Below are positions 1 to 64,000 of a stretch of 64,000 nucleotides of DNA, piece after piece. The notes below the pieces were generated by a model, which was not told where the DNA came from, ran no database searches, and saw only the letters and a list, made by a program, of their open reading frames with translations. The position numbers were made by a program, and so were the translations under genes. Source of the DNA: Desulfosarcina ovata subsp. ovata (lineage in GTDB: Bacteria; Desulfobacterota; Desulfobacteria; Desulfobacterales; Desulfosarcinaceae); NCBI RefSeq assembly GCF_009689005.1, contig NZ_AP021879.1, positions 1 through 64,000 on the forward strand, in the 5' to 3' direction. Numbering within the stretch: position 1 is the first letter of the stretch; the number at the start of each line of letters is the position of its first letter.

Positions 1-100
1 CAGATAATTGACCCAAATAGCATAATTTAGGCCAAAAGTTAGATAAGCAAAATAAACATGCGGCTTTTTTAGGTGAAGCTAAAGGAAGTTTATTTTATAA

Positions 101-1441
101 ATGGACCAAATTTGGAAACGTGTAAAATCGCTGCTCAAGGAAAAAGTACCTGGGCACAGCTACCGGATGTGGATTGAGCCCATCGAGTTTTGTGAAGATT
201 GTGCAGATACGATTGTTTTGAGTTGTCCCAACCCCTTCTCAAGGAAGCGCATCAGCGAACAGTACGGAAAGTTGATTGAAAGCGCCCTTTGTGATGCCGC
301 CGGTCAGCCCCTCAAGATGAATTTGATTGTCGGGGCCGCACATCCGGCGGACAGCCCGGAAAACCCAGAGGAACGGCAGATGAAACTGCCGGAGATGGAC
401 CTGCCCGCTCGCGGGGGGCAGCTACTGCGGCAGGATTACACCTTCGACCAGTTCGTTGTGGGAAAGAACAGCGATTTCGCCTATACGGCGGCGCTCTCCC
501 TGGCGGCGCGTAAACTGGGCAACCAGAATGCGCTCTATCTGCACTCCAAGACCGGATTGGGCAAAAGCCATCTCTCCCAGGCCGTGGGGCACCACATCCT
601 GAAGGCATTTCCCAACGAACGGGTTTATTATATTACCGCCGAGGATTTCATGAATGAGATGACCGGCGCTTATCGCAGTGACAACATTCATCAGTTCAAG
701 GACAAGTACCGCCATAACTGTGATGTGCTGCTGCTTGAGGATGTCCATTTCCTCAGTGGAAAAAACGGAACCCAGGAAGAGCTGTCCAATACCCTGGAGT
801 CGCTGATGAACAGCAACAAAAAAGTTATCTACTCCAGCTGCTACCTGCCCTCTGAAATTCCCAAGGTCAACGACAAACTCAAGTCGCGCCTCTCCTGCGG
901 CCTGATTTCGAAGATCGACCTGCCGGATTATAAGGTCCGGTTGCGAATCCTGAAAAAGGCAGCCAGATCTGGAGGGTTCGCCCTTCCCGACATTGTTCTG
1001 CAATATTTGGCGTCAGAGTTGGTGGATGATGTCCGCCAACTGAAAAGTGGGTTGATCGGGGTGGCGGCCAGGGCATCCCTGCTCGGATCGGCCGTGGATC
1101 TGGAACTGGCCCGTAATGTTGTCGATGACATCGTGACCAGTCGTGAACAGATTACCCTGGACTCCATCAAACAGCTGGTGTGCAAATATTACAAGGTTAC
1201 ACTGGCCGATCTGACCTCCCGTTCCCGGCGGCAAGCGATCGTACGGCCACGGCAGGTGGCCATGTACCTATCCCGACGCTATACCGACCATTCCCTGCAG
1301 ACCATCGGAAGAAGCTTCAATCGTTACCACGCAACCACCCTGCATGCCCTGAAAGCCGTGGAAAAGGGTCTCAAAGAGAATGGTCCCTTTCAGAAACATG
1401 TTGATTTCCTCTCCCAGCGGCTGGAAAAGGGCAGGGGGTAG
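101..1441 (+). CDS. dnaA: DnaA-type replication initiator ATPase (divergent)
   Basis: 446 aa, the usual DnaA length. An N-terminal domain (about 1-80) is followed by a variable linker, an AAA+ core from about residue 110 with Walker A GLGKSH and a Walker B region LLLEDVHFL, and a C-terminal DNA-binding domain IV from about 350. DnaA binds DnaA boxes as an ATP form and opens the replication origin. The domain IV signature reads GRSFNRYHATTLHA where canonical DnaA has a GG(R)DHSTVxHA-type motif, and Walker A ends GKS rather than GKT, so this copy is divergent. It may be a second DnaA paralogue. The start ATG has AAAGGA about 13 bases upstream, which is rather far. The gene converges on the minus-strand ribosomal/dnaB block. 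No dnaN or recF follows, and no DnaA-box cluster is visible in the 100 bases before it, so an origin here is not supported. Confidence 0.9.
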   Translation: MDQIWKRVKSLLKEKVPGHSYRMWIEPIEFCEDCADTIVLSCPNPFSRKRISEQYGKLIESALCDAAGQPLKMNLIVGAAHPADSPENPEERQMKLPEMDLPARGGQLLRQDYTFDQFVVGKNSDFAYTAALSLAARKLGNQNALYLHSKTGLGKSHLSQAVGHHILKAFPNERVYYITAEDFMNEMTGAYRSDNIHQFKDKYRHNCDVLLLEDVHFLSGKNGTQEELSNTLESLMNSNKKVIYSSCYLPSEIPKVNDKLKSRLSCGLISKIDLPDYKVRLRILKKAARSGGFALPDIVLQYLASELVDDVRQLKSGLIGVAARASLLGSAVDLELARNVVDDIVTSREQITLDSIKQLVCKYYKVTLADLTSRSRRQAIVRPRQVAMYLSRRYTDHSLQTIGRSFNRYHATTLHALKAVEKGLKENGPFQKHVDFLSQRLEKGRG

Positions 1442-1556
1442 AGATCCGTCCTGACAGGCCGGTCCGTGCACGGACGGTTGGGTCTGAGGCAACGCATGGG
1501 AAGACGGTCGCAGATGGTACGGATGCCCTTGCTCACACGCGGGATGCCAAATTAGA

Positions 1557-1754
1557 TCAATTGACTTTTATTTCCATGCCATTGGCCGAAACCAGCTCTT
1601 CCAGGATTTCAAAACGTTCATTTTGATCCTGCTCGATGATGCAGCGCAATGTCAGCGCACAGCGTTTCCGGCAAATGGGGTCGTTCCTGCGATAGTTGCC
1701 AAAACAGCCCAAGTACCGGTCCATTGGGTATTCTGTTTCCTGATCCAGTGTCAT
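1557..1754 (-). CDS. Small cysteine-rich protein of unknown function
   Basis: 65 aa if started at the ATG at 1754, which has AGGA seven bases upstream. A TTG two codons earlier is possible but overlaps the ribosome site. Four cysteines cluster in the first half (CFG, then PICRKRC and LRC), a spacing suitable for a metal or Fe-S site, followed by a charged helical tail. The gene ends the minus-strand run, just downstream of the inositol-monophosphatase gene, with a 9-base gap, and is probably co-transcribed with it. I do not recognise a named family. The clean start, the spacing and the cysteine pattern are the only evidence that it is real. Confidence 0.55.
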   Translation of the reverse strand: MTLDQETEYPMDRYLGCFGNYRRNDPICRKRCALTLRCIIEQDQNERFEILEELVSANGMEIKVN

Positions 1755-1763
1755 TGACAAATC

Positions 1764-2537
1764 CTATAATTCCAGCAAAGTGAGAAGTTCATCATGGATG
1801 GCGCCGTTGGTACTGACGATTTCATCGGCGGTGATGGAATAGGGCGCCCCTGAAAAAACGGTGGTGCGGCCACCGGCTTCCGAGGCCACCAGAAATCCGG
1901 CCGCCGTATCCCAGGGTTTGAGATGCTGTTCCCAGAACCCATCGAAGCGCCCGCAGGCGACATAGCATAAGTCCAGTGCTGCCGCTCCCAGGCGCCGAAC
2001 GCCCTGGGTCGCCTTCAGCCCGCGTCCGAAACGTTCCATCAGCGGGGGAAAAATGGTTGCATGGTCGTAGGGAAAGCCGGTGACCAGCAGACTATCGGCG
2101 AGCGTCGGGGTCGCGGAAACGGAAATCGGCGATCCGTTCAGCAGGGCTCCCTCACCTTTGACCGCCATGAAAAATTCTTCCATAAGCGGAGCAAGAACGA
2201 ATCCTGCACGGATAGCGTCATCGACGGCAAAAGCGATGGAAACACAAAACAGTGGCAGATTGTGGGCGAAGTTGGTGGTACCGTCCAATGGGTCGATAAT
2301 CCAGCGTTGGCCGCTGTTTCCGTGCCGACCGCTCTCTTCGGCGAGGATGGCATGGTCAGGGAAACTTCGCATGAGGGTATCGATGATGGCGGCTTCGGAG
2401 CGCAAGTCGGCTTCGGTGACCAGGTCGATGGCCCCTTTTTTACGAACAGACCGCAATCGGCCGAAATGTTCCTTGAGAATCCTTCCGCCATTATAGGCTG
2501 CGGCGGTTCCCACCTGTTTGATCCGTTCCATGTCCAT
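1764..2537 (-). CDS. suhB: Inositol-1-monophosphatase family protein
   Basis: 257 aa, normal for the family. It carries the Mg-binding motifs of the Li-sensitive phosphatases: EES around residue 67, DPLDGTTNF around 83-91 and a later PWDTAAG near 215. Members hydrolyse inositol phosphates or related sugar phosphates. In bacteria SuhB also acts in rRNA transcription antitermination. The ATG at 2537 has AAGG about nine bases upstream. It lies downstream of hflX on the same strand with a 93-base gap. The exact substrate cannot be read from sequence. Confidence 0.92.
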   Translation of the reverse strand: MDMERIKQVGTAAAYNGGRILKEHFGRLRSVRKKGAIDLVTEADLRSEAAIIDTLMRSFPDHAILAEESGRHGNSGQRWIIDPLDGTTNFAHNLPLFCVSIAFAVDDAIRAGFVLAPLMEEFFMAVKGEGALLNGSPISVSATPTLADSLLVTGFPYDHATIFPPLMERFGRGLKATQGVRRLGAAALDLCYVACGRFDGFWEQHLKPWDTAAGFLVASEAGGRTTVFSGAPYSITADEIVSTNGAIHDELLTLLEL

Positions 2538-2630
2538 AAGAAAAGACCTTTACCTGCAATTTGCCCGCGCTGTCAACCGAATTGTCAGATATGATTGCAA
2601 CTACCAGAAATAAAAGATTATTTTATAGCG

Positions 2631-4277
2631 TTACGGGCTGCCGGGATACGTGATGTGCTCGACCGCCGCCTGCAATCGCTCGGAGAGGGGCTTTAGGGAT
2701 GGCCGGCTGATCGCACTGACCGCAATGCCGCCAAGCCGCTTGACCAGCATATCCCGGGTGTCAGGATCGACGCGATCGATTTTGTTGAGCACCCGAATGA
2801 CGGGGATGGAACCCAGGTTGAGTTCGTCCAGGATCGTTTCTACCGAGTGGATCTGTTCCGGGTGACGGGGGTTGCTGATGTCAATCATGTGTACGAACAG
2901 GTCGGCATTGTCCAACTCTTCCAGGGTGGCTTTGAAAGCGGCCATCAGCTCTTTGGGCAGGTCGCGGATAAAACCGACCGTGTCGGTGATGATCACGTCG
3001 ATGTCCCGGGGAAAACGCAGTCGCCGGCTGGAGGGGTCCAGGGTGGCGAAGAGTTTATTTTCGGCCAGCACCCGGCTCTGGGTCAACTGGTTGAGCAGGG
3101 TGGACTTTCCGGCATTGGTGTAGCCGATGATGGAGATGACCGGAAGTCCCATCCGACTGCGCCGGCGCCGCTGCTGATCACGGTTCTTCTGGACCGTTTT
3201 CAGTGCCTGTTCCAGACGCCGGATGCGTTCTCTGGCCCGCCTTCGATTGATTTCCAGACGGGTTTCTCCCGGTCCCCGGCCGCCAATGCCGCCGGTCAGC
3301 CGGGACATGGCCGTATCCTTGGTGACCAGCCGGGGAAGAATGTACTTCAGTTGGGCCAGTTCCACCTGCAGTTTGCCCTCCCGGCTTTTGGCCCGCTGGG
3401 CAAAGATATCCAGGATCAGTTGGGTGCGGTCGATGACCTTGATTTCCGTCCGGTCGGCGATGGAACGGATTTGGGAGGGGTTCAGTTCCTGGTCGAAGAC
3501 AATCAGGCTGGCTCCGCGATGCAGCGCCAGAATGGCCAGCTCGTCCAGCTTTCCGCTGCCCATGAGAAATCGCGGATCGGCTTTTTTGCGTTGTTGCAGG
3601 ACGGTGTCAATGGTGCGTATGTTGGCGGTGTGGGCCAGTTCCTTCAACTCGTCCAGGGACGCCATGGCCGCTTTGCGTCCGCCGGTGAAAACACTGACCA
3701 AAAGGGCGCGCTCTCCGCTGGCGTCATCCTTTTCCTCGACTTTTTGTCTGGCCAGCTCGGCTTCAAGGGCCTGGATCAGGCCGAGACAGTCGATTTCCGG
3801 CCGGAATGGCGGAATCGGCGGCATGATCCGGTACGGGGCCGATTCACTGGCACCGGGAAGAATATGGGCATAATGAATCTGCGCTGGTGATCCATCGGGG
3901 TGCATGGTGATGACCGCCATGAGGTCGAGCCGCAAAAGGGAGAGGTCGGTCAGGTCGTCTTGGGTCAGGCCACCCATGTCATCCGCGCGTGTGTGGATGC
4001 AGCGCAGGCCGCGCAGGCGGTCCGGTGCCAGGCGGTACTCGCGCAGGTCGGGGATCATGATGCGGTCCACGCCGCCGACCAGCACCTGCGCGATTTTCCC
4101 GCTACGCTCGACAAGCAGACCGACCTGGCGGCCAATCTCAGTCGACAATCGGGACAGATCCCGGCACAGTTCGTAGGAGACAATGGCCTGGGTGGGAATG
4201 CGGCGCCGGCCCAGATTCTCCAACCGTTTGATCTGGCTCGCCTTGAGCCCCAGCAGGTTACCGAAGATTTCTTTCAT
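2631..4277 (-). CDS. hflX: GTPase HflX, ribosome-associated
   Basis: 548 aa, longer than the roughly 430 aa of E. coli HflX because of an N-terminal extension of about 190 residues before the conserved HflX N domain. The glycine-rich linker GGIGGRGPGE and the following basic helix are diagnostic. The G domain has P-loop GYTNAGKS, a DTVGFIRDLP G3 motif and NKID as G4. HflX splits stalled or stressed 70S ribosomes using GTP. Its start codon overlaps the dnaB stop by four bases, which indicates translational coupling. Both ends fit. Confidence 0.95.
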   Translation of the reverse strand: MKEIFGNLLGLKASQIKRLENLGRRRIPTQAIVSYELCRDLSRLSTEIGRQVGLLVERSGKIAQVLVGGVDRIMIPDLREYRLAPDRLRGLRCIHTRADDMGGLTQDDLTDLSLLRLDLMAVITMHPDGSPAQIHYAHILPGASESAPYRIMPPIPPFRPEIDCLGLIQALEAELARQKVEEKDDASGERALLVSVFTGGRKAAMASLDELKELAHTANIRTIDTVLQQRKKADPRFLMGSGKLDELAILALHRGASLIVFDQELNPSQIRSIADRTEIKVIDRTQLILDIFAQRAKSREGKLQVELAQLKYILPRLVTKDTAMSRLTGGIGGRGPGETRLEINRRRARERIRRLEQALKTVQKNRDQQRRRRSRMGLPVISIIGYTNAGKSTLLNQLTQSRVLAENKLFATLDPSSRRLRFPRDIDVIITDTVGFIRDLPKELMAAFKATLEELDNADLFVHMIDISNPRHPEQIHSVETILDELNLGSIPVIRVLNKIDRVDPDTRDMLVKRLGGIAVSAISRPSLKPLSERLQAAVEHITYPGSP

Positions 4278-5635
4278 TCAACGGCCAGGTTTTCGAAGCG
4301 GGTGTAAGATCCCAGGAAGGCCAGCGGAGCAACGCCTGTGGGGCCATTGCGCTGTTTGGCCAGGATGATTTCCGCCGTTCCCCGGTGGGGGTTGTTTTCA
4401 TCCCGGTTGTAGACCTCGTCGCGGTAGATGAAGGCCACCAGGTCGGCATCCTGCTCCAGGGCACCCGATTCCCGGAGGTCGGACAACTGGGGGCGTTTGT
4501 CACTGCGCTCCTCCAGTTTGCGGTTAAGCTGGGAGAGGGCGATGACCGGGATGTTCAGTTCCTTGGCCAGAATCTTGAGTGATCGGGAGATCTCGGAAAT
4601 TTCCAGATCCCGCCGTTCGGTATTGATGCTGCCGCGCATGAGCTGGAGATAGTCGATGATGATCATGCCCAGCCCCTTGTCCATCTTCATGCGCATGGAT
4701 TTGGTGCGGATGGAGGTGGTCGAAATGTCCGGTGAATCGTCGATGAAAATGGGGGCGTCCGTGAGCCGTCCGGCAGCGTCGGTAATGCGGTTCCAGTCCT
4801 CCTGGTTCAGGAAACCGCTCCGGATGCGTGATGAATCCACGCGGGCCTCGGAACAGAGCATCCGCATGGAGAGCTGTTCCTTGGACATTTCAAGGGAGAA
4901 GATCGCCACCGGTACACCGCCATCAATGGCGGCATTGCGGGCCATGTTCAGGGCAAAGGCGGTTTTTCCCATGGCCGGCCGGCCGGCCAGGATGATCAGA
5001 TCAGAATTCTGCAGGCCCGAGGTCAGGCTGTCGAGTTTGGCGAAACCGGTGGTGATGCCGGTCACCAGTGCCCGGTTGCCCTGGCGTTCCTCAAGCTGGT
5101 CGATGTTGATTTCGATGATTTTACTGAGGGGGGAAAAGGCGGGCTTGGTTTTCCCCTCCGACAGTTCGAAGATGGCACTTTGGGCAAATTCGATGACACT
5201 GTCCACATCCCCGCGGTCTTCAAAGCAGCGATTGGAGATCGTATTGGAGCGTTCGATGAGCCGCCTTAAAATGGCCTTGTCATGGATGATGCGCGCATAG
5301 TGATGGGCGTTGACCGCCATGGGTACGGCATCTACCAGGTGGGCCAGGTATGCGGCGCCGCCGATCTTCTCCAGCTCGCCGTTTTCCCTGAGCAGGTTGC
5401 TCAGGGTGACCAGGTCGACGGGTTCGCTTTTGGCGTAAAGCGTTTCCACGGCGGCAAAGATCATTTTGTGCGCGGTTTTGTAAAAATCGTCGGCGGAGAG
5501 AATCTCAAGGATGTCGATCAGGGTGTCGTTGTCGATCAGGATGGCGCTGATGATCGATTCTTCCGCCTCGATGCTCTGGGGGGGAAGCTTGTGAAACGCG
5601 GGATCTTTGACGGTTGCGGACGGAGTGTCGGGCAT
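4274..5635 (-). CDS. dnaB: Replicative DNA helicase DnaB
   Basis: 453 aa, typical. The N-terminal helical domain (about 15-120, starting PPQSIEAEESI) is followed by a RecA-type helicase core with Walker A GRPAMGKTAF near residue 218, Walker B IIIDYLQLM, and the C-terminal RNGPTG loop. It unwinds DNA ahead of the replisome as a hexamer. It follows rplI in the common arrangement rpsF-rpsR-rplI-dnaB and overlaps hflX by four bases. No intein or truncation is seen. Confidence 0.97.
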   Translation of the reverse strand: MPDTPSATVKDPAFHKLPPQSIEAEESIISAILIDNDTLIDILEILSADDFYKTAHKMIFAAVETLYAKSEPVDLVTLSNLLRENGELEKIGGAAYLAHLVDAVPMAVNAHHYARIIHDKAILRRLIERSNTISNRCFEDRGDVDSVIEFAQSAIFELSEGKTKPAFSPLSKIIEINIDQLEERQGNRALVTGITTGFAKLDSLTSGLQNSDLIILAGRPAMGKTAFALNMARNAAIDGGVPVAIFSLEMSKEQLSMRMLCSEARVDSSRIRSGFLNQEDWNRITDAAGRLTDAPIFIDDSPDISTTSIRTKSMRMKMDKGLGMIIIDYLQLMRGSINTERRDLEISEISRSLKILAKELNIPVIALSQLNRKLEERSDKRPQLSDLRESGALEQDADLVAFIYRDEVYNRDENNPHRGTAEIILAKQRNGPTGVAPLAFLGSYTRFENLAVE

Positions 5636-5705
5636 ACACGAACAGCTTTTCTAAAAACTGCCGGGACCTGAACCTGGGGCCAAGGCTCCCGGCAGCGGGT
5701 TGATC

Positions 5706-6155
5706 TTAGGCTTCTTCCGGAACCACTTCCACCGTGATCTCCGGTTTGATTCCCTGATAGACGCGGATGGGCACCTTGAAAGTGCCGACGGTCTTGATCG
5801 GTTCGGTGAGCAGCACCATGCGTTTTTCCACCTCGACATCCTGCTTCTTGAGCGCGTCGAGGATGTCGCGAACGGTAATCGAGCCGTAGAGTTTATCGGC
5901 TTCATGGACCTTGGACGCAATGGTCACCGAGACCATTTCAAGGCGGTTGGCCATCTCCTGGGCAAACTCTTTCTCCTTGGCGATCTGCAGCTCGAATTTG
6001 GCTTTTTCCTGCTCCAGAATCTTGCGTTGCTGGGGGGTGGCCGGAACGGCTTTCCCCTGAGGGAGCAGATAGTTGCGGGCATATCCGGGCGCCACATCGA
6101 CTTCGCTTCCGATGATGCCCAACGAACTGATGGTTTCTTTTAAGATGACTTTCAT
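5706..6155 (-). CDS. rplI: 50S ribosomal protein L9
   Basis: 149 aa, normal length. It begins MKVILKE and carries the L9 signature region (GSEVDVAPGYARNYLLP) within the first 40 residues, then a long connecting helix and a C-terminal RNA-binding domain. I chose the ATG at 6155 because GGAGG stands six bases before it. The open frame extends further upstream without support. It sits between a DUF2232 membrane protein gene and dnaB. Confidence 0.97.
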   Translation of the reverse strand: MKVILKETISSLGIIGSEVDVAPGYARNYLLPQGKAVPATPQQRKILEQEKAKFELQIAKEKEFAQEMANRLEMVSVTIASKVHEADKLYGSITVRDILDALKKQDVEVEKRMVLLTEPIKTVGTFKVPIRVYQGIKPEITVEVVPEEA

Positions 6156-6186
6156 GATTATCCTCCAAAAAAGGCCTGCCCGAATG

Positions 6187-7158
6187 TTACGCCGGCAGGT
6201 CCGGTTCACGCTTGTCAGGGTCAATCTTTCGAAAATTGATCCACATATCAAAAAGTCCGATGCAGACGATTACCAGCAGAAAAAGCTGCTGGAGTGCGAT
6301 CATTATATACAGGACAACACGGATGGGCCGTGGCAGCTTCTTTTTCTCGAAGAAAAAGGAGACGATGGCGATGCCCTGAATGAAATAGACCGTCAGGACG
6401 ACCAGCAGGCCATTGATCCCGATGAGTCGGAATCCGGTTGCCGGCAGCAGCATGATCAGGCCGCTGCCGATGACGCCCCAGATGAGTACGTCAGGCGCCC
6501 GCCAGCGATTGAGCCGACCATAGTCAGGAAAAGCCAGACCGCGGCGTTCCAGGATCGGTCGTGCGGCAATCAGGTTGGTCCAGGCCACAAACAGGGTGGA
6601 TGCGGCCACCAGCGAGGGCAGGATGCGAACCAGCACATATTGAATTCGATCCAGGGATCCTGAGATGGCATCGATCGTTTCCTGGGGAATGCCGATACTC
6701 TGGTACAACTGGAGGGACAGTTTCAGGTTGGTGGCCACATAGGCCGAAACCAGGCTGACGACCCCCGTGTTGCTGGCGATGCTGTACATCACCATGGCCC
6801 CCAGACCAACGCCCAGAACAATACCGCAAGCGGCCACAATGGCCATCTCCACGGGCAACGCTTTTTCGAACATCTCGCTCAGGGCGAAGCCCAAGAGCAT
6901 CAGTCCGGAGAAAAAGACGATATCCATTGTGATGCCGCCAATGATAAACCCGATGACCGCAATGGCCACCAGCGGAACAATCATGCCATGCCGCCTGCCC
7001 AGCTTCGTGCGATAGAAGAGAACGGGCAGGGGAATAAACATGGAGAAGAGAAAACCGATGACCGGCATGAACACCGATGCCGAAAAGATGACCAGGGTCG
7101 CCATTACGCCGGTAGCGATATCTTTCGATACTCCACTTTGAAATGGCCATGGCGCCAT
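6187..7158 (-). CDS. DUF2232 family polytopic membrane protein
   Basis: 323 aa from the ATG at 7158, which has GGGGGGAA just upstream. The longer frame to 7212 starts one base from the rpsR stop and has no ribosome site. Hydrophobic stretches indicate about seven or eight membrane helices. DUF2232 (YybS-like) proteins commonly stand between rpsR and rplI in Desulfobacterota and Firmicutes. They resemble membrane components of ECF-like transporters, but the role is unknown. The tail after the last helix is short and charged. Confidence 0.8.
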   Translation of the reverse strand: MAPWPFQSGVSKDIATGVMATLVIFSASVFMPVIGFLFSMFIPLPVLFYRTKLGRRHGMIVPLVAIAVIGFIIGGITMDIVFFSGLMLLGFALSEMFEKALPVEMAIVAACGIVLGVGLGAMVMYSIASNTGVVSLVSAYVATNLKLSLQLYQSIGIPQETIDAISGSLDRIQYVLVRILPSLVAASTLFVAWTNLIAARPILERRGLAFPDYGRLNRWRAPDVLIWGVIGSGLIMLLPATGFRLIGINGLLVVLTVYFIQGIAIVSFFFEKKKLPRPIRVVLYIMIALQQLFLLVIVCIGLFDMWINFRKIDPDKREPDLPA

Positions 7159-7212
7159 CTGATTCCCCCCAAAGTTGGCGTTTTTGTTCCGCCGGATGTG
7201 CCTTTCGGGCAA

Positions 7213-7476
7213 TTACAGATCAAAAGTCCCGACGTATGGCAGCAGGGCAATGGTTCGGGCCCGTTTGATGGCATGGGTCAGTTGGCGCTGGTGTTTGGCG
7301 CAAGTTCCTGAAATTCTCCGCGGAATGATTTTTCCCCGCTCGGTTGTGAAGTATTTCAGGGCCTTGGGATCCTTATAATCAATTACCAGGCTCTGGTCCG
7401 CACAGAAGCGACAGACTTTGCGTCGATGAAAAACTCTTCTTTTTTTTCTTTTGGGACGGGGTTTTGCGACGGCCAT
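7213..7476 (-). CDS. rpsR: 30S ribosomal protein S18
   Basis: 87 aa with a basic N-terminus and a CRFC motif near residue 22. The core [20 protein letters not shown] is the S18 signature. S18 pairs with S6 in the 30S platform, and the rpsF gene lies three bases upstream on the same strand. The CxxC pair plus a later cysteine (GTCAKHQ) suggests the zinc-binding form of S18. Confidence 0.97.
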
Positions 7477-7479
7477 GGG

Positions 7480-7899
7480 TTACTCCTCCTCGGATTTTTC
7501 GTCGGTAGATGAATCACTCGTTTCGGTGGATGCTTCGGTCGATTCGGCTTCCTCGGCGGCAGCCTGATCCTTTTCAGCCGCCAGTTCGGCCTTAATGGTG
7601 TCCAGATCCGCTTCCGCGTCCAGAAGGACCGTCATGAACTTCATGATCCGGTCGTCGATCCTGAAGAACCGTTCCATCTCTTGAACCAAGGCGCCATCGC
7701 CGCAAAAATCGAATCTTACATAGTGACCCCGATTTTTTTTCTTGATGTCGTAGGCCAGTTTCCTGGTGCCCCAATCGTCCGTTTCCACCAAGAATCCGTC
7801 GTACTGGGGGATCAGGTCGTTCACCCGCTCGAAGAAGGGGCTTTCGGCCTCCTTCGACAGGTCCGGGTCGAGAATGACAATCGTTTCGTACCGCTTCAT
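7480..7899 (-). CDS. rpsF: 30S ribosomal protein S6
   Basis: 139 aa. The ferredoxin-like S6 fold covers about residues 1-95 (starts MKRYETIVILDP, with the RKLAYDIKKK strand). An acidic tail of about 45 residues rich in Glu, Ala, Ser and Thr follows, an extension common in Desulfobacterota S6. The start has AAGGAGG about five bases upstream. It is first in the ribosomal protein-dnaB-hflX run, with a good sigma-70 promoter about 80 bases upstream. Confidence 0.97.
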   Translation of the reverse strand: MKRYETIVILDPDLSKEAESPFFERVNDLIPQYDGFLVETDDWGTRKLAYDIKKKNRGHYVRFDFCGDGALVQEMERFFRIDDRIMKFMTVLLDAEADLDTIKAELAAEKDQAAAEEAESTEASTETSDSSTDEKSEEE

Positions 7900-7981
7900 A
7901 AAACCTCCTTGTGGCTTTTCAGCCCCGGTTTATCGCCGGAGCAAGGATACGGGATTCCAATGGAATCACCAAAAATCAGCA

Positions 7982-8010
7982 TAAATATCATCGCCCCAAA
8001 AAGCTGTCAA
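7982..8010 (-). promoter_or_regulatory. Sigma-70 promoter for rpsF operon
   Basis: Minus strand: TTGACA at 8005-8010, a 17-base spacer, then TATTTA at 7982-7987. The start of rpsF is about 80 bases further on. The -35 is a consensus match and the -10 is moderate. Confidence 0.6.
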
Positions 8011-8100
8011 GCATTCAGTGCCCTTGATTTTTTTTTAATCCAGGATGGCTGAATTTGCCATAAAAAATGGGCGGCATGACCGTCCCTTGATGATTTTATT

Positions 8101-8145
8101 TGGTGGGCCGTGAAGGAATCGAACCTTCAACCTACTGATTACACA
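8101..8145 (-). other. Partial tRNA-Thr(UGU) 3' end; putative attachment site
   Basis: Read on the minus strand, this 45-base stretch has the anticodon TGT, the 3' anticodon stem, a variable loop AGGTT, a T-arm with stem GAAGG/CCTTC around a TTCGATT loop, an acceptor 3' strand ACGGCCC, discriminator A and encoded CCA. The D-arm and 5' acceptor strand are absent: the flanking bases do not supply a GGGCCGT partner. A 3' half-tRNA without its 5' half is the usual product of integration of a genomic island or phage into a tRNA gene. It stands exactly where core genes give way to accessory, AT-rich DNA. The intact gene should lie outside this window. Confidence 0.8.
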
Positions 8146-8202
8146 TATTTTATCGGTAATTTTTTAATGTGACAAGGTAGAGTTAAATAAAAAATTGTAG
8201 CG

Positions 8203-9450
8203 TTATCCAATACTTTCTTCAATCTCTTGTAGATCAGCTTTATCTATCACAACGGACCAGCATAATAACGATACCAAGTCTTCAATATTTTGCATCATGT
8301 CGATGGGATTTGTTTTATCCAGTATTACCCAACGAGTTGCCAAATGCGTAAAAGCGCCTAAGAAAAGATTCCGGAACAGTCGATTATTAATATTAGTCTT
8401 GAATATGCCACGTTCTTTTCCATCTTCCAATATCGTTTCTATAATAGATACATAATCAATATAATCTTTATATACTGGTGATACATAAAATTTTTTGTTT
8501 AATTTGATATCCAACAAAAAAACACGCAAAAAGTCCCTATTTCCCATAAAAGTTGTAAATAACAAACGGATAAATCGGCGAAGCTTTTTGATAGGGCAAT
8601 TGATCTGAAAGACTTCATCCCTACTGTCACATAACCATTTAAAGCGTCTTTTTGGTATTGAAAAAAGCAAATCAATTTTGCTTTCATAATAGCTATAAAT
8701 CGTTCCTTCAGCAACATTGGCGACACTTGCAATTTCAGCCATTGTCGCCGCATTGTATCCTTTTTCAGAAAACACTCGAACAGCAGACTTAAGAATTCGG
8801 GCTTCTTTATTGTCTCCATTGACAATTTCTTTTCCCATGCCTTCCTCACAAGATATAATTGATAATACTAAATCTATGATACCGTTAAAGTCCGGTAAGG
8901 TGCGGTCGATCTCTTGTGAAGAAAAGCGGGAAAGGGATTCTTCATCGAGTAACCCAAATATCATGTTTCTAACTAATATCAGGTTGATATCAGATCTAAA
9001 AATTTTTTGATTAACGCCCTGTTGTAATATATCAGACATGATTTTCGTGTATCGTCTGAGAGCTTGATAGCCTTCATGAGAATAAAAATTTTTATTGGAA
9101 CGACATTCGAAAAGAAAATCTTTTAAGACTCGGGTTTCATGTGGACTTAAATCATTGATATACAGATGATACCATATCATTTTACCCAGCTTAGAAACCG
9201 GATCTCGGATTCCCTCTAAATGAAGTCTTAATTCCTTTTCGACCTCATCGAGTTTATCCGCCAATGCATAAAAGAGCAGGTCTTCTTTATTTACAAAATA
9301 ATGATAAATATTCGAATCAGATATACCTGCTTTTATTGCGATATCAGAAATATTCGAATCTACCAATCCTTTCTGGGAAAAAATCTCTTGCGCAGATTTT
9401 AGCAAATTTTTCCTTCGATTAGCAGCCAACACTTTGTTTTTTACAATCAT
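8203..9450 (-). CDS. Tandem TetR-family regulator (two HTH domains), copy 1
   Basis: 415 aa, about twice a normal TetR protein. Two TetR N-terminal HTH domains are visible: one at about 15-62 (ending SNIYHYFVNKEDLLFYA) and one at about 218-265 (ending GTIYSYYESKIDLLFSI). Each is followed by about 150 residues of helical ligand-binding domain. Single-chain fusion would place both halves of a TetR dimer in one protein. It is paralogous to the proteins at 32025 and 55574 but more diverged and AT-rich. It is the first gene inside the putative island, transcribed towards the tRNA fragment. The ATG at 9450 has only a weak ribosome site. Its target is unknown. Confidence 0.85.
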   Translation of the reverse strand: MIVKNKVLAANRRKNLLKSAQEIFSQKGLVDSNISDIAIKAGISDSNIYHYFVNKEDLLFYALADKLDEVEKELRLHLEGIRDPVSKLGKMIWYHLYINDLSPHETRVLKDFLFECRSNKNFYSHEGYQALRRYTKIMSDILQQGVNQKIFRSDINLILVRNMIFGLLDEESLSRFSSQEIDRTLPDFNGIIDLVLSIISCEEGMGKEIVNGDNKEARILKSAVRVFSEKGYNAATMAEIASVANVAEGTIYSYYESKIDLLFSIPKRRFKWLCDSRDEVFQINCPIKKLRRFIRLLFTTFMGNRDFLRVFLLDIKLNKKFYVSPVYKDYIDYVSIIETILEDGKERGIFKTNINNRLFRNLFLGAFTHLATRWVILDKTNPIDMMQNIEDLVSLLCWSVVIDKADLQEIEESIG

Positions 9451-9485
9451 AACGATCTATGCTTCATTTCAAGTTTAACTGAATC

Positions 9486-9783
9486 ACCGACCACCCGATT
9501 AGCGGGTGGTTTGATGAAACCCCCTCCGAAGGGGGCGATGTTATTCGTAAAGCCCCTAACACTACAGCGTAACTTTGAACCAATCCAATCAATATATTGT
9601 GTTTTGCAATATAACTTATTCAATATTTGGGCCTTTTTCCCTTATGTTTCGATGTAGTACCAAAGGGGCTCATTTTAGCTATTCCTTTTCAGACTCACGT
9701 TGATATCGAATATATTTTCGTATTGTTTCTTCATCCAAGCCGATTGTGCTTACGCAGTATCCTTCTCGGTTAATACCTGACGC
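9486..9783 (-). mobile_element. IS200/IS605-type remnant (TnpA C-terminus plus end hairpin)
   Basis: On the minus strand, 9679-9783 encodes about 34 residues ending in TAG (INREGYCVSTIGLDEETIR then KYI). This matches the C-terminal end of Y1 transposases of the IS200/IS605 family (GYFVSTVG, then a helical tail). The rest of TnpA, including the HUH and Tyr motifs, is missing. At 9490-9510 there is an 8-bp stem hairpin (ACCACCCG/CGGGTGGT), the kind of subterminal hairpin these elements use as an end. This is a dead fragment. Confidence 0.55.
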
Positions 9784-10279
9784 GTTTGTCGCGCCTTTTC
9801 CCTCAACGCTCAGGACAAGAGCTTTTGACCAACGCCGTCGAGGGTGGCTTGAAAGTCGCCCCCCGCAGGTAGGCCTCGGAGGGTCGGTTCCTCAGCTTTT
9901 CACGCATTGCCTATGCTCTGTGTTGTTGCAGGACACTGATATCACAGCCCCAAAAGCATTACCGTTATTTTTTTTCGGGATTACATAGTGAAATAATTTC
10001 ATTCACGTCCTGTATTTCTTGGAGCCTCCCTATTTTTTCGAATATTTTTTCAGCATTTTCCTTGGGAATCACCGAAGTAGCTGTAGATTGTCACGATATT
10101 AACCCTACGTAATTCCAATATATATTACCTATGGGAGAGAATTCTCGGTGAAAGTGTGACAAAGACAAAGAAAGGGGCTTGGTGATACCAAGCCCCTTTG
10201 ATAGTAGACAGCAGTCTACCGCACCAGATTATCCCTTGGCGCCGGAGTCCCCTCTCGAGCGCCTCCGTTTCATCTGGGT
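9784..10279. other. Intergenic debris, no convincing gene
   Basis: A plus-strand open frame (9746-9988) runs through this stretch but has no ribosome site and no domain. On the minus strand, about 9975-10090 reads as a short helical C-terminal fragment (EKIFEKIGRLQEIQDVNEII) with a stop upstream, probably a broken gene. The only well-formed element is the hairpin at 10171-10199. Confidence 0.4.
10171..10199. terminator. Strong hairpin, likely transcription terminator
   Basis: A perfect 13-bp stem (AAAGGGGCTTGGT and its complement) around a GAT loop, flanked by A and T residues. It lies just downstream of the minus-strand transposition genes and probably ends that transcript. It could also mark the edge of the transposon. 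Confidence 0.6.
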
Positions 10280-10453
10280 TTAAAACGGTTCGACGTCCTT
10301 GGATGGTTTTTGGGTTTGTATGTCATCGTCTTGAAGGTATTGTTTTACTCTTCCCAACGCAGCGATAACGCCATCGAGGATGATCGTTTCGATTTCCATG
10401 GCGATTCGTTCACACTTTTGCTCATATTCGAAATCCTGTTCCGGATCAAACAT
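10280..10453 (-). CDS. Small acidic protein next to transposition ATPase
   Basis: 57 aa starting at the ATG at 10453, with AAAGGAGG eight bases upstream. It begins MFDPEQDFEYEQKCERIA and is acidic and helical, with no recognised domain. It lies 27 bases after the ATPase stop, on the same strand, and so forms the last gene of the transposon-like operon. The perfect ribosome site and clean context support it. Function unknown. Confidence 0.6.
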   Translation of the reverse strand: MFDPEQDFEYEQKCERIAMEIETIILDGVIAALGRVKQYLQDDDIQTQKPSKDVEPF

Positions 10454-10480
10454 GGCACGGCCTCCTTTGTGTTATTTGGG

Positions 10481-11299
10481 TTAGGCAATCAGATCACAAT
10501 CGGTAAAAAGTTCGGCGCTGACGGTTTTCTCGTTGCGATAATATGCCTCGCTTAGCAGTAAGGTGCCCAGGTTCATGATTTCCCGTCGATTGCCGTGGCA
10601 ATGCGCCGCGACAAGGGCCAGCGCATCGGATTCAAAGAGGTCCTTGGGTGCTTTTGCACAACGGAGTCTGAAGTCGATAAACTGCTCGGTTTCTTTTTCG
10701 TCCAGAGGGTCGATGCGAAAGTTCACCGTCAACCGGGTGCGAATGGGCGTCATCACCGACAATGTCATCTGCTTGGCGAGCATATCATCACCGACGATGA
10801 TCAAGGAGGCGGCGGCGGCCTTTTTTGGGGGACAGACAATCAGGGAACAAAGGTCCATCAGCGATTCCCGTTCGAGCAGTTGGGCATCGTCGATCAGGAT
10901 CACCGGATGGACCGGATGCTTTCCGGTAGCCATCATGCCGATGTGTTTTTGCAATTTTACCAAGAGGGGCACGGCCCTGGTTTGGGTTTCCACGCCGAGT
11001 TGTTCGCCAACGGTCTTTAGCAGCGCCGTTCGTTGCAAGCCGCCGTAATGGATGTAAAGTCCGTGGTAATAATTGGCGTCCAGGCTTGCCAAAAGGTGCT
11101 GAACCAGGGTGGATTTCCCGGCACCGGAAGGCCCGCTGACGGCAAAACTTTTTCCGTGCTGTAAAAGCTGCAAGCCTTGATCGGCGATTCGTTGATCCCT
11201 TTGGCTGTAGAACGGTTGTTCCATTTTCCAGGTATCGGCAAATGGATGAAACTTCCATCCGAAGTGTTCGGCCAGACTCTGGTGGTTACTCGGTGTCAT
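10481..11299 (-). CDS. AAA ATPase, ExeA/TniB/MuB-like transposition protein
   Basis: 272 aa starting at the ATG at 11299, which has AAGGAG six or seven bases upstream. The open frame runs further but into the transposase gene. It has P-loop GPSGAGKST near residue 66 and Walker B VILIDDAQ. It resembles general secretion ATPase ExeA and the transposon ATPases TniB/MuB, which choose targets and activate the transposase. It overlaps the end of the transposase gene by 14 bases, which implies coupled translation. Confidence 0.85.
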   Translation of the reverse strand: MTPSNHQSLAEHFGWKFHPFADTWKMEQPFYSQRDQRIADQGLQLLQHGKSFAVSGPSGAGKSTLVQHLLASLDANYYHGLYIHYGGLQRTALLKTVGEQLGVETQTRAVPLLVKLQKHIGMMATGKHPVHPVILIDDAQLLERESLMDLCSLIVCPPKKAAAASLIIVGDDMLAKQMTLSVMTPIRTRLTVNFRIDPLDEKETEQFIDFRLRCAKAPKDLFESDALALVAAHCHGNRREIMNLGTLLLSEAYYRNEKTVSAELFTDCDLIA

Positions 11300-12530
11300 T
11301 GTCTTTCTCCTTGGTATGAGCGAAATTGGCGTTGTCAAAACGATATGCGTTTGCGGTAAGGTCCACCGGCTTGGCCGGTTTAAGATCATCGCCGTAGTAA
11401 ATGCGGGAAAGATCCCAGGGCATGTAATAGATGGTTACCCGCTGTCCCGGCAGACATCCGGGCACTTCGAAAGCCTTTTTTTTCAGACGAATCGTACCGT
11501 CGTTGTAAACGCGACAACGACGCTTTAGCCGAAACAACGATTCGATATCGGCGACTTCGGGCACGGGTTGGCAAACGCTATCGACCCCCAGGCGTTTTTG
11601 CATGGGTGAGCATTCCAGGGTACTGTGGATTCGGCGGTGATAGTCGTTCAGATAAAGGGTGAACGCCGTGTTGATTTCATCGAACGTTTTGTACCGCTGT
11701 TTGGCGAGGAACTGGTCCCGGACGGTACGAAAAAATCGCTCCACTTTGGAACGGCCCTGGGGACGCCCGGGAGGTGTATGGGGTTGTCGCATGGACAGGT
11801 TAGCGCAAACGATTTTCAAATGGCGGCTGTTGTATGCCGACCCATTGTCCGTATACAGCCGATGGGGGATACCATGGCGCCTTATGGCAGTCATCAATTC
11901 GATGATCAGGCTTTGGGTCGATTCCGTGGAATAAAACCTTCCGCTGACCACATAGCGGGTGCAATCGTCGATGATGACATGCAGGTAGCTTTTGCGTTTT
12001 TTCTTGCCCTCGTACAGTTTGGGCCCGTGCATGAAGTCTCCGATCCACATCTGACCGAATTTATCGAATTCAAACGGACGAACCACTTCGGCGGTTGCCA
12101 AATGAGGATCGCGCATCAGGTTGTTATTCCGGGCGAATCGATACAACGTGGAGCGGCTCGGACGGGTTTCATCCCATAATTGGCGCTCGACCAGTTCCCG
12201 AAGCATCAGTGACAGGGTCCAGCGGGGATGTGCCAGCCGGAGTTCAAACATCTCGTTGGCAAGGGGTGCCGGCACATCGTGCGTGCCTTTGTCGGATCGC
12301 TCTTTGTCGCAAAGCGCACCGAGCCCGCCATGGTTGAACCGGTACAGCCACTTTCGAATGGCTTCGGCCGATAGCGTAACATAGCGACCGTCATGGGGAT
12401 GAATGTAGCTGCTTTGTGATACGACGGCCAGCATTTCACACAACTGAACATCGTTGGCATCGCGGTGCAAAAGCGGGCTGATAATCCCGTAGCGCCACAA
12501 CGCCAAGTCCATTTGCCGATCATCTTGCAT
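11286..12530 (-). CDS. DDE integrase/transposase (rve core, TniA/Mu-like)
   Basis: 414 aa. An N-terminal helix-turn-helix region (about 20-130) precedes an rve-type catalytic core from about 140. Candidate acidic residues are in IGDFMHGPK, in LYTDNGSAYNS, and in the KVERFFRTVRDQF helix, giving a D-D-E set. The C-terminal part is a beta-barrel-like domain. The ATG at 12530 follows AAAGGAGG. Together with the overlapping ATPase gene this marks a replicative or target-regulated transposon rather than a simple IS. It appears full-length. Confidence 0.88.
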   Translation of the reverse strand: MQDDRQMDLALWRYGIISPLLHRDANDVQLCEMLAVVSQSSYIHPHDGRYVTLSAEAIRKWLYRFNHGGLGALCDKERSDKGTHDVPAPLANEMFELRLAHPRWTLSLMLRELVERQLWDETRPSRSTLYRFARNNNLMRDPHLATAEVVRPFEFDKFGQMWIGDFMHGPKLYEGKKKRKSYLHVIIDDCTRYVVSGRFYSTESTQSLIIELMTAIRRHGIPHRLYTDNGSAYNSRHLKIVCANLSMRQPHTPPGRPQGRSKVERFFRTVRDQFLAKQRYKTFDEINTAFTLYLNDYHRRIHSTLECSPMQKRLGVDSVCQPVPEVADIESLFRLKRRCRVYNDGTIRLKKKAFEVPGCLPGQRVTIYYMPWDLSRIYYGDDLKPAKPVDLTANAYRFDNANFAHTKEKDNDTE

Positions 12531-12607
12531 AAGGGGCCTCCTTTGATAAAAAGTTTGCCCCCATGTACGTAATCTACTGGTTATTCACAATTTATAGATT
12601 CTGTTGG

Positions 12608-13114
12608 TCAGGCATAACCGTACCGTTTCGGGTAAAATTTCATGGCAAACATGCGGATAAAATCGGACCAATGCCCCGGTGGGTCGATGCATGGTGAAGG
12701 TGCCCAGACCGGCGTTGTTTTAGCCTCCTGATCGATCCAGTCCAAAAGGCCGTGCCATTTTTTGATGGATCCATCCACCACGGAACGGGTAAGGCACAGG
12801 CGACGGCATATCTCAGCAGTGGCGAGCTGTCGATCCACCAACTGGATCAAGGCGGTAAGCATGCATAACGTCAATCGGGTTATTCGTAGAAATGGATGCG
12901 GTAGAATGGAAAATGTCCGCCGGCACTGATCATGTTTACAAAGATAACGCTGAATCCTGATTTGCTCCTGGCCGGAAAAGCCATAGCGCTCGTAGGTGCC
13001 GTATTTGATAATATTGACTTGGTTGTTGCACCAATGGCAGGCGATCGGTCCGGTCTGATTTTCCTTGGCAATTTTGTTCAGAACCAATAGAATTGTCAAT
13101 ACTGGGTGGGGCAT
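12608..13114 (-). CDS. DUF6431-type zinc-finger/HTH protein
   Basis: 168 aa. An N-terminal CHWC ... CKHDQC arrangement looks like a zinc ribbon (CxxC about 24-27 and 54-59), as in transposase-associated zinc-finger domains. A helix-turn-helix-like stretch (ATAEICRRLCLTRSVVDGSI) follows near 115. Such proteins accompany rve transposases in Desulfobacteria, and I recall the family label DUF6431 with moderate certainty. The ATG at 13114 has GGAG seven bases upstream. It is likely a DNA-binding partner in transposition. Confidence 0.65.
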   Translation of the reverse strand: MPHPVLTILLVLNKIAKENQTGPIACHWCNNQVNIIKYGTYERYGFSGQEQIRIQRYLCKHDQCRRTFSILPHPFLRITRLTLCMLTALIQLVDRQLATAEICRRLCLTRSVVDGSIKKWHGLLDWIDQEAKTTPVWAPSPCIDPPGHWSDFIRMFAMKFYPKRYGYA

Positions 13115-13382
13115 GGCTATTCTCCGTTTTTATTTGAAAAAATAAATGTGCACCGGATCAATAGCACATGCCCCCCCTTTTATCCCCCCCAAAGGGGGAA
13201 AGGATGCAAGGCATGGGGCGGTTCCTGCTGTTTGGGCTGCTCAGTTCCGCCTGACTATCTGTCGATTGGGGATGATTGTCTGGAAAAGCCAGATGGCAGG
13301 TTATTCTACCTGCCTATTTTCAAGAAGGGATACATGGGGTTTATCTCTGATGGTAGCGTAAGTTGACTTTTTTTCTCTCTTC

Positions 13383-14684
13383 TCAGGTAGTAGAGAGAGA
13401 CTCCTTATAAGTAGCCAAGTCCATAAATTTTTCTTTCATCTCCGGGAGTGTAAGTGGAACACCCGGTGACCCTTTAGATTCCTTGATAAATTTATTCAGG
13501 GTTGCACCCTGTTTTGTTTTTACCGTCACTATGGTCTCAAACATAGTGAGTTCAGGATTCAGTAAGACGTTGATCCTGTCTCTGATAGCAATTATATGAG
13601 GATCATTCAGATCTTTTGAAGTGAACATATCTCTGCTGACGCGCCCTCTTATTAAAGCGATGGCAGCGCAATGCTGGACGCTAAATTTTCCCTCCAGTAC
13701 CTTTTGCGGGTTTTTCCGGTTGACCACGCTATATGGCAAGGGTCCGAATTCGATCTGGACCTCTTCAACGTCCGCGGCAGTGATGTTTTCTTCTTTGCGA
13801 ATGGCTTCGATGGCCTGGATGGTCGAATGCGTGGCAAGCGCGGAAGCATAGGGTTTAAAGGCGATATCCTGAATATGGTGCTGCTTTCCGAGACCGGTCA
13901 GCATGTCACTGGATTGTGATTTGGGCGAAAAAACATTTTTCAGGCCGAAGCGCCCCTCGAAAATTTCATGGCTGCTGTCAAAATTCCTTCTTGCCAGGGC
14001 CATCGACAAAATCCCGTCCATGGCCGCTTTTCCGGCATGAAAAGGCTTGCTCATGGTGCCGAAGACCTCGCGCAGGCCGGAAACCTGGGTTCCCGTGATC
14101 CCGAAGGCATTCACGATTTGCTCCGGAGAAAGACCCATCAGTTTTGCCGCGCTGGCCGTGGCACCGAACCGTCCGATCGTGGCGGTGGCATGCCATCCGT
14201 ATTCATAATGGGTTTGGCCGGCAGCAATGCCGATCCTTGCCGCAACTTCAAAACCGATGATGAAGGCCGTGATCAAATCCCTGCCGGAAGCCCTTTTGTA
14301 TTCCGCGACCGCAATGGCGGCCGGCGCCAGGCAGACGCTGGGATGGATGCCGGCATCTTTATGAGTATCGTCGAAATCTAGGGCGTGTGACATGGTACCG
14401 TTGATAAGCGCGGCAAAAAGCGCATTGGTCTTCACCCCTTTTCCGATGATCGTGGCATGGGGATTTCCGCCCATGATATCAATCAAATCCAATAAAATAT
14501 CGCTCACCGGCTCCTTTGAGCCCCCAAGGGTTACGCCTATCCAATCCAAAATGCATAGTTTTGCAAAGCGTTGGATATATTTTGGAATACTATCATATGA
14601 TGTAATATAGATATAATCGGCAAATCGTTCGGCAATGGTCATAATTTTATGTTTCGCATTCATTAGATCATTTCCCGTTCCCAT
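13383..14684 (-). CDS. MmgE/PrpD family protein
   Basis: 433 aa, near the family length of about 450. Conserved family features include the ALDFDDTHKDAGIHPS segment near residue 100 and a C-terminal dimerisation half. The family includes 2-methylcitrate dehydratase, cis-aconitate decarboxylase and other hydro-lyases or decarboxylases on polycarboxylates. The substrate here cannot be read. A second ATG seven codons in (14663) is also possible, and neither start has a strong ribosome site. It has the same promoter pattern as the bss and bbs operons about 100 bases upstream, so it probably belongs to the toluene regulon. Confidence 0.85.
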   Translation of the reverse strand: MGTGNDLMNAKHKIMTIAERFADYIYITSYDSIPKYIQRFAKLCILDWIGVTLGGSKEPVSDILLDLIDIMGGNPHATIIGKGVKTNALFAALINGTMSHALDFDDTHKDAGIHPSVCLAPAAIAVAEYKRASGRDLITAFIIGFEVAARIGIAAGQTHYEYGWHATATIGRFGATASAAKLMGLSPEQIVNAFGITGTQVSGLREVFGTMSKPFHAGKAAMDGILSMALARRNFDSSHEIFEGRFGLKNVFSPKSQSSDMLTGLGKQHHIQDIAFKPYASALATHSTIQAIEAIRKEENITAADVEEVQIEFGPLPYSVVNRKNPQKVLEGKFSVQHCAAIALIRGRVSRDMFTSKDLNDPHIIAIRDRINVLLNPELTMFETIVTVKTKQGATLNKFIKESKGSPGVPLTLPEMKEKFMDLATYKESLSTT

Positions 14685-14783
14685 TGCCCGTAAAGGGGGT
14701 TCATCATCGCTATTGCAGATATTATGTCATACCCAAAAGCCTTAGATAGGACGATATAATTTAACTTTAATTTAATTAATTAT

Positions 14784-14820
14784 TGAGTTATATTCAACTC
14801 CACTAACGTTCCGATGTCAA
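14784..14820 (-). promoter_or_regulatory. Shared catabolic promoter upstream of mmgE/prpD
   Basis: Minus strand: TTGACA (14815-14820), 17-base spacer, TTGAAT (14792-14797), three bases, ACTCA (14784-14788), then an AT-rich tract. The same spacing and boxes are found before bssD, bbsA and the second bbsH. Confidence 0.65.
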
Positions 14821-14842
14821 CAATTGTTTCAACAAGCCTGAT

Positions 14843-14986
14843 ATGGATCAGGACTGTTTTCGTATCGATCTGCGGCTTAACCAACTGGCCTATGCCCAAG
14901 CCCTAACCCGAGCCGGCTATTATCCAATGGTTGGCCAACTCGCCGGTCATAAAACTGTCGATCAAAAAGGAAGAATCGACCTGTAG
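14843..14986 (+). pseudogene. Possible tyrosine-recombinase C-terminal scrap
   Basis: A 47-codon frame ending TAG includes ALTRAGYYPMVGQLAGHKTV. This vaguely recalls the (L)-(AG)-x-LGHK region of tyrosine recombinases. There is no ribosome site and nothing homologous upstream. It could be a remnant of the integrase that used the tRNA site, but the match is weak. Confidence 0.2.
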
Positions 14987-15100
14987 TAAATAATCTAAAC
15001 TTGTTTTTCAGAGAGCGAAATCAAAGTTGATCGCTAACCATAGAATATGATATAATATTCTTTCTATCAAAAAGCCTGAATATTGGAAATCGACAACTAA

Positions 15101-15256
15101 GGCGATTGGCGGAAAAGAATATACCAGAATGCGCATGATTTTCATTCGTATTCAAGGCGGGCTTTTTTACGCATAGTGGGGCTATGTGTGGAAACGCCCA
15201 ACGCAGAAGACGGATGAAAAGCAGGCGGGTATATTCTTTGACAGAAATCGCCTAAC
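15101..15256. repeat. MITE-like inverted-repeat element (family with 29996)
   Basis: Imperfect terminal inverted repeats: GGCGATTGGCGGAAAAGAAT at 15101-15120 and, inverted, ATTCTTTGACAGAAATCGCC at 15234-15253. Inside are further complementary stretches (GATTTTCATTCG against CGGATGAAAAG). The same outer sequence recurs inverted at 30108-30127. It lies directly before the acyl-CoA ligase gene. Confidence 0.5.
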
Positions 15257-15276
15257 GACTTGGAGAATTGAAACAT

Positions 15277-16815
15277 ATGAAATGGAGCGTGGGGAAAATC
15301 CTCAGTAAAAGAGCTCTTTTAACTCCAGATAAAATAGCTGTAATTTTTGAAGATCATCCAATGAGTTACAAGGAATTGAATCTTGAAGCAAACCGAATCG
15401 CCGGAATTTTTGAGGAAAAAGGTTTAATAAAAGGTGACCGTATTGCGGTGGATCTGCTCAATTGTCCGGAATTTTTGGCCTGTTATATGGCTGCTGCCAA
15501 GTTAGGAGTGATCTTTGTGCCTTTAAATTTTCGACTGGTCTCTCGTGAACTTGAGTACCAACTGAACTGGTGCCAGTGCCGTTTGTTGATCTTTCATGAT
15601 ATTTTTGCTCCCCAAATCGAACCTATCCGTCACCTTGTATCCATTGAGGAGGGCAGTTTCATTTGCCTTTCAACGGATTCGGAAGATGCACCGTTTTGCC
15701 CTTCTTGGGCATTAGATTATCATCAGGCAATTTCAGGAAAAGAACCAAAAGAACCTGAAATTGATACTCTAATTGATTTGGATGATCCGCTTTTAATCCT
15801 TTATACATCCGGCGTTACAGGTAATCCCAAAGGAGCGGTAATTACCCATGGCCAAACCTATTTTAAATGCTTTCAAATCATTAACTATACAGACATGCGT
15901 CAAGATGATATTTTCCAATCTCAGGCGCCGCTATGCCATTCCGCTGGACTCTGCGCAGTTGCGACCCCTGCCCTATGCCGCGGAGCCGCTTTGCTGATGC
16001 GCCAGCATTTCGATGCGGCCACGTTTGTTAGAGATATTGAAAAATACAGGGCAACTATTGTATTTGGCCTGACTACGATGTTTCGTTTCGTCCTTGAAAC
16101 CGGACTGCTCGATACACTTGATATCAGCAGCGTCCGGATGTTTTTTGGAGGTGGAGAGAGAACCAACTTGGAACTCCTTGATACGTTGAAAAGCAAGGGG
16201 GTTTCACTTTTAATGGGGTTCGGACAAACTGAAAATTCAGCAATGGTTCTGATGCCGCAATGGGCTTCAGACAAAAAGCCCGGTTCCATGGGGTTACCCA
16301 ATTTTTTTACTGAGTTGTGGATCGAAGACAATAATGGAGAAAAACTGCCTCCTGGACAAATCGGTGAAGTCGTCGCAACCGGGCCTAGTGTTATGAAAGA
16401 ATATTGGCATATGCCACGGGAAACATCCGGAACGATTATTAATGATAAGCTTTATACTGGTGATTTAGGATACTTAGATGAGGACGGATTCGTTTATGTG
16501 GTAGATCGTGCAAAGGATATGTACAGAACTGGTGGAGAAAACGTATACCCAGCAGAAGTGGAGGCGATATTGTCATATCACCCAAAAATTGAAGCTGTTG
16601 CTATCATTGGCGTGCCGAGTGATAAATGGGGTGAGACTGGCAAAGCCTATATCGAGTGTAGACCAGGGGAGAGCCTTATTTTAGAAGATATTCATAGCTT
16701 TCTAAATGGTAAAGTTGCAAAATATAAACTACCCACCATCATTAAAATTGTGGATGCATTACCCAGAACAGTATGGGGAAAAATAAAAAAGGCTGAAATC
16801 AGAAAATGGAAGTGA
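15277..16815 (+). CDS. AMP-forming acyl-CoA synthetase
   Basis: 512 aa from the ATG at 15277. A TTG three codons earlier lies too close to the GGAG ribosome site. It belongs to the ANL superfamily: the AMP-binding P-loop region is LYTSGVTGNPKGA near residue 178, followed by the GFGQTE motif and the YTGDLGYLDEDGFVYVVDR A8 hinge region near 400. The conserved C-terminal lysine lies in PRTVWGKIKK. It activates a carboxylic acid with ATP and CoA. Closest by look are fatty-acid or aryl-acid CoA ligases, and the substrate is unknown. It is divergent from the mmgE/prpD gene and stands alone. Confidence 0.88.
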   Translation: MKWSVGKILSKRALLTPDKIAVIFEDHPMSYKELNLEANRIAGIFEEKGLIKGDRIAVDLLNCPEFLACYMAAAKLGVIFVPLNFRLVSRELEYQLNWCQCRLLIFHDIFAPQIEPIRHLVSIEEGSFICLSTDSEDAPFCPSWALDYHQAISGKEPKEPEIDTLIDLDDPLLILYTSGVTGNPKGAVITHGQTYFKCFQIINYTDMRQDDIFQSQAPLCHSAGLCAVATPALCRGAALLMRQHFDAATFVRDIEKYRATIVFGLTTMFRFVLETGLLDTLDISSVRMFFGGGERTNLELLDTLKSKGVSLLMGFGQTENSAMVLMPQWASDKKPGSMGLPNFFTELWIEDNNGEKLPPGQIGEVVATGPSVMKEYWHMPRETSGTIINDKLYTGDLGYLDEDGFVYVVDRAKDMYRTGGENVYPAEVEAILSYHPKIEAVAIIGVPSDKWGETGKAYIECRPGESLILEDIHSFLNGKVAKYKLPTIIKIVDALPRTVWGKIKKAEIRKWK

Positions 16816-16936
16816 GTCCAGGCATGGTGATATTCGCCATGGTCCTCGACACACATCCGGGCGAACGCCACTTTACCGGTTGTCCGAATTTTTCGAGTAA
16901 AGGGAATCGTGACCAAACTGATTCCTTTGAAATTCT

Positions 16937-17515
16937 TTACTTATACTCCAGTACAAAGACTTTTTCGGTTCCTGAGTATCTGCTTGTTTCGATTCTGTCA
17001 TTTATTTTTCTGGCAGATGAAGCTGAAATATATTTTTCACCACATTGCATACATAATCCGGCGGGAACATTTTTGATTACATAGAGTTGTCCTTCGAGCC
17101 GGTAATCAAAATTTCCCACGGTAATTTGCTTAATTTCTCCATTACAGAAAAAACATACTTGGCGTTTATCGCCCATACTCTTGTCTCCAGGCTGACTTCG
17201 TTGATAGGAATTTTTCCAGATAGGCAGTGAAGGGATATAGGCGAAGAGAATGACTATCAGGCTGTTTTGAGTCTCGGCGCAAATCACATGCACAGGTTTC
17301 TTTCCTGAAAAGCCAAGAATCAGATAGCTGCCTCCTCTACTTGGATGTTTATGGATTTCCAGTATTTTGCCGAATAAAATGGCATCTTCGATTTCAGTAA
17401 TATGGATCTTACCCTCAGTCAGAAACCGCATAACGTGTTCGGAGACCAAATATTGTGATTTTTTAACTCTTTCCGCTATCCAATCAATCTTTTTAAAAGG
17501 GTCGGCAAATTTCAT
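16937..17515 (-). CDS. DUF4258 domain fused to YgiT/MqsA-type zinc finger
   Basis: 192 aa. Residues about 15-105 look like DUF4258, a RelE-related fold (SEHVMRFL start, then an ILGF/VHVICAE strand pair). Residues about 114-175 form a YgiT/MqsA-type zinc-binding domain with CFFC and CMQC pairs and a VPAGLCMQCGEKYIS loop. In most genomes these are two adjacent genes resembling a toxin-antitoxin pair. Here they are one frame. An internal ATG at 17176 has GGAGA seven bases upstream, so the zinc-finger part may also be made alone. It is the last gene of the minus-strand sensor-kinase run, 52 bases after the response regulator. The role is inferred only. Confidence 0.7.
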   Translation of the reverse strand: MKFADPFKKIDWIAERVKKSQYLVSEHVMRFLTEGKIHITEIEDAILFGKILEIHKHPSRGGSYLILGFSGKKPVHVICAETQNSLIVILFAYIPSLPIWKNSYQRSQPGDKSMGDKRQVCFFCNGEIKQITVGNFDYRLEGQLYVIKNVPAGLCMQCGEKYISASSARKINDRIETSRYSGTEKVFVLEYK

Positions 17516-17567
17516 AAAGTTATAATTAAGCGATCGCTATTACGAAAAAGGAGTTTAGCTGCTAAGC

Positions 17568-18089
<522 letters not shown>

Positions 18090-18090
18090 T

Positions 18091-19824
18091 TCATTCCCTC
18101 CCGTTTGTATTGATGATATTGAATACCAATTTAACTAAGTACGGATTTTCTTCTTTATAAATTTTCCCCCCTAGAGCTTCCATGATGCTTAAAACCTGTG
18201 GCCAGCCTCTGCCGGAAACGGTTTTATATGGCAACCCATTATCTTGAAACGTGATAATAATCGTTTTGCCTTTTAATTCTACATTGATATCAATTTTCCC
18301 GATTACAGTGTCCTCTTGTTGTTGTCGGGCAATTATCGATCGCGTACTATTGGTAAAAAGGTTCTCAAAGATATCTTCAAGCTGCTCATAGGTCCCGGTA
18401 ACTTTTTTATTTATCAGATTGTTGTCCTCAATACAAAGGTTAATGATCAGATGCGGATTGCTAGCCCTGAGCTGGCTGATGTAGGCACTCAACCATTTTA
18501 ATAATTGAATATTTTTTTGCCTTCTTTTTAGTATCAGTCCCTGTTCATGAAGACTGGACAGCAATACTTCCAAGCCTACAAGTGCTTTAGATACCTCAGG
18601 ATCACAATATACCTCAGGAAACTTTTTAACCAGAGTGCCCTTTAACGACGCTAAACAATAAAATCCAGGATTATGTATCTGATGGCTGATAATTGAAAGG
18701 TGCCTAGCCACCCTTTCATTTAGCAGAAAAGATTTAAACAGGGAATTATACAACGACAGAAAGGGTTGCATTTTAAGAAAAGGCTCAAATTTCGGCCTTC
18801 TGGAACCTAGAACGACAGCTCCCAAATCCTGGCTGAGCATGTGCAGTGGATAAATTACGTAAGATTTGATATGGTCATTGCATTTAATAATGAAATCCCG
18901 CTCCTTTTGTTTCAGTCCGGGATAGGTTGAAATTCTATTTCGAAATCGAATTAAGCGGCGATCATCTGCTTTTCCCTCCACCGGATATGTGATGTCGCTA
19001 CCATCACTTAAAACACTGTCAGAGGAGGCAACAAAATCTTGAAGGAATACTTCCATCACTTCGTCACCGAACCATGCAACCAGACGAACGTTTGACGTAC
19101 TTAGCCCTCCTGTTTTAAAGAAACCATAACCAATATCAGCAGAGGAAAGCTTTTGATAGGCACCTATTGCGTCTCTGAAATTAACGATCGTATCTGTAGC
19201 AATGAATCGGGATAGACTTGCTAGCTTCCGATGAGCTGTATTAATGGCAACTCTGTTTTTGATGTCTATAATATAATTCATAAACAGGGGACCATATTTT
19301 TGAGCGAAATCATCAACCAGTTCTTTTTCAGATTGATTATACGGCTCTCTACCCCGGTAGCGGCTTAACTCGATGGTGCAGAAAGTACTCCCACCCCTTT
19401 TAATTGGTACAATGATAATACTCGCCGTAGGTTTTTTTATCTCTTGTACATATTCATCATTCATTTCCTGACGAATCTGTAAAAAAGGGTTAGGCTCGCC
19501 CTGAAAAGTTTTTGACCAAATATCCTCGACAAGAATAGATTTACCGGATTGAATGACCCTCCCTGTAAAGCCCCCCTGGGGATCGAACGGATGCAGACCC
19601 ATCCCGTCCCGCAACCATGGCTTTTTATCTTTGATAATGAAAAGCTTTTCCACGGGTCCGCTTTTGGGTAACAAATTTATCTGGCCTATATCCGCATCTA
19701 TCCCCACCATCAAAAGACTTAACACTTCATGCAAGATGGTTCCCACCGCTGATTCATCGCCGGAAATTGCCAGAGAGGCGATTCTCTCGAGAAGACGCTC
19801 AGCGCTAATTCTTTTTCTCTTCAT
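18091..19824 (-). CDS. GAF-domain sensor histidine kinase, copy 1
   Basis: 577 aa, soluble, with no membrane helix. A GAF-type sensor domain spans about 30-190 (ADIGQINLLPKSG, then GGFTGRVIQSG). A second sensory region follows. The putative phosphoacceptor region is ISHQIHNPGFYC near 390, and the C-terminal HATPase has an N-box NLFTNSTRS near 490 and a GRGWP G-box. The H-box is not the classic HExxxP, so the kinase class is atypical. It is paralogous to the partial kinase at 62494. It sits downstream of the fadL-TRAP genes, so it may sense the aromatic substrate or its products. That is inference. Confidence 0.8.
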   Translation of the reverse strand: MKRKRISAERLLERIASLAISGDESAVGTILHEVLSLLMVGIDADIGQINLLPKSGPVEKLFIIKDKKPWLRDGMGLHPFDPQGGFTGRVIQSGKSILVEDIWSKTFQGEPNPFLQIRQEMNDEYVQEIKKPTASIIIVPIKRGGSTFCTIELSRYRGREPYNQSEKELVDDFAQKYGPLFMNYIIDIKNRVAINTAHRKLASLSRFIATDTIVNFRDAIGAYQKLSSADIGYGFFKTGGLSTSNVRLVAWFGDEVMEVFLQDFVASSDSVLSDGSDITYPVEGKADDRRLIRFRNRISTYPGLKQKERDFIIKCNDHIKSYVIYPLHMLSQDLGAVVLGSRRPKFEPFLKMQPFLSLYNSLFKSFLLNERVARHLSIISHQIHNPGFYCLASLKGTLVKKFPEVYCDPEVSKALVGLEVLLSSLHEQGLILKRRQKNIQLLKWLSAYISQLRASNPHLIINLCIEDNNLINKKVTGTYEQLEDIFENLFTNSTRSIIARQQQEDTVIGKIDINVELKGKTIIITFQDNGLPYKTVSGRGWPQVLSIMEALGGKIYKEENPYLVKLVFNIINTNGRE

Positions 19825-19881
19825 TTTACTTAACCAGTAACCTCTGGGCAGAGCTCGTAAAATGCTGCCGAATTTAATTGG

Positions 19882-20331
19882 CTATACCTTAGGTATCGGA
19901 TAGGTTCTGTAGACCAGCCTGCGTCTGGCAATATAGGCAATTTTTTTCATAATTAAATACCCCATCTGAAAATTCTGATAAAAGAGAAGTTGAAGTTCAT
20001 CGTTCCGAAAGCGAATTGCTTTTGTCGGCATCAGTGTTTTTGCATCACTGAGATATTCATGTTTTTTAGATTCAACCAAGGATGAAAAACCTATGGCACC
20101 ACCGGCCCCAATTGTTTCCAAACGGACGATTTTTCCAGAAAGGGTTTCTAGTTGTAAACCCACCTCGCCCTCTAAAATAACATAAAAGTAGTCTGCCGAC
20201 CTTTTTCTTTTATTCAGGTACACATCACTGTCGTACATTCTTAGTTCAGCAATGCCAGCGATGCTTTCAAGCATTTCATCAGACAAATCTTCGAAAAACC
20301 GAACAGGCCTAAGAATGCTTTTATCAACCAT
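19882..20331 (-). CDS. Cyclic-nucleotide-binding domain protein
   Basis: 149 aa containing one cNMP-binding beta-barrel (about 10-130; the start LRPVRFFEDLSDEMLESIA is typical, and a GGAIGF segment lies near 83). There is no DNA-binding helix-turn-helix, so it is a stand-alone ligand sensor and not a Crp-type repressor. It lies between the TRAP transporter and histidine kinase genes on the same strand (24 and 57 bases away). It probably modulates one of them. Confidence 0.78.
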   Translation of the reverse strand: MVDKSILRPVRFFEDLSDEMLESIAGIAELRMYDSDVYLNKRKRSADYFYVILEGEVGLQLETLSGKIVRLETIGAGGAIGFSSLVESKKHEYLSDAKTLMPTKAIRFRNDELQLLFYQNFQMGYLIMKKIAYIARRRLVYRTYPIPKV

Positions 20332-20355
20332 GCGATCATCCTCCTGTCTATAGCA

Positions 20356-22245
20356 TTATCTTATAGAAAGCATTTCAGGAAGCCAGAGAGAAATGCCGGG
20401 ATAAAAAAGCAAAATCATTGCTACAATTAACATCATGATGGCAAAAGGTAAATTACCTTTTGCGATGGTCCAGAGATTATCTCTTGCAATTGCCTGAATT
20501 ATAAAAAGGTTCAAGCCGACCGGCGGTGTGATAAGAGCCATTTCGATAAATACCATTAAAACGACTCCGAATACAATAACATCAAGTCCCAGAATAGGCA
20601 TCAACGGATAGATCACTGGAATGGTAAGCACTGTCATGGCAAGGCCGTCCAGAAACATCCCCATAACGATATACATTGCAAGCAGACAAAAAATCACTAC
20701 CCCATGGGAAAATCCCGATGTAACAATCCATTCTGTAAGTAATCTTGGGATTCTCAAATGAGCGACTAGATTGCTAAGCAACATGGCGCCGATCATAATC
20801 ATCATGAGTGAAGATCCCAATATCGCACTTTCTTTTAGAATGTTGATAAACGTTTCCCAGTCGATTTGTTTATAGATAATTGCCGTAATAAGGCAATATA
20901 CGACAAAAACAGCAGCAGCCTCTGTAGGCGTAAAGATTCCTGTATAAATACCGCCTAAAACAATTCCGGGCGCCAAAAGTCCAAGAAAAGCGTCCTTGGT
21001 CGCGGTTATTTTTTGCTCCCAGGTAAAAGAAACCCTCTGGTATTTTCCGGTAAGAAGGCTTGCAAAAAAAACATACGTGACAAAAAAACCGACCAATATG
21101 GCAGCTGGAATGAATGCGGCAGCAAATAACGAGGCAACTGACGTATTTGTTAAAAAGCCATAAACAATCAGGCCGGCACTGGGAGGAATAAGAACGCCAA
21201 GCGCGCCACCAGCGACACTTCCATAGGAGATTTCCTTGGTGTATCTGTTGGCGAGTAGTTGAGGAATGGCGATTAAGCCAATCGCACCGGCTACAGCCGT
21301 ACTAACACCGATCATTGCTGAAACCAAAGCACAGGCAACAATAGTAGCCATTGAAAGTCCGCCGGGGAGCTGACCGCTCCACTTACTAACCATATCGTAA
21401 ATTCGCTCTCCAATACCGCACTTGGCCATAATTACACCGCCCATAATAAACAGGGGGATCGCCAGAAGAACAAAATTATACAGGGTTTTTTCAATAATAA
21501 CAGGCACCATCGTCAAACTTTGAAATTCTCCGAAATTAGCAAACATACCTATTATCCCGGTCATACCCAAGGCGATGCCGACGGGGACGCCACCAATTAA
21601 AAAACAAAGAATCAGTATGATGATTCCCAAAAAAGGCAAGGCATATATAAAGTATACGCCGAATACGATAGCAGTCATAAAACCGCAAATCAGTACTAAT
21701 GGGAATGTTTCATAAACTCCAGATTCCTTTTTCAGGGATGTCAGCGATTTAATATCCAGCAAAGTATTTCGAAGCACCTGCAAAAACAGCATACTCATGG
21801 TAAGCGGAAAAACAAAATCTAAAATCCACTTGGAGTATTGTAACAGACCGATACTTTTTATATCATTCTGATAGGCATCCAAGCACGTGTGAGATCCATA
21901 GTATCCGACGATTGCTGTAAATGTCAAAACAACGATATTGGTTGCGATTCCAAGAGATAAACTGGAAGATTTAGGCAACCTAGAAATGAAAACATCAGCA
22001 ACGATTTGTCTTCTTTCTTTTGAGGCATAGGATGCAGCCAGCAAAACGAACCACATCAGGGTAAAAAGTGAAACTTCGAACACCCACGTTGTCGGTTTAC
22101 CAAAGATTCTTCGCGTTATGACTTCGTAGTTCGCAAAAATACTAACGAAAAACATGGCAGCACCGGCGACGGTTCCAAAAGTAAGTGAAAGAAAATCGAT
22201 AATATTAGCACGGTTAGGGTGAAGCCCTGAGTCGGGTGTTTGCAT
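20356..22245 (-). CDS. TRAP transporter, fused small and large membrane subunits (DctQM)
   Basis: 629 aa. About residues 1-170 form the DctQ-like part with four predicted membrane helices. About 180-629 form the DctM-like part with around twelve. Signature segments in DctM are PLFIMGGVIMAKCGIGERIYD and the PPSAGLIVYG loop. It imports organic acids with sodium, fed by a periplasmic DctP protein whose gene lies 59 bases upstream. In this setting fumarate, succinate, benzylsuccinate or an aromatic acid are candidate substrates, but none is proven. Confidence 0.92.
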   Translation of the reverse strand: MQTPDSGLHPNRANIIDFLSLTFGTVAGAAMFFVSIFANYEVITRRIFGKPTTWVFEVSLFTLMWFVLLAASYASKERRQIVADVFISRLPKSSSLSLGIATNIVVLTFTAIVGYYGSHTCLDAYQNDIKSIGLLQYSKWILDFVFPLTMSMLFLQVLRNTLLDIKSLTSLKKESGVYETFPLVLICGFMTAIVFGVYFIYALPFLGIIILILCFLIGGVPVGIALGMTGIIGMFANFGEFQSLTMVPVIIEKTLYNFVLLAIPLFIMGGVIMAKCGIGERIYDMVSKWSGQLPGGLSMATIVACALVSAMIGVSTAVAGAIGLIAIPQLLANRYTKEISYGSVAGGALGVLIPPSAGLIVYGFLTNTSVASLFAAAFIPAAILVGFFVTYVFFASLLTGKYQRVSFTWEQKITATKDAFLGLLAPGIVLGGIYTGIFTPTEAAAVFVVYCLITAIIYKQIDWETFINILKESAILGSSLMMIMIGAMLLSNLVAHLRIPRLLTEWIVTSGFSHGVVIFCLLAMYIVMGMFLDGLAMTVLTIPVIYPLMPILGLDVIVFGVVLMVFIEMALITPPVGLNLFIIQAIARDNLWTIAKGNLPFAIMMLIVAMILLFYPGISLWLPEMLSIR

Positions 22246-22304
22246 GCGTTTTATTTCCTCGGACGAAGCGATTAAATCTCTTGGGGGTTATAAAATTAGT
22301 CCTT

Positions 22305-23357
22305 TCACTTATTTCTGGCCTGAATCATATAACCCCATAATTTTTCACCCATTTCTTTACCGCATCGTTTGATTATCAATTCATGCATTGCCGGGTAAGC
22401 AAGTTTTCTTAACTTGACCCTTTCATCATCAGATAAAAAGTTCATCTCTTTTACAAGCCCGCCTTTAAACTTCTGATATGTCAGTTCTGTTTCTTTGGCA
22501 ATATATTCCCGAGCCCATAGAGCAATTTCCTGCGCAGCATCTTCCAGAATCTTTTGATTTTCGGATGTCAGTTTTTTCCATTTATTCATGGTCATTGCAT
22601 GCCAGAACTGAAGAAAGGGGCTGGCATAATCCTGAATAATATAGGGTGTGGCCTCATACCATTTTGAGAAATAAAACCGTCCGGGACCTGTACAGGCGCC
22701 ATCGATAGTCCCTCTCTGAAGCGCCATAAAAACCTCTTTTATGCTCAATTCAACGGGGATGGCGCCAAGCGCCTTGTACATGGCCGCTTGTGCGGTTCCA
22801 CTTGCTCTCATTTTCAAATTCTTGTAGTCGGCCACTGTGTGAATTGCCTTTTTATTGGTGCCGACAACCGAAGTCCCATAGGAAATGGGCGTCAGGAGTT
22901 TTGCCTTTAATTTGGTTGCAAACATGTTATCCGCAATTTTGCGCACTTCAGGCATATCTAAAAACCGATAAAAATGTTCATAATCGTCCCAGCATCCCTG
23001 CGCTCCAAATGAACTGATAAATTCAAGTTCCGGAGATCTTGCCCCGACATAAGCAACATGTAAAAGTGCCATGTCAACGCTGCCGTTTACGATAGCCTCA
23101 ATTTCGCTTTTCGAGTCGTATAGCTCACCTGACGGGTAACGAATAACAGTGATGTTGCCATTGCTCTTTTTTTCCACAACGTCTTTGAATTTATCGGCAG
23201 CCAGTTCCAAGCAACTTCCGGGAGACAAGTTGCTTGACAGGCTCAGTTTAATTTTTTGGGTGGCTTCGGATTGAATCGGCCCGGCAAAGAAAAATAAAAC
23301 TCCCAGCACAATGGGAACAAACCGATAAATTGGTCCAAGCAATAACCTGTTTTTCAT
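22305..23357 (-). CDS. TRAP transporter substrate-binding protein (DctP)
   Basis: 350 aa from the ATG at 23357, which has AAAGGAG six bases upstream. The frame to 23414 has no ribosome site. A signal peptide covers about the first 30 residues (basic start, hydrophobic core, cut near the QSEA region). The mature part is DctP-like, with the arginine-containing segment LKMRASGTAQAAMYKALGA characteristic of carboxylate binding, followed by PVELS. It works with the DctQM protein encoded just downstream. Confidence 0.92.
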   Translation of the reverse strand: MKNRLLLGPIYRFVPIVLGVLFFFAGPIQSEATQKIKLSLSSNLSPGSCLELAADKFKDVVEKKSNGNITVIRYPSGELYDSKSEIEAIVNGSVDMALLHVAYVGARSPELEFISSFGAQGCWDDYEHFYRFLDMPEVRKIADNMFATKLKAKLLTPISYGTSVVGTNKKAIHTVADYKNLKMRASGTAQAAMYKALGAIPVELSIKEVFMALQRGTIDGACTGPGRFYFSKWYEATPYIIQDYASPFLQFWHAMTMNKWKKLTSENQKILEDAAQEIALWAREYIAKETELTYQKFKGGLVKEMNFLSDDERVKLRKLAYPAMHELIIKRCGKEMGEKLWGYMIQARNK

Positions 23358-23436
23358 TAATTCTCCTTTGATCTTATTTTTCTTAGGACTCATGCAAAAG
23401 TGGATGCCCATCATCTTTTTTAAACAGCTTCAGCCA

Positions 23437-24720
23437 CTACCAGTTTATCACGACCGATAGCATTACAGACTGAATGTCGTTATCTAATGTGGCGTCGCTT
23501 AATTCACTGTTTAGCGCCCCGGACGGATATCCAAACTGCTCTTCAAGAGAAGCGTCGTAACCATGAATAGCGTCGGATTCGCTGCTCCCCACAAATCCAT
23601 ACATATAGGCAAATCCAATTTTCAGGTATTCAACCGGTTTTACGGAAAAACCAAGCGTTACGGTGTGATCGATCTCGGTAGGAACATAGGGGTTTAAAAA
23701 ATTATCATCCATTGGATTATCGTTGAAATGATAACCCAGGGACACCTTATACATTTCGGAAATAAAGTATTCGACACCGACCCCGAAAGTTAACTGGTCA
23801 TCCACATTGACGGGAACTTTCATCGACATTGCACTGAATTCAAGTTCCATTTCATCCCAATGGCTGTCCCAGTTGATATATTTAACATCGCACGACAGTC
23901 TCAAAGAAGGGATAGGCATATAACTTATTCCCAGACCGGCATTTTGCGGAAACTGAAGATCCTTCACTTTGACATCCTGCTGCCGGATATCAGTATCTCC
24001 CATCTTAATATATCCATCGGCATGTTTTGTTTCTAAATCCGAAAGAAATGTGGGGCTTTCGTAGTACAAACCCACGCTTAAGTTATCAAATGGCTTGTAA
24101 AACAAACCAACTGCGCCAGAAAAGCCCCAGCCATCCGCTTGCCCCATATCAACATACGCCGCTCCCATAGGAAAACGCATGTCCAAAGAGGCGTAATCAA
24201 TGCCCAGACGAACTCCGACTGAAAGATCAGGGGTTATATCGTAAGTAAATGCTGGCCCCAACCTCAGGTGAAGAAGTTCAGACGAAGCGTTTACTGACCC
24301 GAAATTTTTTGACCACACCGAATAGTCTGTTGCGACCGCATCAACAGCGGCAATTGTAAAGCCGTAAGCAAATCTATCGGATTTGTGGGAAAAACTCATT
24401 CCGGGAGCCAAAAGGAGCCAGTCTTTATCTGTTGACGTATATCTTTGACTATCCGTCCCGTTATAGGTGTAATCGAAGTCGGGAAAAATAAAGATAAGAT
24501 TTAAGTCTAAACTGTTTCCCTTGGTTTCTGAAATTACGGCAGGATTAAAATTCATATTGCTGGGATCTTCTCCGTTGGCAATTGAGGTGCCTCCCCGCGC
24601 CATTGAGTCCGCGTTATATCCTATTGGCCGAGTAAAATCTATGAACGCATCGGCATTTTGGATTCTGGAAAAGAAACACAATACAATAATAATGAAAAAT
24701 CCAATTTCTAATCTTTTCAT
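23437..24720 (-). CDS. FadL/TodX-type outer-membrane hydrocarbon transport protein
   Basis: 427 aa. It has a signal peptide (MKRLEIGFFIIIVLCFF start, cut near QNADA), a plug-like GGTSIANGEDPSNMNFNPA segment near the mature N-terminus, and alternating beta-barrel strands to a final aromatic residue (IN W at the very end). This is the OMPP1/FadL/TodX family, which moves long-chain fatty acids or toluene-like compounds across the outer membrane. I chose the ATG at 24720, with GAGG six bases upstream. An ATG at 24732 is also possible. It heads the run fadL-dctP-dctQM-cNMP-kinase and follows bssB by about 450 bases on the same strand. Confidence 0.88.
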   Translation of the reverse strand: MKRLEIGFFIIIVLCFFSRIQNADAFIDFTRPIGYNADSMARGGTSIANGEDPSNMNFNPAVISETKGNSLDLNLIFIFPDFDYTYNGTDSQRYTSTDKDWLLLAPGMSFSHKSDRFAYGFTIAAVDAVATDYSVWSKNFGSVNASSELLHLRLGPAFTYDITPDLSVGVRLGIDYASLDMRFPMGAAYVDMGQADGWGFSGAVGLFYKPFDNLSVGLYYESPTFLSDLETKHADGYIKMGDTDIRQQDVKVKDLQFPQNAGLGISYMPIPSLRLSCDVKYINWDSHWDEMELEFSAMSMKVPVNVDDQLTFGVGVEYFISEMYKVSLGYHFNDNPMDDNFLNPYVPTEIDHTVTLGFSVKPVEYLKIGFAYMYGFVGSSESDAIHGYDASLEEQFGYPSGALNSELSDATLDNDIQSVMLSVVINW

Positions 24721-24765
24721 CTTTTTCCTCATCTTTCCTCTTATGCACAAATAATAATAAACCAC

Positions 24766-25174
24766 TTGAATAAACGTCGAATACTCAATGTCGTTTTCAG
24801 GATATCGAAAAACTTTTCAAAGTACTGGATCATCCTTGGTATGCTTGTGATGGTTGACAAAGTTGGGGAGGAGAGATAGTCTGTTATATGAATTCAATCG
24901 ATTCGGCACATGAATCAAAACCTGAATTCAGCGTTTCCCATTTTGGTGCTGTCTAAAAATACAGGAGAGCGGAAGCCTTGCCCAATACATCGGCTCAAAA
25001 ATGAGAAACCCTCCAAGATTGCCGATCTCACCACATCTCCGATATCAATGTCCATCCCGTGTAGGCGGCCATAGCGGAACGAACGTTTCCTTGGATCGGC
25101 GGCAAGATCGACAATTGTTTAACTTGGGTAAAAATCAAGACCCAGTATAAGATTTTTTAACGAGAGGGCAAAAA
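24766..25174. other. Intergenic between bssB and fadL
   Basis: No supported gene. On the minus strand about 24920-25120 gives an unbroken but unstarted 65-codon frame (contains DLAADPRKRSFRYGRLHGMD) that may be a gene scrap. I do not recognise it. No clear terminator hairpin was found. Confidence 0.3.
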
Positions 25175-25396
25175 TTAAACATGATCTCTGAAGCTTAATT
25201 CCCCCTCTTCATAATGCGTACACGTCATATTGTGTACATCCCTGACCCATCTTTTCCAGACGGAACCCGCTTTAGTCCTGTTAACGGTACACTGGCCTTG
25301 ATTCGGATTTGTAGGGTCCGCGATTTCCCATTTGCAGTTTCGACAGGGCTTCTTGGTGCCCATTTCAATATGTAGCTGACTTTCAACAACACTCAT
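25175..25396 (-). CDS. bssB: Benzylsuccinate synthase beta subunit (small Fe-S protein)
   Basis: 73 aa. Four cysteines (18, 21, 36 and 59; CRNC, then QC and TC) match the [4Fe-4S] binding set known in BssB of Thauera. BssB binds the catalytic BssA subunit and controls access to the active site. The order bssD-bssC-bssA-bssB is the standard one. It lies 108 bases after bssA. The cluster ligands are intact here, unlike in the partner BssC. Confidence 0.88.
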   Translation of the reverse strand: MSVVESQLHIEMGTKKPCRNCKWEIADPTNPNQGQCTVNRTKAGSVWKRWVRDVHNMTCTHYEEGELSFRDHV

Positions 25397-25504
25397 GATG
25401 TGCCTCCATTTGTAAAATGATTTTAAGAGGTCTATGGTTTACCTCCGGTATGCGGCCATGGACGGCCGAATACCGGAGACAGGTATAGGTTTTGGACTGT
25501 GTTT

Positions 25505-28093
25505 TTACAGATCGGCGTCGATAAATTCGTAATCCTCCGCGCCGAATTCCTGCTCGTTTCTGGCGATAATCGTATTCTGCCCATAGGTTGGTATGTCGAC
25601 GAACCTGGCGCTGAAGCCCGCCACCCGGACGATCAGATCCTGATGTTTTTCAGGTTCTTTCTGGGCCGCCTTCATTTCGGCGGTACTGACCACGTTGAAC
25701 TGCACGTGATCGATATTCAGGTCATGCCAGGTATCCATATACGCATGCCATACGTTAAAGCCATGTTGACTTCTCATAATAGGCAAAGACAGACGTTGGT
25801 TCAAAAGATTTGCCTTCTGATTTTTTTGCACCCTGGAGACCGATCGCAAGACGGCGGTGGGTCCCTTGGTGTCCGTACCCATATAGGGTGAGATCCCTCC
25901 GTCATCGGCGGCCTCGCCCCCGTACCGTCCGTCCGGGGTGGGGCCGGTTCGTGAACCGATCTCCATATAAAGCCCGACCGCCTGTCCTACGGGTAATACG
26001 GGGCCGCCGGAATAATTGGTGATCTTTCTCATTTCACCGCCGATGATGTCTTCATAGAAATCCTTAATGATTGCATCGGCATACTCATCATCATTTCCCC
26101 ACTTGGGAGCGTTTTTAAAATCCTTCCGCATTTCTTCAAAACCGTCCCAATTGGCCTTCAGCGCATCCATGAGCTGCTTCATGGTGTACTTTTTCTCATC
26201 ATAAATAAGCTTTTTAATGGCAACCAATGAATTCGCGGCTACAATGGTGGTAATCGGATTGTGCCAGCCGTTGGGTTGTTCGGAAAGCTCGCATGCGTCT
26301 CGGCCGAGTTCCATGCAGCCGTCGTCAATACTGGAAACGAACGGCATCTGGAGAAATTTTCCTTCAAAATAACGCAAGGTGTCTTTGCACCTGATGACCA
26401 GACTGGCTGCGTACTGGTACTGTACTTTGAACGCTTCCCAGAGTTTCTCGAAGGTATTGAAATCCTCCGCGTTGCCGGTCTTCGGGCCCAGCTGCATATC
26501 GGCGTATGACCAGTCGTAGCCGTCATTCAGCGTAACCTCCATGATCTTTGCCGGGAAAATGGAACCGCCGCCTTCAGAACGGGTCTTTTGGGTTTTTCTT
26601 CTTCCATGAATTCCGGGAGACATACAAAGGACATTTACCCAGTTGTGGGCCTCCTCGTCAGTCGCACCCTTTCCCTCGGTGCTGAATTTGCCGTACTCCT
26701 TCATCTGTTGGACGCCTATCTCGTCATGCTTGATGGAAGGATATCCCAGGCCGTCCCGAATACAACCAAATACCAGTTCCTTGGTCTTTGAGCGTCCCTT
26801 TTTTGAATACCGGAACATAAGAGACGGTTCCGTGGTCCGGATGTTTCTCGTTGCCTCCAAGATCGCATCGGTCATATCGTTGCAGGCATCGGACCCATCC
26901 GGAAGCGTACCGCCGAGGGAGATAATAAAAAGGTCATTGGATCCCGGAAAAATTTCCCGGTAAGCACGGGATTTGCCGGCCCCGTGTTCGGAGACCTTGA
27001 GCCGCTCCATCTCGACCATCTCAACTACATCCGCATGGGTCATGGGCTGGAAGGACTTATCGATCACACTATTTTGGTAATAGGGCCACAAAAGGGTATC
27101 CTCTTTGTGGGCCATACCGCTTGCATAACGGTCAATGGCATGGCAAAGTAGATAAGTATACCATTTTGCCTGGAAAGCGTCTTTAAGCCCTTTGCACGGT
27201 TCGGCCGGAACCCGTTGATTGATATCGGCAATCTCCAGCAGTTCCTCTTTACGTTTGGGATCGGTTTCGAAGTTTTCAGCAACGATTTTGCATAGCCTGG
27301 CATGGCGTCTGGCCCATGCGATAACCGCCTTGTCCACGAGAATCATCGCTTCCCAGTTATCGATCTTATCTAACCACGCAAGGCCTTTTGTCGCGTCCCA
27401 CGGCATTTCAGCCATTTTGTCCTTGGCCATTTGGATGTTTGCTTCCGCCAACTCGATCCGTTTGAGCAGGCCGTCTTCGAGGACCGTTTCATAAGGCGGT
27501 ACGATACTGTTATAACCGGTGGCAAACCCCGGGGCTTCCATGGTACTGACCTGGTACATCCGTTGAAGATCCTCTGGATCAAAGTAATGCTCGCATTTGC
27601 TCTGCATGCTGTACGGCACCCAGTAATCCATTATCTCTCTGGCTTCCTCCACTGGCTGAGGCGCGTAATCGGTGATCAGGTAATCGGCGACAGCCATATA
27701 GGCAAGTTCGGGATAGAGAGGAAACATGTTCGGATCTTCGGCATGGTATCCGATGATAAACTCGTCATCCTGTAAAACAACCGTGCATTTGTTCAGAATG
27801 TTGGCCAGCCCCAGCGCCCTGCGCATCACTTCCGGCTTTCCTTCGCTTGCTTTATGCGCTTCGGTCAGCAGCCGCATTCGCTCGATTCCGGCGCAAACCC
27901 CCTTTTCCACAAACTCCCCCGCCGAAGCATGTTTCCACCTGCATCGGGCTTTCAGTCTTTTGGTCCTTTCCGTGGACGGCTTGGCCAGGTGCTCGTGCAG
28001 TTCCTCATCTGGAATCTCATTTTCTGCAGCATATTCCAAGGGAAACTCCACCTTCTTTCCTTTATAATCAATCGCTTCCGCAGTTGTTACCAT
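25505..28093 (-). CDS. bssA: Benzylsuccinate synthase alpha subunit, glycyl-radical enzyme
   Basis: 862 aa, close to the 861-865 aa of known BssA. The catalytic cysteine is Cys490 in VLCMSPGI. Arg505 matches the fumarate-binding arginine downstream of it. The glycyl-radical site is Gly826 in IVRVAGFSARF, followed by a VDIPTYGQNTIIAR tail typical of the arylsuccinate synthases. It adds the methyl carbon of toluene to fumarate to make (R)-benzylsuccinate. The same fold covers hydroxybenzyl-, naphthylmethyl- and alkylsuccinate synthases, so the exact hydrocarbon is inferred, but the C-terminal region and length favour BssA. It stands 26 bases after bssC. It appears intact. Confidence 0.93.
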   Translation of the reverse strand: MVTTAEAIDYKGKKVEFPLEYAAENEIPDEELHEHLAKPSTERTKRLKARCRWKHASAGEFVEKGVCAGIERMRLLTEAHKASEGKPEVMRRALGLANILNKCTVVLQDDEFIIGYHAEDPNMFPLYPELAYMAVADYLITDYAPQPVEEAREIMDYWVPYSMQSKCEHYFDPEDLQRMYQVSTMEAPGFATGYNSIVPPYETVLEDGLLKRIELAEANIQMAKDKMAEMPWDATKGLAWLDKIDNWEAMILVDKAVIAWARRHARLCKIVAENFETDPKRKEELLEIADINQRVPAEPCKGLKDAFQAKWYTYLLCHAIDRYASGMAHKEDTLLWPYYQNSVIDKSFQPMTHADVVEMVEMERLKVSEHGAGKSRAYREIFPGSNDLFIISLGGTLPDGSDACNDMTDAILEATRNIRTTEPSLMFRYSKKGRSKTKELVFGCIRDGLGYPSIKHDEIGVQQMKEYGKFSTEGKGATDEEAHNWVNVLCMSPGIHGRRKTQKTRSEGGGSIFPAKIMEVTLNDGYDWSYADMQLGPKTGNAEDFNTFEKLWEAFKVQYQYAASLVIRCKDTLRYFEGKFLQMPFVSSIDDGCMELGRDACELSEQPNGWHNPITTIVAANSLVAIKKLIYDEKKYTMKQLMDALKANWDGFEEMRKDFKNAPKWGNDDEYADAIIKDFYEDIIGGEMRKITNYSGGPVLPVGQAVGLYMEIGSRTGPTPDGRYGGEAADDGGISPYMGTDTKGPTAVLRSVSRVQKNQKANLLNQRLSLPIMRSQHGFNVWHAYMDTWHDLNIDHVQFNVVSTAEMKAAQKEPEKHQDLIVRVAGFSARFVDIPTYGQNTIIARNEQEFGAEDYEFIDADL

Positions 28094-28119
28094 TATGGTC
28101 CCTCCTTGTGGGTTTTAAA

Positions 28120-28299
28120 TTATTTGGAAAGTTGCAAGTCTTCGGCAGTGATCTCCTGGTCGGCGAAAACGGGCTTCGATAACCAGTATGTCCCTTTTTC
28201 GTCTCTAACCTGTACAACGAAATCACCTTTTCCTGGTTCAAAATCATCGGCATCTTCAGGAATCGCAAAAAAGTTTTTGTGTTCTCCATAAGTGGTCAT
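28120..28299 (-). CDS. bssC: Benzylsuccinate synthase gamma subunit, cysteine-free
   Basis: 59 aa, starting at the ATG at 28299 with AAAGGAG six bases upstream, immediately before bssA. The framework of BssC is clear (FFAIPEDADDFEPGKGD, then DEKGTYWLSKPVF). Known BssC proteins hold a [4Fe-4S] cluster on four cysteines and stabilise BssA. This protein has none: the expected N-terminal CxxC positions are Tyr4 and His7, GDC reads GDF, and the C-terminal cysteine is missing. So the subunit is present but should be cluster-free. Another open frame across this site (28068-28289) is a shadow. Confidence 0.85.
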   Translation of the reverse strand: MTTYGEHKNFFAIPEDADDFEPGKGDFVVQVRDEKGTYWLSKPVFADQEITAEDLQLSK

Positions 28300-28482
28300 T
28301 TTTTACTCCTTTCAATTAATAGTTGAGCAAGAGTCAATTGTCATAGGGCCTTACAACGTGACATAGAAAAATAGGCATAATATCTTGTGGTTCATTGTCC
28401 GACTTAGACGCCATATGTTGTTCTCGAACAATTCAGTGATGTTGTTAAGGATAAAGATAGTTAATAACATTGGCAGGTAGTC

Positions 28483-29457
28483 TCATTTTTTTTGCTTATC
28501 ACCTCCCATCCCCACCATGCCGCCAATGGTAATCTTTTTTATGCCGGCTGCTTTTAGCGCTTGGACTAGCGGTTTAAGGTTGCCGGCCGGCATATTCTTC
28601 ACGTTTTTAAATTGATATTCATCATGCCTGCCGAGGAATCGATATTTGGACTCGCCATAAACATGATAAGGCAGGGCATCGACGCCGTGGATATTATATT
28701 CAACAAATTGCCGCAAAAACTCTACATAGGCTTCGAAATCTTTATTCGTGTCATTAAAGCCCGGAATGATAGGAAGGTGTATTCGGACATTCGCTCCCGA
28801 TTCGAGAAGTTTTTGAATGTTGCTTAAAATTGGTTCCAAGGGCCATCCCACGGTCTCTTTGTGTTTTATCGGGTCGAGAGATTTTATATCTACCAGAAAC
28901 ATATCGACATAGGGCAAGAGCGGTTGAATTTTTTCCCATTTTGCAAAACAACTGGTCTCAATGCCCACATGGATTTGTTCTTCCTTTAATTTCTTCGCTA
29001 CTTCCAACGTAAATTTGGGGAATAGCAGGGGGTCTCCCCCGCTGATAGTAACGCCACCACCGCTGTTTTTATAAAATGGCCTGTCGGATATCACTTCCTT
29101 GATAATAGCATCAAACTCTAATTGCTGACCGACGGCTTCCCTTGCTCCGGTTGGACATGCTTCAATGCAACTCATATTCACGCAACCAGCGCACTTGCTG
29201 CGGTCAATGTTAAGAACTGGTTTGCCGTCAGCACTTGTCTCCATTGTTGAAGCTCCGCTGGGACAGACTTCAACGCATTTTCCACAATGAACACACTTGT
29301 CGGAATGATAATAAAATTCTTTTTCTGTGTGCTGCGTCTCAGGATTGTGGCACCATGGACAGTGCAAGGGACAGCCCTTGATAAAAATCGTGGATCGGAT
29401 TCCAGGACCGTCTTGAAGGCAGAATTGTTGAATTTCTGTGATAAGCGGTATTTTCAT
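28483..29457 (-). CDS. bssD: Benzylsuccinate synthase activating enzyme (radical SAM)
   Basis: 324 aa from the ATG at 29457, with AAGG nine bases upstream. An ATG three codons earlier abuts that site. The radical-SAM motif is CPLHCPWC (CxxxCxxC) near residue 28. Two ferredoxin-type four-cysteine inserts follow (CVHCGKCVEVCP and CAGCVNMSCIEACP), as in other glycyl-radical activases. GGGVTISGGDPL binds SAM. It makes the glycyl radical on BssA by abstracting hydrogen from Gly826. It is first in bssDCAB, with a strong promoter about 190 bases upstream. Confidence 0.94.
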   Translation of the reverse strand: MKIPLITEIQQFCLQDGPGIRSTIFIKGCPLHCPWCHNPETQHTEKEFYYHSDKCVHCGKCVEVCPSGASTMETSADGKPVLNIDRSKCAGCVNMSCIEACPTGAREAVGQQLEFDAIIKEVISDRPFYKNSGGGVTISGGDPLLFPKFTLEVAKKLKEEQIHVGIETSCFAKWEKIQPLLPYVDMFLVDIKSLDPIKHKETVGWPLEPILSNIQKLLESGANVRIHLPIIPGFNDTNKDFEAYVEFLRQFVEYNIHGVDALPYHVYGESKYRFLGRHDEYQFKNVKNMPAGNLKPLVQALKAAGIKKITIGGMVGMGGDKQKK

Positions 29458-29648
29458 ATGCAACATCCTTGATAGTCATGACCGCCAGCAAAGCGGGAAG
29501 CTCGACGAGTGAACCGCTCAAGGCGGTTATAGCAGCAATGCAGTCTCACAAACGCACAAGTGAACAAATTGCTCAAAAGCAGGGACCTGGTTAACCTTCC
29601 GAAGTCAAATTAAAAAACTAACTGTTACTATAGTTTCACACGAATTAT

Positions 29649-29684
29649 GAGTACGATTCTACTTGGCAAATATTTTCTTGTCAA
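29649..29684 (-). promoter_or_regulatory. Shared catabolic promoter of bssDCAB
   Basis: Minus strand: TTGACA (29679-29684), 17-base spacer, TAGAAT (29656-29661), three bases, then ACTCA (29648-29652 region). It has the same architecture as the promoters at 14784, 33685 and 56924. The leader to bssD would be about 190 bases. Confidence 0.7.
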
Positions 29685-29995
29685 CCATCTTTTTTATAAA
29701 CCACTTCAAAATTTTGAATTATATTTTGTTTTGACTGACAAAAACCATGCAGAAAGGATGTAATCAGAAACAAATACAGATTGTTAAAATCAAATTGAGT
29801 CAAGATTTCAGTAACCCATCATTCGTAACCAATCATTCGTAGAGCGCATCACCAGCAAGGTGTGAAGTGAACGCATCCGCTTACCAACCATTCGATTCCA
29901 AATTAATTAAGTTCTGATAATATATGGGAAAAAGATATTGAATATCGCCAATAAATCGCCTCAACAACCTGATAATAAAGAATATATAGTTTTAT

Positions 29996-30127
29996 GCCGT
30001 TTCGCCGAAAAGAATTTGGGATATATCAAATAAAGCCTGAATAATGCTCAAAAATAACTTTGATCGTCGTTTCGGTCACATCGCAACAGCCATACGATTG
30101 ATGGGACATTCTTTTCGGCCAATCGCC
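29996..30127. repeat. MITE-like inverted repeat (family with 15101)
   Basis: CGCCGAAAAGAAT near 30003-30015 pairs with ATTCTTTTCGGCC at 30108-30120, and the outer right end extends to CAATCGCC (30127). The right end inverted is nearly identical to the left end of the element at 15101 (one mismatch over 20 bases). No open frame inside. Confidence 0.5.
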
Positions 30128-30401
30128 TAAGCGTCACAGGGTGCCCGCAACCCTTGTCAAAGCGATGTCGAATTTCACTTTTGTCATGATGGGCGCTGAT
30201 AGCGCATTCAGGTAAAAGCATTGCACGGCCATTGATTTGAATTCGATCGTGGCAGGGTTGGAGTGGGGTGACGGAATTTTATAGGATTCCGGCTTCCCCC
30301 CCACATAGCGATAAAAAAGGGTTTCTCTTTTAATTTGGCTTCATCAAGGCCCGTGCTGCTGAAGTGATAAAGAAACTATACGAGATGCATGGAAAAATTC
30401 G

Positions 30402-31688
30402 TCAAGAATCCAGAACGGGATGGTGCTGATCGGAACCGATGCAATTGGCTTGCATGGCTTTCACCCACTCTTTTTTTTCAGACCTTGTCAGCGTGAAGGG
30501 ATGCTCCAGGGGTTCCGGCACCAGGGTCAGTCCGTTCTGCAAGCGTACCGGACCGCCGACAAAACTGAGCTGGCCGTTGCGATCGGGTCGATAGCTGAGG
30601 CCGTTGACCACTTTGCCGCACAGCAGTTTTTCAAACATCACGACCAATCCCCTGGCAGGTGAGCGTATGGCGGAACTTCCTTGGGATTCGACAATCTCTA
30701 TCCCCCGCTGAATGGTACGATCCATTATCTGCCGGACTTTCTCGGCCGACAGCAGTCCTTCTGCCACGCACCGTTCGATGGATAGAGTCACACCATTGAC
30801 AAATGTCACTTCGCTGCCTTGCAGCGGAATCATGTTGTTGTTGTGTTCACCGATCACCTGGGCACAAACATCGAGGACGCCATGGCCTTCCGCCTCAAGG
30901 GCTTGCCAGATAAAATGGCGGAAGCGGGCCGAATCCAGTTCTCCACCGAACCCTAAAATCTTGTTTGCGTTCACCCCTGCGTCCAGAACCACTTGCATCA
31001 AACGGAGTCCGATGGGATTGGTAACAAAGATATTCAAGGCTTTGGGGCTTGCACCATGGGTGCAGGCCACCACCTGCTTCAGCACCGCTTGGTTGCGGGA
31101 CAGAAGTTCTTCCCGGGTGGGCGGCTTACCGATAGGTTCCAATGTGTCCGGGTTGATGGGCGCTGGCTTGCGGCCCTGGCCGATGGTATGAATGAATACA
31201 TCCACCGGCTCCTCATCAGACGACGCAGCGGCAAAATCATTGTATGTGCGAATCTCGATGTCGGACCGGCAACCGTCGGGGCCTTCGAGGTACATCCGAT
31301 CGGTCAGATCCATGACATTCCCGGTCGCTGGCCCATGACTGTTGGTCCGCACCAGTCCTATCACTTTCTTTACGATACGTGACTTGGCTACCTGCAGTAT
31401 GGTCTCTTTGCCAATCCCGCCGCTCGCACCGGTAACACTGACAACCATTTTGGGCAGCAACACGCTCTGGGCCCTGTCACAAAGCCGATCTAACCGTCCC
31501 AGAATTCGTTCATGCAATTCCCGAACATTTTTGACGCGATGCGCGCGGTTGATCAACGCTGTTATGTCCTCGGCAAAATCGTCGGTTAACGGCATTTTTC
31601 GCTTGCGTAGGGCAGCCAGGACGTCCTGGGCGCGTTGATGCCAGTCGGGATCACTGATAATGGGTGTCATATGCATCCGTTCAATCAT
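30402..31688 (-). CDS. Malate/lactate dehydrogenase-like protein with N-terminal extension
   Basis: 428 aa, about 100 longer than usual MDH. A helical N-terminal extension of about 75 residues precedes a Rossmann NAD-binding domain (VVSVTGASGGIGKETI near 82) and the MDH/LDH catalytic half (FVTNPIGLRLMQVVLDAG, DSARFRHFI, GEHNNNMIPL). The usual catalytic GEHG(D) sequence here reads GEHNNN, so specificity may differ. In this locus it could recycle malate and fumarate made from succinate, which would supply the BssA co-substrate, but that is inference. It diverges from the TetR gene at 32025 and is GC-richer than the flanks by eye. Confidence 0.75.
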   Translation of the reverse strand: MIERMHMTPIISDPDWHQRAQDVLAALRKRKMPLTDDFAEDITALINRAHRVKNVRELHERILGRLDRLCDRAQSVLLPKMVVSVTGASGGIGKETILQVAKSRIVKKVIGLVRTNSHGPATGNVMDLTDRMYLEGPDGCRSDIEIRTYNDFAAASSDEEPVDVFIHTIGQGRKPAPINPDTLEPIGKPPTREELLSRNQAVLKQVVACTHGASPKALNIFVTNPIGLRLMQVVLDAGVNANKILGFGGELDSARFRHFIWQALEAEGHGVLDVCAQVIGEHNNNMIPLQGSEVTFVNGVTLSIERCVAEGLLSAEKVRQIMDRTIQRGIEIVESQGSSAIRSPARGLVVMFEKLLCGKVVNGLSYRPDRNGQLSFVGGPVRLQNGLTLVPEPLEHPFTLTRSEKKEWVKAMQANCIGSDQHHPVLDS

Positions 31689-31951
31689 GGACTGAGTAAT
31701 TTCCGATTAAATAATCGCATATTAACTTAGATCTCGTTCTTTGTAAAACAGGTTTTGGTGATTTTGATGAAATCGCAAAAAGCAGCTTACCCCGGCTTTT
31801 ATTGGATGAAAATAACTTTTTTAAAAGCCATCAGTGTTACATTATATTGCTTTTTTTTAGAGTATCATTCTATTCTAAATAAAAAGTCATCCGGAACGTC
31901 TGCCCGGTCCGCTTATCCGTTCCGGTCTGGCACCGTCATTTTCATGCTGAA

Positions 31952-31980
31952 TTGAACTTGCCAAACCTTCAGCGTAAGTA
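31952..31980 (+). promoter_or_regulatory. Putative promoter of tandem-TetR copy 2
   Basis: TTGAAC (31952-31957), 17-base spacer, TAAGTA (31975-31980). The corresponding site before copy 3 is TTGAGC-N17-TAAATA at 55500-55528, within a conserved 150-base upstream block. Confidence 0.45.
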
Positions 31981-32024
31981 ATAAAATAGATGCCAATAAT
32001 TTTTTTGGTACAAAAGGAGTGATT

Positions 32025-33230
32025 GTGGGGAAAAACAACAAAAAGGAGGCGATTTTGGCGGCGGCGCAGGAAATCTTCTCCGAAAAAGGACTGCGTGATG
32101 CAACCATCACCGAAATCGCTCAACAAGCCGGCGTGGTCGACTCGATCATTTACCACTATTTCAAGAACAAGGAAGACCTGCTGTACTGGGCGCTCGCCAA
32201 ACAGATGGAATTAGCGCTCAAAGAGCTCTCCTTTCACTTTGAGGGAATCATGGGACCGGTCTCCAAGCTCGGCAAGATGGTCTGGTTCCACCTTTACATG
32301 AACGACTACAATACCGGCAACGCGCGCATCTACAAGAACCTGCTATTCGAATGCCGTTCCAACAAGACGTTCCACAAGCACGAAAGCCGCAAAGCGTTAC
32401 AGAAATACACCCGGGTGCTGGTGGATATTCTTCGCCTGGGGGTGAATGATGGTTATTTTCGCAATGATTTGAATCTCATCCTGATCCGGGACATGATCTT
32501 CGGATTTCTGGATGAGGAGTCCCTGGCCTGTCTTTCCGCCCATGAAATATCCGAGACGCTGCCCGATTTCGACGCCATCATGGAGTTGATTCTGACCATG
32601 ATCGAAGCGCGGCCCGCCGACGGCGTTCAACCCAACGAAAAGGCCAACAAGGCCGATCTCGTCCGCGAGGCCGCCAAGGATATTTTTGCCGAAAAGGGAT
32701 TCAACAAATCCACCACCGTGGAGATCGCCAACCGCGCTGGCGTGGCCGAGGGGACGATCTATGAGCATTTCAAAAACAAGCAGGACCTTCTGTTCTCCAT
32801 TCCCAGGGAGCAATTCGCCGCCTATCGGAGGCAGATGGAAGAAGCCCACCGATCGAGCAACGCCTTGGTCCAGCTGCGCCAGATGATGTGGAGCCACTTC
32901 TGTATCTTTGTTTCTGACCGGCGCTTTCTGTTGGTCTATCTCAACGATATCAAATTGAATAAAAACTTTTACACCACCGACGCCTATCCCAATTTCATGC
33001 ACTACCTGGACCCGCTTTACGACATCCTCGAGCAGGGCAAAAGGAAGCGGCTGTTCAAGCCGAACCTGAACAACCGCATCTACCGCAACCTTTTTGTGGG
33101 CGCGTTCACCCACATGGCCATCCGCTGGTTCATTATCGGCGGTGCCAGCCCGCTGACGGTCATGGAAGAATTCAGTCAGGCGTGTGACCTGCTCTGCCGC
33201 GCCGTGCTGATCGATCCGTGGAATTCATGA
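32025..33230 (+). CDS. Tandem TetR-family regulator (two HTH domains), copy 2
   Basis: 401 aa starting at the GTG at 32025, with AAGGAG five bases upstream. The in-frame GTG at 32019 lies on the ribosome site. Two HTH units are seen: about 10-55 (SIIYHYFKNKEDLLYWA) and about 212-258 (GTIYEHFKNKQDLLFSI), each followed by a helical domain. It is nearly colinear with copy 3 at 55574, with long identical stretches, and more distant from copy 1. It lies between the bss and bbs operons and is a candidate regulator of them. GC-rich and compact compared with the AT-rich neighbours. Confidence 0.88.
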   Translation: MGKNNKKEAILAAAQEIFSEKGLRDATITEIAQQAGVVDSIIYHYFKNKEDLLYWALAKQMELALKELSFHFEGIMGPVSKLGKMVWFHLYMNDYNTGNARIYKNLLFECRSNKTFHKHESRKALQKYTRVLVDILRLGVNDGYFRNDLNLILIRDMIFGFLDEESLACLSAHEISETLPDFDAIMELILTMIEARPADGVQPNEKANKADLVREAAKDIFAEKGFNKSTTVEIANRAGVAEGTIYEHFKNKQDLLFSIPREQFAAYRRQMEEAHRSSNALVQLRQMMWSHFCIFVSDRRFLLVYLNDIKLNKNFYTTDAYPNFMHYLDPLYDILEQGKRKRLFKPNLNNRIYRNLFVGAFTHMAIRWFIIGGASPLTVMEEFSQACDLLCRAVLIDPWNS

Positions 33231-33275
33231 ATTTCCCAAAGAAAGATTGATGAACGCGTAAAAAGTCACCATTGT

Positions 33276-33399
33276 GGCGGATTCGAAAAAAGCCCGATAT
33301 CGGCGCCTGCGCGAATCCTTTGTCACTTCGGCGTACGCTCAGCATGCCTCATTCCTCAGGATCCGTAAGCCTTGATCTCGGGCTGTTTTCGAATCCGCC
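33276..33399. repeat. MITE-like 124-bp inverted-repeat element
   Basis: Arms of 26 bases at 33276-33301 and 33374-33399 match in inverted orientation with about two mismatches (outer GGCGGATTCGAAAA). There is no coding capacity. It lies in the non-coding stretch between the TetR gene and bbsA. The rest of 33231-33684 shows no gene. Confidence 0.6.
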
Positions 33400-33684
33400 A
33401 AGATTTCAGCTGAATACGAGCGTTTCAGCGGGTCATCACGCTGATTGCTTGGCTTCACCCGTGACGCATCGAACATGCGCTACGGCCCTGGCCGAGAAGT
33501 GGTCAGTCATAAACGTTTCCTGAATATTAATCTTTTTCACAGCCGGCCTCTTTGATTGTTGGCTACGTAGTTGGTTTTTTTTATAAACGCTGACGATAGC
33601 CCACGATTTCAAGGTTTGTCAGGCTTTTCTAATGGCAGCGGTGGTTAACGTTCAACTATATCGTCTATCGGTGTAAAAAAATAG

Positions 33685-33723
33685 TTGACAAGATATTTGA
33701 ATTATATTTGAATAGCACTCAGT
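33685..33723 (+). promoter_or_regulatory. Shared catabolic promoter of the bbs operon
   Basis: TTGACA (33685-33690), 17-base spacer, TTGAAT (33708-33713), three bases, ACTCAGT (33717-33723). The spacer holds two TTTGAAT direct repeats 11 bases apart, a possible operator. bbsA starts about 60 bases on. Confidence 0.7.
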
Positions 33724-33784
33724 TAATATATTTATCAAAGTCAAATTTAATTTATTCATTAAAACGGATTGAAAGGAGAAAGAG

Positions 33785-34228
33785 ATGGCAGAAACTAAGA
33801 AAAAAGGAAAAAAAAAGGAAAAAGAGCCGGATATTGTCTTTTTCCATCCTGATTTGTTTGAGGTTCCTGAGGACGGCTCAGCTCCATTTTTAAAGGGCTA
33901 TCGCTGCAAGAAATGTAACCAGATCGACTTTCCCAAAATAAGCCCTTGCCCCAATTGCTGGGGTGAGGAATTCGAAATGGTTGCGCTTAGCAGAGAGGGA
34001 ACCGTTTACAGCGCAACGGATATTTATATCGGCCAGGCCGGTATGGAGACCCCCTATGTTTTCGGATACGTTGATTTGCCGGAGGATTTAAGGATCTTTG
34101 CCCAATTTGAGGCTGATGTCGAAACCATTAACTGTGGTGATAAAGTTGAAGTGGTTGAAGGAATAATCCGCATGAACAATGACGGCCTTCCTTTGAAAAG
34201 TTATAAATTTAAAAAAATAAACGAATAG
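33785..34228 (+). CDS. bbsA: BbsA: zinc-finger/OB-fold partner of the BbsB thiolase
   Basis: 147 aa. A lysine-rich start is followed by a rubredoxin-like zinc finger (CKKCNQ ... CPNC, about residues 41-58) and an OB-fold domain of the DUF35 type. In Thauera/Geobacter, BbsA forms an integral complex with the thiolase BbsB for the last step of toluene beta-oxidation, cleavage of benzoylsuccinyl-CoA to benzoyl-CoA and succinyl-CoA. The GAAAGGAG before the ATG fits. First gene of the operon. Confidence 0.9.
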
Positions 34229-34253
34229 ATGCGAGTCATATTGGGGAGGGTAT

Positions 34254-35423
34254 ATGAAATTTCAAAGAGACGTCTATATCGCAGGAGTCGGAGAAACTGA
34301 CTTTAAACGTCAAAAAACCGATTTTGATGCCTTGGGACGGCAAGCGGCTTTTCAAGCGATAAAAAGCTCAAATATCGATAAGCCGGATATTATCCAAAGC
34401 GCCTATGTGGGCAATGCCACCAATGGCCTGGTCACCGGTCAGACCGTGTTTACCAGTCTTGGCATGTGTGGACACATGCCGATTATCAATGTGGAAAGTG
34501 CCTGTTCGGCCGGCGGGATGTCGGTGTATTGCGCCATTAAGGATGTAGCAACGGGACTTACGGATATATCTATCGGCGTAGGGACTGAAAACCACTCAAT
34601 GCATAGGGCATCCGGATCTGCCTTTTCCCCCGCCATGACAGATATTGAAACCATGCACGGGGCCGTGATGACGGGAAAATATGCCTTAAGGGCAAGGCGG
34701 TATATGTACGAAACCGGTGCAACAATAGAAGATTTGGCGCTGATTACTGTAAAAAACAGAAAACATGCCGCAAACAATCCCCATGCTTGGTTCAAGGGAG
34801 ACATCAGCGTGGAAGAGGTCGTCAATTCAAGAATGGTTGCCTATCCGTTAACACTGCAACAATGCTGCGGAATTTCAGATGGTGCGGGCGCCGTAGTGGT
34901 TTGTACAAAAGAGATGATAAAAAAACTGGGCATTGAAAAACCGGTTAAGGTGAACGGTTCCGTCGTGCGGTCCGGTCCTTATCATAACCGTCCGCGCGAT
35001 ATTACCGCCGACGACATTACCGAAGCAACCGCTGAACAGCTTTACGAGGAATCGGGTATCGGACCGGAAGATGTGGATATCCTTGAAGTGCATGATGCGT
35101 TCACGATTGCCGAACTCCTGTACTATGAATGCCTCGGGCTGTGTAAGAAAGGAGACGGTCTCAAATTTTTACGTGATGGGCAGGCAACGTATGGCGGGCA
35201 ATGTGTTGTAAGTCCTCGAGGAGGGATGTTGTCCTACGGTCATCCCATCGGAGCATCCGGTGCGGCCATGATTGCATCGCAAGTCAAACAGCTCCGGGGT
35301 GAATGCAATGGCTATCAGGTTGATCCGATACCGAAAATAGCCATGACCCATGTCACCGGCGGAGGATTATCGGGAACCGAGCACGCTGCCTGTACGATGC
35401 ACATGTTGTCAGCTGCCTGGTAA
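34254..35423 (+). CDS. bbsB: BbsB: benzoylsuccinyl-CoA thiolase subunit
   Basis: 389 aa, thiolase of the SCP-x type. The nucleophile is Cys84 in [10 protein letters not shown], and the C-terminal [10 protein letters not shown] and THVTGGG motifs complete the thiolase set. With BbsA it cleaves benzoylsuccinyl-CoA using CoA. It has GGGAGG upstream and starts 25 bases after bbsA. It is intact and typical, so the final pathway step is preserved. Confidence 0.92.
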
Positions 35424-35430
35424 GATGTAT

Positions 35431-35524
35431 CGGCTCATCGTGGATTCGTGTGAAAACCAAACTTGTGGTTTTAATTTTCGCCGAAAATCAGTGGGGAAAA
35501 TTCACACCAATCCGAGATGAGCCG
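35431..35524. repeat. 94-bp inverted-repeat element between bbsB and bbsC
   Basis: Arms CGGCTCATC...GTGTGAA (35431-35453 region) and the inverted TTCACAC...GATGAGCCG (35500-35524) pair with few mismatches. It fills most of the 155-base gap inside the operon and would form a long RNA hairpin that may affect the downstream genes. Confidence 0.6.
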
Positions 35525-35578
35525 TTGTATCTAATCATATGTTTTTGTAATTTTTTATAGGTAAAGGAGGGACCGAGA

Positions 35579-36328
35579 ATGGGTGGTATAAAAGATAAGG
35601 TCGCAGTCGTTTCCGGTGTAACGAACGAGATCGGTGAAACCATCAGCCTAAGATTTGCTGATGAGGGCGCGAAGGTTGTCGTCTGTGATATCGACCAACA
35701 GCGGGTAGACACCATCGTTGAAAAAATCAAGGGAAAAAATCAACAGGCAATGGGGTTTGCAGTGAATTTTTCAGACCCCGAAAATGTTAAGAAAACCATT
35801 GATGAAATCACGGATAAATTTGGGGCCATCGATGTTCTGGTGAATAATCTGGATGAATCGCAAGGCTGGGAGATTGCCGACGTGACAGATGAGCGTTGGG
35901 AAAAGTCTTTAGCCGCAAACATGAATGCCGTGTTTTATTTTTGCCGTGAAATCGTTCCGGGTATGCGAAAAAATCAATATGGAAGGGTAATTAATATAAG
36001 CGGTATCGATTACCTCGGAGGGCCGGGAAAATCGAATTGTTCGGCGACAAAAGCCGCGGTTTTCGGCCTGACAAGATCCCTCGCACTTGAATCCGCAAAA
36101 GACAATGTGACGATAAATTGCGTGATCAAGGGCGATATTGCAGGATCTGATATCTCAGAGGAGCAATCCGAGAAAATGGCTGCACGGATCCCGGTGAAAA
36201 AGGTCGGCAAACCGGAAGATGTTGCTATGGCTGTTAACTTTTTTGCGTCGGAGAGCGCCAAATATGTAACCGGTCAGATGTTGTTCGTCTGCGGTGGAAA
36301 AAGCTTGTACTCTTCCATGTCTGTTTAA
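35579..36328 (+). CDS. bbsC: BbsC: non-catalytic SDR subunit of hydroxybenzylsuccinyl-CoA dehydrogenase
   Basis: 249 aa short-chain dehydrogenase fold. The catalytic Tyr of the YxxxK motif is replaced by Cys154 (NCSATK, Lys158 kept), and the nucleotide-binding TGxxxGxG reads GVTNEIGE. In the characterised BbsCD complex, BbsC is an inactive partner and BbsD is catalytic, and this sequence fits that. It has AAAGGAGG upstream. It follows a MITE-like element and precedes bbsD by 54 bases. Confidence 0.9.
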   Translation: MGGIKDKVAVVSGVTNEIGETISLRFADEGAKVVVCDIDQQRVDTIVEKIKGKNQQAMGFAVNFSDPENVKKTIDEITDKFGAIDVLVNNLDESQGWEIADVTDERWEKSLAANMNAVFYFCREIVPGMRKNQYGRVINISGIDYLGGPGKSNCSATKAAVFGLTRSLALESAKDNVTINCVIKGDIAGSDISEEQSEKMAARIPVKKVGKPEDVAMAVNFFASESAKYVTGQMLFVCGGKSLYSSMSV

Positions 36329-36382
36329 TCGGCCGGCATCATATGGTTTGTGCGAATGGCTTTCATTATCTGGAGGTATAAA

Positions 36383-37129
36383 ATGGGTATTAAAAACAGG
36401 GTCGCCCTGATAACTGGATCAGCAAGCGGTATGGGGAAACAAACTGCGATGAGGATGGCGGAAAACGGCGCCAAAATCGTCATCAACGATATTGTTTCCG
36501 AAAAGGTAGATGAAACGGTAAAAGAATTTAAAAAAGCAGGGTTTGATGTGATCGGGAAGGTTGCCGATATTTGTAACAAGTCCTCCGTTGAAAACATGGT
36601 CAAAGAAACAGTGGACACTTTTGGTGGTCTTGACATCCTGGTCAACAATGCCGGAATGGAACGGGCCGGCGCTTTAAGAAAACTGAGTGAACAAGATTGG
36701 GATATTACCCTCAATGTCAACTTAAAAGGGGCTTTCCTGTGCAGCTAGGTGGCGCATAATCACATGGTTGAAAAGAAGCACGGCCGAATTATCAATATTG
36801 CATCACGAGCGTGGTTGGGGGGGCCCGGTCAAGCGCCTTACTCTTCGGCAAAAGCTGGCATGGTCGGCTTAACAAGAACGCTTGCGCTCGAACTGGGCGG
36901 AAAGGGCATTACATCAAACTGCATTGCGCCGGGACTGATTCATACGCCCTTGTGGGATGAATTGCCGGAAAAAAATAAAGCGTTTTTGCTCAGTAAACAG
37001 CCAACGGGAAAATTGGGCGATGTGGATGACGTGGCCAATGCCATTCTTTTTTTCGCCGATGATGACGCCGGTTTTATTACCGGGCAAGTATTGTATACAT
37101 GCGGCGGCAGGAGCCTTTTTTCAGGATGA
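36383..37129 (+). pseudogene. bbsD: BbsD: catalytic SDR subunit, interrupted by in-frame TAG
   Basis: 248-residue SDR frame from the ATG at 36383 (GGAGG upstream) with TITGSASGMGK-type cofactor motif (LITGSASGMGK) and catalytic Ser141, Tyr153 and Lys157 (APYSSAK). Codon 122 is TAG (36746-36748), after GAFLCS and before VAHNH, while the frame is otherwise perfect on both sides. It oxidises 2-[hydroxy(phenyl)methyl]succinyl-CoA with NAD. Either a single nonsense mutation kills it, or the stop is suppressed or decoded (pyrrolysine), or it is a sequencing error. The downstream part has its own GTG at 36749 but lacks the cofactor domain. Confidence 0.88.
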
Positions 37130-37257
37130 AAAAAAAGAAATCATCAACAGATTTCTTCTGCTATCTGAAAAAATGAAGGACTGAAACTCCCGTACCCAAA
37201 TAAATTTTGGTGGTACGTTGGCCGGCGATACAATTTGGATCTAAAGGAGGTAAAATT

Positions 37258-38493
37258 ATGGTTGAAACAGACAATTCCCTGGCCAACGTCAGGGTGTTGG
37301 ATTTTACCGGTGAGTTGGGGCCGTATGCGGCTAAGCTATATGCAGGTTTGGGTGCAGAGGTCATCCATATCGAGCCGATTGGAGGAGATCCGTTAAGAGA
37401 TGTAGGCCCCTTTTATAAAGGCGTCCCCCGAAAGGATGGCAGCCTACCGTTTCTCTACTATAACGCAGGTAAAAAAGGTATTTCTTTCGATATAAAGACC
37501 GAAACCGGCAAAGAGATTTTTATTAAACTATGTGAAACCGCGGATGTTCTTTTTGAAAGCTTTGCTCCTGGCTTCCTTGATGATTTGGGCCTATCCTATG
37601 AGAGGTTAAGTGCGGTGAATCCCAAGCTGGTGCAGACATCGATCACGCCTTTTGGGCAATTCGGTTCACGGGCTGGCCAACCGGGTTGTGATTTAACCTG
37701 CTCCGCACTGGGCGGGTTTTTATTTTTAGCGGGTGTTGGAAATGAAAAGCCGGTCAGGGTTTCCGACAACCAAGCATACCGGATGGCAGAGGCATACGCC
37801 GCTGTCGGCAGCTCGATTGCGCTGTTATTTGCACAAAAAACGGGGATAGGACAATTTGTTGATGTTTCCTGCATGGAATCGGTGGGCATGGCGCTTGAAA
37901 ATGCAATCCAGTATTGGGATCTGGAAGGAAAAATTCGCCGAGGCAGAGGCAAGGAAGCCGGAACGGCCACGATTCATCCCTGTAAGGATGGCTTTGTTGC
38001 GATTGTAGCGATTATGGGAAAAAACAAGGTGATGTGGGAACCTTTTGTAAAATGGATGAAAGATGAAGGTGTTGAAGAATGGGAAATCTTTGACGATGAT
38101 AAATGGATTGACCCCGATTACCGATCATCAGCGGAGGGTTACGAACTGTTCTGCCGAATCTTTGAACGCTTTACCTTGCAAAAAGACAAGCTTTACCTTT
38201 ATGATCAGGGCCAGGCGCACCGCGTGGCCATCACCCCGGTAAGTAACGGAAAAGATCTTTTGGAAAATCCTCAGTTGAATTACCGTAATTTCTGGAAAAC
38301 CCTGAAACATGACAACCTTGACGGGGAAGTCGTATACCCCGGCTCTCCATATGAATTTGGGAACCTTACCTGGCGCCTTGGCGATCCGGCCCCGATATGC
38401 GGTCAGCATACGGGCGTAATACTTGAAGAGCTTGGATACACCAAAGAAGATGTCAGTGCGATGGCAAAGGAGGGAATAATCCATGTCGCTTAA
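37258..38493 (+). CDS. bbsE: BbsE: succinyl-CoA:benzylsuccinate CoA-transferase subunit
   Basis: 411 aa, class III CoA-transferase (CaiB/BaiF) with the family start [27 protein letters not shown] region. In this family a catalytic Asp follows the segment aligned as GVPIAD. Here the matching position is Tyr174 (NQAYRMAE), so this subunit looks inactive. BbsF carries the Asp. The ATG at 37258 has AAAGGAGG seven bases upstream. The stop overlaps bbsF by 11 bases, so the two subunits are made together. Confidence 0.88.
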
Positions 38494-39712
38494 TTTAAAA
38501 AAAGCACTTGAGGGTATTGTGGTATGCGATTTTTCCTGGGTAGGGGCAGGACCGATTACGACCAATGTTCTTGGCCAGTGTGGTGCTGAAATTATAAAGA
38601 TCGAAAGCCTGAAACGTCCGGATATCCTGAGAAAGGGCGGCCCTTTTAAAGATGGTATCGGTGAGGGATTGGAACGAAGCGGGTATTTCGCCAATCGGAA
38701 TCCCAATAAAAAGTGCATTGCCTTGAATATGTCTAAGCCGGAAGCCCGTGATGTCGCGGTTCGATTAATCAAAAAAAGCGACATCATTATTAATAATTTC
38801 CGAGTCGGGCAGATGGAAAAGTGGAATTTGGGATGGGAAGATGTCAGCAAAATAAATCCTCGCATCATCTACGTTACGATGAGTTTGCAGGGTACCAGTG
38901 GGCCGCATAGCAAATATATGGGGTTCGGTGTCAATTTAAACGCGCTTTGCGGGTTGACCGCTCAAGCGGGGGTTCCGGGCCAGCCTCCTTTCGGAACGGG
39001 TACAAATTACACGGACCATGTGATGGTGCCCAGTCATACGCTGTTCGGCATTATGGCGGCGCTGCTTCAACGCGAGAAAACCGGAAAGGGGCAAACCATC
39101 GCCATTTCACAATTGGAATCGGCAATCAGCATGAAACCCGTCGACGCCATGGCTTATGCATCGCATGAAGAAATAGCCGGTCCCATGGGATTCGCCGACG
39201 ATAATGCCGCCCCCCACGGTGTATACACAACGCTTGGGTATAGAAGTTGGATTGCTATCGCGGTTTTCAATGAAGACGAGTGGCAAAGGCTCAAAAGCGT
39301 AATGGAATTTCCTGCCTGGGCTGAAGATGAAAAATTTTCAACCATGACGAAACGGAAGGAAAACGAACAGGAACTCAATCAAAGAGTCGAAGCCTGGACC
39401 AAGGGTCAATATGGAGACTGGCTGGAGAAAAAGCTTGCCGGCAATGCCATTAAAGCAGGTGTCGTCAATGATGCACGGGCTGCGATAGAAGATGATTCTC
39501 TCCGGCAAAGGGAGTTCTGGGCGTATCTTGACCATCCCGTGGTGGGAAGTACACTGTATAATCGCGCACCGATTGTATTTTCCAAGACACCCACAGAGAT
39601 GAATACCGCAGCGCCGATATTGGGGGAACATACAAAACAGGTTTTAACCGACATGCTTGGATACAACGAGGAGGAAGTTGCGCGACTTACCGAAGAAGAT
39701 GTGCTGGTTTAA
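38483..39712 (+). CDS. bbsF: BbsF: succinyl-CoA:benzylsuccinate CoA-transferase catalytic subunit
   Basis: 409 aa, class III CoA-transferase. The catalytic Asp is about Asp178 ([11 protein letters not shown]), in the canonical position. It transfers CoA from succinyl-CoA to (R)-benzylsuccinate, releasing succinate that can be oxidised back to fumarate for BssA. Overlap with bbsE supports a heteromer. Intact. Confidence 0.9.
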
Positions 39713-40302
39713 TATCTTGAGTGAAATCAATTTGTTATATTAAGCAAGGGGGGATAAATGGATTTTTCGATATCTGAAGAGTATATGATGCTTAAAGAGG
39801 CGACGGCAGAATTTGTAAAAAGAGAGATGTTGCCTTTGGATAAAATGTTGCTGGAACGGGATCTGGCCCTGTGGACCGAACCGGGGCCGCTGATTCCCGA
39901 AGAAGACCATGACCGGCTAATGCAAAAAACCAAAGAGATCGGTTTATGGGGGTTGGAGGTTGAAGAAAAATTTGGGGGACAGGGTCTTGGAATGCTGGCC
40001 AAAACCCTGGTTATGGAGGAAATGTCAAAGTCAGTCGTCGGGTTTTCGCATCATGGTTTCACCCTGCCGCCCGATGCACCCAATCTATACTATTTGCATG
40101 AGTGTTGTTCCGAAAGTCAGAGGGATAAATACTTTAAGCCATACTGCAATGCTGAAATCGACTCAGCCATGGCAGCGTCCGAACCCGGTGCCGGTTCTGA
40201 CGTCAGCGGTTTGAAAACGATTGCGGTGCGCAAAGGTGACAAGTGGTTGATTAACGGTACAAAAACATGGATCAGCAAATGTGACTATCCTTCGGTTTTT
40301 TT

Positions 40303-41711
40303 CCAATACTGTTCGGCATATATATTGCCATAACATCCTGTTATTAAAATAAAAAATAGCACTGGACAAAAAGATCGCTTTGTGTTTTAATCATGGTGGG
40401 TACAATTAATTAATCAGGAGGTCTCCATGAGCGAACACATCGACAAAAATGTTTTTCAAACAATTCTATCACCGGTGCTACCATTGATTGAGGTTAATCA
40501 AAATAGTCTCCATAATGATTTGGACACTTACAAGCTTTCATTATCATCGTTCACCACAAATTTGCTTTTTGGAATAATAACCAGAATTAAAAGCGTTGGA
40601 CAAATCGTCACTGAGATCAAAACATCACCAACTGCTAAGGCATTAGGATTGGTCGTCGCATCGAAGTCTATGTATAATGAAGCGTTTAATCGTTATCCCC
40701 CAGAAATATTTAAAGATATATTCCATCAGTTGGTAAAAGAATTGGATTTGCATAAAATTCCGGAAATCAGTCATCTTGGAAAAATGCTAATTGTAGATGG
40801 TTCGCTTTTTCCGGCCATTTCCAATATGGCATGGGCTTGTTACAAGAAAACCGCTAATGCGATCAAAATGCATTTATCTTTTGAACTCAACCGAATGATT
40901 CCAACCGAATTTATCAGTACGGAAGGTAACTTTTCCGAAAAAGAATTTGTTAAGCAAATTCTTCGCGAAGGCATTACATATGTCTGTGATCGAGGCTATA
41001 TCGCTTTCAATCTGTTCAAGCAGATATCCGACAGCAATGCATTTTTTATTATTCGCGGAAAGTCGAATATGACGTACACTGTAAAAGAGTGTCTCACTGC
41101 CACCGTACCGGATACATTCTTGAAATTTTTCAGTGACATCACAGATTCAAATATAATATTCAATAGCGATGAAAACAAAGCAAGTTATCGTATTGTTAGC
41201 TTTACGGCTATGGGCGAAAACTACATTTTGATCACAAACAGAAATGATTTGACAACTTACGAAATTATAATGCTTTACGCTTACAGGTGGCAAGTGGAAC
41301 TTTTTTTTCGCTTCATAAAAAGAACCTTCAAGGGAATTCACTTAATGAGCCAATCTCCTCATGGCGTACAGATACAATTCTACTTGTATATGATTGCTTA
41401 TCTATTGTTATTATCATTCAAACAAGATACGGAAATAATAAGCAGAGAAAATGAAAAAGATGAGCATGAATCTGAAGAAAATAATAAGAACGAAACCTTG
41501 CTAACTTCATCTTCATGCTCCAATTCAAATGCAAAAAGACCATATGTTTGCGGGTTAGTAACTCTTCTTGGAGAAAAATTAAAACAGTTTTATAAAATTG
41601 GTCTTCACTGGTTATTAGCAGTAAAAAATAATTTGTTAGAAATATTTGATGTGAATATCGCCAAAGTTATTGCTCAATACTCTTATCAATGAATGTGCCG
41701 AACAGTATTGG
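40303..41711 (+). mobile_element. IS4-family insertion sequence in bbsG
   Basis: 1409 bp bounded by inverted repeats of 16 perfect bases (CCAATACTGTTCGGCA at 40303 and inverted at 41696-41711). A run of seven T flanks both sides (40296-40302 and 41712-41718), consistent with a 7-base target duplication. One transposase gene inside. Identical ends and a clean target site suggest recent insertion. Confidence 0.92.
40427..41692 (+). CDS. IS4-family DDE transposase
   Basis: 421 aa, full-length. Asp in LIVDGSLFPA (about 125), a second Asp in CDRGYIAF (about 190) and Glu in a YRWQVELFFRFIKR segment (YREK-type signature, about 290) form the DDE set. GGAGG precedes the ATG. Intact, so the element may still move. 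AT-rich. Typical of IS4 or the ISPepr1-like subgroup, with the subgroup assignment tentative. Confidence 0.9.
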   Translation: MSEHIDKNVFQTILSPVLPLIEVNQNSLHNDLDTYKLSLSSFTTNLLFGIITRIKSVGQIVTEIKTSPTAKALGLVVASKSMYNEAFNRYPPEIFKDIFHQLVKELDLHKIPEISHLGKMLIVDGSLFPAISNMAWACYKKTANAIKMHLSFELNRMIPTEFISTEGNFSEKEFVKQILREGITYVCDRGYIAFNLFKQISDSNAFFIIRGKSNMTYTVKECLTATVPDTFLKFFSDITDSNIIFNSDENKASYRIVSFTAMGENYILITNRNDLTTYEIIMLYAYRWQVELFFRFIKRTFKGIHLMSQSPHGVQIQFYLYMIAYLLLLSFKQDTEIISRENEKDEHESEENNKNETLLTSSSCSNSNAKRPYVCGLVTLLGEKLKQFYKIGLHWLLAVKNNLLEIFDVNIAKVIAQYSYQ

Positions 41712-42456
41712 TTTTTTTCATACTGATTGCCGTCACGGACAAAGATGCCCCGAGCAAAGACAAATTTACGGCATTTCTTATCGACAGGGATACACCGGGT
41801 TTGAGAATCGGTCGCGAAATTCCTGTTATGGGCGCCATGCCGACGTGGGATCTCATTCTGGAAGATGTTGAGGTCGGAGACGATGCCGTGCTTGGAGAGG
41901 TCGGTAAGGCTTTTATACCGCTGCAGAACCGGTTCGGTGTGCGCAGGATCGAGCTGGCGTCTCATTGTACCGGAATGGCGGAAAAATTGATTCAAATGAT
42001 GATCGATCAGGCGAATACCCGTGTAACATTCGGCCAGCCATTGGCTACGAGGCAGACGGTTCAGAACTGGATTGCAGATTCTACAATAGAACTGGAGGGG
42101 GTTCGTTTACAACTTTATTATGCAGCTTGGAAATCTGACCAGGGGTACAAAGATTTGCGAATTGAGGGATCAGCCATAAAGGTGGCGGCAACCGAGATGT
42201 TGACCCGAGTGGCCGATAGAGCGATTCAGCTCCATGGCGGTCTTGGACTGTCACATGAATTGGGGATCGAGTATGTTGCTCGTATGGTCAGAATCTGGCG
42301 AATTCTGGAAGGTCCTTCGGAAATTCACAGATGGGCTCTGGCTAGGGCATTACTCAAACAGAAAAAACCATACGACCCGTTTATTGTCGAAAAAGAGAAC
42401 TAACGCGGGAAACCCGTAACCCATGTGCCTCTCCTCAATTTTTTGTTTTCTCGACA

Positions 42457-42699
42457 GAAGTGGTCGAACCGGACGTACTGCCGGATCTCGCAAAAAAGTA
42501 TGCAGAAAGGATCGCCGCCAATGCACCGTTGAGCGTCAAGGCCGCAAAACAAGCCGCTGTTATGGGGTTGGATATGTCCCTGGACCACGGAATTGCATTT
42601 TCTCATTTATTGTGGGGTGTGTTGCGCGATACCGAGGACCGCAAGGAGGGGTTTCAGGCTTTTTCGGAAAAACGGGCGCCTGCATACAAAGGTAAATAG
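42457..42699 (+). pseudogene. bbsH: BbsH enoyl-CoA hydratase, C-terminal remnant
   Basis: Only about 80 codons remain, matching the last third of the hydratase at 57142 (APLSVKAAKQAAVMGLDM is identical). The region coding for the first 170 or so residues, including the active-site glutamates and oxyanion loops, is absent. The scrap begins 50 bases after the bbsG stop, so the deletion joined bbsG to the bbsH end. It has no ribosome site and cannot be active. Confidence 0.9.
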
Positions 42700-42795
42700 C
42701 GGGATTTATTCGCTGGTCGCTTCTGTGCGTCCATATGTTTGGCCAGGATGGAGGGGCTCGAACGCTCCAACGGTTTTACCAAAAAGGGGGGGGCA

Positions 42796-43554
42796 ATGCA
42801 TATCGTTGTATTAGCAAAAGTTGTGCCGGATTACGAAGTTCCGGCTGCCGATTTTGAGTTAGCCAATAATCGTGCCCATGAGCGATATAAGCGGATGATG
42901 GGCCTTTATGATGAAAACGCTATCGAATCGGGCGTGCAGTTAAAAGAAAAATACTCCGCGTCACTTACGATTTTATCGTACGGGGGTAAAGATGATATTC
43001 CGGTGCTTAGAAAAGCGGTGGCCATGGGCGGCGAAAAACTAAGTCTGGTAGTGGGGGATTCTGATGATCCTAACGTGATCGCCGCTAATCTTAAGATGGC
43101 CATCGACAAACTGGAAGATGTGGATTTGATATTGGCTGGCCAGCAATCAGCGGATATGGACAGAGGCGTTGTCCATGGCATGCTGGCCGAGATGCTCGAA
43201 TTTGCTTTTATTCCTCAGATTGCCAAAATAGACCGTGAGGACGGCCAATGGAAAGTTATTCAAAACACAGAGAGCGGATCCCGTGAACTTAAATTTGGTG
43301 GAAACGCTGTATTGTCGATTACCAGTGTTCCGGAAAATGTTCCTCGAATTCCAACTGTAAAATCAATTTTTGCAGCGAAAAAAAAGCCGGTTAATGAACT
43401 TGCAGAAATAGAAGGGAACACGATGCCCATCGATGAAGTTTCGGTGGATATTCCCCAAATAGAGTCTGTATGTGAATTCATACCGGCGGAAGATGACATC
43501 GCCGAGGCCGCTAAAATTCTGCTGAGAAAATTGAGGGAGGAACGATATATATGA
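42796..43554 (+). CDS. etfB: Electron transfer flavoprotein beta subunit, copy 1
   Basis: 252 aa, with typical ETF-beta AMP-binding region (LILAGQQSADMDRGVVHGML near 115). The ATG at 42796 follows a GGGGGG tract. The open frame to 42739 has no support. In toluene bbs operons the ETF genes are bbsI/bbsJ-like. ETF accepts electrons from BbsG. It overlaps etfA by four bases. It is close at protein level to the copy at 58068 but AT-rich in codon use. Confidence 0.93.
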   Translation: MHIVVLAKVVPDYEVPAADFELANNRAHERYKRMMGLYDENAIESGVQLKEKYSASLTILSYGGKDDIPVLRKAVAMGGEKLSLVVGDSDDPNVIAANLKMAIDKLEDVDLILAGQQSADMDRGVVHGMLAEMLEFAFIPQIAKIDREDGQWKVIQNTESGSRELKFGGNAVLSITSVPENVPRIPTVKSIFAAKKKPVNELAEIEGNTMPIDEVSVDIPQIESVCEFIPAEDDIAEAAKILLRKLREERYI

Positions 43555-44438
43555 AAACACTGATTATTGAGATTATCGAGCCAAAGAGGCTTGGCGAATT
43601 GGTCACGGTGAGTAGGGAATTTTGTGAAAAGCCGGACATTGTTGCCGTGGGGGCTGGTCAAATTCCGGGATCATTTGCTAAGGCATACCAGGTGGAAGAT
43701 ACCGTCGCTTCAAATTTGGTTTCGGACCTAGCTTCATTGATCCTGAAGGAGGGCTATGAAATTGTCTTATTAAGCGCATCGACCCTTGGTTCCGGAATTG
43801 CAGCTCCGCTTTCCATTAAACTTTCGGCACCTGTGGTTTCAGAAGTCATCGGAATCAAACCGGAGCTTGTTGTTGAAAGACCTTTGTATGGCGGAAAAGC
43901 GGTTGCAACCTATAAACTCAAAAAAATGCCTGCTGTATTGACCATCCGGCGGAAATATTTTGAATCCGCTGATTTGCAGGGTTTTACTGAACCGACACTA
44001 CTGGGCCCTGGTGGAAAAAAAGTCGAACTCATCGCCGAGACGGAGGAAAAGGCGGAGGGGATACCTCTTGAGGATGCGGAAGTTATTGTATCCGGCGGCA
44101 GGGGGGTTGGTAGCGCGGAAAATTTCTCCATGCTTCAGAATATGGCCGATTTTTTCAATGGCGCCGTTGGTGCGTCAAGGGGTGCCGTTGACGAAGGGTG
44201 GGTGCCGCCGACCCAGCAGGTTGGCCAAACGGGTAAAATTGTGGCCCCTAGTGTTTATTTTGCAGTAGGGATATCCGGAGCCAGCCAACATCTGGCCGGA
44301 ATCGCAAATGCCAAATGCGTTGTCGCAATCAATAAAGATGAAGATGCCAATATTTTCAAACGTGCGAGATTCGGCGTTGTTAGCGATTATAAAAAAATCG
44401 TACCGGTGTTGATTGAAACGCTGAAAGAGGAAGCGTAA
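43551..44438 (+). CDS. etfA: Electron transfer flavoprotein alpha subunit, copy 1
   Basis: 295 aa. The C-terminal FAD domain is clear (VSGGRGVGSAENF near 182, then the QVGQTGKIVAPSVYFAVGIS and GIANAKCVVAINKDEDANIF segments). It forms the ETF heterodimer with the overlapping etfB product. Paralogue at 58820. Intact. Confidence 0.93.
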   Translation: MKTLIIEIIEPKRLGELVTVSREFCEKPDIVAVGAGQIPGSFAKAYQVEDTVASNLVSDLASLILKEGYEIVLLSASTLGSGIAAPLSIKLSAPVVSEVIGIKPELVVERPLYGGKAVATYKLKKMPAVLTIRRKYFESADLQGFTEPTLLGPGGKKVELIAETEEKAEGIPLEDAEVIVSGGRGVGSAENFSMLQNMADFFNGAVGASRGAVDEGWVPPTQQVGQTGKIVAPSVYFAVGISGASQHLAGIANAKCVVAINKDEDANIFKRARFGVVSDYKKIVPVLIETLKEEA

Positions 44439-44503
44439 ATGGGGAGGATCCCTTATTCGGGGGCATGAAATTTGACAATAGGATCATATAGGGGTTGAAT
44501 CTG

Positions 44504-45427
44504 ATGAAAGGATTGGAACTATGTGAAAAATATTTTGTAGAATTTGGCGCCGATATGATCGAAAAAAAATTTCCTCAATACAAACACCGTATTGCGGCCG
44601 GTCTTTTGGGAGACGGTTCGGAATGCTACGGTTTTGATGATGAAATATCAAAGGATCATGATTGGGGGCCCGGGTTTTGCCTTTTTCTCACCCGCCACGA
44701 TTTTGAAGAAATTGGCCGAGCGCTTCAACTTGAATACGATAACCTCCCTAAAATATTCAGAGGATTTCAGCGGTTAACCAGCCAGTGGGGGGCTGGAAGA
44801 GTCGGCGTGATTGAAATCGGGGATTATTATCGGCGATACTTGGGAAGTCCCCAGGCACCCCAAAAGTTACGGCAGTGGCTTTCAATTCCTGAAGAGTACC
44901 TCAGCGCATGCATCTCCGGAAAGGTTTTTTCCGATCCGCTGGGGAAATTTTCAAGAATCAGAGATGAATTGCTCAACTTCTACCCCGAAGATGTAAGGCT
45001 TGTTAAAATATCCGCAAAATGTATGTCATGCGGCCAATCCGGCCAGTATAATTTTATGCGGACTGTCCAACGCCGTGAAATGTTCGCGGCTCAGTATGTC
45101 GAAACAAAATTTTGTTCAGATATAATTTCGTTGGTTTTTCTTTTAAACCACCAGTACACACCGTACTTTAAATGGAAACACCGGGCTGTCCGTGCCTTAC
45201 CGATCTTAGGGGAATTTATCTATTCCAAGGTTGCTGATATTGTATCAAATTCGGACCCCAAGGCAAAAAATGCCATGATGAATGAAATATCCTCAAACGT
45301 GATAAATATGTTCCATAAAGAAGGGTTGAGCAATCTAGACAGTAATTTTTTACTTGATCATGGTCCGGTAATCCACCAAAAAATTAAAGACTCAGATCTA
45401 AGAAAGCGTAATGTGTGGGCAGGATAA
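44504..45427 (+). CDS. DUF4037-type nucleotidyltransferase-like protein
   Basis: 307 aa from the ATG at 44504. A TTG three codons upstream is less likely. An early GDGSECYGFDDEISKDHD segment (about 39-56) resembles the G-S-x-D-x-D core of nucleotidyltransferases, and the DUF4037 C-terminal helical part follows. Target unknown. It stands 65 bases after etfA on the same strand with a GC-poor linker. It probably belongs to the operon, where accessory genes of unclear role are usual after bbs genes in Desulfobacteria. Confidence 0.65.
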   Translation: MKGLELCEKYFVEFGADMIEKKFPQYKHRIAAGLLGDGSECYGFDDEISKDHDWGPGFCLFLTRHDFEEIGRALQLEYDNLPKIFRGFQRLTSQWGAGRVGVIEIGDYYRRYLGSPQAPQKLRQWLSIPEEYLSACISGKVFSDPLGKFSRIRDELLNFYPEDVRLVKISAKCMSCGQSGQYNFMRTVQRREMFAAQYVETKFCSDIISLVFLLNHQYTPYFKWKHRAVRALPILGEFIYSKVADIVSNSDPKAKNAMMNEISSNVINMFHKEGLSNLDSNFLLDHGPVIHQKIKDSDLRKRNVWAG

Positions 45428-45447
45428 TTCTTCTTGTTTGGTGAATC

Positions 45448-46389
45448 ATGATGGATAAGAAAAATTTATTGATCATAGGGGGGAGCTACTTTACCGGCAG
45501 GGTTGTTGTGGAAGAGCTTATAAAAGAAAATGAATACAATGTCTTTGTTTATAACAGGGGAAATTTGCCCCTGAAAAAAAAGGGCGTTAAGGAACTTCTC
45601 GGGGACCGGAATGATATCAATCGAATAAAAGAAGTAATTCCGGACATTGAATGGCATGCGCTAATCGACTTTTGCGCCTATACCCCGGAAGATATTGAAA
45701 AGATGATCATTTCGCTTCCTGGCACCTTTAGACAGTATATTTTTATAAGTACAGCGACTGTCTATGAAGAGAGTGTGAATTTACCGGTTAAGGAAGACGC
45801 ACCGAAACTGACAAAACCACAACCGCAACTTGGTGAATATGCGGATTATGGCTTCAATAAATGGCGGGCTGAATGCAAACTCAGGGAAATGTGTGCAACC
45901 AGAAAAGCTGTCCATACCGTTCTCCGCCCCGCCATCATCTATGGTAAATACAACTATGCGCCAAGGGAATCATATTTTTTCGATCTGATCAGGGATAATC
46001 AACCGATCGTTATTCCCGATAAGCCGATAGCCCTTTTCAGCTTTGCCTGGGTTACGGACGTGGCTAGGTTGGTTGTCAAATGCATCGGAAACGAGAAGGT
46101 ATTTAACCGGGAATTTAATATTGCGGCAGAAGATCTGGTCTCTTATGAAAGATTTATCCAGGTGCTCGAATCTGTCACTGAAAAACGGTTAACTCCCATG
46201 ACGATGAGTGTGGATGAAATAAATAATCGGAAAATTCCACTGCCTTTTCCTCTTGATGAACATCTGATCTATTCAGGATTGGAGTTAAACCAGACTTTGG
46301 CGTATAAACATATTCCGTTCGAGGATGGCATGCGACGAACCTATGCCTATTATCAGTGGCTTCAAAAAAGGCGTCGTTCCCATCTTTGA
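45448..46389 (+). CDS. NAD(P)-dependent epimerase/dehydratase family protein
   Basis: 313 aa, extended-SDR type. It has a Rossmann start IIGGSYFTGRVVVEEL near residue 8 and an active-site region with FISTATVYEE near 100 and a Tyr-containing PQLGEYADYGFNKWRAE segment near 127 (YxxxK reads YGFNK). It could reduce or epimerise a nucleotide sugar or CoA-bound intermediate, and the sequence does not tell which. The weak ribosome site and short gap after the DUF4037 gene suggest the same operon. An ATG one codon later is equally possible. Confidence 0.7.
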   Translation: MMDKKNLLIIGGSYFTGRVVVEELIKENEYNVFVYNRGNLPLKKKGVKELLGDRNDINRIKEVIPDIEWHALIDFCAYTPEDIEKMIISLPGTFRQYIFISTATVYEESVNLPVKEDAPKLTKPQPQLGEYADYGFNKWRAECKLREMCATRKAVHTVLRPAIIYGKYNYAPRESYFFDLIRDNQPIVIPDKPIALFSFAWVTDVARLVVKCIGNEKVFNREFNIAAEDLVSYERFIQVLESVTEKRLTPMTMSVDEINNRKIPLPFPLDEHLIYSGLELNQTLAYKHIPFEDGMRRTYAYYQWLQKRRRSHL

Positions 46390-46405
46390 AAGGCAATTTC
46401 AATCA

Positions 46406-47299
46406 ATGAAAGGAGCTCTTAAATTGAAAGAAAAACCTACTACCAGCGATTTAATAATTCCCCGGGAAGACCCATACTATTATTCCTCCAAAGAGACGAT
46501 AAGCGTTCTCGACAAAATTTATAGTATCTCCCAAAGACATCCTGTTAATGTCCTTGTTGCCGGAAGACAGGGTTGCGGGAAGTCCTCACTGGTCAAACAG
46601 TATGCAGCGGTCTATGATAAGCCCCTGGCCACATTCCAGGTGGGCATTCTATCGGAGCCCGGCCAACTTTTTGGGGAATATGCCCTGGAAGGTGGCGAGA
46701 CAAAGTACAAGCAATTTTTATTCCCTCAAGCCTTGCAGACACCTGGTTGTGTGATCCATCTAGAGGAAATCAATCGGCCTGAAAATCCCAAAGCCTTGAA
46801 CATGCTTTTTTCTCTTTTATCTGACGACCGCCAGGTATGGATGGATGAACTGGGAACTTTAAATGTTGCAGACGGTGTGGTGTTTTTCGCTACCCTCAAT
46901 GAAGGGGAAGACTTTATCGGGACAGAATTGCTTGACCCGGCGCTTCGGGATCGGTTTTATATTTTGCTGATGGATTATCTCCCCAATGAAGTCGAAAGGG
47001 AGGTGCTGATTAAGAAAACCGGTATATCCGATGAAGACGCCGATCAGATAATCGAATCGATCAACACCCTCCGGGGCAATTCCGAGTTATCCATGGAGGT
47101 ATCAACGCGGACGGCATTGATGATCGGTGAAATGATGGCCGTCGGTGCTTCCTTGAGAGAAGCCATCGTCACCAGCCTTCAAACCGACAATGAAACGTTG
47201 GAATCCATTCTACTCTCCCTTCATATAGAGAAGGGCTATAAGGAAATGGGCAAATCAGAGTATTTGCTGCTTACCAAGGAAATGTTGCTTAAAAAATAG
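46406..47299 (+). CDS. MoxR-type AAA+ ATPase (BssE-like)
   Basis: 297 aa. Walker A GRQGCGKSS near residue 55, Walker B VIHLEEIN near 115, and ATLNEG/DPALRDRF as sensor regions: the MoxR/NorQ/CbbQ AAA+ group. BssE of toluene degraders belongs here and is thought to help activate or assemble benzylsuccinate synthase. It is paired with a VWA protein, as NorQ is with NorD. The ATG at 46406 has a weak site. A TTG at 46424 is preceded by AGGAG at 8 bases and is a real alternative. It is distant from bssDCAB, here in the bbs operon. Confidence 0.8.
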   Translation: MKGALKLKEKPTTSDLIIPREDPYYYSSKETISVLDKIYSISQRHPVNVLVAGRQGCGKSSLVKQYAAVYDKPLATFQVGILSEPGQLFGEYALEGGETKYKQFLFPQALQTPGCVIHLEEINRPENPKALNMLFSLLSDDRQVWMDELGTLNVADGVVFFATLNEGEDFIGTELLDPALRDRFYILLMDYLPNEVEREVLIKKTGISDEDADQIIESINTLRGNSELSMEVSTRTALMIGEMMAVGASLREAIVTSLQTDNETLESILLSLHIEKGYKEMGKSEYLLLTKEMLLKK

Positions 47300-47380
47300 C
47301 GTCATCATCAGGAAAACAGCTCGCGTCCTGGACTGAAACAGAACACGACAACGGCCATGAATGCAAAAGGAGGTGATTGA

Positions 47381-49087
47381 ATGAACCCTCGGATACATGC
47401 CAACGATAATATAATCGAAAGGTTTTATATTCCTGGCGGAGATGGATATTCGGCGTTCTGGCGGAGGGATAAATCTCCGATTGAAGTTCTAGAGCTTTCC
47501 AAGGTGCTTGTGTCCCTGAGGAAGATTTCATCTCATATCGGCAGGAATGTGGGAACAGTTGTCTGGTCGGGGATGGAACTTAAGGATGGTATTGCCCTTG
47601 ACCCAACACCCATTATGGGCAAGTACCCTGTCCCTGCTTTTAAAACAGATATCATGGTGGGCAGAACGATTCAGCTTTCCTATGAAAAAACGGAATGGAG
47701 CGAAAGGTATAAACAATTATCTTTATCACAACTCGATCTGCCGGACAATTATGCTTACAAATTCAATCTTTTTTTTGACATGTGCGAGAAGGTTTATACT
47801 GATTTGCTTGCTAATGTCAGCGTTCTTGGAAACTATACGGAAAAGGCGAGGCTGTGGGAGATAAAAGAAAAACGTAAAACATTCATTAATCCGCCAACGG
47901 ATATCGAACTTTATCACCTATGGTGGGATATGGCGGCGGACAGAAAAGGTTTAAAATACAAGGAAGAGTATGTCGATCGCTCGGTGGGTGGTCTCCTTGA
48001 AAGAACAAACCTGGAAAAATTTTATAAGAAACCCCTCAGGATGTTGAACTCCATAGTGGACAGGCTGAGATATGAGTGCCCGAGAATTGCAGGTGTCAGT
48101 GAACGAGGCTCCTTTAGAAAAGAGCTCTACCTGTCCATATGGCCTGGGATTCTAGAGCAAATCAGATTCTGGCCTACGGACAGGTCCGATCCGTTTCTTC
48201 TCGCGGATAAATACCAAGATGATATTGAGAAGGATGACAAGAAAAAAAAGGCTGTCAAGGCCACCCTTATCAGCTATGCTGACACGATTGAAAAAACGAT
48301 ACGGAAAAAGGCTGCTGACTATACTGAAAAAGTAAGATCCAATGTAAAGAATGTCGATGATGTTGTGCGTATCAAAGGAAACGATGTTATAATGCGGGTA
48401 AAAAATAAGGTGGATAAAAAATTGCTGCACAACCTGCAATTTATCCTGAAGAGCGTCGCACACAGAAAAACAGTTTACAGTAGAGGCTTAAAATCCGGAA
48501 AAATCGACCGTAGACGATTATACCGTGCTTCTACCACGGGGACGGTATTTAATCATAAAAAAGATCTGTTCAGGATGGTTAACAACATTGTGCTGCTTTT
48601 AGACGCTACAGGATCCATGGCGGAGCCTAACAAGTGGAATCAATCTGAAATTTTGATTCAGACCTTATTTACGGCGCTTGTCAACTACAACCCCAATGCC
48701 AGGCTCTTTGCTTACAACGAAGTAAAAAACATATGCCACCTGACGGAACTTTATATGAACGGAATCTTTTACACGGTGCTGCCCCATGGCCAGACGGCAT
48801 CCGGAGAAGCCATCATCGCCACGGCACTCAAGCTTAAATCCACTCAAAAGAAACCCCTTTTAATCCATATCACCGATGGTGCTTCGAACTGGGGATGTGG
48901 GGTTGTTGATGCCATCAAATTTTGCGCTAAAAGGAAAATCAATCTGTTGACTTTAGGTGTCGGATGCAGCCCCGGAGCCAAGGATGCACTAAAAAAAGAA
49001 TATGGCAATCTTTTGCAGTTTCTGGATAAAACCGATGACTTGCCCCATCTTTTAAGAAAATTACTGAATTACAGTAAATGGAACTAA
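47381..49087 (+). CDS. VWA-domain protein, partner of the MoxR ATPase (NorD/CobT-like)
   Basis: 568 aa. A long helical N-terminal part (1-390) precedes a von Willebrand A domain with MIDAS-like LLDATGSMAE near 407 and THITDGAS-type ITDGASNW near 494. The pair ATPase plus VWA protein acts as a metal- or cofactor-insertion chaperone in NorQ-NorD, CbbQ-CbbO and CobS-CobT. It is therefore inferred to remodel a catabolic enzyme, possibly Bss. AGGAGG lies upstream and it starts 81 bases after the ATPase stop. Intact. Confidence 0.72.
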   Translation: MNPRIHANDNIIERFYIPGGDGYSAFWRRDKSPIEVLELSKVLVSLRKISSHIGRNVGTVVWSGMELKDGIALDPTPIMGKYPVPAFKTDIMVGRTIQLSYEKTEWSERYKQLSLSQLDLPDNYAYKFNLFFDMCEKVYTDLLANVSVLGNYTEKARLWEIKEKRKTFINPPTDIELYHLWWDMAADRKGLKYKEEYVDRSVGGLLERTNLEKFYKKPLRMLNSIVDRLRYECPRIAGVSERGSFRKELYLSIWPGILEQIRFWPTDRSDPFLLADKYQDDIEKDDKKKKAVKATLISYADTIEKTIRKKAADYTEKVRSNVKNVDDVVRIKGNDVIMRVKNKVDKKLLHNLQFILKSVAHRKTVYSRGLKSGKIDRRRLYRASTTGTVFNHKKDLFRMVNNIVLLLDATGSMAEPNKWNQSEILIQTLFTALVNYNPNARLFAYNEVKNICHLTELYMNGIFYTVLPHGQTASGEAIIATALKLKSTQKKPLLIHITDGASNWGCGVVDAIKFCAKRKINLLTLGVGCSPGAKDALKKEYGNLLQFLDKTDDLPHLLRKLLNYSKWN

Positions 49088-49091
49088 TAAA

Positions 49092-49682
49092 ATGGTAGTT
49101 GATTATAACCTCGTGAATCAAATATTGGATATCGAATGGGAGATGTTTCAGGCTGTCAAAAGTGCTTCTCCCGCTTCCTGCCAAAATGCGCCGGATAGTT
49201 TCAGAAAGATACGCGGTTCTATTTTTGAGACCTGGCCGAACAAAATTCTTGAATCTTATCTTGACGATCTGATCAACGCTCAAAATTCGGGAAAAAACCT
49301 GCTCACCGAAAAGTATGCCCGTATGGACAACCTGATTCCTTTGCTAAATGCCAACCCGTTAATCAATGAAATAGTGAACATTGAAACTGGCTGGCAAAAG
49401 GAACTCAAACAGAAATATCCATCAATTTATGCTCTTTCCTGCCGGGGAATGGACCCTGTTAAAAATGGAAGCAATTTTTCCGTATACCTCAAATGCGAAC
49501 TGGAAACATATAGCAACAAAACCATTGAACGTTATTATTCGCATGTAAAAAAAGCTTTTGATAATAAAAAAAACATTGCTGTAAAAGCAATGGACCGTCT
49601 GGTTAAAAAAGCTGGATACAAGGATATAGAACATGCTGAAAACTATCTGACCACCACAGGTAAGGCTGGCGGAAAGAAATAA
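49092..49682 (+). CDS. DUF4125-like helical protein, function unknown
   Basis: 196 aa, helical and charged, beginning MVVDYNLVNQILDIEWEMF. It includes a CRGMDPVKNG segment and a lysine-rich tail. I recall DUF4125 for similar proteins, but only tentatively. It starts five bases after the VWA stop, so translational coupling is likely and it ends the accessory set. Its last codons and stop lie inside the left arm of an inverted-repeat element (49664-49686), so the insertion probably replaced the native C-terminus. Confidence 0.5.
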   Translation: MVVDYNLVNQILDIEWEMFQAVKSASPASCQNAPDSFRKIRGSIFETWPNKILESYLDDLINAQNSGKNLLTEKYARMDNLIPLLNANPLINEIVNIETGWQKELKQKYPSIYALSCRGMDPVKNGSNFSVYLKCELETYSNKTIERYYSHVKKAFDNKKNIAVKAMDRLVKKAGYKDIEHAENYLTTTGKAGGKK

Positions 49683-49822
49683 TTCCACCATCCTGCTTGT
49701 CTTTGTGCCCGTCTACCGCGTTTCCGCCACAGGCACATATTCTCGATATGCACCGGTGGCGGCGCCTTGTAGACGACTACAAATCCGGCGCGATCTGGGG
49801 GAATTATTTCTTTCCGCCAGCC
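49664..49822. repeat. 159-bp element with perfect 23-bp inverted repeats
   Basis: The arms 49664-49686 and 49800-49822 (outer GGCTGGCGG, inner ATTCC) are perfect inverted repeats. Between them a further pair (GTCTACCGCG and GTAGAC) suggests a second stem. It covers the stop codon of the preceding gene and may serve as a terminator of the operon. The structure is MITE-like; no transposase here. Confidence 0.7.
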
Positions 49823-49906
49823 TAAATCTGAGTAATTATTCATTACCGGTAAAAACATCGTAAAACTTTCATTATAGTTACACTTTCGATAATAGGAGAA
49901 CTATAA

Positions 49907-51571
49907 ATGTCCATAAATATGAAAGATATGAAAATCAAAACAAAGTTCGCTATTTTTGGAGGGATGGTTTTCTTTATGTTTTTTGTTTCGCTTATTGGAA
50001 TGATGGAGATTGCTAAGACAACTTATTTTCAGAGGCTTGAACGTAATCATGCTGAAGGCGTAGTCTATTTTGAATGGAAGAGTTTTGAATTTTTTAAGAA
50101 ATTAAAAGATGATTCGAGCATGCTGGATGCAGATATGACAAAATGGGTTACCAAAGAAGCTGGTACGCATAAAGAAATGGGATTAATTCAATTAGTTAAT
50201 GAGCTAAAGGATCAACCCACGCATGCTTTTGAAGCGATCAACCCCATAGAGAAGATGCTTTTTAGATTGCTTGGATTAGGTGAAATTATCAACTTATGCA
50301 ATGATGACATAACTTCCTGCAATCATATTTTAGACGCATTGAATAAATATAAAGATGCTAAAATGTCAGAAACACAGCTCATGAAGGTTTTAAAAACGGA
50401 AACTGATTTAATAAAAGACTATGGTGCCAATTTTTCCATTTTGGTCAATAAAAGCGCTTCCATTATAAAAAATCTGATGATTTTCATAGTGGTCGTTTCT
50501 TTTGTTTCAACGCTTATATTTTTGATTCTGTTTGCGAAGATGGTCATTAGACCGATTATAAAGATAACGGATATTTCACTGGAAATCGCTAAAGGAGATT
50601 TAAGAAAAAGAATAAATTTACGAACAAAAGATGAACTTGGGAATTTATCGGAATCGTTCGATACCATGGTGGAAAAAACCAGAGAAATAATAGACATTGT
50701 TTTATCAAAATCCGAAGTGTTGAACGATTCGTCTGAGTCTCTTGCAGTTCTTTCTGGCGAAATGTTAGAGAATTCAAAAAATAGCTCCAGCATGGCAGGC
50801 ACTATTGCATTGGCTGCTGAAGAGATGAGCGCAAACATGAACTCAGTATCTACAACAACGGAGCACGCATCAAACAATGTGGGAATGATAGCGGCTGCTA
50901 TGGAAGAGATGTCCACCACAATCGAAGATATCGCTCAAAATACAGAAAAAGCCAGATCTATCACCTCCAAGGCGGTTGAACAGGCCAAGAACGCTTCTGA
51001 TAAAGTCGATGAACTAGGCAACGCAGCAAACGAAATCAGTAAAGTAACTGAAACCATAACTGAAATTTCCGAGCAGACAAATCTATTGGCATTAAATGCA
51101 ACGATTGAGGCAGCACGCGCTGGAGAATCCGGTAAAGGCTTTGCGGTGGTAGCGAACGAGATTAAAGACCTTGCAAAACAGACAGCTGACGCCACACAAA
51201 AGATAAAAATGCAGATTGAAGGGATTCAAAGCAAAACCGACGATACTGTAAACGAAATTGGACAGATATCCAAAGTGATCAGTGAAATTAACCAAATCGT
51301 TGTAACAATTACAACAGCGATTGAAGAACAATCTATTGCAGGCAAAGATATTGCGGAAAATGTTGCCCAAGCCTCCATTGAGATACAAGAAATTACCAAA
51401 AATGTAGTCCAAAGTTCAACTGTTTCCAATAAAATAACCGGAGACATATCGAAAGTCAACCAGATGGCTGATGAAATCTCTGGCAGCAACTCTCGGTTAA
51501 ATACGAAAGCCAGAGAATTGACGAGTATTGCAGGTGAGCTGAAAGAAAAAGTGCGTATATTTATCGTATAA
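49907..51571 (+). CDS. Methyl-accepting chemotaxis protein
   Basis: 554 aa. Transmembrane segments at about 14-34 and 184-207 flank a periplasmic helical sensing domain of about 150 residues. A HAMP domain (about 208-262) leads to the cytoplasmic signalling hairpin with conserved tip [19 protein letters not shown] near 385. The ATG has AGGAG seven or eight bases upstream. Chemotaxis receptors near catabolic genes often sense the substrate, but the ligand here is unknown. Confidence 0.92.
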
Positions 51572-51656
51572 AATCTTATATCCCGCAATTACAATTAAAA
51601 CTAATATCCCCTAAAAATTGTTTTTTTACAAATTACATAAGTTCAAAGGATAAAAT

Positions 51657-52022
51657 ATGTTTCTTATCAGCCATCAATTAAAAGATTGCATATCACAAAT
51701 AAAGCCGGCTATGGTGGCAACTGCTGACAAAACAGGACGACCGAACGTATCACCCAAAGGCTCATTACGCGTGCTTGATGAGCATCATTTGTTGTTTGCG
51801 GATTTAAGATCTCCCATCACAACTAATAATTTGAAGGAAAATCCATATCTTTCAATGATCGGATTCGATCCGGCCACGCGAACCGGATGGCGGGTATGGG
51901 GAAAAGCCGTCGAGATAACCGATTCCGGTGGTTTATACGATCGGCTCAGAGATGAATACGCCGCCAAGGGAAAAGTGAACTATGTTATCAAAGTCCTTGT
52001 CGAAAGGGGAATGATATTCTAA
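51657..52022 (+). CDS. Pyridoxamine 5'-phosphate oxidase-fold flavin/heme protein
   Basis: 121 aa. It is a short split-barrel protein of the PNPOx-like group. The N-terminal KPAMVATADKTGRPNVSPKG segment and the following LLFADLRS/TTNNLKENP motif are typical of FMN- or F420-binding members. It is small and lacks C-terminal domains. Substrate unknown. It stands downstream of the chemoreceptor gene (85 bases) and upstream of a palindromic repeat, as a solo gene. Confidence 0.75.
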   Translation: MFLISHQLKDCISQIKPAMVATADKTGRPNVSPKGSLRVLDEHHLLFADLRSPITTNNLKENPYLSMIGFDPATRTGWRVWGKAVEITDSGGLYDRLRDEYAAKGKVNYVIKVLVERGMIF

Positions 52023-52068
52023 TTCCAATTTGTCATCAAATATATCGAAACCAACGATTTTAATATGT

Positions 52069-52176
52069 TATAGCATTCAAGATAATGTTTTTGGGCTGCG
52101 TTATCGGTCGAAAGCAGTATACCAATACGGCTTCCTCCCTTAAGGCCTTGCCAAAAACATTATCTTAAACACTATA
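52069..52176. repeat. 108-bp palindromic repeat, copy 1
   Basis: Ends read TATAG...AAGATAATGTTTTTGG and the inverse CCAAAAACATTATCTT...CTATA, giving terminal inverted repeats of about 25 bases. It is almost identical to copy 2 at 52661, and shares ends and core with copy 3 at 62383. Copies 1 and 2 bracket the small Cys-rich/MoaD gene pair. Confidence 0.8.
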
Positions 52177-52188
52177 GGATGCTGATTG

Positions 52189-52377
52189 ATGAAAATAAGA
52201 AATATTTTTGCTACAATTTGCAATTTTTGTCCGTTATGTAATTTTGCCAGGAATCACCCGAAAAGCTTTGTTGGCCGCATGATGATCTGGCACGGTAAAT
52301 GGTGCCCGGCGTGGAAAGCATGGCAGGAGGTTTACGGTTCCCATTCTGAAGTCATAAAGGAGGACAACCGGAAATGA
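52189..52377 (+). CDS. Small cysteine/tryptophan-rich protein upstream of MoaD-like gene
   Basis: 62 aa from the ATG at 52189. A TTG one codon before is also open. Motif CNFCPLCNFARNHP near 12-25 (CxxCxxC) and WHGKWCPAWKAW near 35-46 give four cysteines, suitable for a metal or Fe-S cluster. It overlaps the MoaD-like gene by four bases. No named family known to me. It might carry sulfur or bind metal in the downstream sulfur-carrier system. Confidence 0.6.
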   Translation: MKIRNIFATICNFCPLCNFARNHPKSFVGRMMIWHGKWCPAWKAWQEVYGSHSEVIKEDNRK

Positions 52378-52655
52378 AAATCAGCATTAAATTAGCTGGC
52401 GGCTTGGTTCGTTTATTCCAGCAAGAACGAATGATGGTCGAAATAAAGGCAGATCAAAATTTACTGATTTTAATTGATACCCTTGAAACCATGCTTCCCG
52501 GTATAAAAAGCGAGCTGTGCGATGACGACCTCAACATAACGGATAGTATTAATATTTACGTAAACGGTGATAATGTGCGCTATCTTAAAGATTTAAATAC
52601 AGCTCTTAATGATGGTGACCAAGTCAATATTATTCCGGCGGCTGCAGCCGGTTAG
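52374..52655 (+). CDS. MoaD/ThiS-like ubiquitin-fold sulfur carrier
   Basis: 93 aa beta-grasp protein with the family C-terminal segment GDQVNIIPAAAAG. Sulfur carriers normally end in Gly-Gly, and here the penultimate residue is Ala. Whether the C-terminus can be thiocarboxylated by the E1-like enzyme is therefore uncertain, though some MoaD paralogues in anaerobes vary here. Partner: the ThiF/MoeB-type gene at 53305. The 4-base overlap with the upstream gene suggests coupled translation. Confidence 0.8.
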   Translation: MKISIKLAGGLVRLFQQERMMVEIKADQNLLILIDTLETMLPGIKSELCDDDLNITDSINIYVNGDNVRYLKDLNTALNDGDQVNIIPAAAAG

Positions 52656-52660
52656 CATTA

Positions 52661-52768
52661 TCTAGCATTGAAGATAATGTTTTTGGGCTGCGTTATCGGT
52701 CGAAAGCAGTATACCAATACGGCTTCCTCCCTTAAGGCCTTGCCAAAAACATTATCTTCAATACTATA
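52661..52768. repeat. 108-bp palindromic repeat, copy 2
   Basis: Same length as copy 1 and nearly identical in sequence (a few base differences at the ends, e.g. TCTAG for TATAG). It lies in the 129-base gap after the MoaD-like gene. Its inverted ends would form a long hairpin within the operon mRNA. Confidence 0.8.
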
Positions 52769-52783
52769 ATGAAGGAGGAATCC

Positions 52784-53308
52784 ATGATTATTGACCGCCC
52801 AAAGTCACACTTCATTTTCGTTCTTCCCACTGACCATGTAAATCGCCATTATAATTATATTCAGTACAATAATAAGCCATTGACCAATAGAGAATACCTT
52901 AAGTATTGGGGAAAATGGATCATCTTTGGGAATCCGGAAGAACTCGCCGCACTGGCAAAGCGGCTTGATTTTTATGTTGAAAAAAAAAGGATCCCGGCAG
53001 TCAAATACGACCGGAAGGAAATTCCCGAGTTTGAATTCGGCCAATGTGTCATGTGTGTTTATTGCGATGTACGACAGCGTACTAGTGTCTGGACGATACT
53101 TTCAAACCTTGGAATCAAAGACAAGGCATGGGTTTATGAGAAAGAAACCGTTGACCGGTGGCGTCCCGGTGGGTACCTTCTCGAAACATGGATCTCAAGC
53201 AGGAAGATGGACGAAGAAATGGCCCAAAAAGTCCGCAATGATGCAGAGAATACCTTTAAACAGATGTTTGAAAATGAGAATGCCGTTTTCAGAGGAATTG
53301 TGCAGTGA
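52784..53308 (+). CDS. Hypothetical protein with CxxCxxC motif
   Basis: 174 aa from the ATG at 52784, which has AAGGAGG upstream. The frame starting at 52769 overlaps that site. It holds CVMCVYCD near 91-98, a metal-ligand-like triplet of cysteines, and a helical C-terminus (RKMDEEMAQKVRNDAE). No family is recognised. The four-base overlap with the E1-like gene places it in the same functional unit, between the sulfur carrier and its activating enzyme. Confidence 0.55.
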   Translation: MIIDRPKSHFIFVLPTDHVNRHYNYIQYNNKPLTNREYLKYWGKWIIFGNPEELAALAKRLDFYVEKKRIPAVKYDRKEIPEFEFGQCVMCVYCDVRQRTSVWTILSNLGIKDKAWVYEKETVDRWRPGGYLLETWISSRKMDEEMAQKVRNDAENTFKQMFENENAVFRGIVQ

Positions 53309-54054
53309 ATGCTCAGAAGTTCGAAAAATACGCACGTCAAATGATTTTTCCGGAAATCGGTGAATCAGGCCAAGAGAAACTTCAGGATGCAAAGGTTTTA
53401 TTGATTGGCGCCGGCGGTCTGGGATCATCCTGCAGTACTTACCTTGCAGCTGCCGGCGTTGGGACCGTTGGTATTTGCGATAACGATATGGTGGAACTGA
53501 GCAATTTGAACCGCCAGATTCTTCATAACCCAAATCGGATTGGGACATTAAAGGTTAATTCAGCCCAAATAACATTAACGGCCGCGAATCCGGAAATTAA
53601 CATTGAAACCTATCCGGAAAGATTGAAAGATGCGGGTCGGTTGAGCCGGGTTGTTGAAGGGTATGACGTTATTATCGACTGCTCTGATAATGCGCCAACC
53701 CGTTATATCATTAATACGGCTTGTATTGAAGAAAACAAGCCTTGGATTTATGGAGCAGTTAACGGCCTTGAGGGACAGTCGATGACCATAATACCCGGCC
53801 GTGGCCCCTGTTACCGCTGTTTGTACCCTTCCGCCGCTGCTCATTCCCGCGAAGCTCAAGCTGCCCCTGTTATTGGCGTCACGCCAGGTATCATAGGCAT
53901 CGTTCAAGCTGCTGAAGCCATAAAACTAATTCTTAATGTCGGAAAAGCGCTGGTTGGCAGGCTGCTTTTTATCGATCTTTTGGAAATGACGGTTGCCGAG
54001 TTCGCAATTTCAAAAAATGCCGGTTGTATGTCCTGTGGAAAAAGGCCCCCATGA
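53305..54054 (+). CDS. ThiF/MoeB/HesA-family E1-like activating enzyme
   Basis: 249 aa. Nucleotide-binding GAGGLGSSCSTYLAAAG near residue 31, the D-N-D / NLNRQ motif (LSNLNRQILH) near 65, and the zinc pair CYRC ... CMSC characteristic of MoeB/ThiF enzymes. These adenylate the C-terminus of MoaD/ThiS proteins for sulfur transfer. The partner gene is the MoaD-like one at 52374. Such pairs often serve molybdenum or tungsten cofactor making for aldehyde or aromatic oxidoreductases, none of which is in the window. Confidence 0.85.
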   Translation: MNAQKFEKYARQMIFPEIGESGQEKLQDAKVLLIGAGGLGSSCSTYLAAAGVGTVGICDNDMVELSNLNRQILHNPNRIGTLKVNSAQITLTAANPEINIETYPERLKDAGRLSRVVEGYDVIIDCSDNAPTRYIINTACIEENKPWIYGAVNGLEGQSMTIIPGRGPCYRCLYPSAAAHSREAQAAPVIGVTPGIIGIVQAAEAIKLILNVGKALVGRLLFIDLLEMTVAEFAISKNAGCMSCGKRPP

Positions 54055-54126
54055 TCCGGACCTGAAATCGGACTGTTCGGACTGTGTGGAAGTAGTCATT
54101 GATTAAAAAACAAGGGGGGAAGCCAT

Positions 54127-54873
54127 ATGAATTTGAATTATCAGGCAATAATCGTTAATGAAGACGATAGGGGCCTTCCCATAGGGCAGGGAAACGGAAT
54201 TTTGATGGACAGTGTTAGAGGAATCGTATCAACTGTGGCTCATGGTGTCAAACGGGGCAGTAAGTGCAAGGTTTTTTTAGGAGACAGAGCATATAATGCA
54301 GCATTCCAGAATGATGCCATTGATTGGCGTATGGATATGGCTCTGGTAACCCTGGATGATACGTGGGATGAGCCCCTCGCCTCTTCACCTGCTACGGCCG
54401 ATTCACGCGATGGAGATGAGATAATAATTCCCGGATTCCTGCCCTGTGAGAACAGTGAAGCAAAGGGTATATTGCGCTCATATTATAATCTGAATATATC
54501 CAAAGAAATATGTCCTGTCTCTGTAGCGGGGAAAATTGTGGCTATGCACGAAAGCCTGGCCCGCATGGGGGTTGACGCTTTTTTAAACGAAATCGCTGAC
54601 TTAGAACAGACTAAAAATAGTCTCTCTGTCTCAATTGAAAAAAACCGCTTATTTTATGATGACTACATCATCTTAGAGATTGGGGGACTTGACAAACAGA
54701 TAGCTACGGGGCTTAGCGGTTCTCCTGTAGTGGATGTCAAAGGCGAGATCATAGGTATTTTTTCTATTATGCTTAATGACGATAACCTTAATATGGGTGC
54801 TGCAATACCCATCGCAGAGGCTAAAAGACTTGTTACTGAATTTGTCGATGGCCAACAAGAGAAATTTGATTGA
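54127..54873 (+). CDS. Trypsin-like serine protease
   Basis: 248 aa, no signal peptide. The catalytic triad candidates are His in STVAHGV (about 39), Asp in RMDMALV (about 71) and Ser in TGLSGSPV (about 201), in the order of the chymotrypsin fold. A helical insert of about 60 residues separates Asp and Ser. No PDZ domain is visible, so it is not a classic DegP. Substrate unknown. It stands 72 bases after the E1-like gene and may be co-transcribed. Confidence 0.75.
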   Translation: MNLNYQAIIVNEDDRGLPIGQGNGILMDSVRGIVSTVAHGVKRGSKCKVFLGDRAYNAAFQNDAIDWRMDMALVTLDDTWDEPLASSPATADSRDGDEIIIPGFLPCENSEAKGILRSYYNLNISKEICPVSVAGKIVAMHESLARMGVDAFLNEIADLEQTKNSLSVSIEKNRLFYDDYIILEIGGLDKQIATGLSGSPVVDVKGEIIGIFSIMLNDDNLNMGAAIPIAEAKRLVTEFVDGQQEKFD

Positions 54874-55499
54874 ACATTTAAGGCGCTGAAGGACCACGAA
54901 CAGGCTTCATCAAAATAAATGGTGTCGCCAAAGGTCAACATGCCCGACCAGTAGCCCCGTTTGACCCCAGCGTGGCAGCCGCAGCAGAAAATGTCGTCAT
55001 GCAGAAAACGAGAATGCCCCAACCGGCAGCGCATAACCAACGAATCTGTCCATTAATCATTTTTCCCCTCTGTTCCCGAAAGCGCTTACTGAAATCCACA
55101 CGCCATCTCAATTCCTCTGCGTTCAAATGTATCATACTGAGTAGAATTCGAGTTAATAAAAAGCAATTTGTCAAACTCTTTTAAAAAACCCGGCCGTTTT
55201 GGCGGTGTTTGCAATCGCACTTAAACCACCTGAAAATTCTGTAAACCATATCGTTGATAATTTTTAAAATATTAATTAAATAAAGTTAGATAGCATGCAA
55301 AACGCGGTTTGCTGGTTTCGGCAGTCAATGAGTGCTGATACAAATGGCCGTCCAAGTTCATGGAGCAATCCAAACATAATAAAATTTAACCATTTGTTGC
55401 TATTTTTTGAGCTTAATTCTTTTTCTAATAAAAAGTCATCTGGAGCTTCTGCCCGGCCCGCCGATCCATTGCGGTTTGCACCGTCGCTTTCAAGCCGAA
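54874..55499. other. Intergenic, with possible gene debris
   Basis: On the minus strand an ATG at about 55057 has a good GGGG site and encodes a 41-aa secretory-type start (AAGWGILVFCMTTFSAAAAT), then stops. A second frame further on has a heme-type CCGCH segment. Together these suggest a frameshifted cytochrome scrap, but the match is weak. From about 55400 the sequence matches the upstream region of TetR copy 2. Confidence 0.35.
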
Positions 55500-55528
55500 T
55501 TGAGCTTGCCAAACCCTCGGGGTAAATA
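55500..55528 (+). promoter_or_regulatory. Putative promoter of tandem-TetR copy 3
   Basis: TTGAGC (55500-55505), 17-base spacer, TAAATA (55523-55528), matching the site before copy 2. Confidence 0.45.
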
Positions 55529-55573
55529 ATAAAAGAGAGACCAATCAATTTTTTTGGTGTAAAAGGAGTAATT

Positions 55574-56779
55574 GTGAACAAAAACAACAAAAAAGAGGCG
55601 ATTCTGGCGGTGGCCCAGGCAATCTTCACCGAAAAAGGCCTCCGTGATGCGACCATCACCGAAATCGCCAAAGAAGCCGGCGTAGTCGACTCGATCATCT
55701 ACCACTATTTCAAGAATAAGGAGGACTTGCTATACTGGGCCTTCGCCGAGCAGATGAAACTGGCGCTCAAGGAGCTCTATTTTCACTTTGAAGGCATCAT
55801 GGGGCCGGTCTCCAAGCTCGGCAAGATGGTATGGTTCCACCTGTATATGAACGACTTCAATAAGGGCAATGTCCGTATCCACAAGAATCTGTTTCTCGAA
55901 TGCCGCTCTAACAAGGAATTCTACAATCACGAATGCCGCAAAACACTTCAAAAATATACCCGGGTTCTGGTGGACATTCTCCGCCTCGGGATCGAGGAGA
56001 ATTATTTTCGAAACGATATCAATGTGTTGCTGGTAAGAGACGTGATCTTTGGTTTTTTGGACGAAGAGTCCTTGGCGTGCCTGTCGGCCGGAGAGATTTC
56101 CGAGACCCTCCCCGATTTCGAGGCCGTGATGAGCCTGATTCTGACTATGATCGAAGTCCGGTCCGAGGCAGAGGCCCCGTCTTCCGGAAAAGCAAGCAAG
56201 GCCGACCTGGTACGGGATGCGGCCAAAGCGGTGTTTGCCGAAAAAGGCTTCAACAAATCCACAACCCTGGAAATTGCCAACCGCGCCGGCGTTGCCGAGG
56301 GCACCATCTACGAGCACTTCAAAAACAAGCAGGACCTCCTTTTTTCCATTCCCAGGGAAAAATTTCAGATCTATCGGCACGAGATGGAAGAGGCCTACCG
56401 GTCGGACGACCCATTGATTCAACTGCGCCAGATCATGCGGAGCCACTTCCTGATTTTCCTCTCCGATATCCGTTTCCTGCTGGTCTATCTCAACGATGTC
56501 AAGCTGAATAAGCAGTTCTACACCACCGAAGCCTATCCCCAGTATTTGCGCTACCTTGATCCGCTTTATGAAATCCTCGAACAGGGCAAGCAGAAAGGTT
56601 TGTTCAAGCAGGATCTGAATAACCGGATCTACCGCAATCTGTTTGTGGGTGCCTTCACGCATATGGCCATTCGCTGGTTTATCATCGGCAACCTCAGCCC
56701 GCTGACGGTGATGGAAGAGTTCAACCAGGCCTGCGAATTGCTCTGCCGTGCGGTGTTAATCAGTCCTCAAAAGATCTGA
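55574..56779 (+). CDS. Tandem TetR-family regulator (two HTH domains), copy 3
   Basis: 401 aa from the GTG at 55574 with AAGGAG five bases upstream. Two HTH domains (about 10-55 and 212-258) as in copy 2 at 32025, to which it is very similar along the whole length, including start codon and ribosome site. GC-rich. It lies directly upstream of the second bbsH-etf operon, in the same direction with a 361-base gap containing the shared promoter. A plausible regulator of that operon, by position only. Confidence 0.88.
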   Translation: MNKNNKKEAILAVAQAIFTEKGLRDATITEIAKEAGVVDSIIYHYFKNKEDLLYWAFAEQMKLALKELYFHFEGIMGPVSKLGKMVWFHLYMNDFNKGNVRIHKNLFLECRSNKEFYNHECRKTLQKYTRVLVDILRLGIEENYFRNDINVLLVRDVIFGFLDEESLACLSAGEISETLPDFEAVMSLILTMIEVRSEAEAPSSGKASKADLVRDAAKAVFAEKGFNKSTTLEIANRAGVAEGTIYEHFKNKQDLLFSIPREKFQIYRHEMEEAYRSDDPLIQLRQIMRSHFLIFLSDIRFLLVYLNDVKLNKQFYTTEAYPQYLRYLDPLYEILEQGKQKGLFKQDLNNRIYRNLFVGAFTHMAIRWFIIGNLSPLTVMEEFNQACELLCRAVLISPQKI

Positions 56780-56923
56780 TACTCCAAAATAGCCCCATTT
56801 CTGAACAATCTTAATATTTTCAAGCCTGTTGGATTAAAAATCCGTTCAATCCGCATATCCCGCTTTCCCAACCCCCTCGCCGTCGATCAATCATTTTTTT
56901 TGAAAATCTTATCAAATAATCTA

Positions 56924-56962
56924 TTGACAACAAGTCACAATGATGATTGAATTTGACTCAGT
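56924..56962 (+). promoter_or_regulatory. Shared catabolic promoter of the second bbsH-etf operon
   Basis: TTGACA (56924-56929), 17-base spacer, TTGAAT (56947-56952), three bases, ACTCAGT (56956-56962). Same pattern as before bbsA (33685), including the extra GT after ACTCA. The remaining gap to 57141 is AT-rich and shows no gene. Confidence 0.7.
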
Positions 56963-57141
56963 AAATATTATTAAATAAGTGAAATTTTATGTATGTTTAT
57001 TTAAAAACAATCATATTCATATCTATCAATTTATTATTACTGATTTTATTTATTTTTCAAAAAGGATTTGAAGCAGATTATCAATCAAAATAATAAAGCG
57101 TTTTAGGATCGATATACAACCATTATCAAAAGGAGAACATC

Positions 57142-57913
57142 ATGGGTGTTGATTTCAAGATCGAAAACCACGTAGCCTATATTACCCTGAACCGTCCCGA
57201 GGCCATGAACTCACTGGACCCCGAATCCACCATTCAGCTCAAGGAGATCTGGGGTCAAGTGCGCGGCGATGACGACATCCGCGTGGCCGTTCTCACCGGT
57301 ACCGGAGAGAAGTCCTTCTGCACGGGCACGGACATGAAGAAAACCCCGCCGCCATCTGAGTGCATGGCTTCCATTTGGCTGCGGGAAGGCCAGCCGATCG
57401 TTCCGCACATGAAGACCTGGAAGCCGATCATCTGCGCCATCAACGGCTATGCCGTGGGCGGCGGCCTGGAGATGGCCCTGGCCTGCGATCTGCGCATCGC
57501 CAGCAAGCAACGCCAAGTTCGGCCTCACCGAGGTCAAAGTGGCCAGTCTGGCGGGCCTTAACGGCACCCAGTGTCTGCCCCGGGCGATTCCCCAGGCCGT
57601 GGCCATGAAGATGCTGCTCACCGGTGAGATGATCGACGCCCAGGAGGCCTTACGGGTCGGGCTGGTCAGTGATGTGGTCGAACCGGAAGGTCTCATGGAC
57701 CTGGCCGGGAAGTATGCCACCCGCATCGCCGGCAACGCCCCCTTGAGCGTCAAGGCCGCCAAGCAGGCCGCGGTCATGGGACTGGACATGCCCCTGGATC
57801 ACGGCATCGCCTTTTCTCACCTGCTCTGGGGCGCCCTGCGGGATACCGAAGACAGAAAAGAGGGGTTTCAGGCGTTCAGTGAGAAGAGAGCGCCGGAATG
57901 GAAAGGCCGATAG
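57142..57913 (+). pseudogene. bbsH: BbsH-type enoyl-CoA hydratase, one-base frameshift
   Basis: Crotonase-family hydratase of about 257 codons with early [14 protein letters not shown] and oxyanion-hole region [10 protein letters not shown]. At about 57505 one extra A breaks the frame: CDLRIAS is followed by shifted KQRQV, while dropping that A continues [17 protein letters not shown] as in the family. The C-terminal half resembles the remnant at 42457. It hydrates phenylitaconyl-CoA. A true mutation or a sequencing indel are both possible. The GC-rich codon use matches the following genes. Confidence 0.88.
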
Positions 57914-58067
57914 CATAATGTCAAATGCCAACGCTCCAATGTCAATTGAAGGATCGTATCAATTATAGATCGACAGCATGCCAGCATTTGACATTCTTAC
58001 CCGTTGCCATCGGGTAAACCAAAGCAACAACCATCAAATGCGGATACCCTGAAAAGGAGGGTTTGTT

Positions 58068-58823
58068 ATGCACATCGCCGTACTCGCCAAAGTGGTGCCC
58101 GACTATGAGGTGCCCAGCGCGGATTTCGAACTCACCGACAGCCGCGCCCACAGCCGCTACACCCGAATGATCGGACTCTATGACGAAAACGCCATCGAGA
58201 CCGGTGTTCAACTCAAGGAGGCCTGCAAGGCAAAACTGACCATCATCTCTTACGGCAAAACCGAGGATATTTCCGTGCTCAGGAAAGCCATTGCCATGGG
58301 CGGAGACGCCCTCCACCTGGTGATGGGCGATTCGGACGATCCCTTCGTGATTGCCGAGAACCTCAAAATGGCCATCGACGGTCTGGGCGATGTGGACCTG
58401 GTGCTTGCCGGCCAGCAGTCCGCGGACATGGATCGCGGCGTGGTGCACAGCATCCTGGCCGGCATGCTCGGCTGGCAGTTTCTGCCCCAGATCAGCCGTA
58501 TCCAATCCGAGGGGGATCTTTGGATGGTCGCCCAGGCCCATGAGAACGGCACCCGCAATTTGCAGTTCAGCGGCAAGGGCGTGCTTTCCATTACCAGCAT
58601 TCCCGAGAACGTGCCCCGCATCCCCGTGGTGCGCGCCATCTTTGCGGCCAAGAAGAAACCGGTCGAGAAGATCGAAGGCATCCCGGGCACGCCCATGAAC
58701 GCAAAAGAGGTGTCGGTGGAAATTCCCAAAATGGAATCGGTCTGCGAGTTCCTGCCAATAGAGGACATGGCCGAGACCGCCACAACCCTGCTCAGCAAAT
58801 TACGGGAGGAGCGATACCTATGA
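58068..58823 (+). CDS. etfB: Electron transfer flavoprotein beta subunit, copy 2
   Basis: 251 aa. Same protein type as the copy at 42796, with LVLAGQQSADMDRGVVHSIL near 115. GC-rich codons. AAAGGAGG stands before the ATG. It overlaps etfA by four bases. It is the second ETF of the window, likely for the same acyl-CoA dehydrogenase step. Confidence 0.94.
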   Translation: MHIAVLAKVVPDYEVPSADFELTDSRAHSRYTRMIGLYDENAIETGVQLKEACKAKLTIISYGKTEDISVLRKAIAMGGDALHLVMGDSDDPFVIAENLKMAIDGLGDVDLVLAGQQSADMDRGVVHSILAGMLGWQFLPQISRIQSEGDLWMVAQAHENGTRNLQFSGKGVLSITSIPENVPRIPVVRAIFAAKKKPVEKIEGIPGTPMNAKEVSVEIPKMESVCEFLPIEDMAETATTLLSKLREERYL

Positions 58824-59707
58824 AAACCCTTATCGTCGAGGTTATGGATACCAAACGGATCGGCGAACTGGTCACCGTGGGCCGCATCTTCGGTGACACG
58901 CCGGACATTCTCGCCCTGGGCACCGGGGACGTCCCCGGCACTTACACCAAAGCCTACTTTACGGACACGGCCGTGGGCGCCAACCTGATCGACCCGTTGG
59001 TCGATCTGATCCGCGAGGGCGACTACCAGCTGGTGCTGCTCTCGGCAACCACCCTGGGCACCGAGATCGCCGGTCCTTTGGGCGTCCGTCTGGGCGCACC
59101 GGTACTCTCCGAGGTGATCGGTGCATCCGCGGACATGACCGTCACCCGGCCGATCTACGGTGGCAAGGCCGTGGCCACCTTTACCATCAGCCAGGCCCCG
59201 GCCATCCTGACCGTACGCCGCAAGTACTTCGAACCGGCCGACCTGGCGGGTACCACCACGCCCGTCCCCCTGACCGGGACCGGCACAACGATCACCCTGA
59301 TCAGCGAAGAGGCCGCCAAGAGCGAAGGCATCCCCCTGGAGGACGCCGAGGTGATCGTCTCCGGCGGACGCGGCATGGGCAGCGGCGAGAACTTTACCCT
59401 GCTGCGGGAGATGGCCGCTATTCTGAACGCGGCCGTGGGGGCTTCCCGCGGAGCCGTTGACGAGGGTTGGGCCGCACCCACCCTGCAGATCGGCCAGACC
59501 GGCAATATCGTGGCCCCATCGGTCTACCTGGCCGTGGGCATCTCCGGCGCCAGCCAGCACCTGGCCGGCATCGCCAATGCCAAGTGCGTGGTGGCCGTCA
59601 ACAAGGACGAGGACGCCAACATCTTCAAACGGGCCCGCTTCGGGATTGTCGAGGACTACAAGAAAGTGGTTCCGGCACTCATCCAGGCCCTCAAAGAGGA
59701 GCAATAA
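58820..59707 (+). CDS. etfA: Electron transfer flavoprotein alpha subunit, copy 2
   Basis: 295 aa, aligning along its length with the copy at 43551 (IVSGGRGMGSGENF, GQTGNIVAPSVYLAVGIS). The FAD-binding C-terminal domain is intact. The next gene starts directly after its stop, so the ETF and its membrane partner are one operon. Confidence 0.94.
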   Translation: MKTLIVEVMDTKRIGELVTVGRIFGDTPDILALGTGDVPGTYTKAYFTDTAVGANLIDPLVDLIREGDYQLVLLSATTLGTEIAGPLGVRLGAPVLSEVIGASADMTVTRPIYGGKAVATFTISQAPAILTVRRKYFEPADLAGTTTPVPLTGTGTTITLISEEAAKSEGIPLEDAEVIVSGGRGMGSGENFTLLREMAAILNAAVGASRGAVDEGWAAPTLQIGQTGNIVAPSVYLAVGISGASQHLAGIANAKCVVAVNKDEDANIFKRARFGIVEDYKKVVPALIQALKEEQ

Positions 59708-61663
59708 ATGACGCGCATCCCCTACTGGAATATCAGTTACGGCATTCTGATCGATCTGTTTGCTTTGGTGGCCGTGATTGTCTTTGCCCGGGGCGCCTAT
59801 GGACACTGGCTGCGCATCCGCCAGGGTAAGGTGCGGGTGCGAAAGGCCGTCGACCTGCCCGGCAAGATCGGCCCGGTGTTCGTCTATGCCTTGGTGACCA
59901 AGGGGATCCTGGGGGCCAAGCTTTATAAAAAGATCTTCACCGGCGTGGCCCACGGCTTTCTTTTCTGGGGCATGCTGGTGTTGGGGGTCGGCACCACACT
60001 GGTGGTACTCAACGTGCTTTTCGGCCTGCCGGTGTTCCAGGGCGGCTTCAACCGCTGGTTCATGTCCTTTTTTCTCGACCTGGCCGGGTTTGCCGCCCTG
60101 ATCGGACTGCTCTTTTTTCTCATCAGACGATGGCTGCCGCCGGAAAGACTGGTGACCCCCAAAGCGCGCATCGGATTTTCCGTCCAGATCGGCATTTTAA
60201 TGGCCGTGATCATCACCGGCTTTCTGGTGGAGGGCATCCGCATTGCTGCCACCGGTCCGGACCCGTACGCCTTTGTGGGCAACTTCATGGCCGCCTGGCT
60301 GCCCGGCAGCGCACTTGCGGCCCACCGCATCCTCTGGTGGGGGCACGGCCTGCTGTGCATGCTCTTCATCGCGTATATCCCCTACTCGCCCATGATGCAC
60401 ATCCTGTTGGTACCCACCAATACGGCCCTGGCCGACCCCATGCCCGGCAGTAAGATGGGCGTAATGGATTTTTCCTCCTTTGACGACGAGGATGCCGAGG
60501 AGATGCCGACCCTGGGTTGCACCCGTCTGGTCGATTTCACCAGAAAGCGCCTTTTGGACTATGCATCCTGCCTGTGGTGCGGCCGTTGCCATGAGGTCTG
60601 CCCGGCGGCCAGTACCGAAAAGCCCCTTTCTCCCAAGGGGGTCATGGTCACCCTGGCCGAACGCCTGACCAACGGGCAGGTGGAAGACGAGAATCTGATC
60701 GACGACATCACCGAGGAAGCCCTGTTCGCCTGCACCACCTGCACGGCCTGCATGGAAGCCTGCCCGGCCTGCATCAACCAGCCCAAAACCATCCTCAAGT
60801 TCCGCCAGAACCTGGTCATGGAGCAGTCGCGCATTCCCGAGCTGATGGGCAAGGCCATGACCAGCCTGGAGCAACGCGCCCATCCCTTCTTCGGCACCGG
60901 GTCCGGGCCCAAGGAGTGGTGCAAGGATCTTGACGTGCCGATCTTTGCGAAAGGGGAGACCGAGTACCTGCTCTGGATCGGCTGTTCGGTGACCTATGAG
61001 GAACGCGCCCAGAAGATCGCCCGGGCCATGGTGCGCATCCTGGATCGGGCCGGCGTCTCCTACGGTATTCTGGAAGAGTCCCGCTGCACCGGCGATCCGG
61101 CCAAGCAGATGGGCAACGAGTTCATGTTCTCGGAGCTGGCCCAGACCAATATCGAGGAGTTCGACGACCTGGGCGTTGAGAAAATCATCACCCTGTGTCC
61201 GCACTGCTACAACAGCTTCACGCGTCACTACCCGCCCATGGGCGGCAACTACACGGTGATCCCCCACGCGGTGTTCATCGACCAGTTGATCGCCGGCGGG
61301 AAGATCGTACCCCGATCCGGCGGCCAGTCCATCGTCTATCACGACCCGTGCTACCTGGGCCGGCGCAACCGTATTTTCGACGCCCCCCGCAACGTGATTG
61401 GCCGCCTGGGCCGGCTGGTGGAGATGCCCCGTCATGGGGCGGAGAGTTTCTGCTGCGGCGGCGGGGGCGGTAACTACTGGGCCGAGGAGGTGGGCACGCG
61501 CATCAACCAGGTGCGCAGCAAAGAGGCCCTGGACACCGGGGCCGAGCGCATTGCCACGGCCTGCCCCTTCTGCCTCTTGATGATCACCGACGGCACCAAG
61601 AAGTTCACCGAGGAGCCCAAGGCCTTCGACATTGCCGAACTGGTGGCCGAAGGGCTGGAATAA
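59708..61663 (+). CDS. ETF-linked membrane Fe-S oxidoreductase (HdrD/DUF224-like)
   Basis: 651 aa. An N-terminal membrane part (about 1-245) with six hydrophobic helices resembling a cytochrome b (NarI-like) domain is followed by two [4Fe-4S] motifs (CLWCGRCHEVCP near 290 and CTTCTACMEACP near 345) and two CCG-type domains (LCPHCYNSF, YHDPCYLGRRN, SFCCGGGGGN). This is the ETF:(mena)quinone oxidoreductase type found next to etfBA in syntrophs and sulfate reducers. It passes electrons from ETF to the quinone pool. It starts one base after etfA. Intact. Confidence 0.9.
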   Translation: MTRIPYWNISYGILIDLFALVAVIVFARGAYGHWLRIRQGKVRVRKAVDLPGKIGPVFVYALVTKGILGAKLYKKIFTGVAHGFLFWGMLVLGVGTTLVVLNVLFGLPVFQGGFNRWFMSFFLDLAGFAALIGLLFFLIRRWLPPERLVTPKARIGFSVQIGILMAVIITGFLVEGIRIAATGPDPYAFVGNFMAAWLPGSALAAHRILWWGHGLLCMLFIAYIPYSPMMHILLVPTNTALADPMPGSKMGVMDFSSFDDEDAEEMPTLGCTRLVDFTRKRLLDYASCLWCGRCHEVCPAASTEKPLSPKGVMVTLAERLTNGQVEDENLIDDITEEALFACTTCTACMEACPACINQPKTILKFRQNLVMEQSRIPELMGKAMTSLEQRAHPFFGTGSGPKEWCKDLDVPIFAKGETEYLLWIGCSVTYEERAQKIARAMVRILDRAGVSYGILEESRCTGDPAKQMGNEFMFSELAQTNIEEFDDLGVEKIITLCPHCYNSFTRHYPPMGGNYTVIPHAVFIDQLIAGGKIVPRSGGQSIVYHDPCYLGRRNRIFDAPRNVIGRLGRLVEMPRHGAESFCCGGGGGNYWAEEVGTRINQVRSKEALDTGAERIATACPFCLLMITDGTKKFTEEPKAFDIAELVAEGLE

Positions 61664-61681
61664 TTGACCAAGGAGAAAACC

Positions 61682-62341
61682 ATGGCAAAGAAAAAAATTG
61701 GCGTACTCTTGTCGGGCTGCGGTGTATTCGACGGGACCGAAATCCACGAGGCCGTGCTGACCCTGCTCTACCTGGACCAGCAGGGCGCCGAGGCGGTCTG
61801 CATGGCTCCGGACATCGACCAGGCCCACGTGATCAACCATTTGACCCAGGCCGAAACCGACGAGACCCGCAACGTATTGGTGGAGTCGGCGCGCATCGCC
61901 CGGGGCGAAATCCGGAACCTGGCCGAGGTCACCGCTGACCAGATCGATGCCCTGATTCTGCCCGGCGGGTTCGGTGCGGCCAAGAACCTGAGCGAGTTCG
62001 CCTTCAAGGGGCCAGACGGTGCGGTTAACAATCAGGTCCAGCAACTGCTCGAGGCAATGATCACAGCGGGCAAACCCATTGGCGCCCTGTGCATCGCCCC
62101 GGCCACCGTGGGCATGGCCCTCAAGGAAAAAAAGCCCTTGCTGACCGTGGGCAGCGAGGAGGGCGTGATCGGCGCCATGGCCGCCATCGGTGTCCGGCAC
62201 CAGCTCTGCACGGTGGATGACATCGCCGTTGACGAGACCCATAAAATCGTCACCACGCCCGCATACATGCTCGGTCCCGGCATCAAGGACGTCGCAGCCG
62301 GCATTGAAAAACTGGTTAAAAAAGTGATCGCCTTGGCATAG
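61682..62341 (+). CDS. elbB: ElbB-like glyoxalase (DJ-1/PfpI superfamily)
   Basis: 219 aa from the ATG at 61682 (AAGGAG upstream; the TTG at 61664 lies within the preceding spacer). It starts KKIGVLLSGCGVFDGTEIHE and has the LILPGGFGAAKNLSEFA and GALCIAPA nucleophile-elbow regions typical of ElbB. E. coli ElbB is a weak glyoxalase. Its role in this operon is unknown; it may handle reactive carbonyls. 18 bases after the Fe-S gene. Confidence 0.85.
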   Translation: MAKKKIGVLLSGCGVFDGTEIHEAVLTLLYLDQQGAEAVCMAPDIDQAHVINHLTQAETDETRNVLVESARIARGEIRNLAEVTADQIDALILPGGFGAAKNLSEFAFKGPDGAVNNQVQQLLEAMITAGKPIGALCIAPATVGMALKEKKPLLTVGSEEGVIGAMAAIGVRHQLCTVDDIAVDETHKIVTTPAYMLGPGIKDVAAGIEKLVKKVIALA

Positions 62342-62382
62342 ACCGGACCGGAGGAGGCATACAGAACCAGGGTGCCATTCAA

Positions 62383-62484
62383 TATAGCATTCAAGATAAT
62401 GTTTTTGGGTTGCGTTATTGGTCGTCGCATTATGGGTTATACAGCCTCCCCTCAAGGCCTTGCCAATGACATTATCTTAAACTA
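62383..62484. repeat. Palindromic repeat, copy 3
   Basis: Shares ends (TATAG...AAGATAATGTTTTTGG and inverted CATTATCTTAA) and the core AAGGCCTTGCC with the copies at 52069 and 52661, but the middle differs. It stands just before the sensor kinase gene and after elbB, where it may act as a terminator. Confidence 0.7.
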
Positions 62485-62493
62485 AGGTGCGTT

Positions 62494-64000
62494 ATGATCC
62501 ACAGGCCAATGCCTTCGTCAATCCCGACGCCCGCTGATGAAATCAACCGGATCGTTCCCGGTGAACCGGCGCGCCCCCTTATCGACGCGGAAAAACTGTT
62601 TCGCCGGTTGCCGATGCTGGCACTCACGGAGGGAGAAAACGCCGTCGACCTGATCGCTTATGAAGTGTTGAATCTGCTGATGACCGGCGTTCAGGCCGAC
62701 ATCGGCCAGATCAACCTGCTGCCCAAGGGCGGCCGGGTGGAAAAAGTGTGTATCGTCAAGGATGGCGTCCCCTGGTTGAGAAAAGAGATGAAACTGCATT
62801 TGCTGGATCCCACCCAGGGGTTTACCGGAACGGTAATGGAGACGGGCAGACCGCTGGTTACCAGGGACATCTGGGCGACCCCGCCACCAGGCCGGCGCAA
62901 CCCGTTTTTGGATCTTTTCCCCTCCATGGATCCCCATTACGTGGCCGCCATTAAAGAACCCGTGTCCAGCACCATGATCATGCCCATCAAACGGGGCAAC
63001 GACGTTTTCTGCACCATAGAATTGAGCCGCTATCGCGGGAAAACGGCGTTCGGCCACATCGAGAAACAGCCCGTTGAGGAATTCGTCAGCCGCTACGGGT
63101 CGCTGATCATGGACTATATCCTGGACATCAAAAACCGCACGGCCATTCGCATCGCCCATCAGAAGCTCAATATTATGGCCCGACTGATCGCCTCAAACGC
63201 GAGGGTAGACTATACCGATGCCGTAACTCCGTATCGATCTCTTTCTTCAGCGGATTTGGGATTTGCCTTTTTTCGGCGAGGAGGCCGTAACAGTTCCACC
63301 GAACTTACTCTGGTGGCATGGCAGGGAGATGAGGTCCAGGAAGTCTATTTCCCTGACTTTATTCCTTCATCCGATAGCATCCTTTCCGACAGTTCGGACA
63401 TTTCGTATCCTTTTGAAGGTCAAGCACGGGATCGAAGAATGTTGCGATTTCGGGATCGGGTTAAGAACTACACGGGGGTCAAGAAAAAAGAACAGCGATT
63501 TTTGTTGGACTGTATCGATAAAATTGGCTCATATGTCATTTACCCCCTGCATATACTCAATCAGGACTTGGGTGCCATCTATCTGGCTTCCCATCGAATT
63601 CAGTTTTGGAACTACCTGCACATGAACCCGTTCCTTTCGCTTTATAACTCTCTTTTGAAATCTTTTTTGCTGAACGAAAGGGCGACGCATCACTTATCTG
63701 AAATCAGTTTGCGTATTCACAATCCGGGATTTTACTGCTTCGGGGCCTTGAAAGCGGCATTGGCCAAGAAGTATCCAGAAATCCTTTTGGATAAAGAGGT
63801 GACCCATTCACTTTACAGCCTTGAGTCTCTCTTATCCGAACTTCATGATCAAGTCGATATCTTAAAGTTTCGTACTAAAAATATCCATCTACCTACCTGG
63901 ATAAGGGCTTTTTTCAGTCAAAAAATGGCTCATTATCCTGAGTTGGATATCAACCTAAAAAGTAAAAACGCCATAGCTGCCAATTGTATCACCCGGACGA
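62494..64000 (+). CDS. GAF-domain sensor histidine kinase, copy 2 (runs off the window)
   Basis: At least 502 codons, open to the window edge, so the kinase C-terminus is not seen. The N-terminal GAF part (about 30-190; ADIGQINLLPKGG, QGFTGTVMETG) and the phosphoacceptor-like region RIHNPGFYC match the kinase at 18091 colinearly. Codons up to about 63180 are GC-rich, and then become clearly AT-richer without frame change, as if two alleles were joined. It is preceded by a palindromic repeat. Ligand unknown. The ATG at 62494 has AAGG about seven bases upstream. Confidence 0.8.
   Translation, partial: MIHRPMPSSIPTPADEINRIVPGEPARPLIDAEKLFRRLPMLALTEGENAVDLIAYEVLNLLMTGVQADIGQINLLPKGGRVEKVCIVKDGVPWLRKEMKLHLLDPTQGFTGTVMETGRPLVTRDIWATPPPGRRNPFLDLFPSMDPHYVAAIKEPVSSTMIMPIKRGNDVFCTIELSRYRGKTAFGHIEKQPVEEFVSRYGSLIMDYILDIKNRTAIRIAHQKLNIMARLIASNARVDYTDAVTPYRSLSSADLGFAFFRRGGRNSSTELTLVAWQGDEVQEVYFPDFIPSSDSILSDSSDISYPFEGQARDRRMLRFRDRVKNYTGVKKKEQRFLLDCIDKIGSYVIYPLHILNQDLGAIYLASHRIQFWNYLHMNPFLSLYNSLLKSFLLNERATHHLSEISLRIHNPGFYCFGALKAALAKKYPEILLDKEVTHSLYSLESLLSELHDQVDILKFRTKNIHLPTWIRAFFSQKMAHYPELDINLKSKNAIAANCITRT

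Follow-up and report, generated by a model that had tools for sequence, protein, structure and literature searches.

A shared promoter module at hydrocarbon-breakdown genes of Desulfosarcina ovata, predicted to be bound by tandem TetR repressors

The window, by which we mean the whole 64,000-nucleotide stretch of Desulfosarcina ovata subsp. ovata DNA analyzed here (contig NZ_AP021879.1, positions 1 to 64,000), comes from a sulfate reducer and carries bss and bbs genes for anaerobic toluene degradation, a gene for an MmgE/PrpD family protein, three genes for tandem TetR regulators and a recurring promoter sequence. The features are as follows.

8203..9450, minus strand: tandem TetR A, 415 aa (TetR_N twice, TetR_C_4)
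13383..14684, minus strand: MmgE/PrpD family protein (PF03972, PF19305)
14784..14820, minus strand: predicted promoter-operator module 5′ of mmgE/prpD, exact match
25505..28093, minus strand: bssA, benzylsuccinate synthase alpha subunit (1593 bits to TutD of PDB 4pkc)
28483..29466, minus strand: bssD, glycyl-radical activating enzyme (TIGR04003, 476.8 bits, just under the cut-off of 496.45)
29648..29684, minus strand: predicted promoter-operator module 5′ of bssD-bssA, exact match
31859..31872, minus strand: putative self-operator of tandem TetR B (TAGAATGATACTCT), one mismatch
32019..33230, plus strand: tandem TetR B, 403 aa, adjoining bbsA (TetR_N twice, TetR_C_4; structural model nearest Mce3R)
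33685..33721, plus strand: predicted promoter-operator module 5′ of bbsA, exact match
33785..42403, plus strand: bbsA to bbsG run (Pfam domains)
55138..55174, minus strand: fifth copy of the module, one mismatch (TCGAAT for TWGAAT)
55574..56779, plus strand: tandem TetR C, 401 aa, adjoining the second bbsH (TetR_N twice, TetR_C_4)
56924..56960, plus strand: predicted promoter-operator module 5′ of the second bbsH-etfBA-FeS run, exact match
57142..61663, plus strand: second bbsH, etfBA, FeS oxidoreductase

Three of the bbs genes have irregular reading frames. The bbsD-like SDR gene (36350-37129) has an in-frame TAG at 36746-36748; since 10 of the 10 homologues compared have Q at this position, the stop looks like a nonsense mutation. 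Pyrrolysine at the TAG was rejected on the same comparison and because no PylS scored above the cut-off (one weak match). The bbsG-like acyl-CoA dehydrogenase gene (39758-42403) is interrupted by a DDE transposase gene (40427-41692), of which the genome contains further copies at 99.8 to 100% identity, and the second bbsH (57142-57913) is spread over two overlapping frames, as if frameshifted. The bbsA to bbsG run has kept an exact promoter, even though it may no longer be in use.

The pattern TTGACA-N17-TWGAAT-N3-ACTCA was matched exactly four times in the window and not once across 100 shuffles. These are the four sites that an earlier note on this DNA had named; its ends at 33723 and 56962 count an extra GT, which does follow ACTCA at both the bbsA and second bbsH sites, and TTTGAAT is present twice in the bbsA site, as it described. 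Its statement that the window holds no other copy stood for exact matches, but the one-mismatch copy at 55138-55174 (minus) had been overlooked. Located upstream of tandem TetR C and facing away from it, this copy reads into a 66-codon frame without known kinship; the box was rejected as the promoter of an MDH-like remnant, no kinship having been detected. The next start codon follows the ACTCA box at a distance of 99 bases for mmgE, 181 for bssD, 63 for bbsA and 181 for the second bbsH.

AAGTnAAATT lies ~16 bases 3′ of ACTCA, in the same register, at the mmgE, bbsA and second bbsH sites (window 14784, 33708, and 56947), and the bssD site is without this downstream flank. At ~31685-31700, 5′ of an MDH-like gene (30402-31688), ATTACTCAGT of the D. 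cetonica promoter is retained, while its TTGACA and TTGAAT are lost.

All four exact sites have TTGACA followed by a spacer of exactly 17 bases. This is the usual sigma-70 promoter frame, and ordinary sigma-70 promoters might be alike by chance. The genome was scanned as one contig of 7,630,248 bases (7.63 Mb). It holds five exact copies of the pattern, the four window sites and one at 7525701 (plus), and two copies with one mismatch, at 55138 (minus) and 1464338 (plus). The scatter of unrelated matches that the earlier note had named as evidence against a shared architecture was not seen. TTGACA-N17-TWGAAT occurs nine times in the genome; ACTCA follows after exactly 3 bases in five of the nine and TCTCA in one, and five of nine with ACTCA at a fixed place corresponds to a P value of ~1e-13 if a chance of 1/1024 is assumed. 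Together with the empty shuffles and the presence of the same module 5′ of the same genes in other genera, this makes chance likeness extremely improbable.

The sites might also be alike through recent duplication of a promoter along with its genes, rather than through selection on a binding site. Regulators B and C, each just before a module, are 80% identical, as such a duplication would predict. However, any two of the seven best sites share only 2 to 10 of their 17 spacer bases, which argues that the sites are not recent copies of one segment, and the module is retained in other genera despite different spacers. We regard recent duplication as a very remote explanation.

The core TWGAATNNNACTCA alone has 11 copies in the genome, versus 0 for the reversed pattern. 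Around three of the 11 (5366191, 6105085, and 6867604) there is neither a tandem TetR gene nor a bss or bbs gene of the kind sought; a 35% SDR match adjoins one of these three. A second bbs-type operon (bbsC, D, G, H, etfBA, FeS protein, and TRAP genes) follows the site at 1464338, which itself comes 0.5 kb after the tandem TetR gene at 1462643; the exact site at 7525701 is 15 kb from the tandem TetR gene at 7540872.

All three regulators of the window contain two complete TetR units in one polypeptide, and their TetR_C_4 domains are YsiA-like. The genome encodes six such paralogues; the three outside the window, near 1462643, 4884740, and 7540872, are full-length. Regulator B is a 403-residue open frame, and its structural model covers both units. 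The two helix-turn-helix (HTH) motifs of a chain are not identical: in most rows compared, the recognition helices read (V/A)DS.IYHYF in unit 1 and EGTIYEY in unit 2. Regulator B scored 176.4 bits with NF053878, the NCBIfam FadR equivalog, below the cut-off of 200, and falls outside FadR by this measure. Mce3R was the top match of its model in both Foldseek and VIA-align; the latter lists mostly single TetR chains, so that the lack of other double TetRs there is uninformative.

Across relatives, the conserved unit is TNGAAT-N3-(A/C)(C/T)TCA, a near-palindrome that overlaps the -10 hexamer. Its half-sites, TGAAT and TGAGT (or TGAGG), face each other across 3 bases, such that the ACTCA box at the start site is one half-site and the other lies within the -10 hexamer. 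The idea that the start-site box may be an operator was borne out in part: an operator is supported, but it is likely the composite of -10 and ACTCA, not ACTCA alone. At catabolic genes the unit comes 17, rarely 18, bases after TTGACA (18 at loci L063, L086, and L210). Near tandem-TetR genes the core mostly stands without TTGACA, in either orientation and ~75 to 440 bases upstream; at L167 and L168 a full promoter lies directly 5′ of the tandem-TetR gene.

This distribution bears on whether a dedicated sigma factor recognizes TTGACA-N17-TTGAAT-N3-ACTCA, with the box as a promoter element and not an operator. Such a factor would account for the 17-base spacing fixed in most sites, the unusual -10 TTGAAT and the constant orientation at catabolic promoters. 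It would have no need, however, of core copies without TTGACA, in both orientations, near tandem-TetR genes, and the sites with an 18-base spacer also speak against it; we consider a dedicated sigma factor quite improbable.

The promoter sites mostly have unlike halves (TGAAT facing TGAGT or TGAGG), and a symmetric form, TTGAAT-N3-ATTCA, is also found near some tandem-TetR genes. A strictly asymmetric operator is weakened by these symmetric sites, which imply that two unlike halves are not strictly required. HTH residues were compared by eye for covariation with A- or C-CTCA, and no clear pattern was found. Column conservation was computed over 38 promoter sites and 20 other sites that had been picked by pattern; it is partly circular and supports no test.

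The one-mismatch core at 31859-31872 is probably a self-operator of tandem TetR B, and the D. cetonica orthologue of this regulator has an exact core at the same distance. Tandem TetR A has no core site within 900 bases upstream.

The core was counted as near a tandem-TetR gene if it lay ≤800 bases upstream or ≤500 bases downstream. It was found near 28 of 41 tandem-TetR loci, at 52 sites where the remainder of these loci would predict 1.4, and none of 61 other TetR loci had it nearby. The 41 loci comprise a 31-locus set, the six of this genome and four fetched by promoter pattern (L167, L168, L171, and L177); without these four the count is 24 of 37, and in the 31-locus set alone it is 20 of 31. 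Ten of the 61 control loci have open frames of >330 aa and perhaps include some distant tandem proteins; these ten are without the core, as are all 51 with open frames up to 330 aa. Thirteen of the 41 tandem-TetR loci, window regulator A included, have no core nearby. The loci are related to each other, and P values therefore overstate independence. These counts support the link to the tandem TetR proteins, which the earlier note had put forward for binding tests.

In 10 of 13 loci examined the promoter lay 5′ of bbsA, and in 7 of 10 it lay 5′ of the first bss gene; none of 49 internal genes from the same bss and bbs clusters had it. This comparison covered 35 loci (the 31-locus set, the window and L041 to L043) and 700 bases upstream, with one mismatch each allowed in the core and in TTGACA. 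In D. magnum, one of the three missing bss cases, the site lies just beyond the 700 bases.

At the level of whole genomes, TTGACA-N17-TWGAAT-N3-(A/C)CTCA was found in 18 of 389 genomes of the order, at 32 places, and the reversed control in 0. A tandem TetR (E≤1e-38) was present in 15 of the 18, versus 55 of the 389 overall (Fisher 2e-11), and the exact pattern was present in 13 of the 14 genomes with a tandem TetR of at least 45% identity. Three promoter-positive genomes (G040, G219, and G364) gave no tandem TetR match at E≤1e-38. The G040 site is 5′ of bbsA, in a genome that is 83% complete; the G219 site is by a PIN-domain gene and the G364 site by GntR and LysR genes, and these two may be chance matches.

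It is conceivable that another regulator, for example of the Crp/Fnr type or a response regulator, binds the site and that the tandem TetR is a mere neighbor. Fnr-type sites read TTGAT-N4-ATCAA, which the symmetric TTGAAT-N3-ATTCAA resembles, and the window encodes a response-regulator-like protein (17568-18089) and a cNMP-binding protein (19882-20331). In denitrifiers, bss is run by the two-component system TdiSR, according to excerpts of PMC5874301. Yet the core tracks the tandem-TetR gene even at L077, L079, and L080, where the window proteins matched no bss or bbs gene, and it is near none of the 61 other TetR loci. A different regulator is, in our judgment, unlikely.

Two Desulfobacula genomes have the module in corrinoid-protein/methyltransferase clusters with B12-binding, URO-D, and pterin-binding domains, three times in L170 (7288-7726) and twice in L172 (7401-7841). 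Queries with the tandem TetRs of the window found no tandem TetR in the 15 kb read at each.

The mmgE gene had been drawn into the toluene pathway on the strength of its promoter, and its joining to bss is supported by linkage. In D. cetonica, the orthologue of regulator A (87%) is followed by mmgE (85%), divergent to bssD-bssA, and in D. widdelii an MmgE relative (54 to 58%) closes the run bssD-bssA-AAA5-VWA-DUF4125. In the window, a transposase and ATPase pair (10481-12530) separates regulator A from mmgE. Linkage and operator together support a tie of MmgE to bss, from which a functional role is only inferred. Among solved structures, MmgE is nearest to Bacillus IRG1 and IDS-epimerase, and a substituted succinate as its substrate would be no more than a guess.

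The earlier note had read the sites as one regulon of the toluene pathway. The shared module stands, but this scope is too narrow: with six paralogous regulators in the genome a single regulon cannot be concluded, and more than one fumarate-addition pathway is involved. The genome encodes a second glycyl-radical enzyme, 56% identical to the BssA of the window, from another clade whose members adjoin bbs in Desulfobacula and Desulfotignum; 4.7 kb of other open reading frames lie between the 7525701 site and the gene for this enzyme. In one genome (G263), the promoter accompanies both glycyl-radical clades, in one case with an 18-base spacer, and both have a tandem TetR close by, which suggests that the module likely serves pathways beyond toluene. 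The same genome has, at L210, a second bss cluster with a BssA of 84% identity, its own orthologue of tandem TetR A (67%) and the spacer-18 module 5′ of bssD.

We are fairly confident that all four sites carry the same promoter-operator module, TTGACA-N17-TNGAAT-N3-(A/C)CTCA, with tandem TetR repressors as the predicted binding proteins. The module is likely a shared on/off switch of hydrocarbon-breakdown pathways, predicted to be shut by these double-TetR regulators. Its core spans the -10 and the expected start; the -35 is perfect and the -10 a compromise. A tandem TetR on the core would block RNA polymerase at the -10/start region, with each of its two different HTH domains reading one half-site, and a pathway intermediate, likely an aryl-succinate or its CoA thioester, would release it; repression lifted by a pathway intermediate is the simplest reading. 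The tandem TetRs would also control themselves via core copies near their own genes, and MmgE would serve the same pathway. The FadR-like halves and the analogy with MbdR suggest a CoA thioester as the inducer.

The closest known systems are FadR, Mce3R, MbdR and TdiSR. Bacillus FadR, of the TetR family (PDB 3whb, 3whc, and 5gpc), is a single-unit protein, unlike the tandem TetRs here. Its operator is TGAATGA..TCATTCA, the spacing of which would differ from that of the core. Mce3R (PDB 9b7y) is described in excerpts of PMC11667970 as an autoregulated double TetR repressor with a nonpalindromic, asymmetric 25-bp operator. Like the regulators studied here, it has two TetR units with two different HTHs in one chain of ~400 residues; it differs in sequence (14 to 18% identity), phylum and target genes (mce3 lipid genes), and its operator contrasts with a near-palindromic 14-bp core that is joined to the -10 of a fixed promoter and also takes symmetric forms. 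MbdR of Azoarcus sp. CIB (PDB 4uds), as far as excerpts of PMC4424350 describe it, is likewise a TetR repressor of an anaerobic aromatic pathway whose operator spans the -10 and start and whose inducer is a CoA thioester, 3-methylbenzoyl-CoA. It is, however, a single TetR acting as a homodimer on a palindromic operator (ATAC-N10-GTAT) in another pathway. TdiSR governs the same bss and bbs enzyme steps in denitrifiers but is a two-component system with another proposed site (excerpts of PMC5874301).

The same excerpts mention, without giving an operator, that obligate anaerobes such as Desulfobacula have TetR-like regulators near bss-bbs. Excerpts of PMC13416013 place TetR-like genes near bss-bbs or give them a likely role for toluene and p-cresol; those of PMC11887813 note a TetR-like role for p-cresol and report a TetR palindrome for sulP, and those of PMC2988823 contain nothing on TetR. 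A full-text search of CC0, CC BY, and CC BY-SA papers returned no description of this operator.

A wider proposal, to which we give even weight for and against, is that sulfate reducers govern anaerobic hydrocarbon activation by single-chain, pseudo-dimeric TetR switches. These would act on a single hard-wired operator, mostly asymmetric, that is built into the -10 of a fixed promoter, and the six paralogues of one genome would share it in a cross-talking network over several fumarate-addition pathways, including MmgE and an MDH-like enzyme. Little is known of how obligate anaerobes turn on toluene and related pathways; denitrifiers rely on a two-component system. Since the module is short and exact, and the regulator family and sites can be named, the question is open to direct testing. 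Regulons could then be predicted in uncultured organisms that degrade hydrocarbons, and the way in which fused TetR proteins recognize DNA with unlike half-sites would gain a second, independent case.
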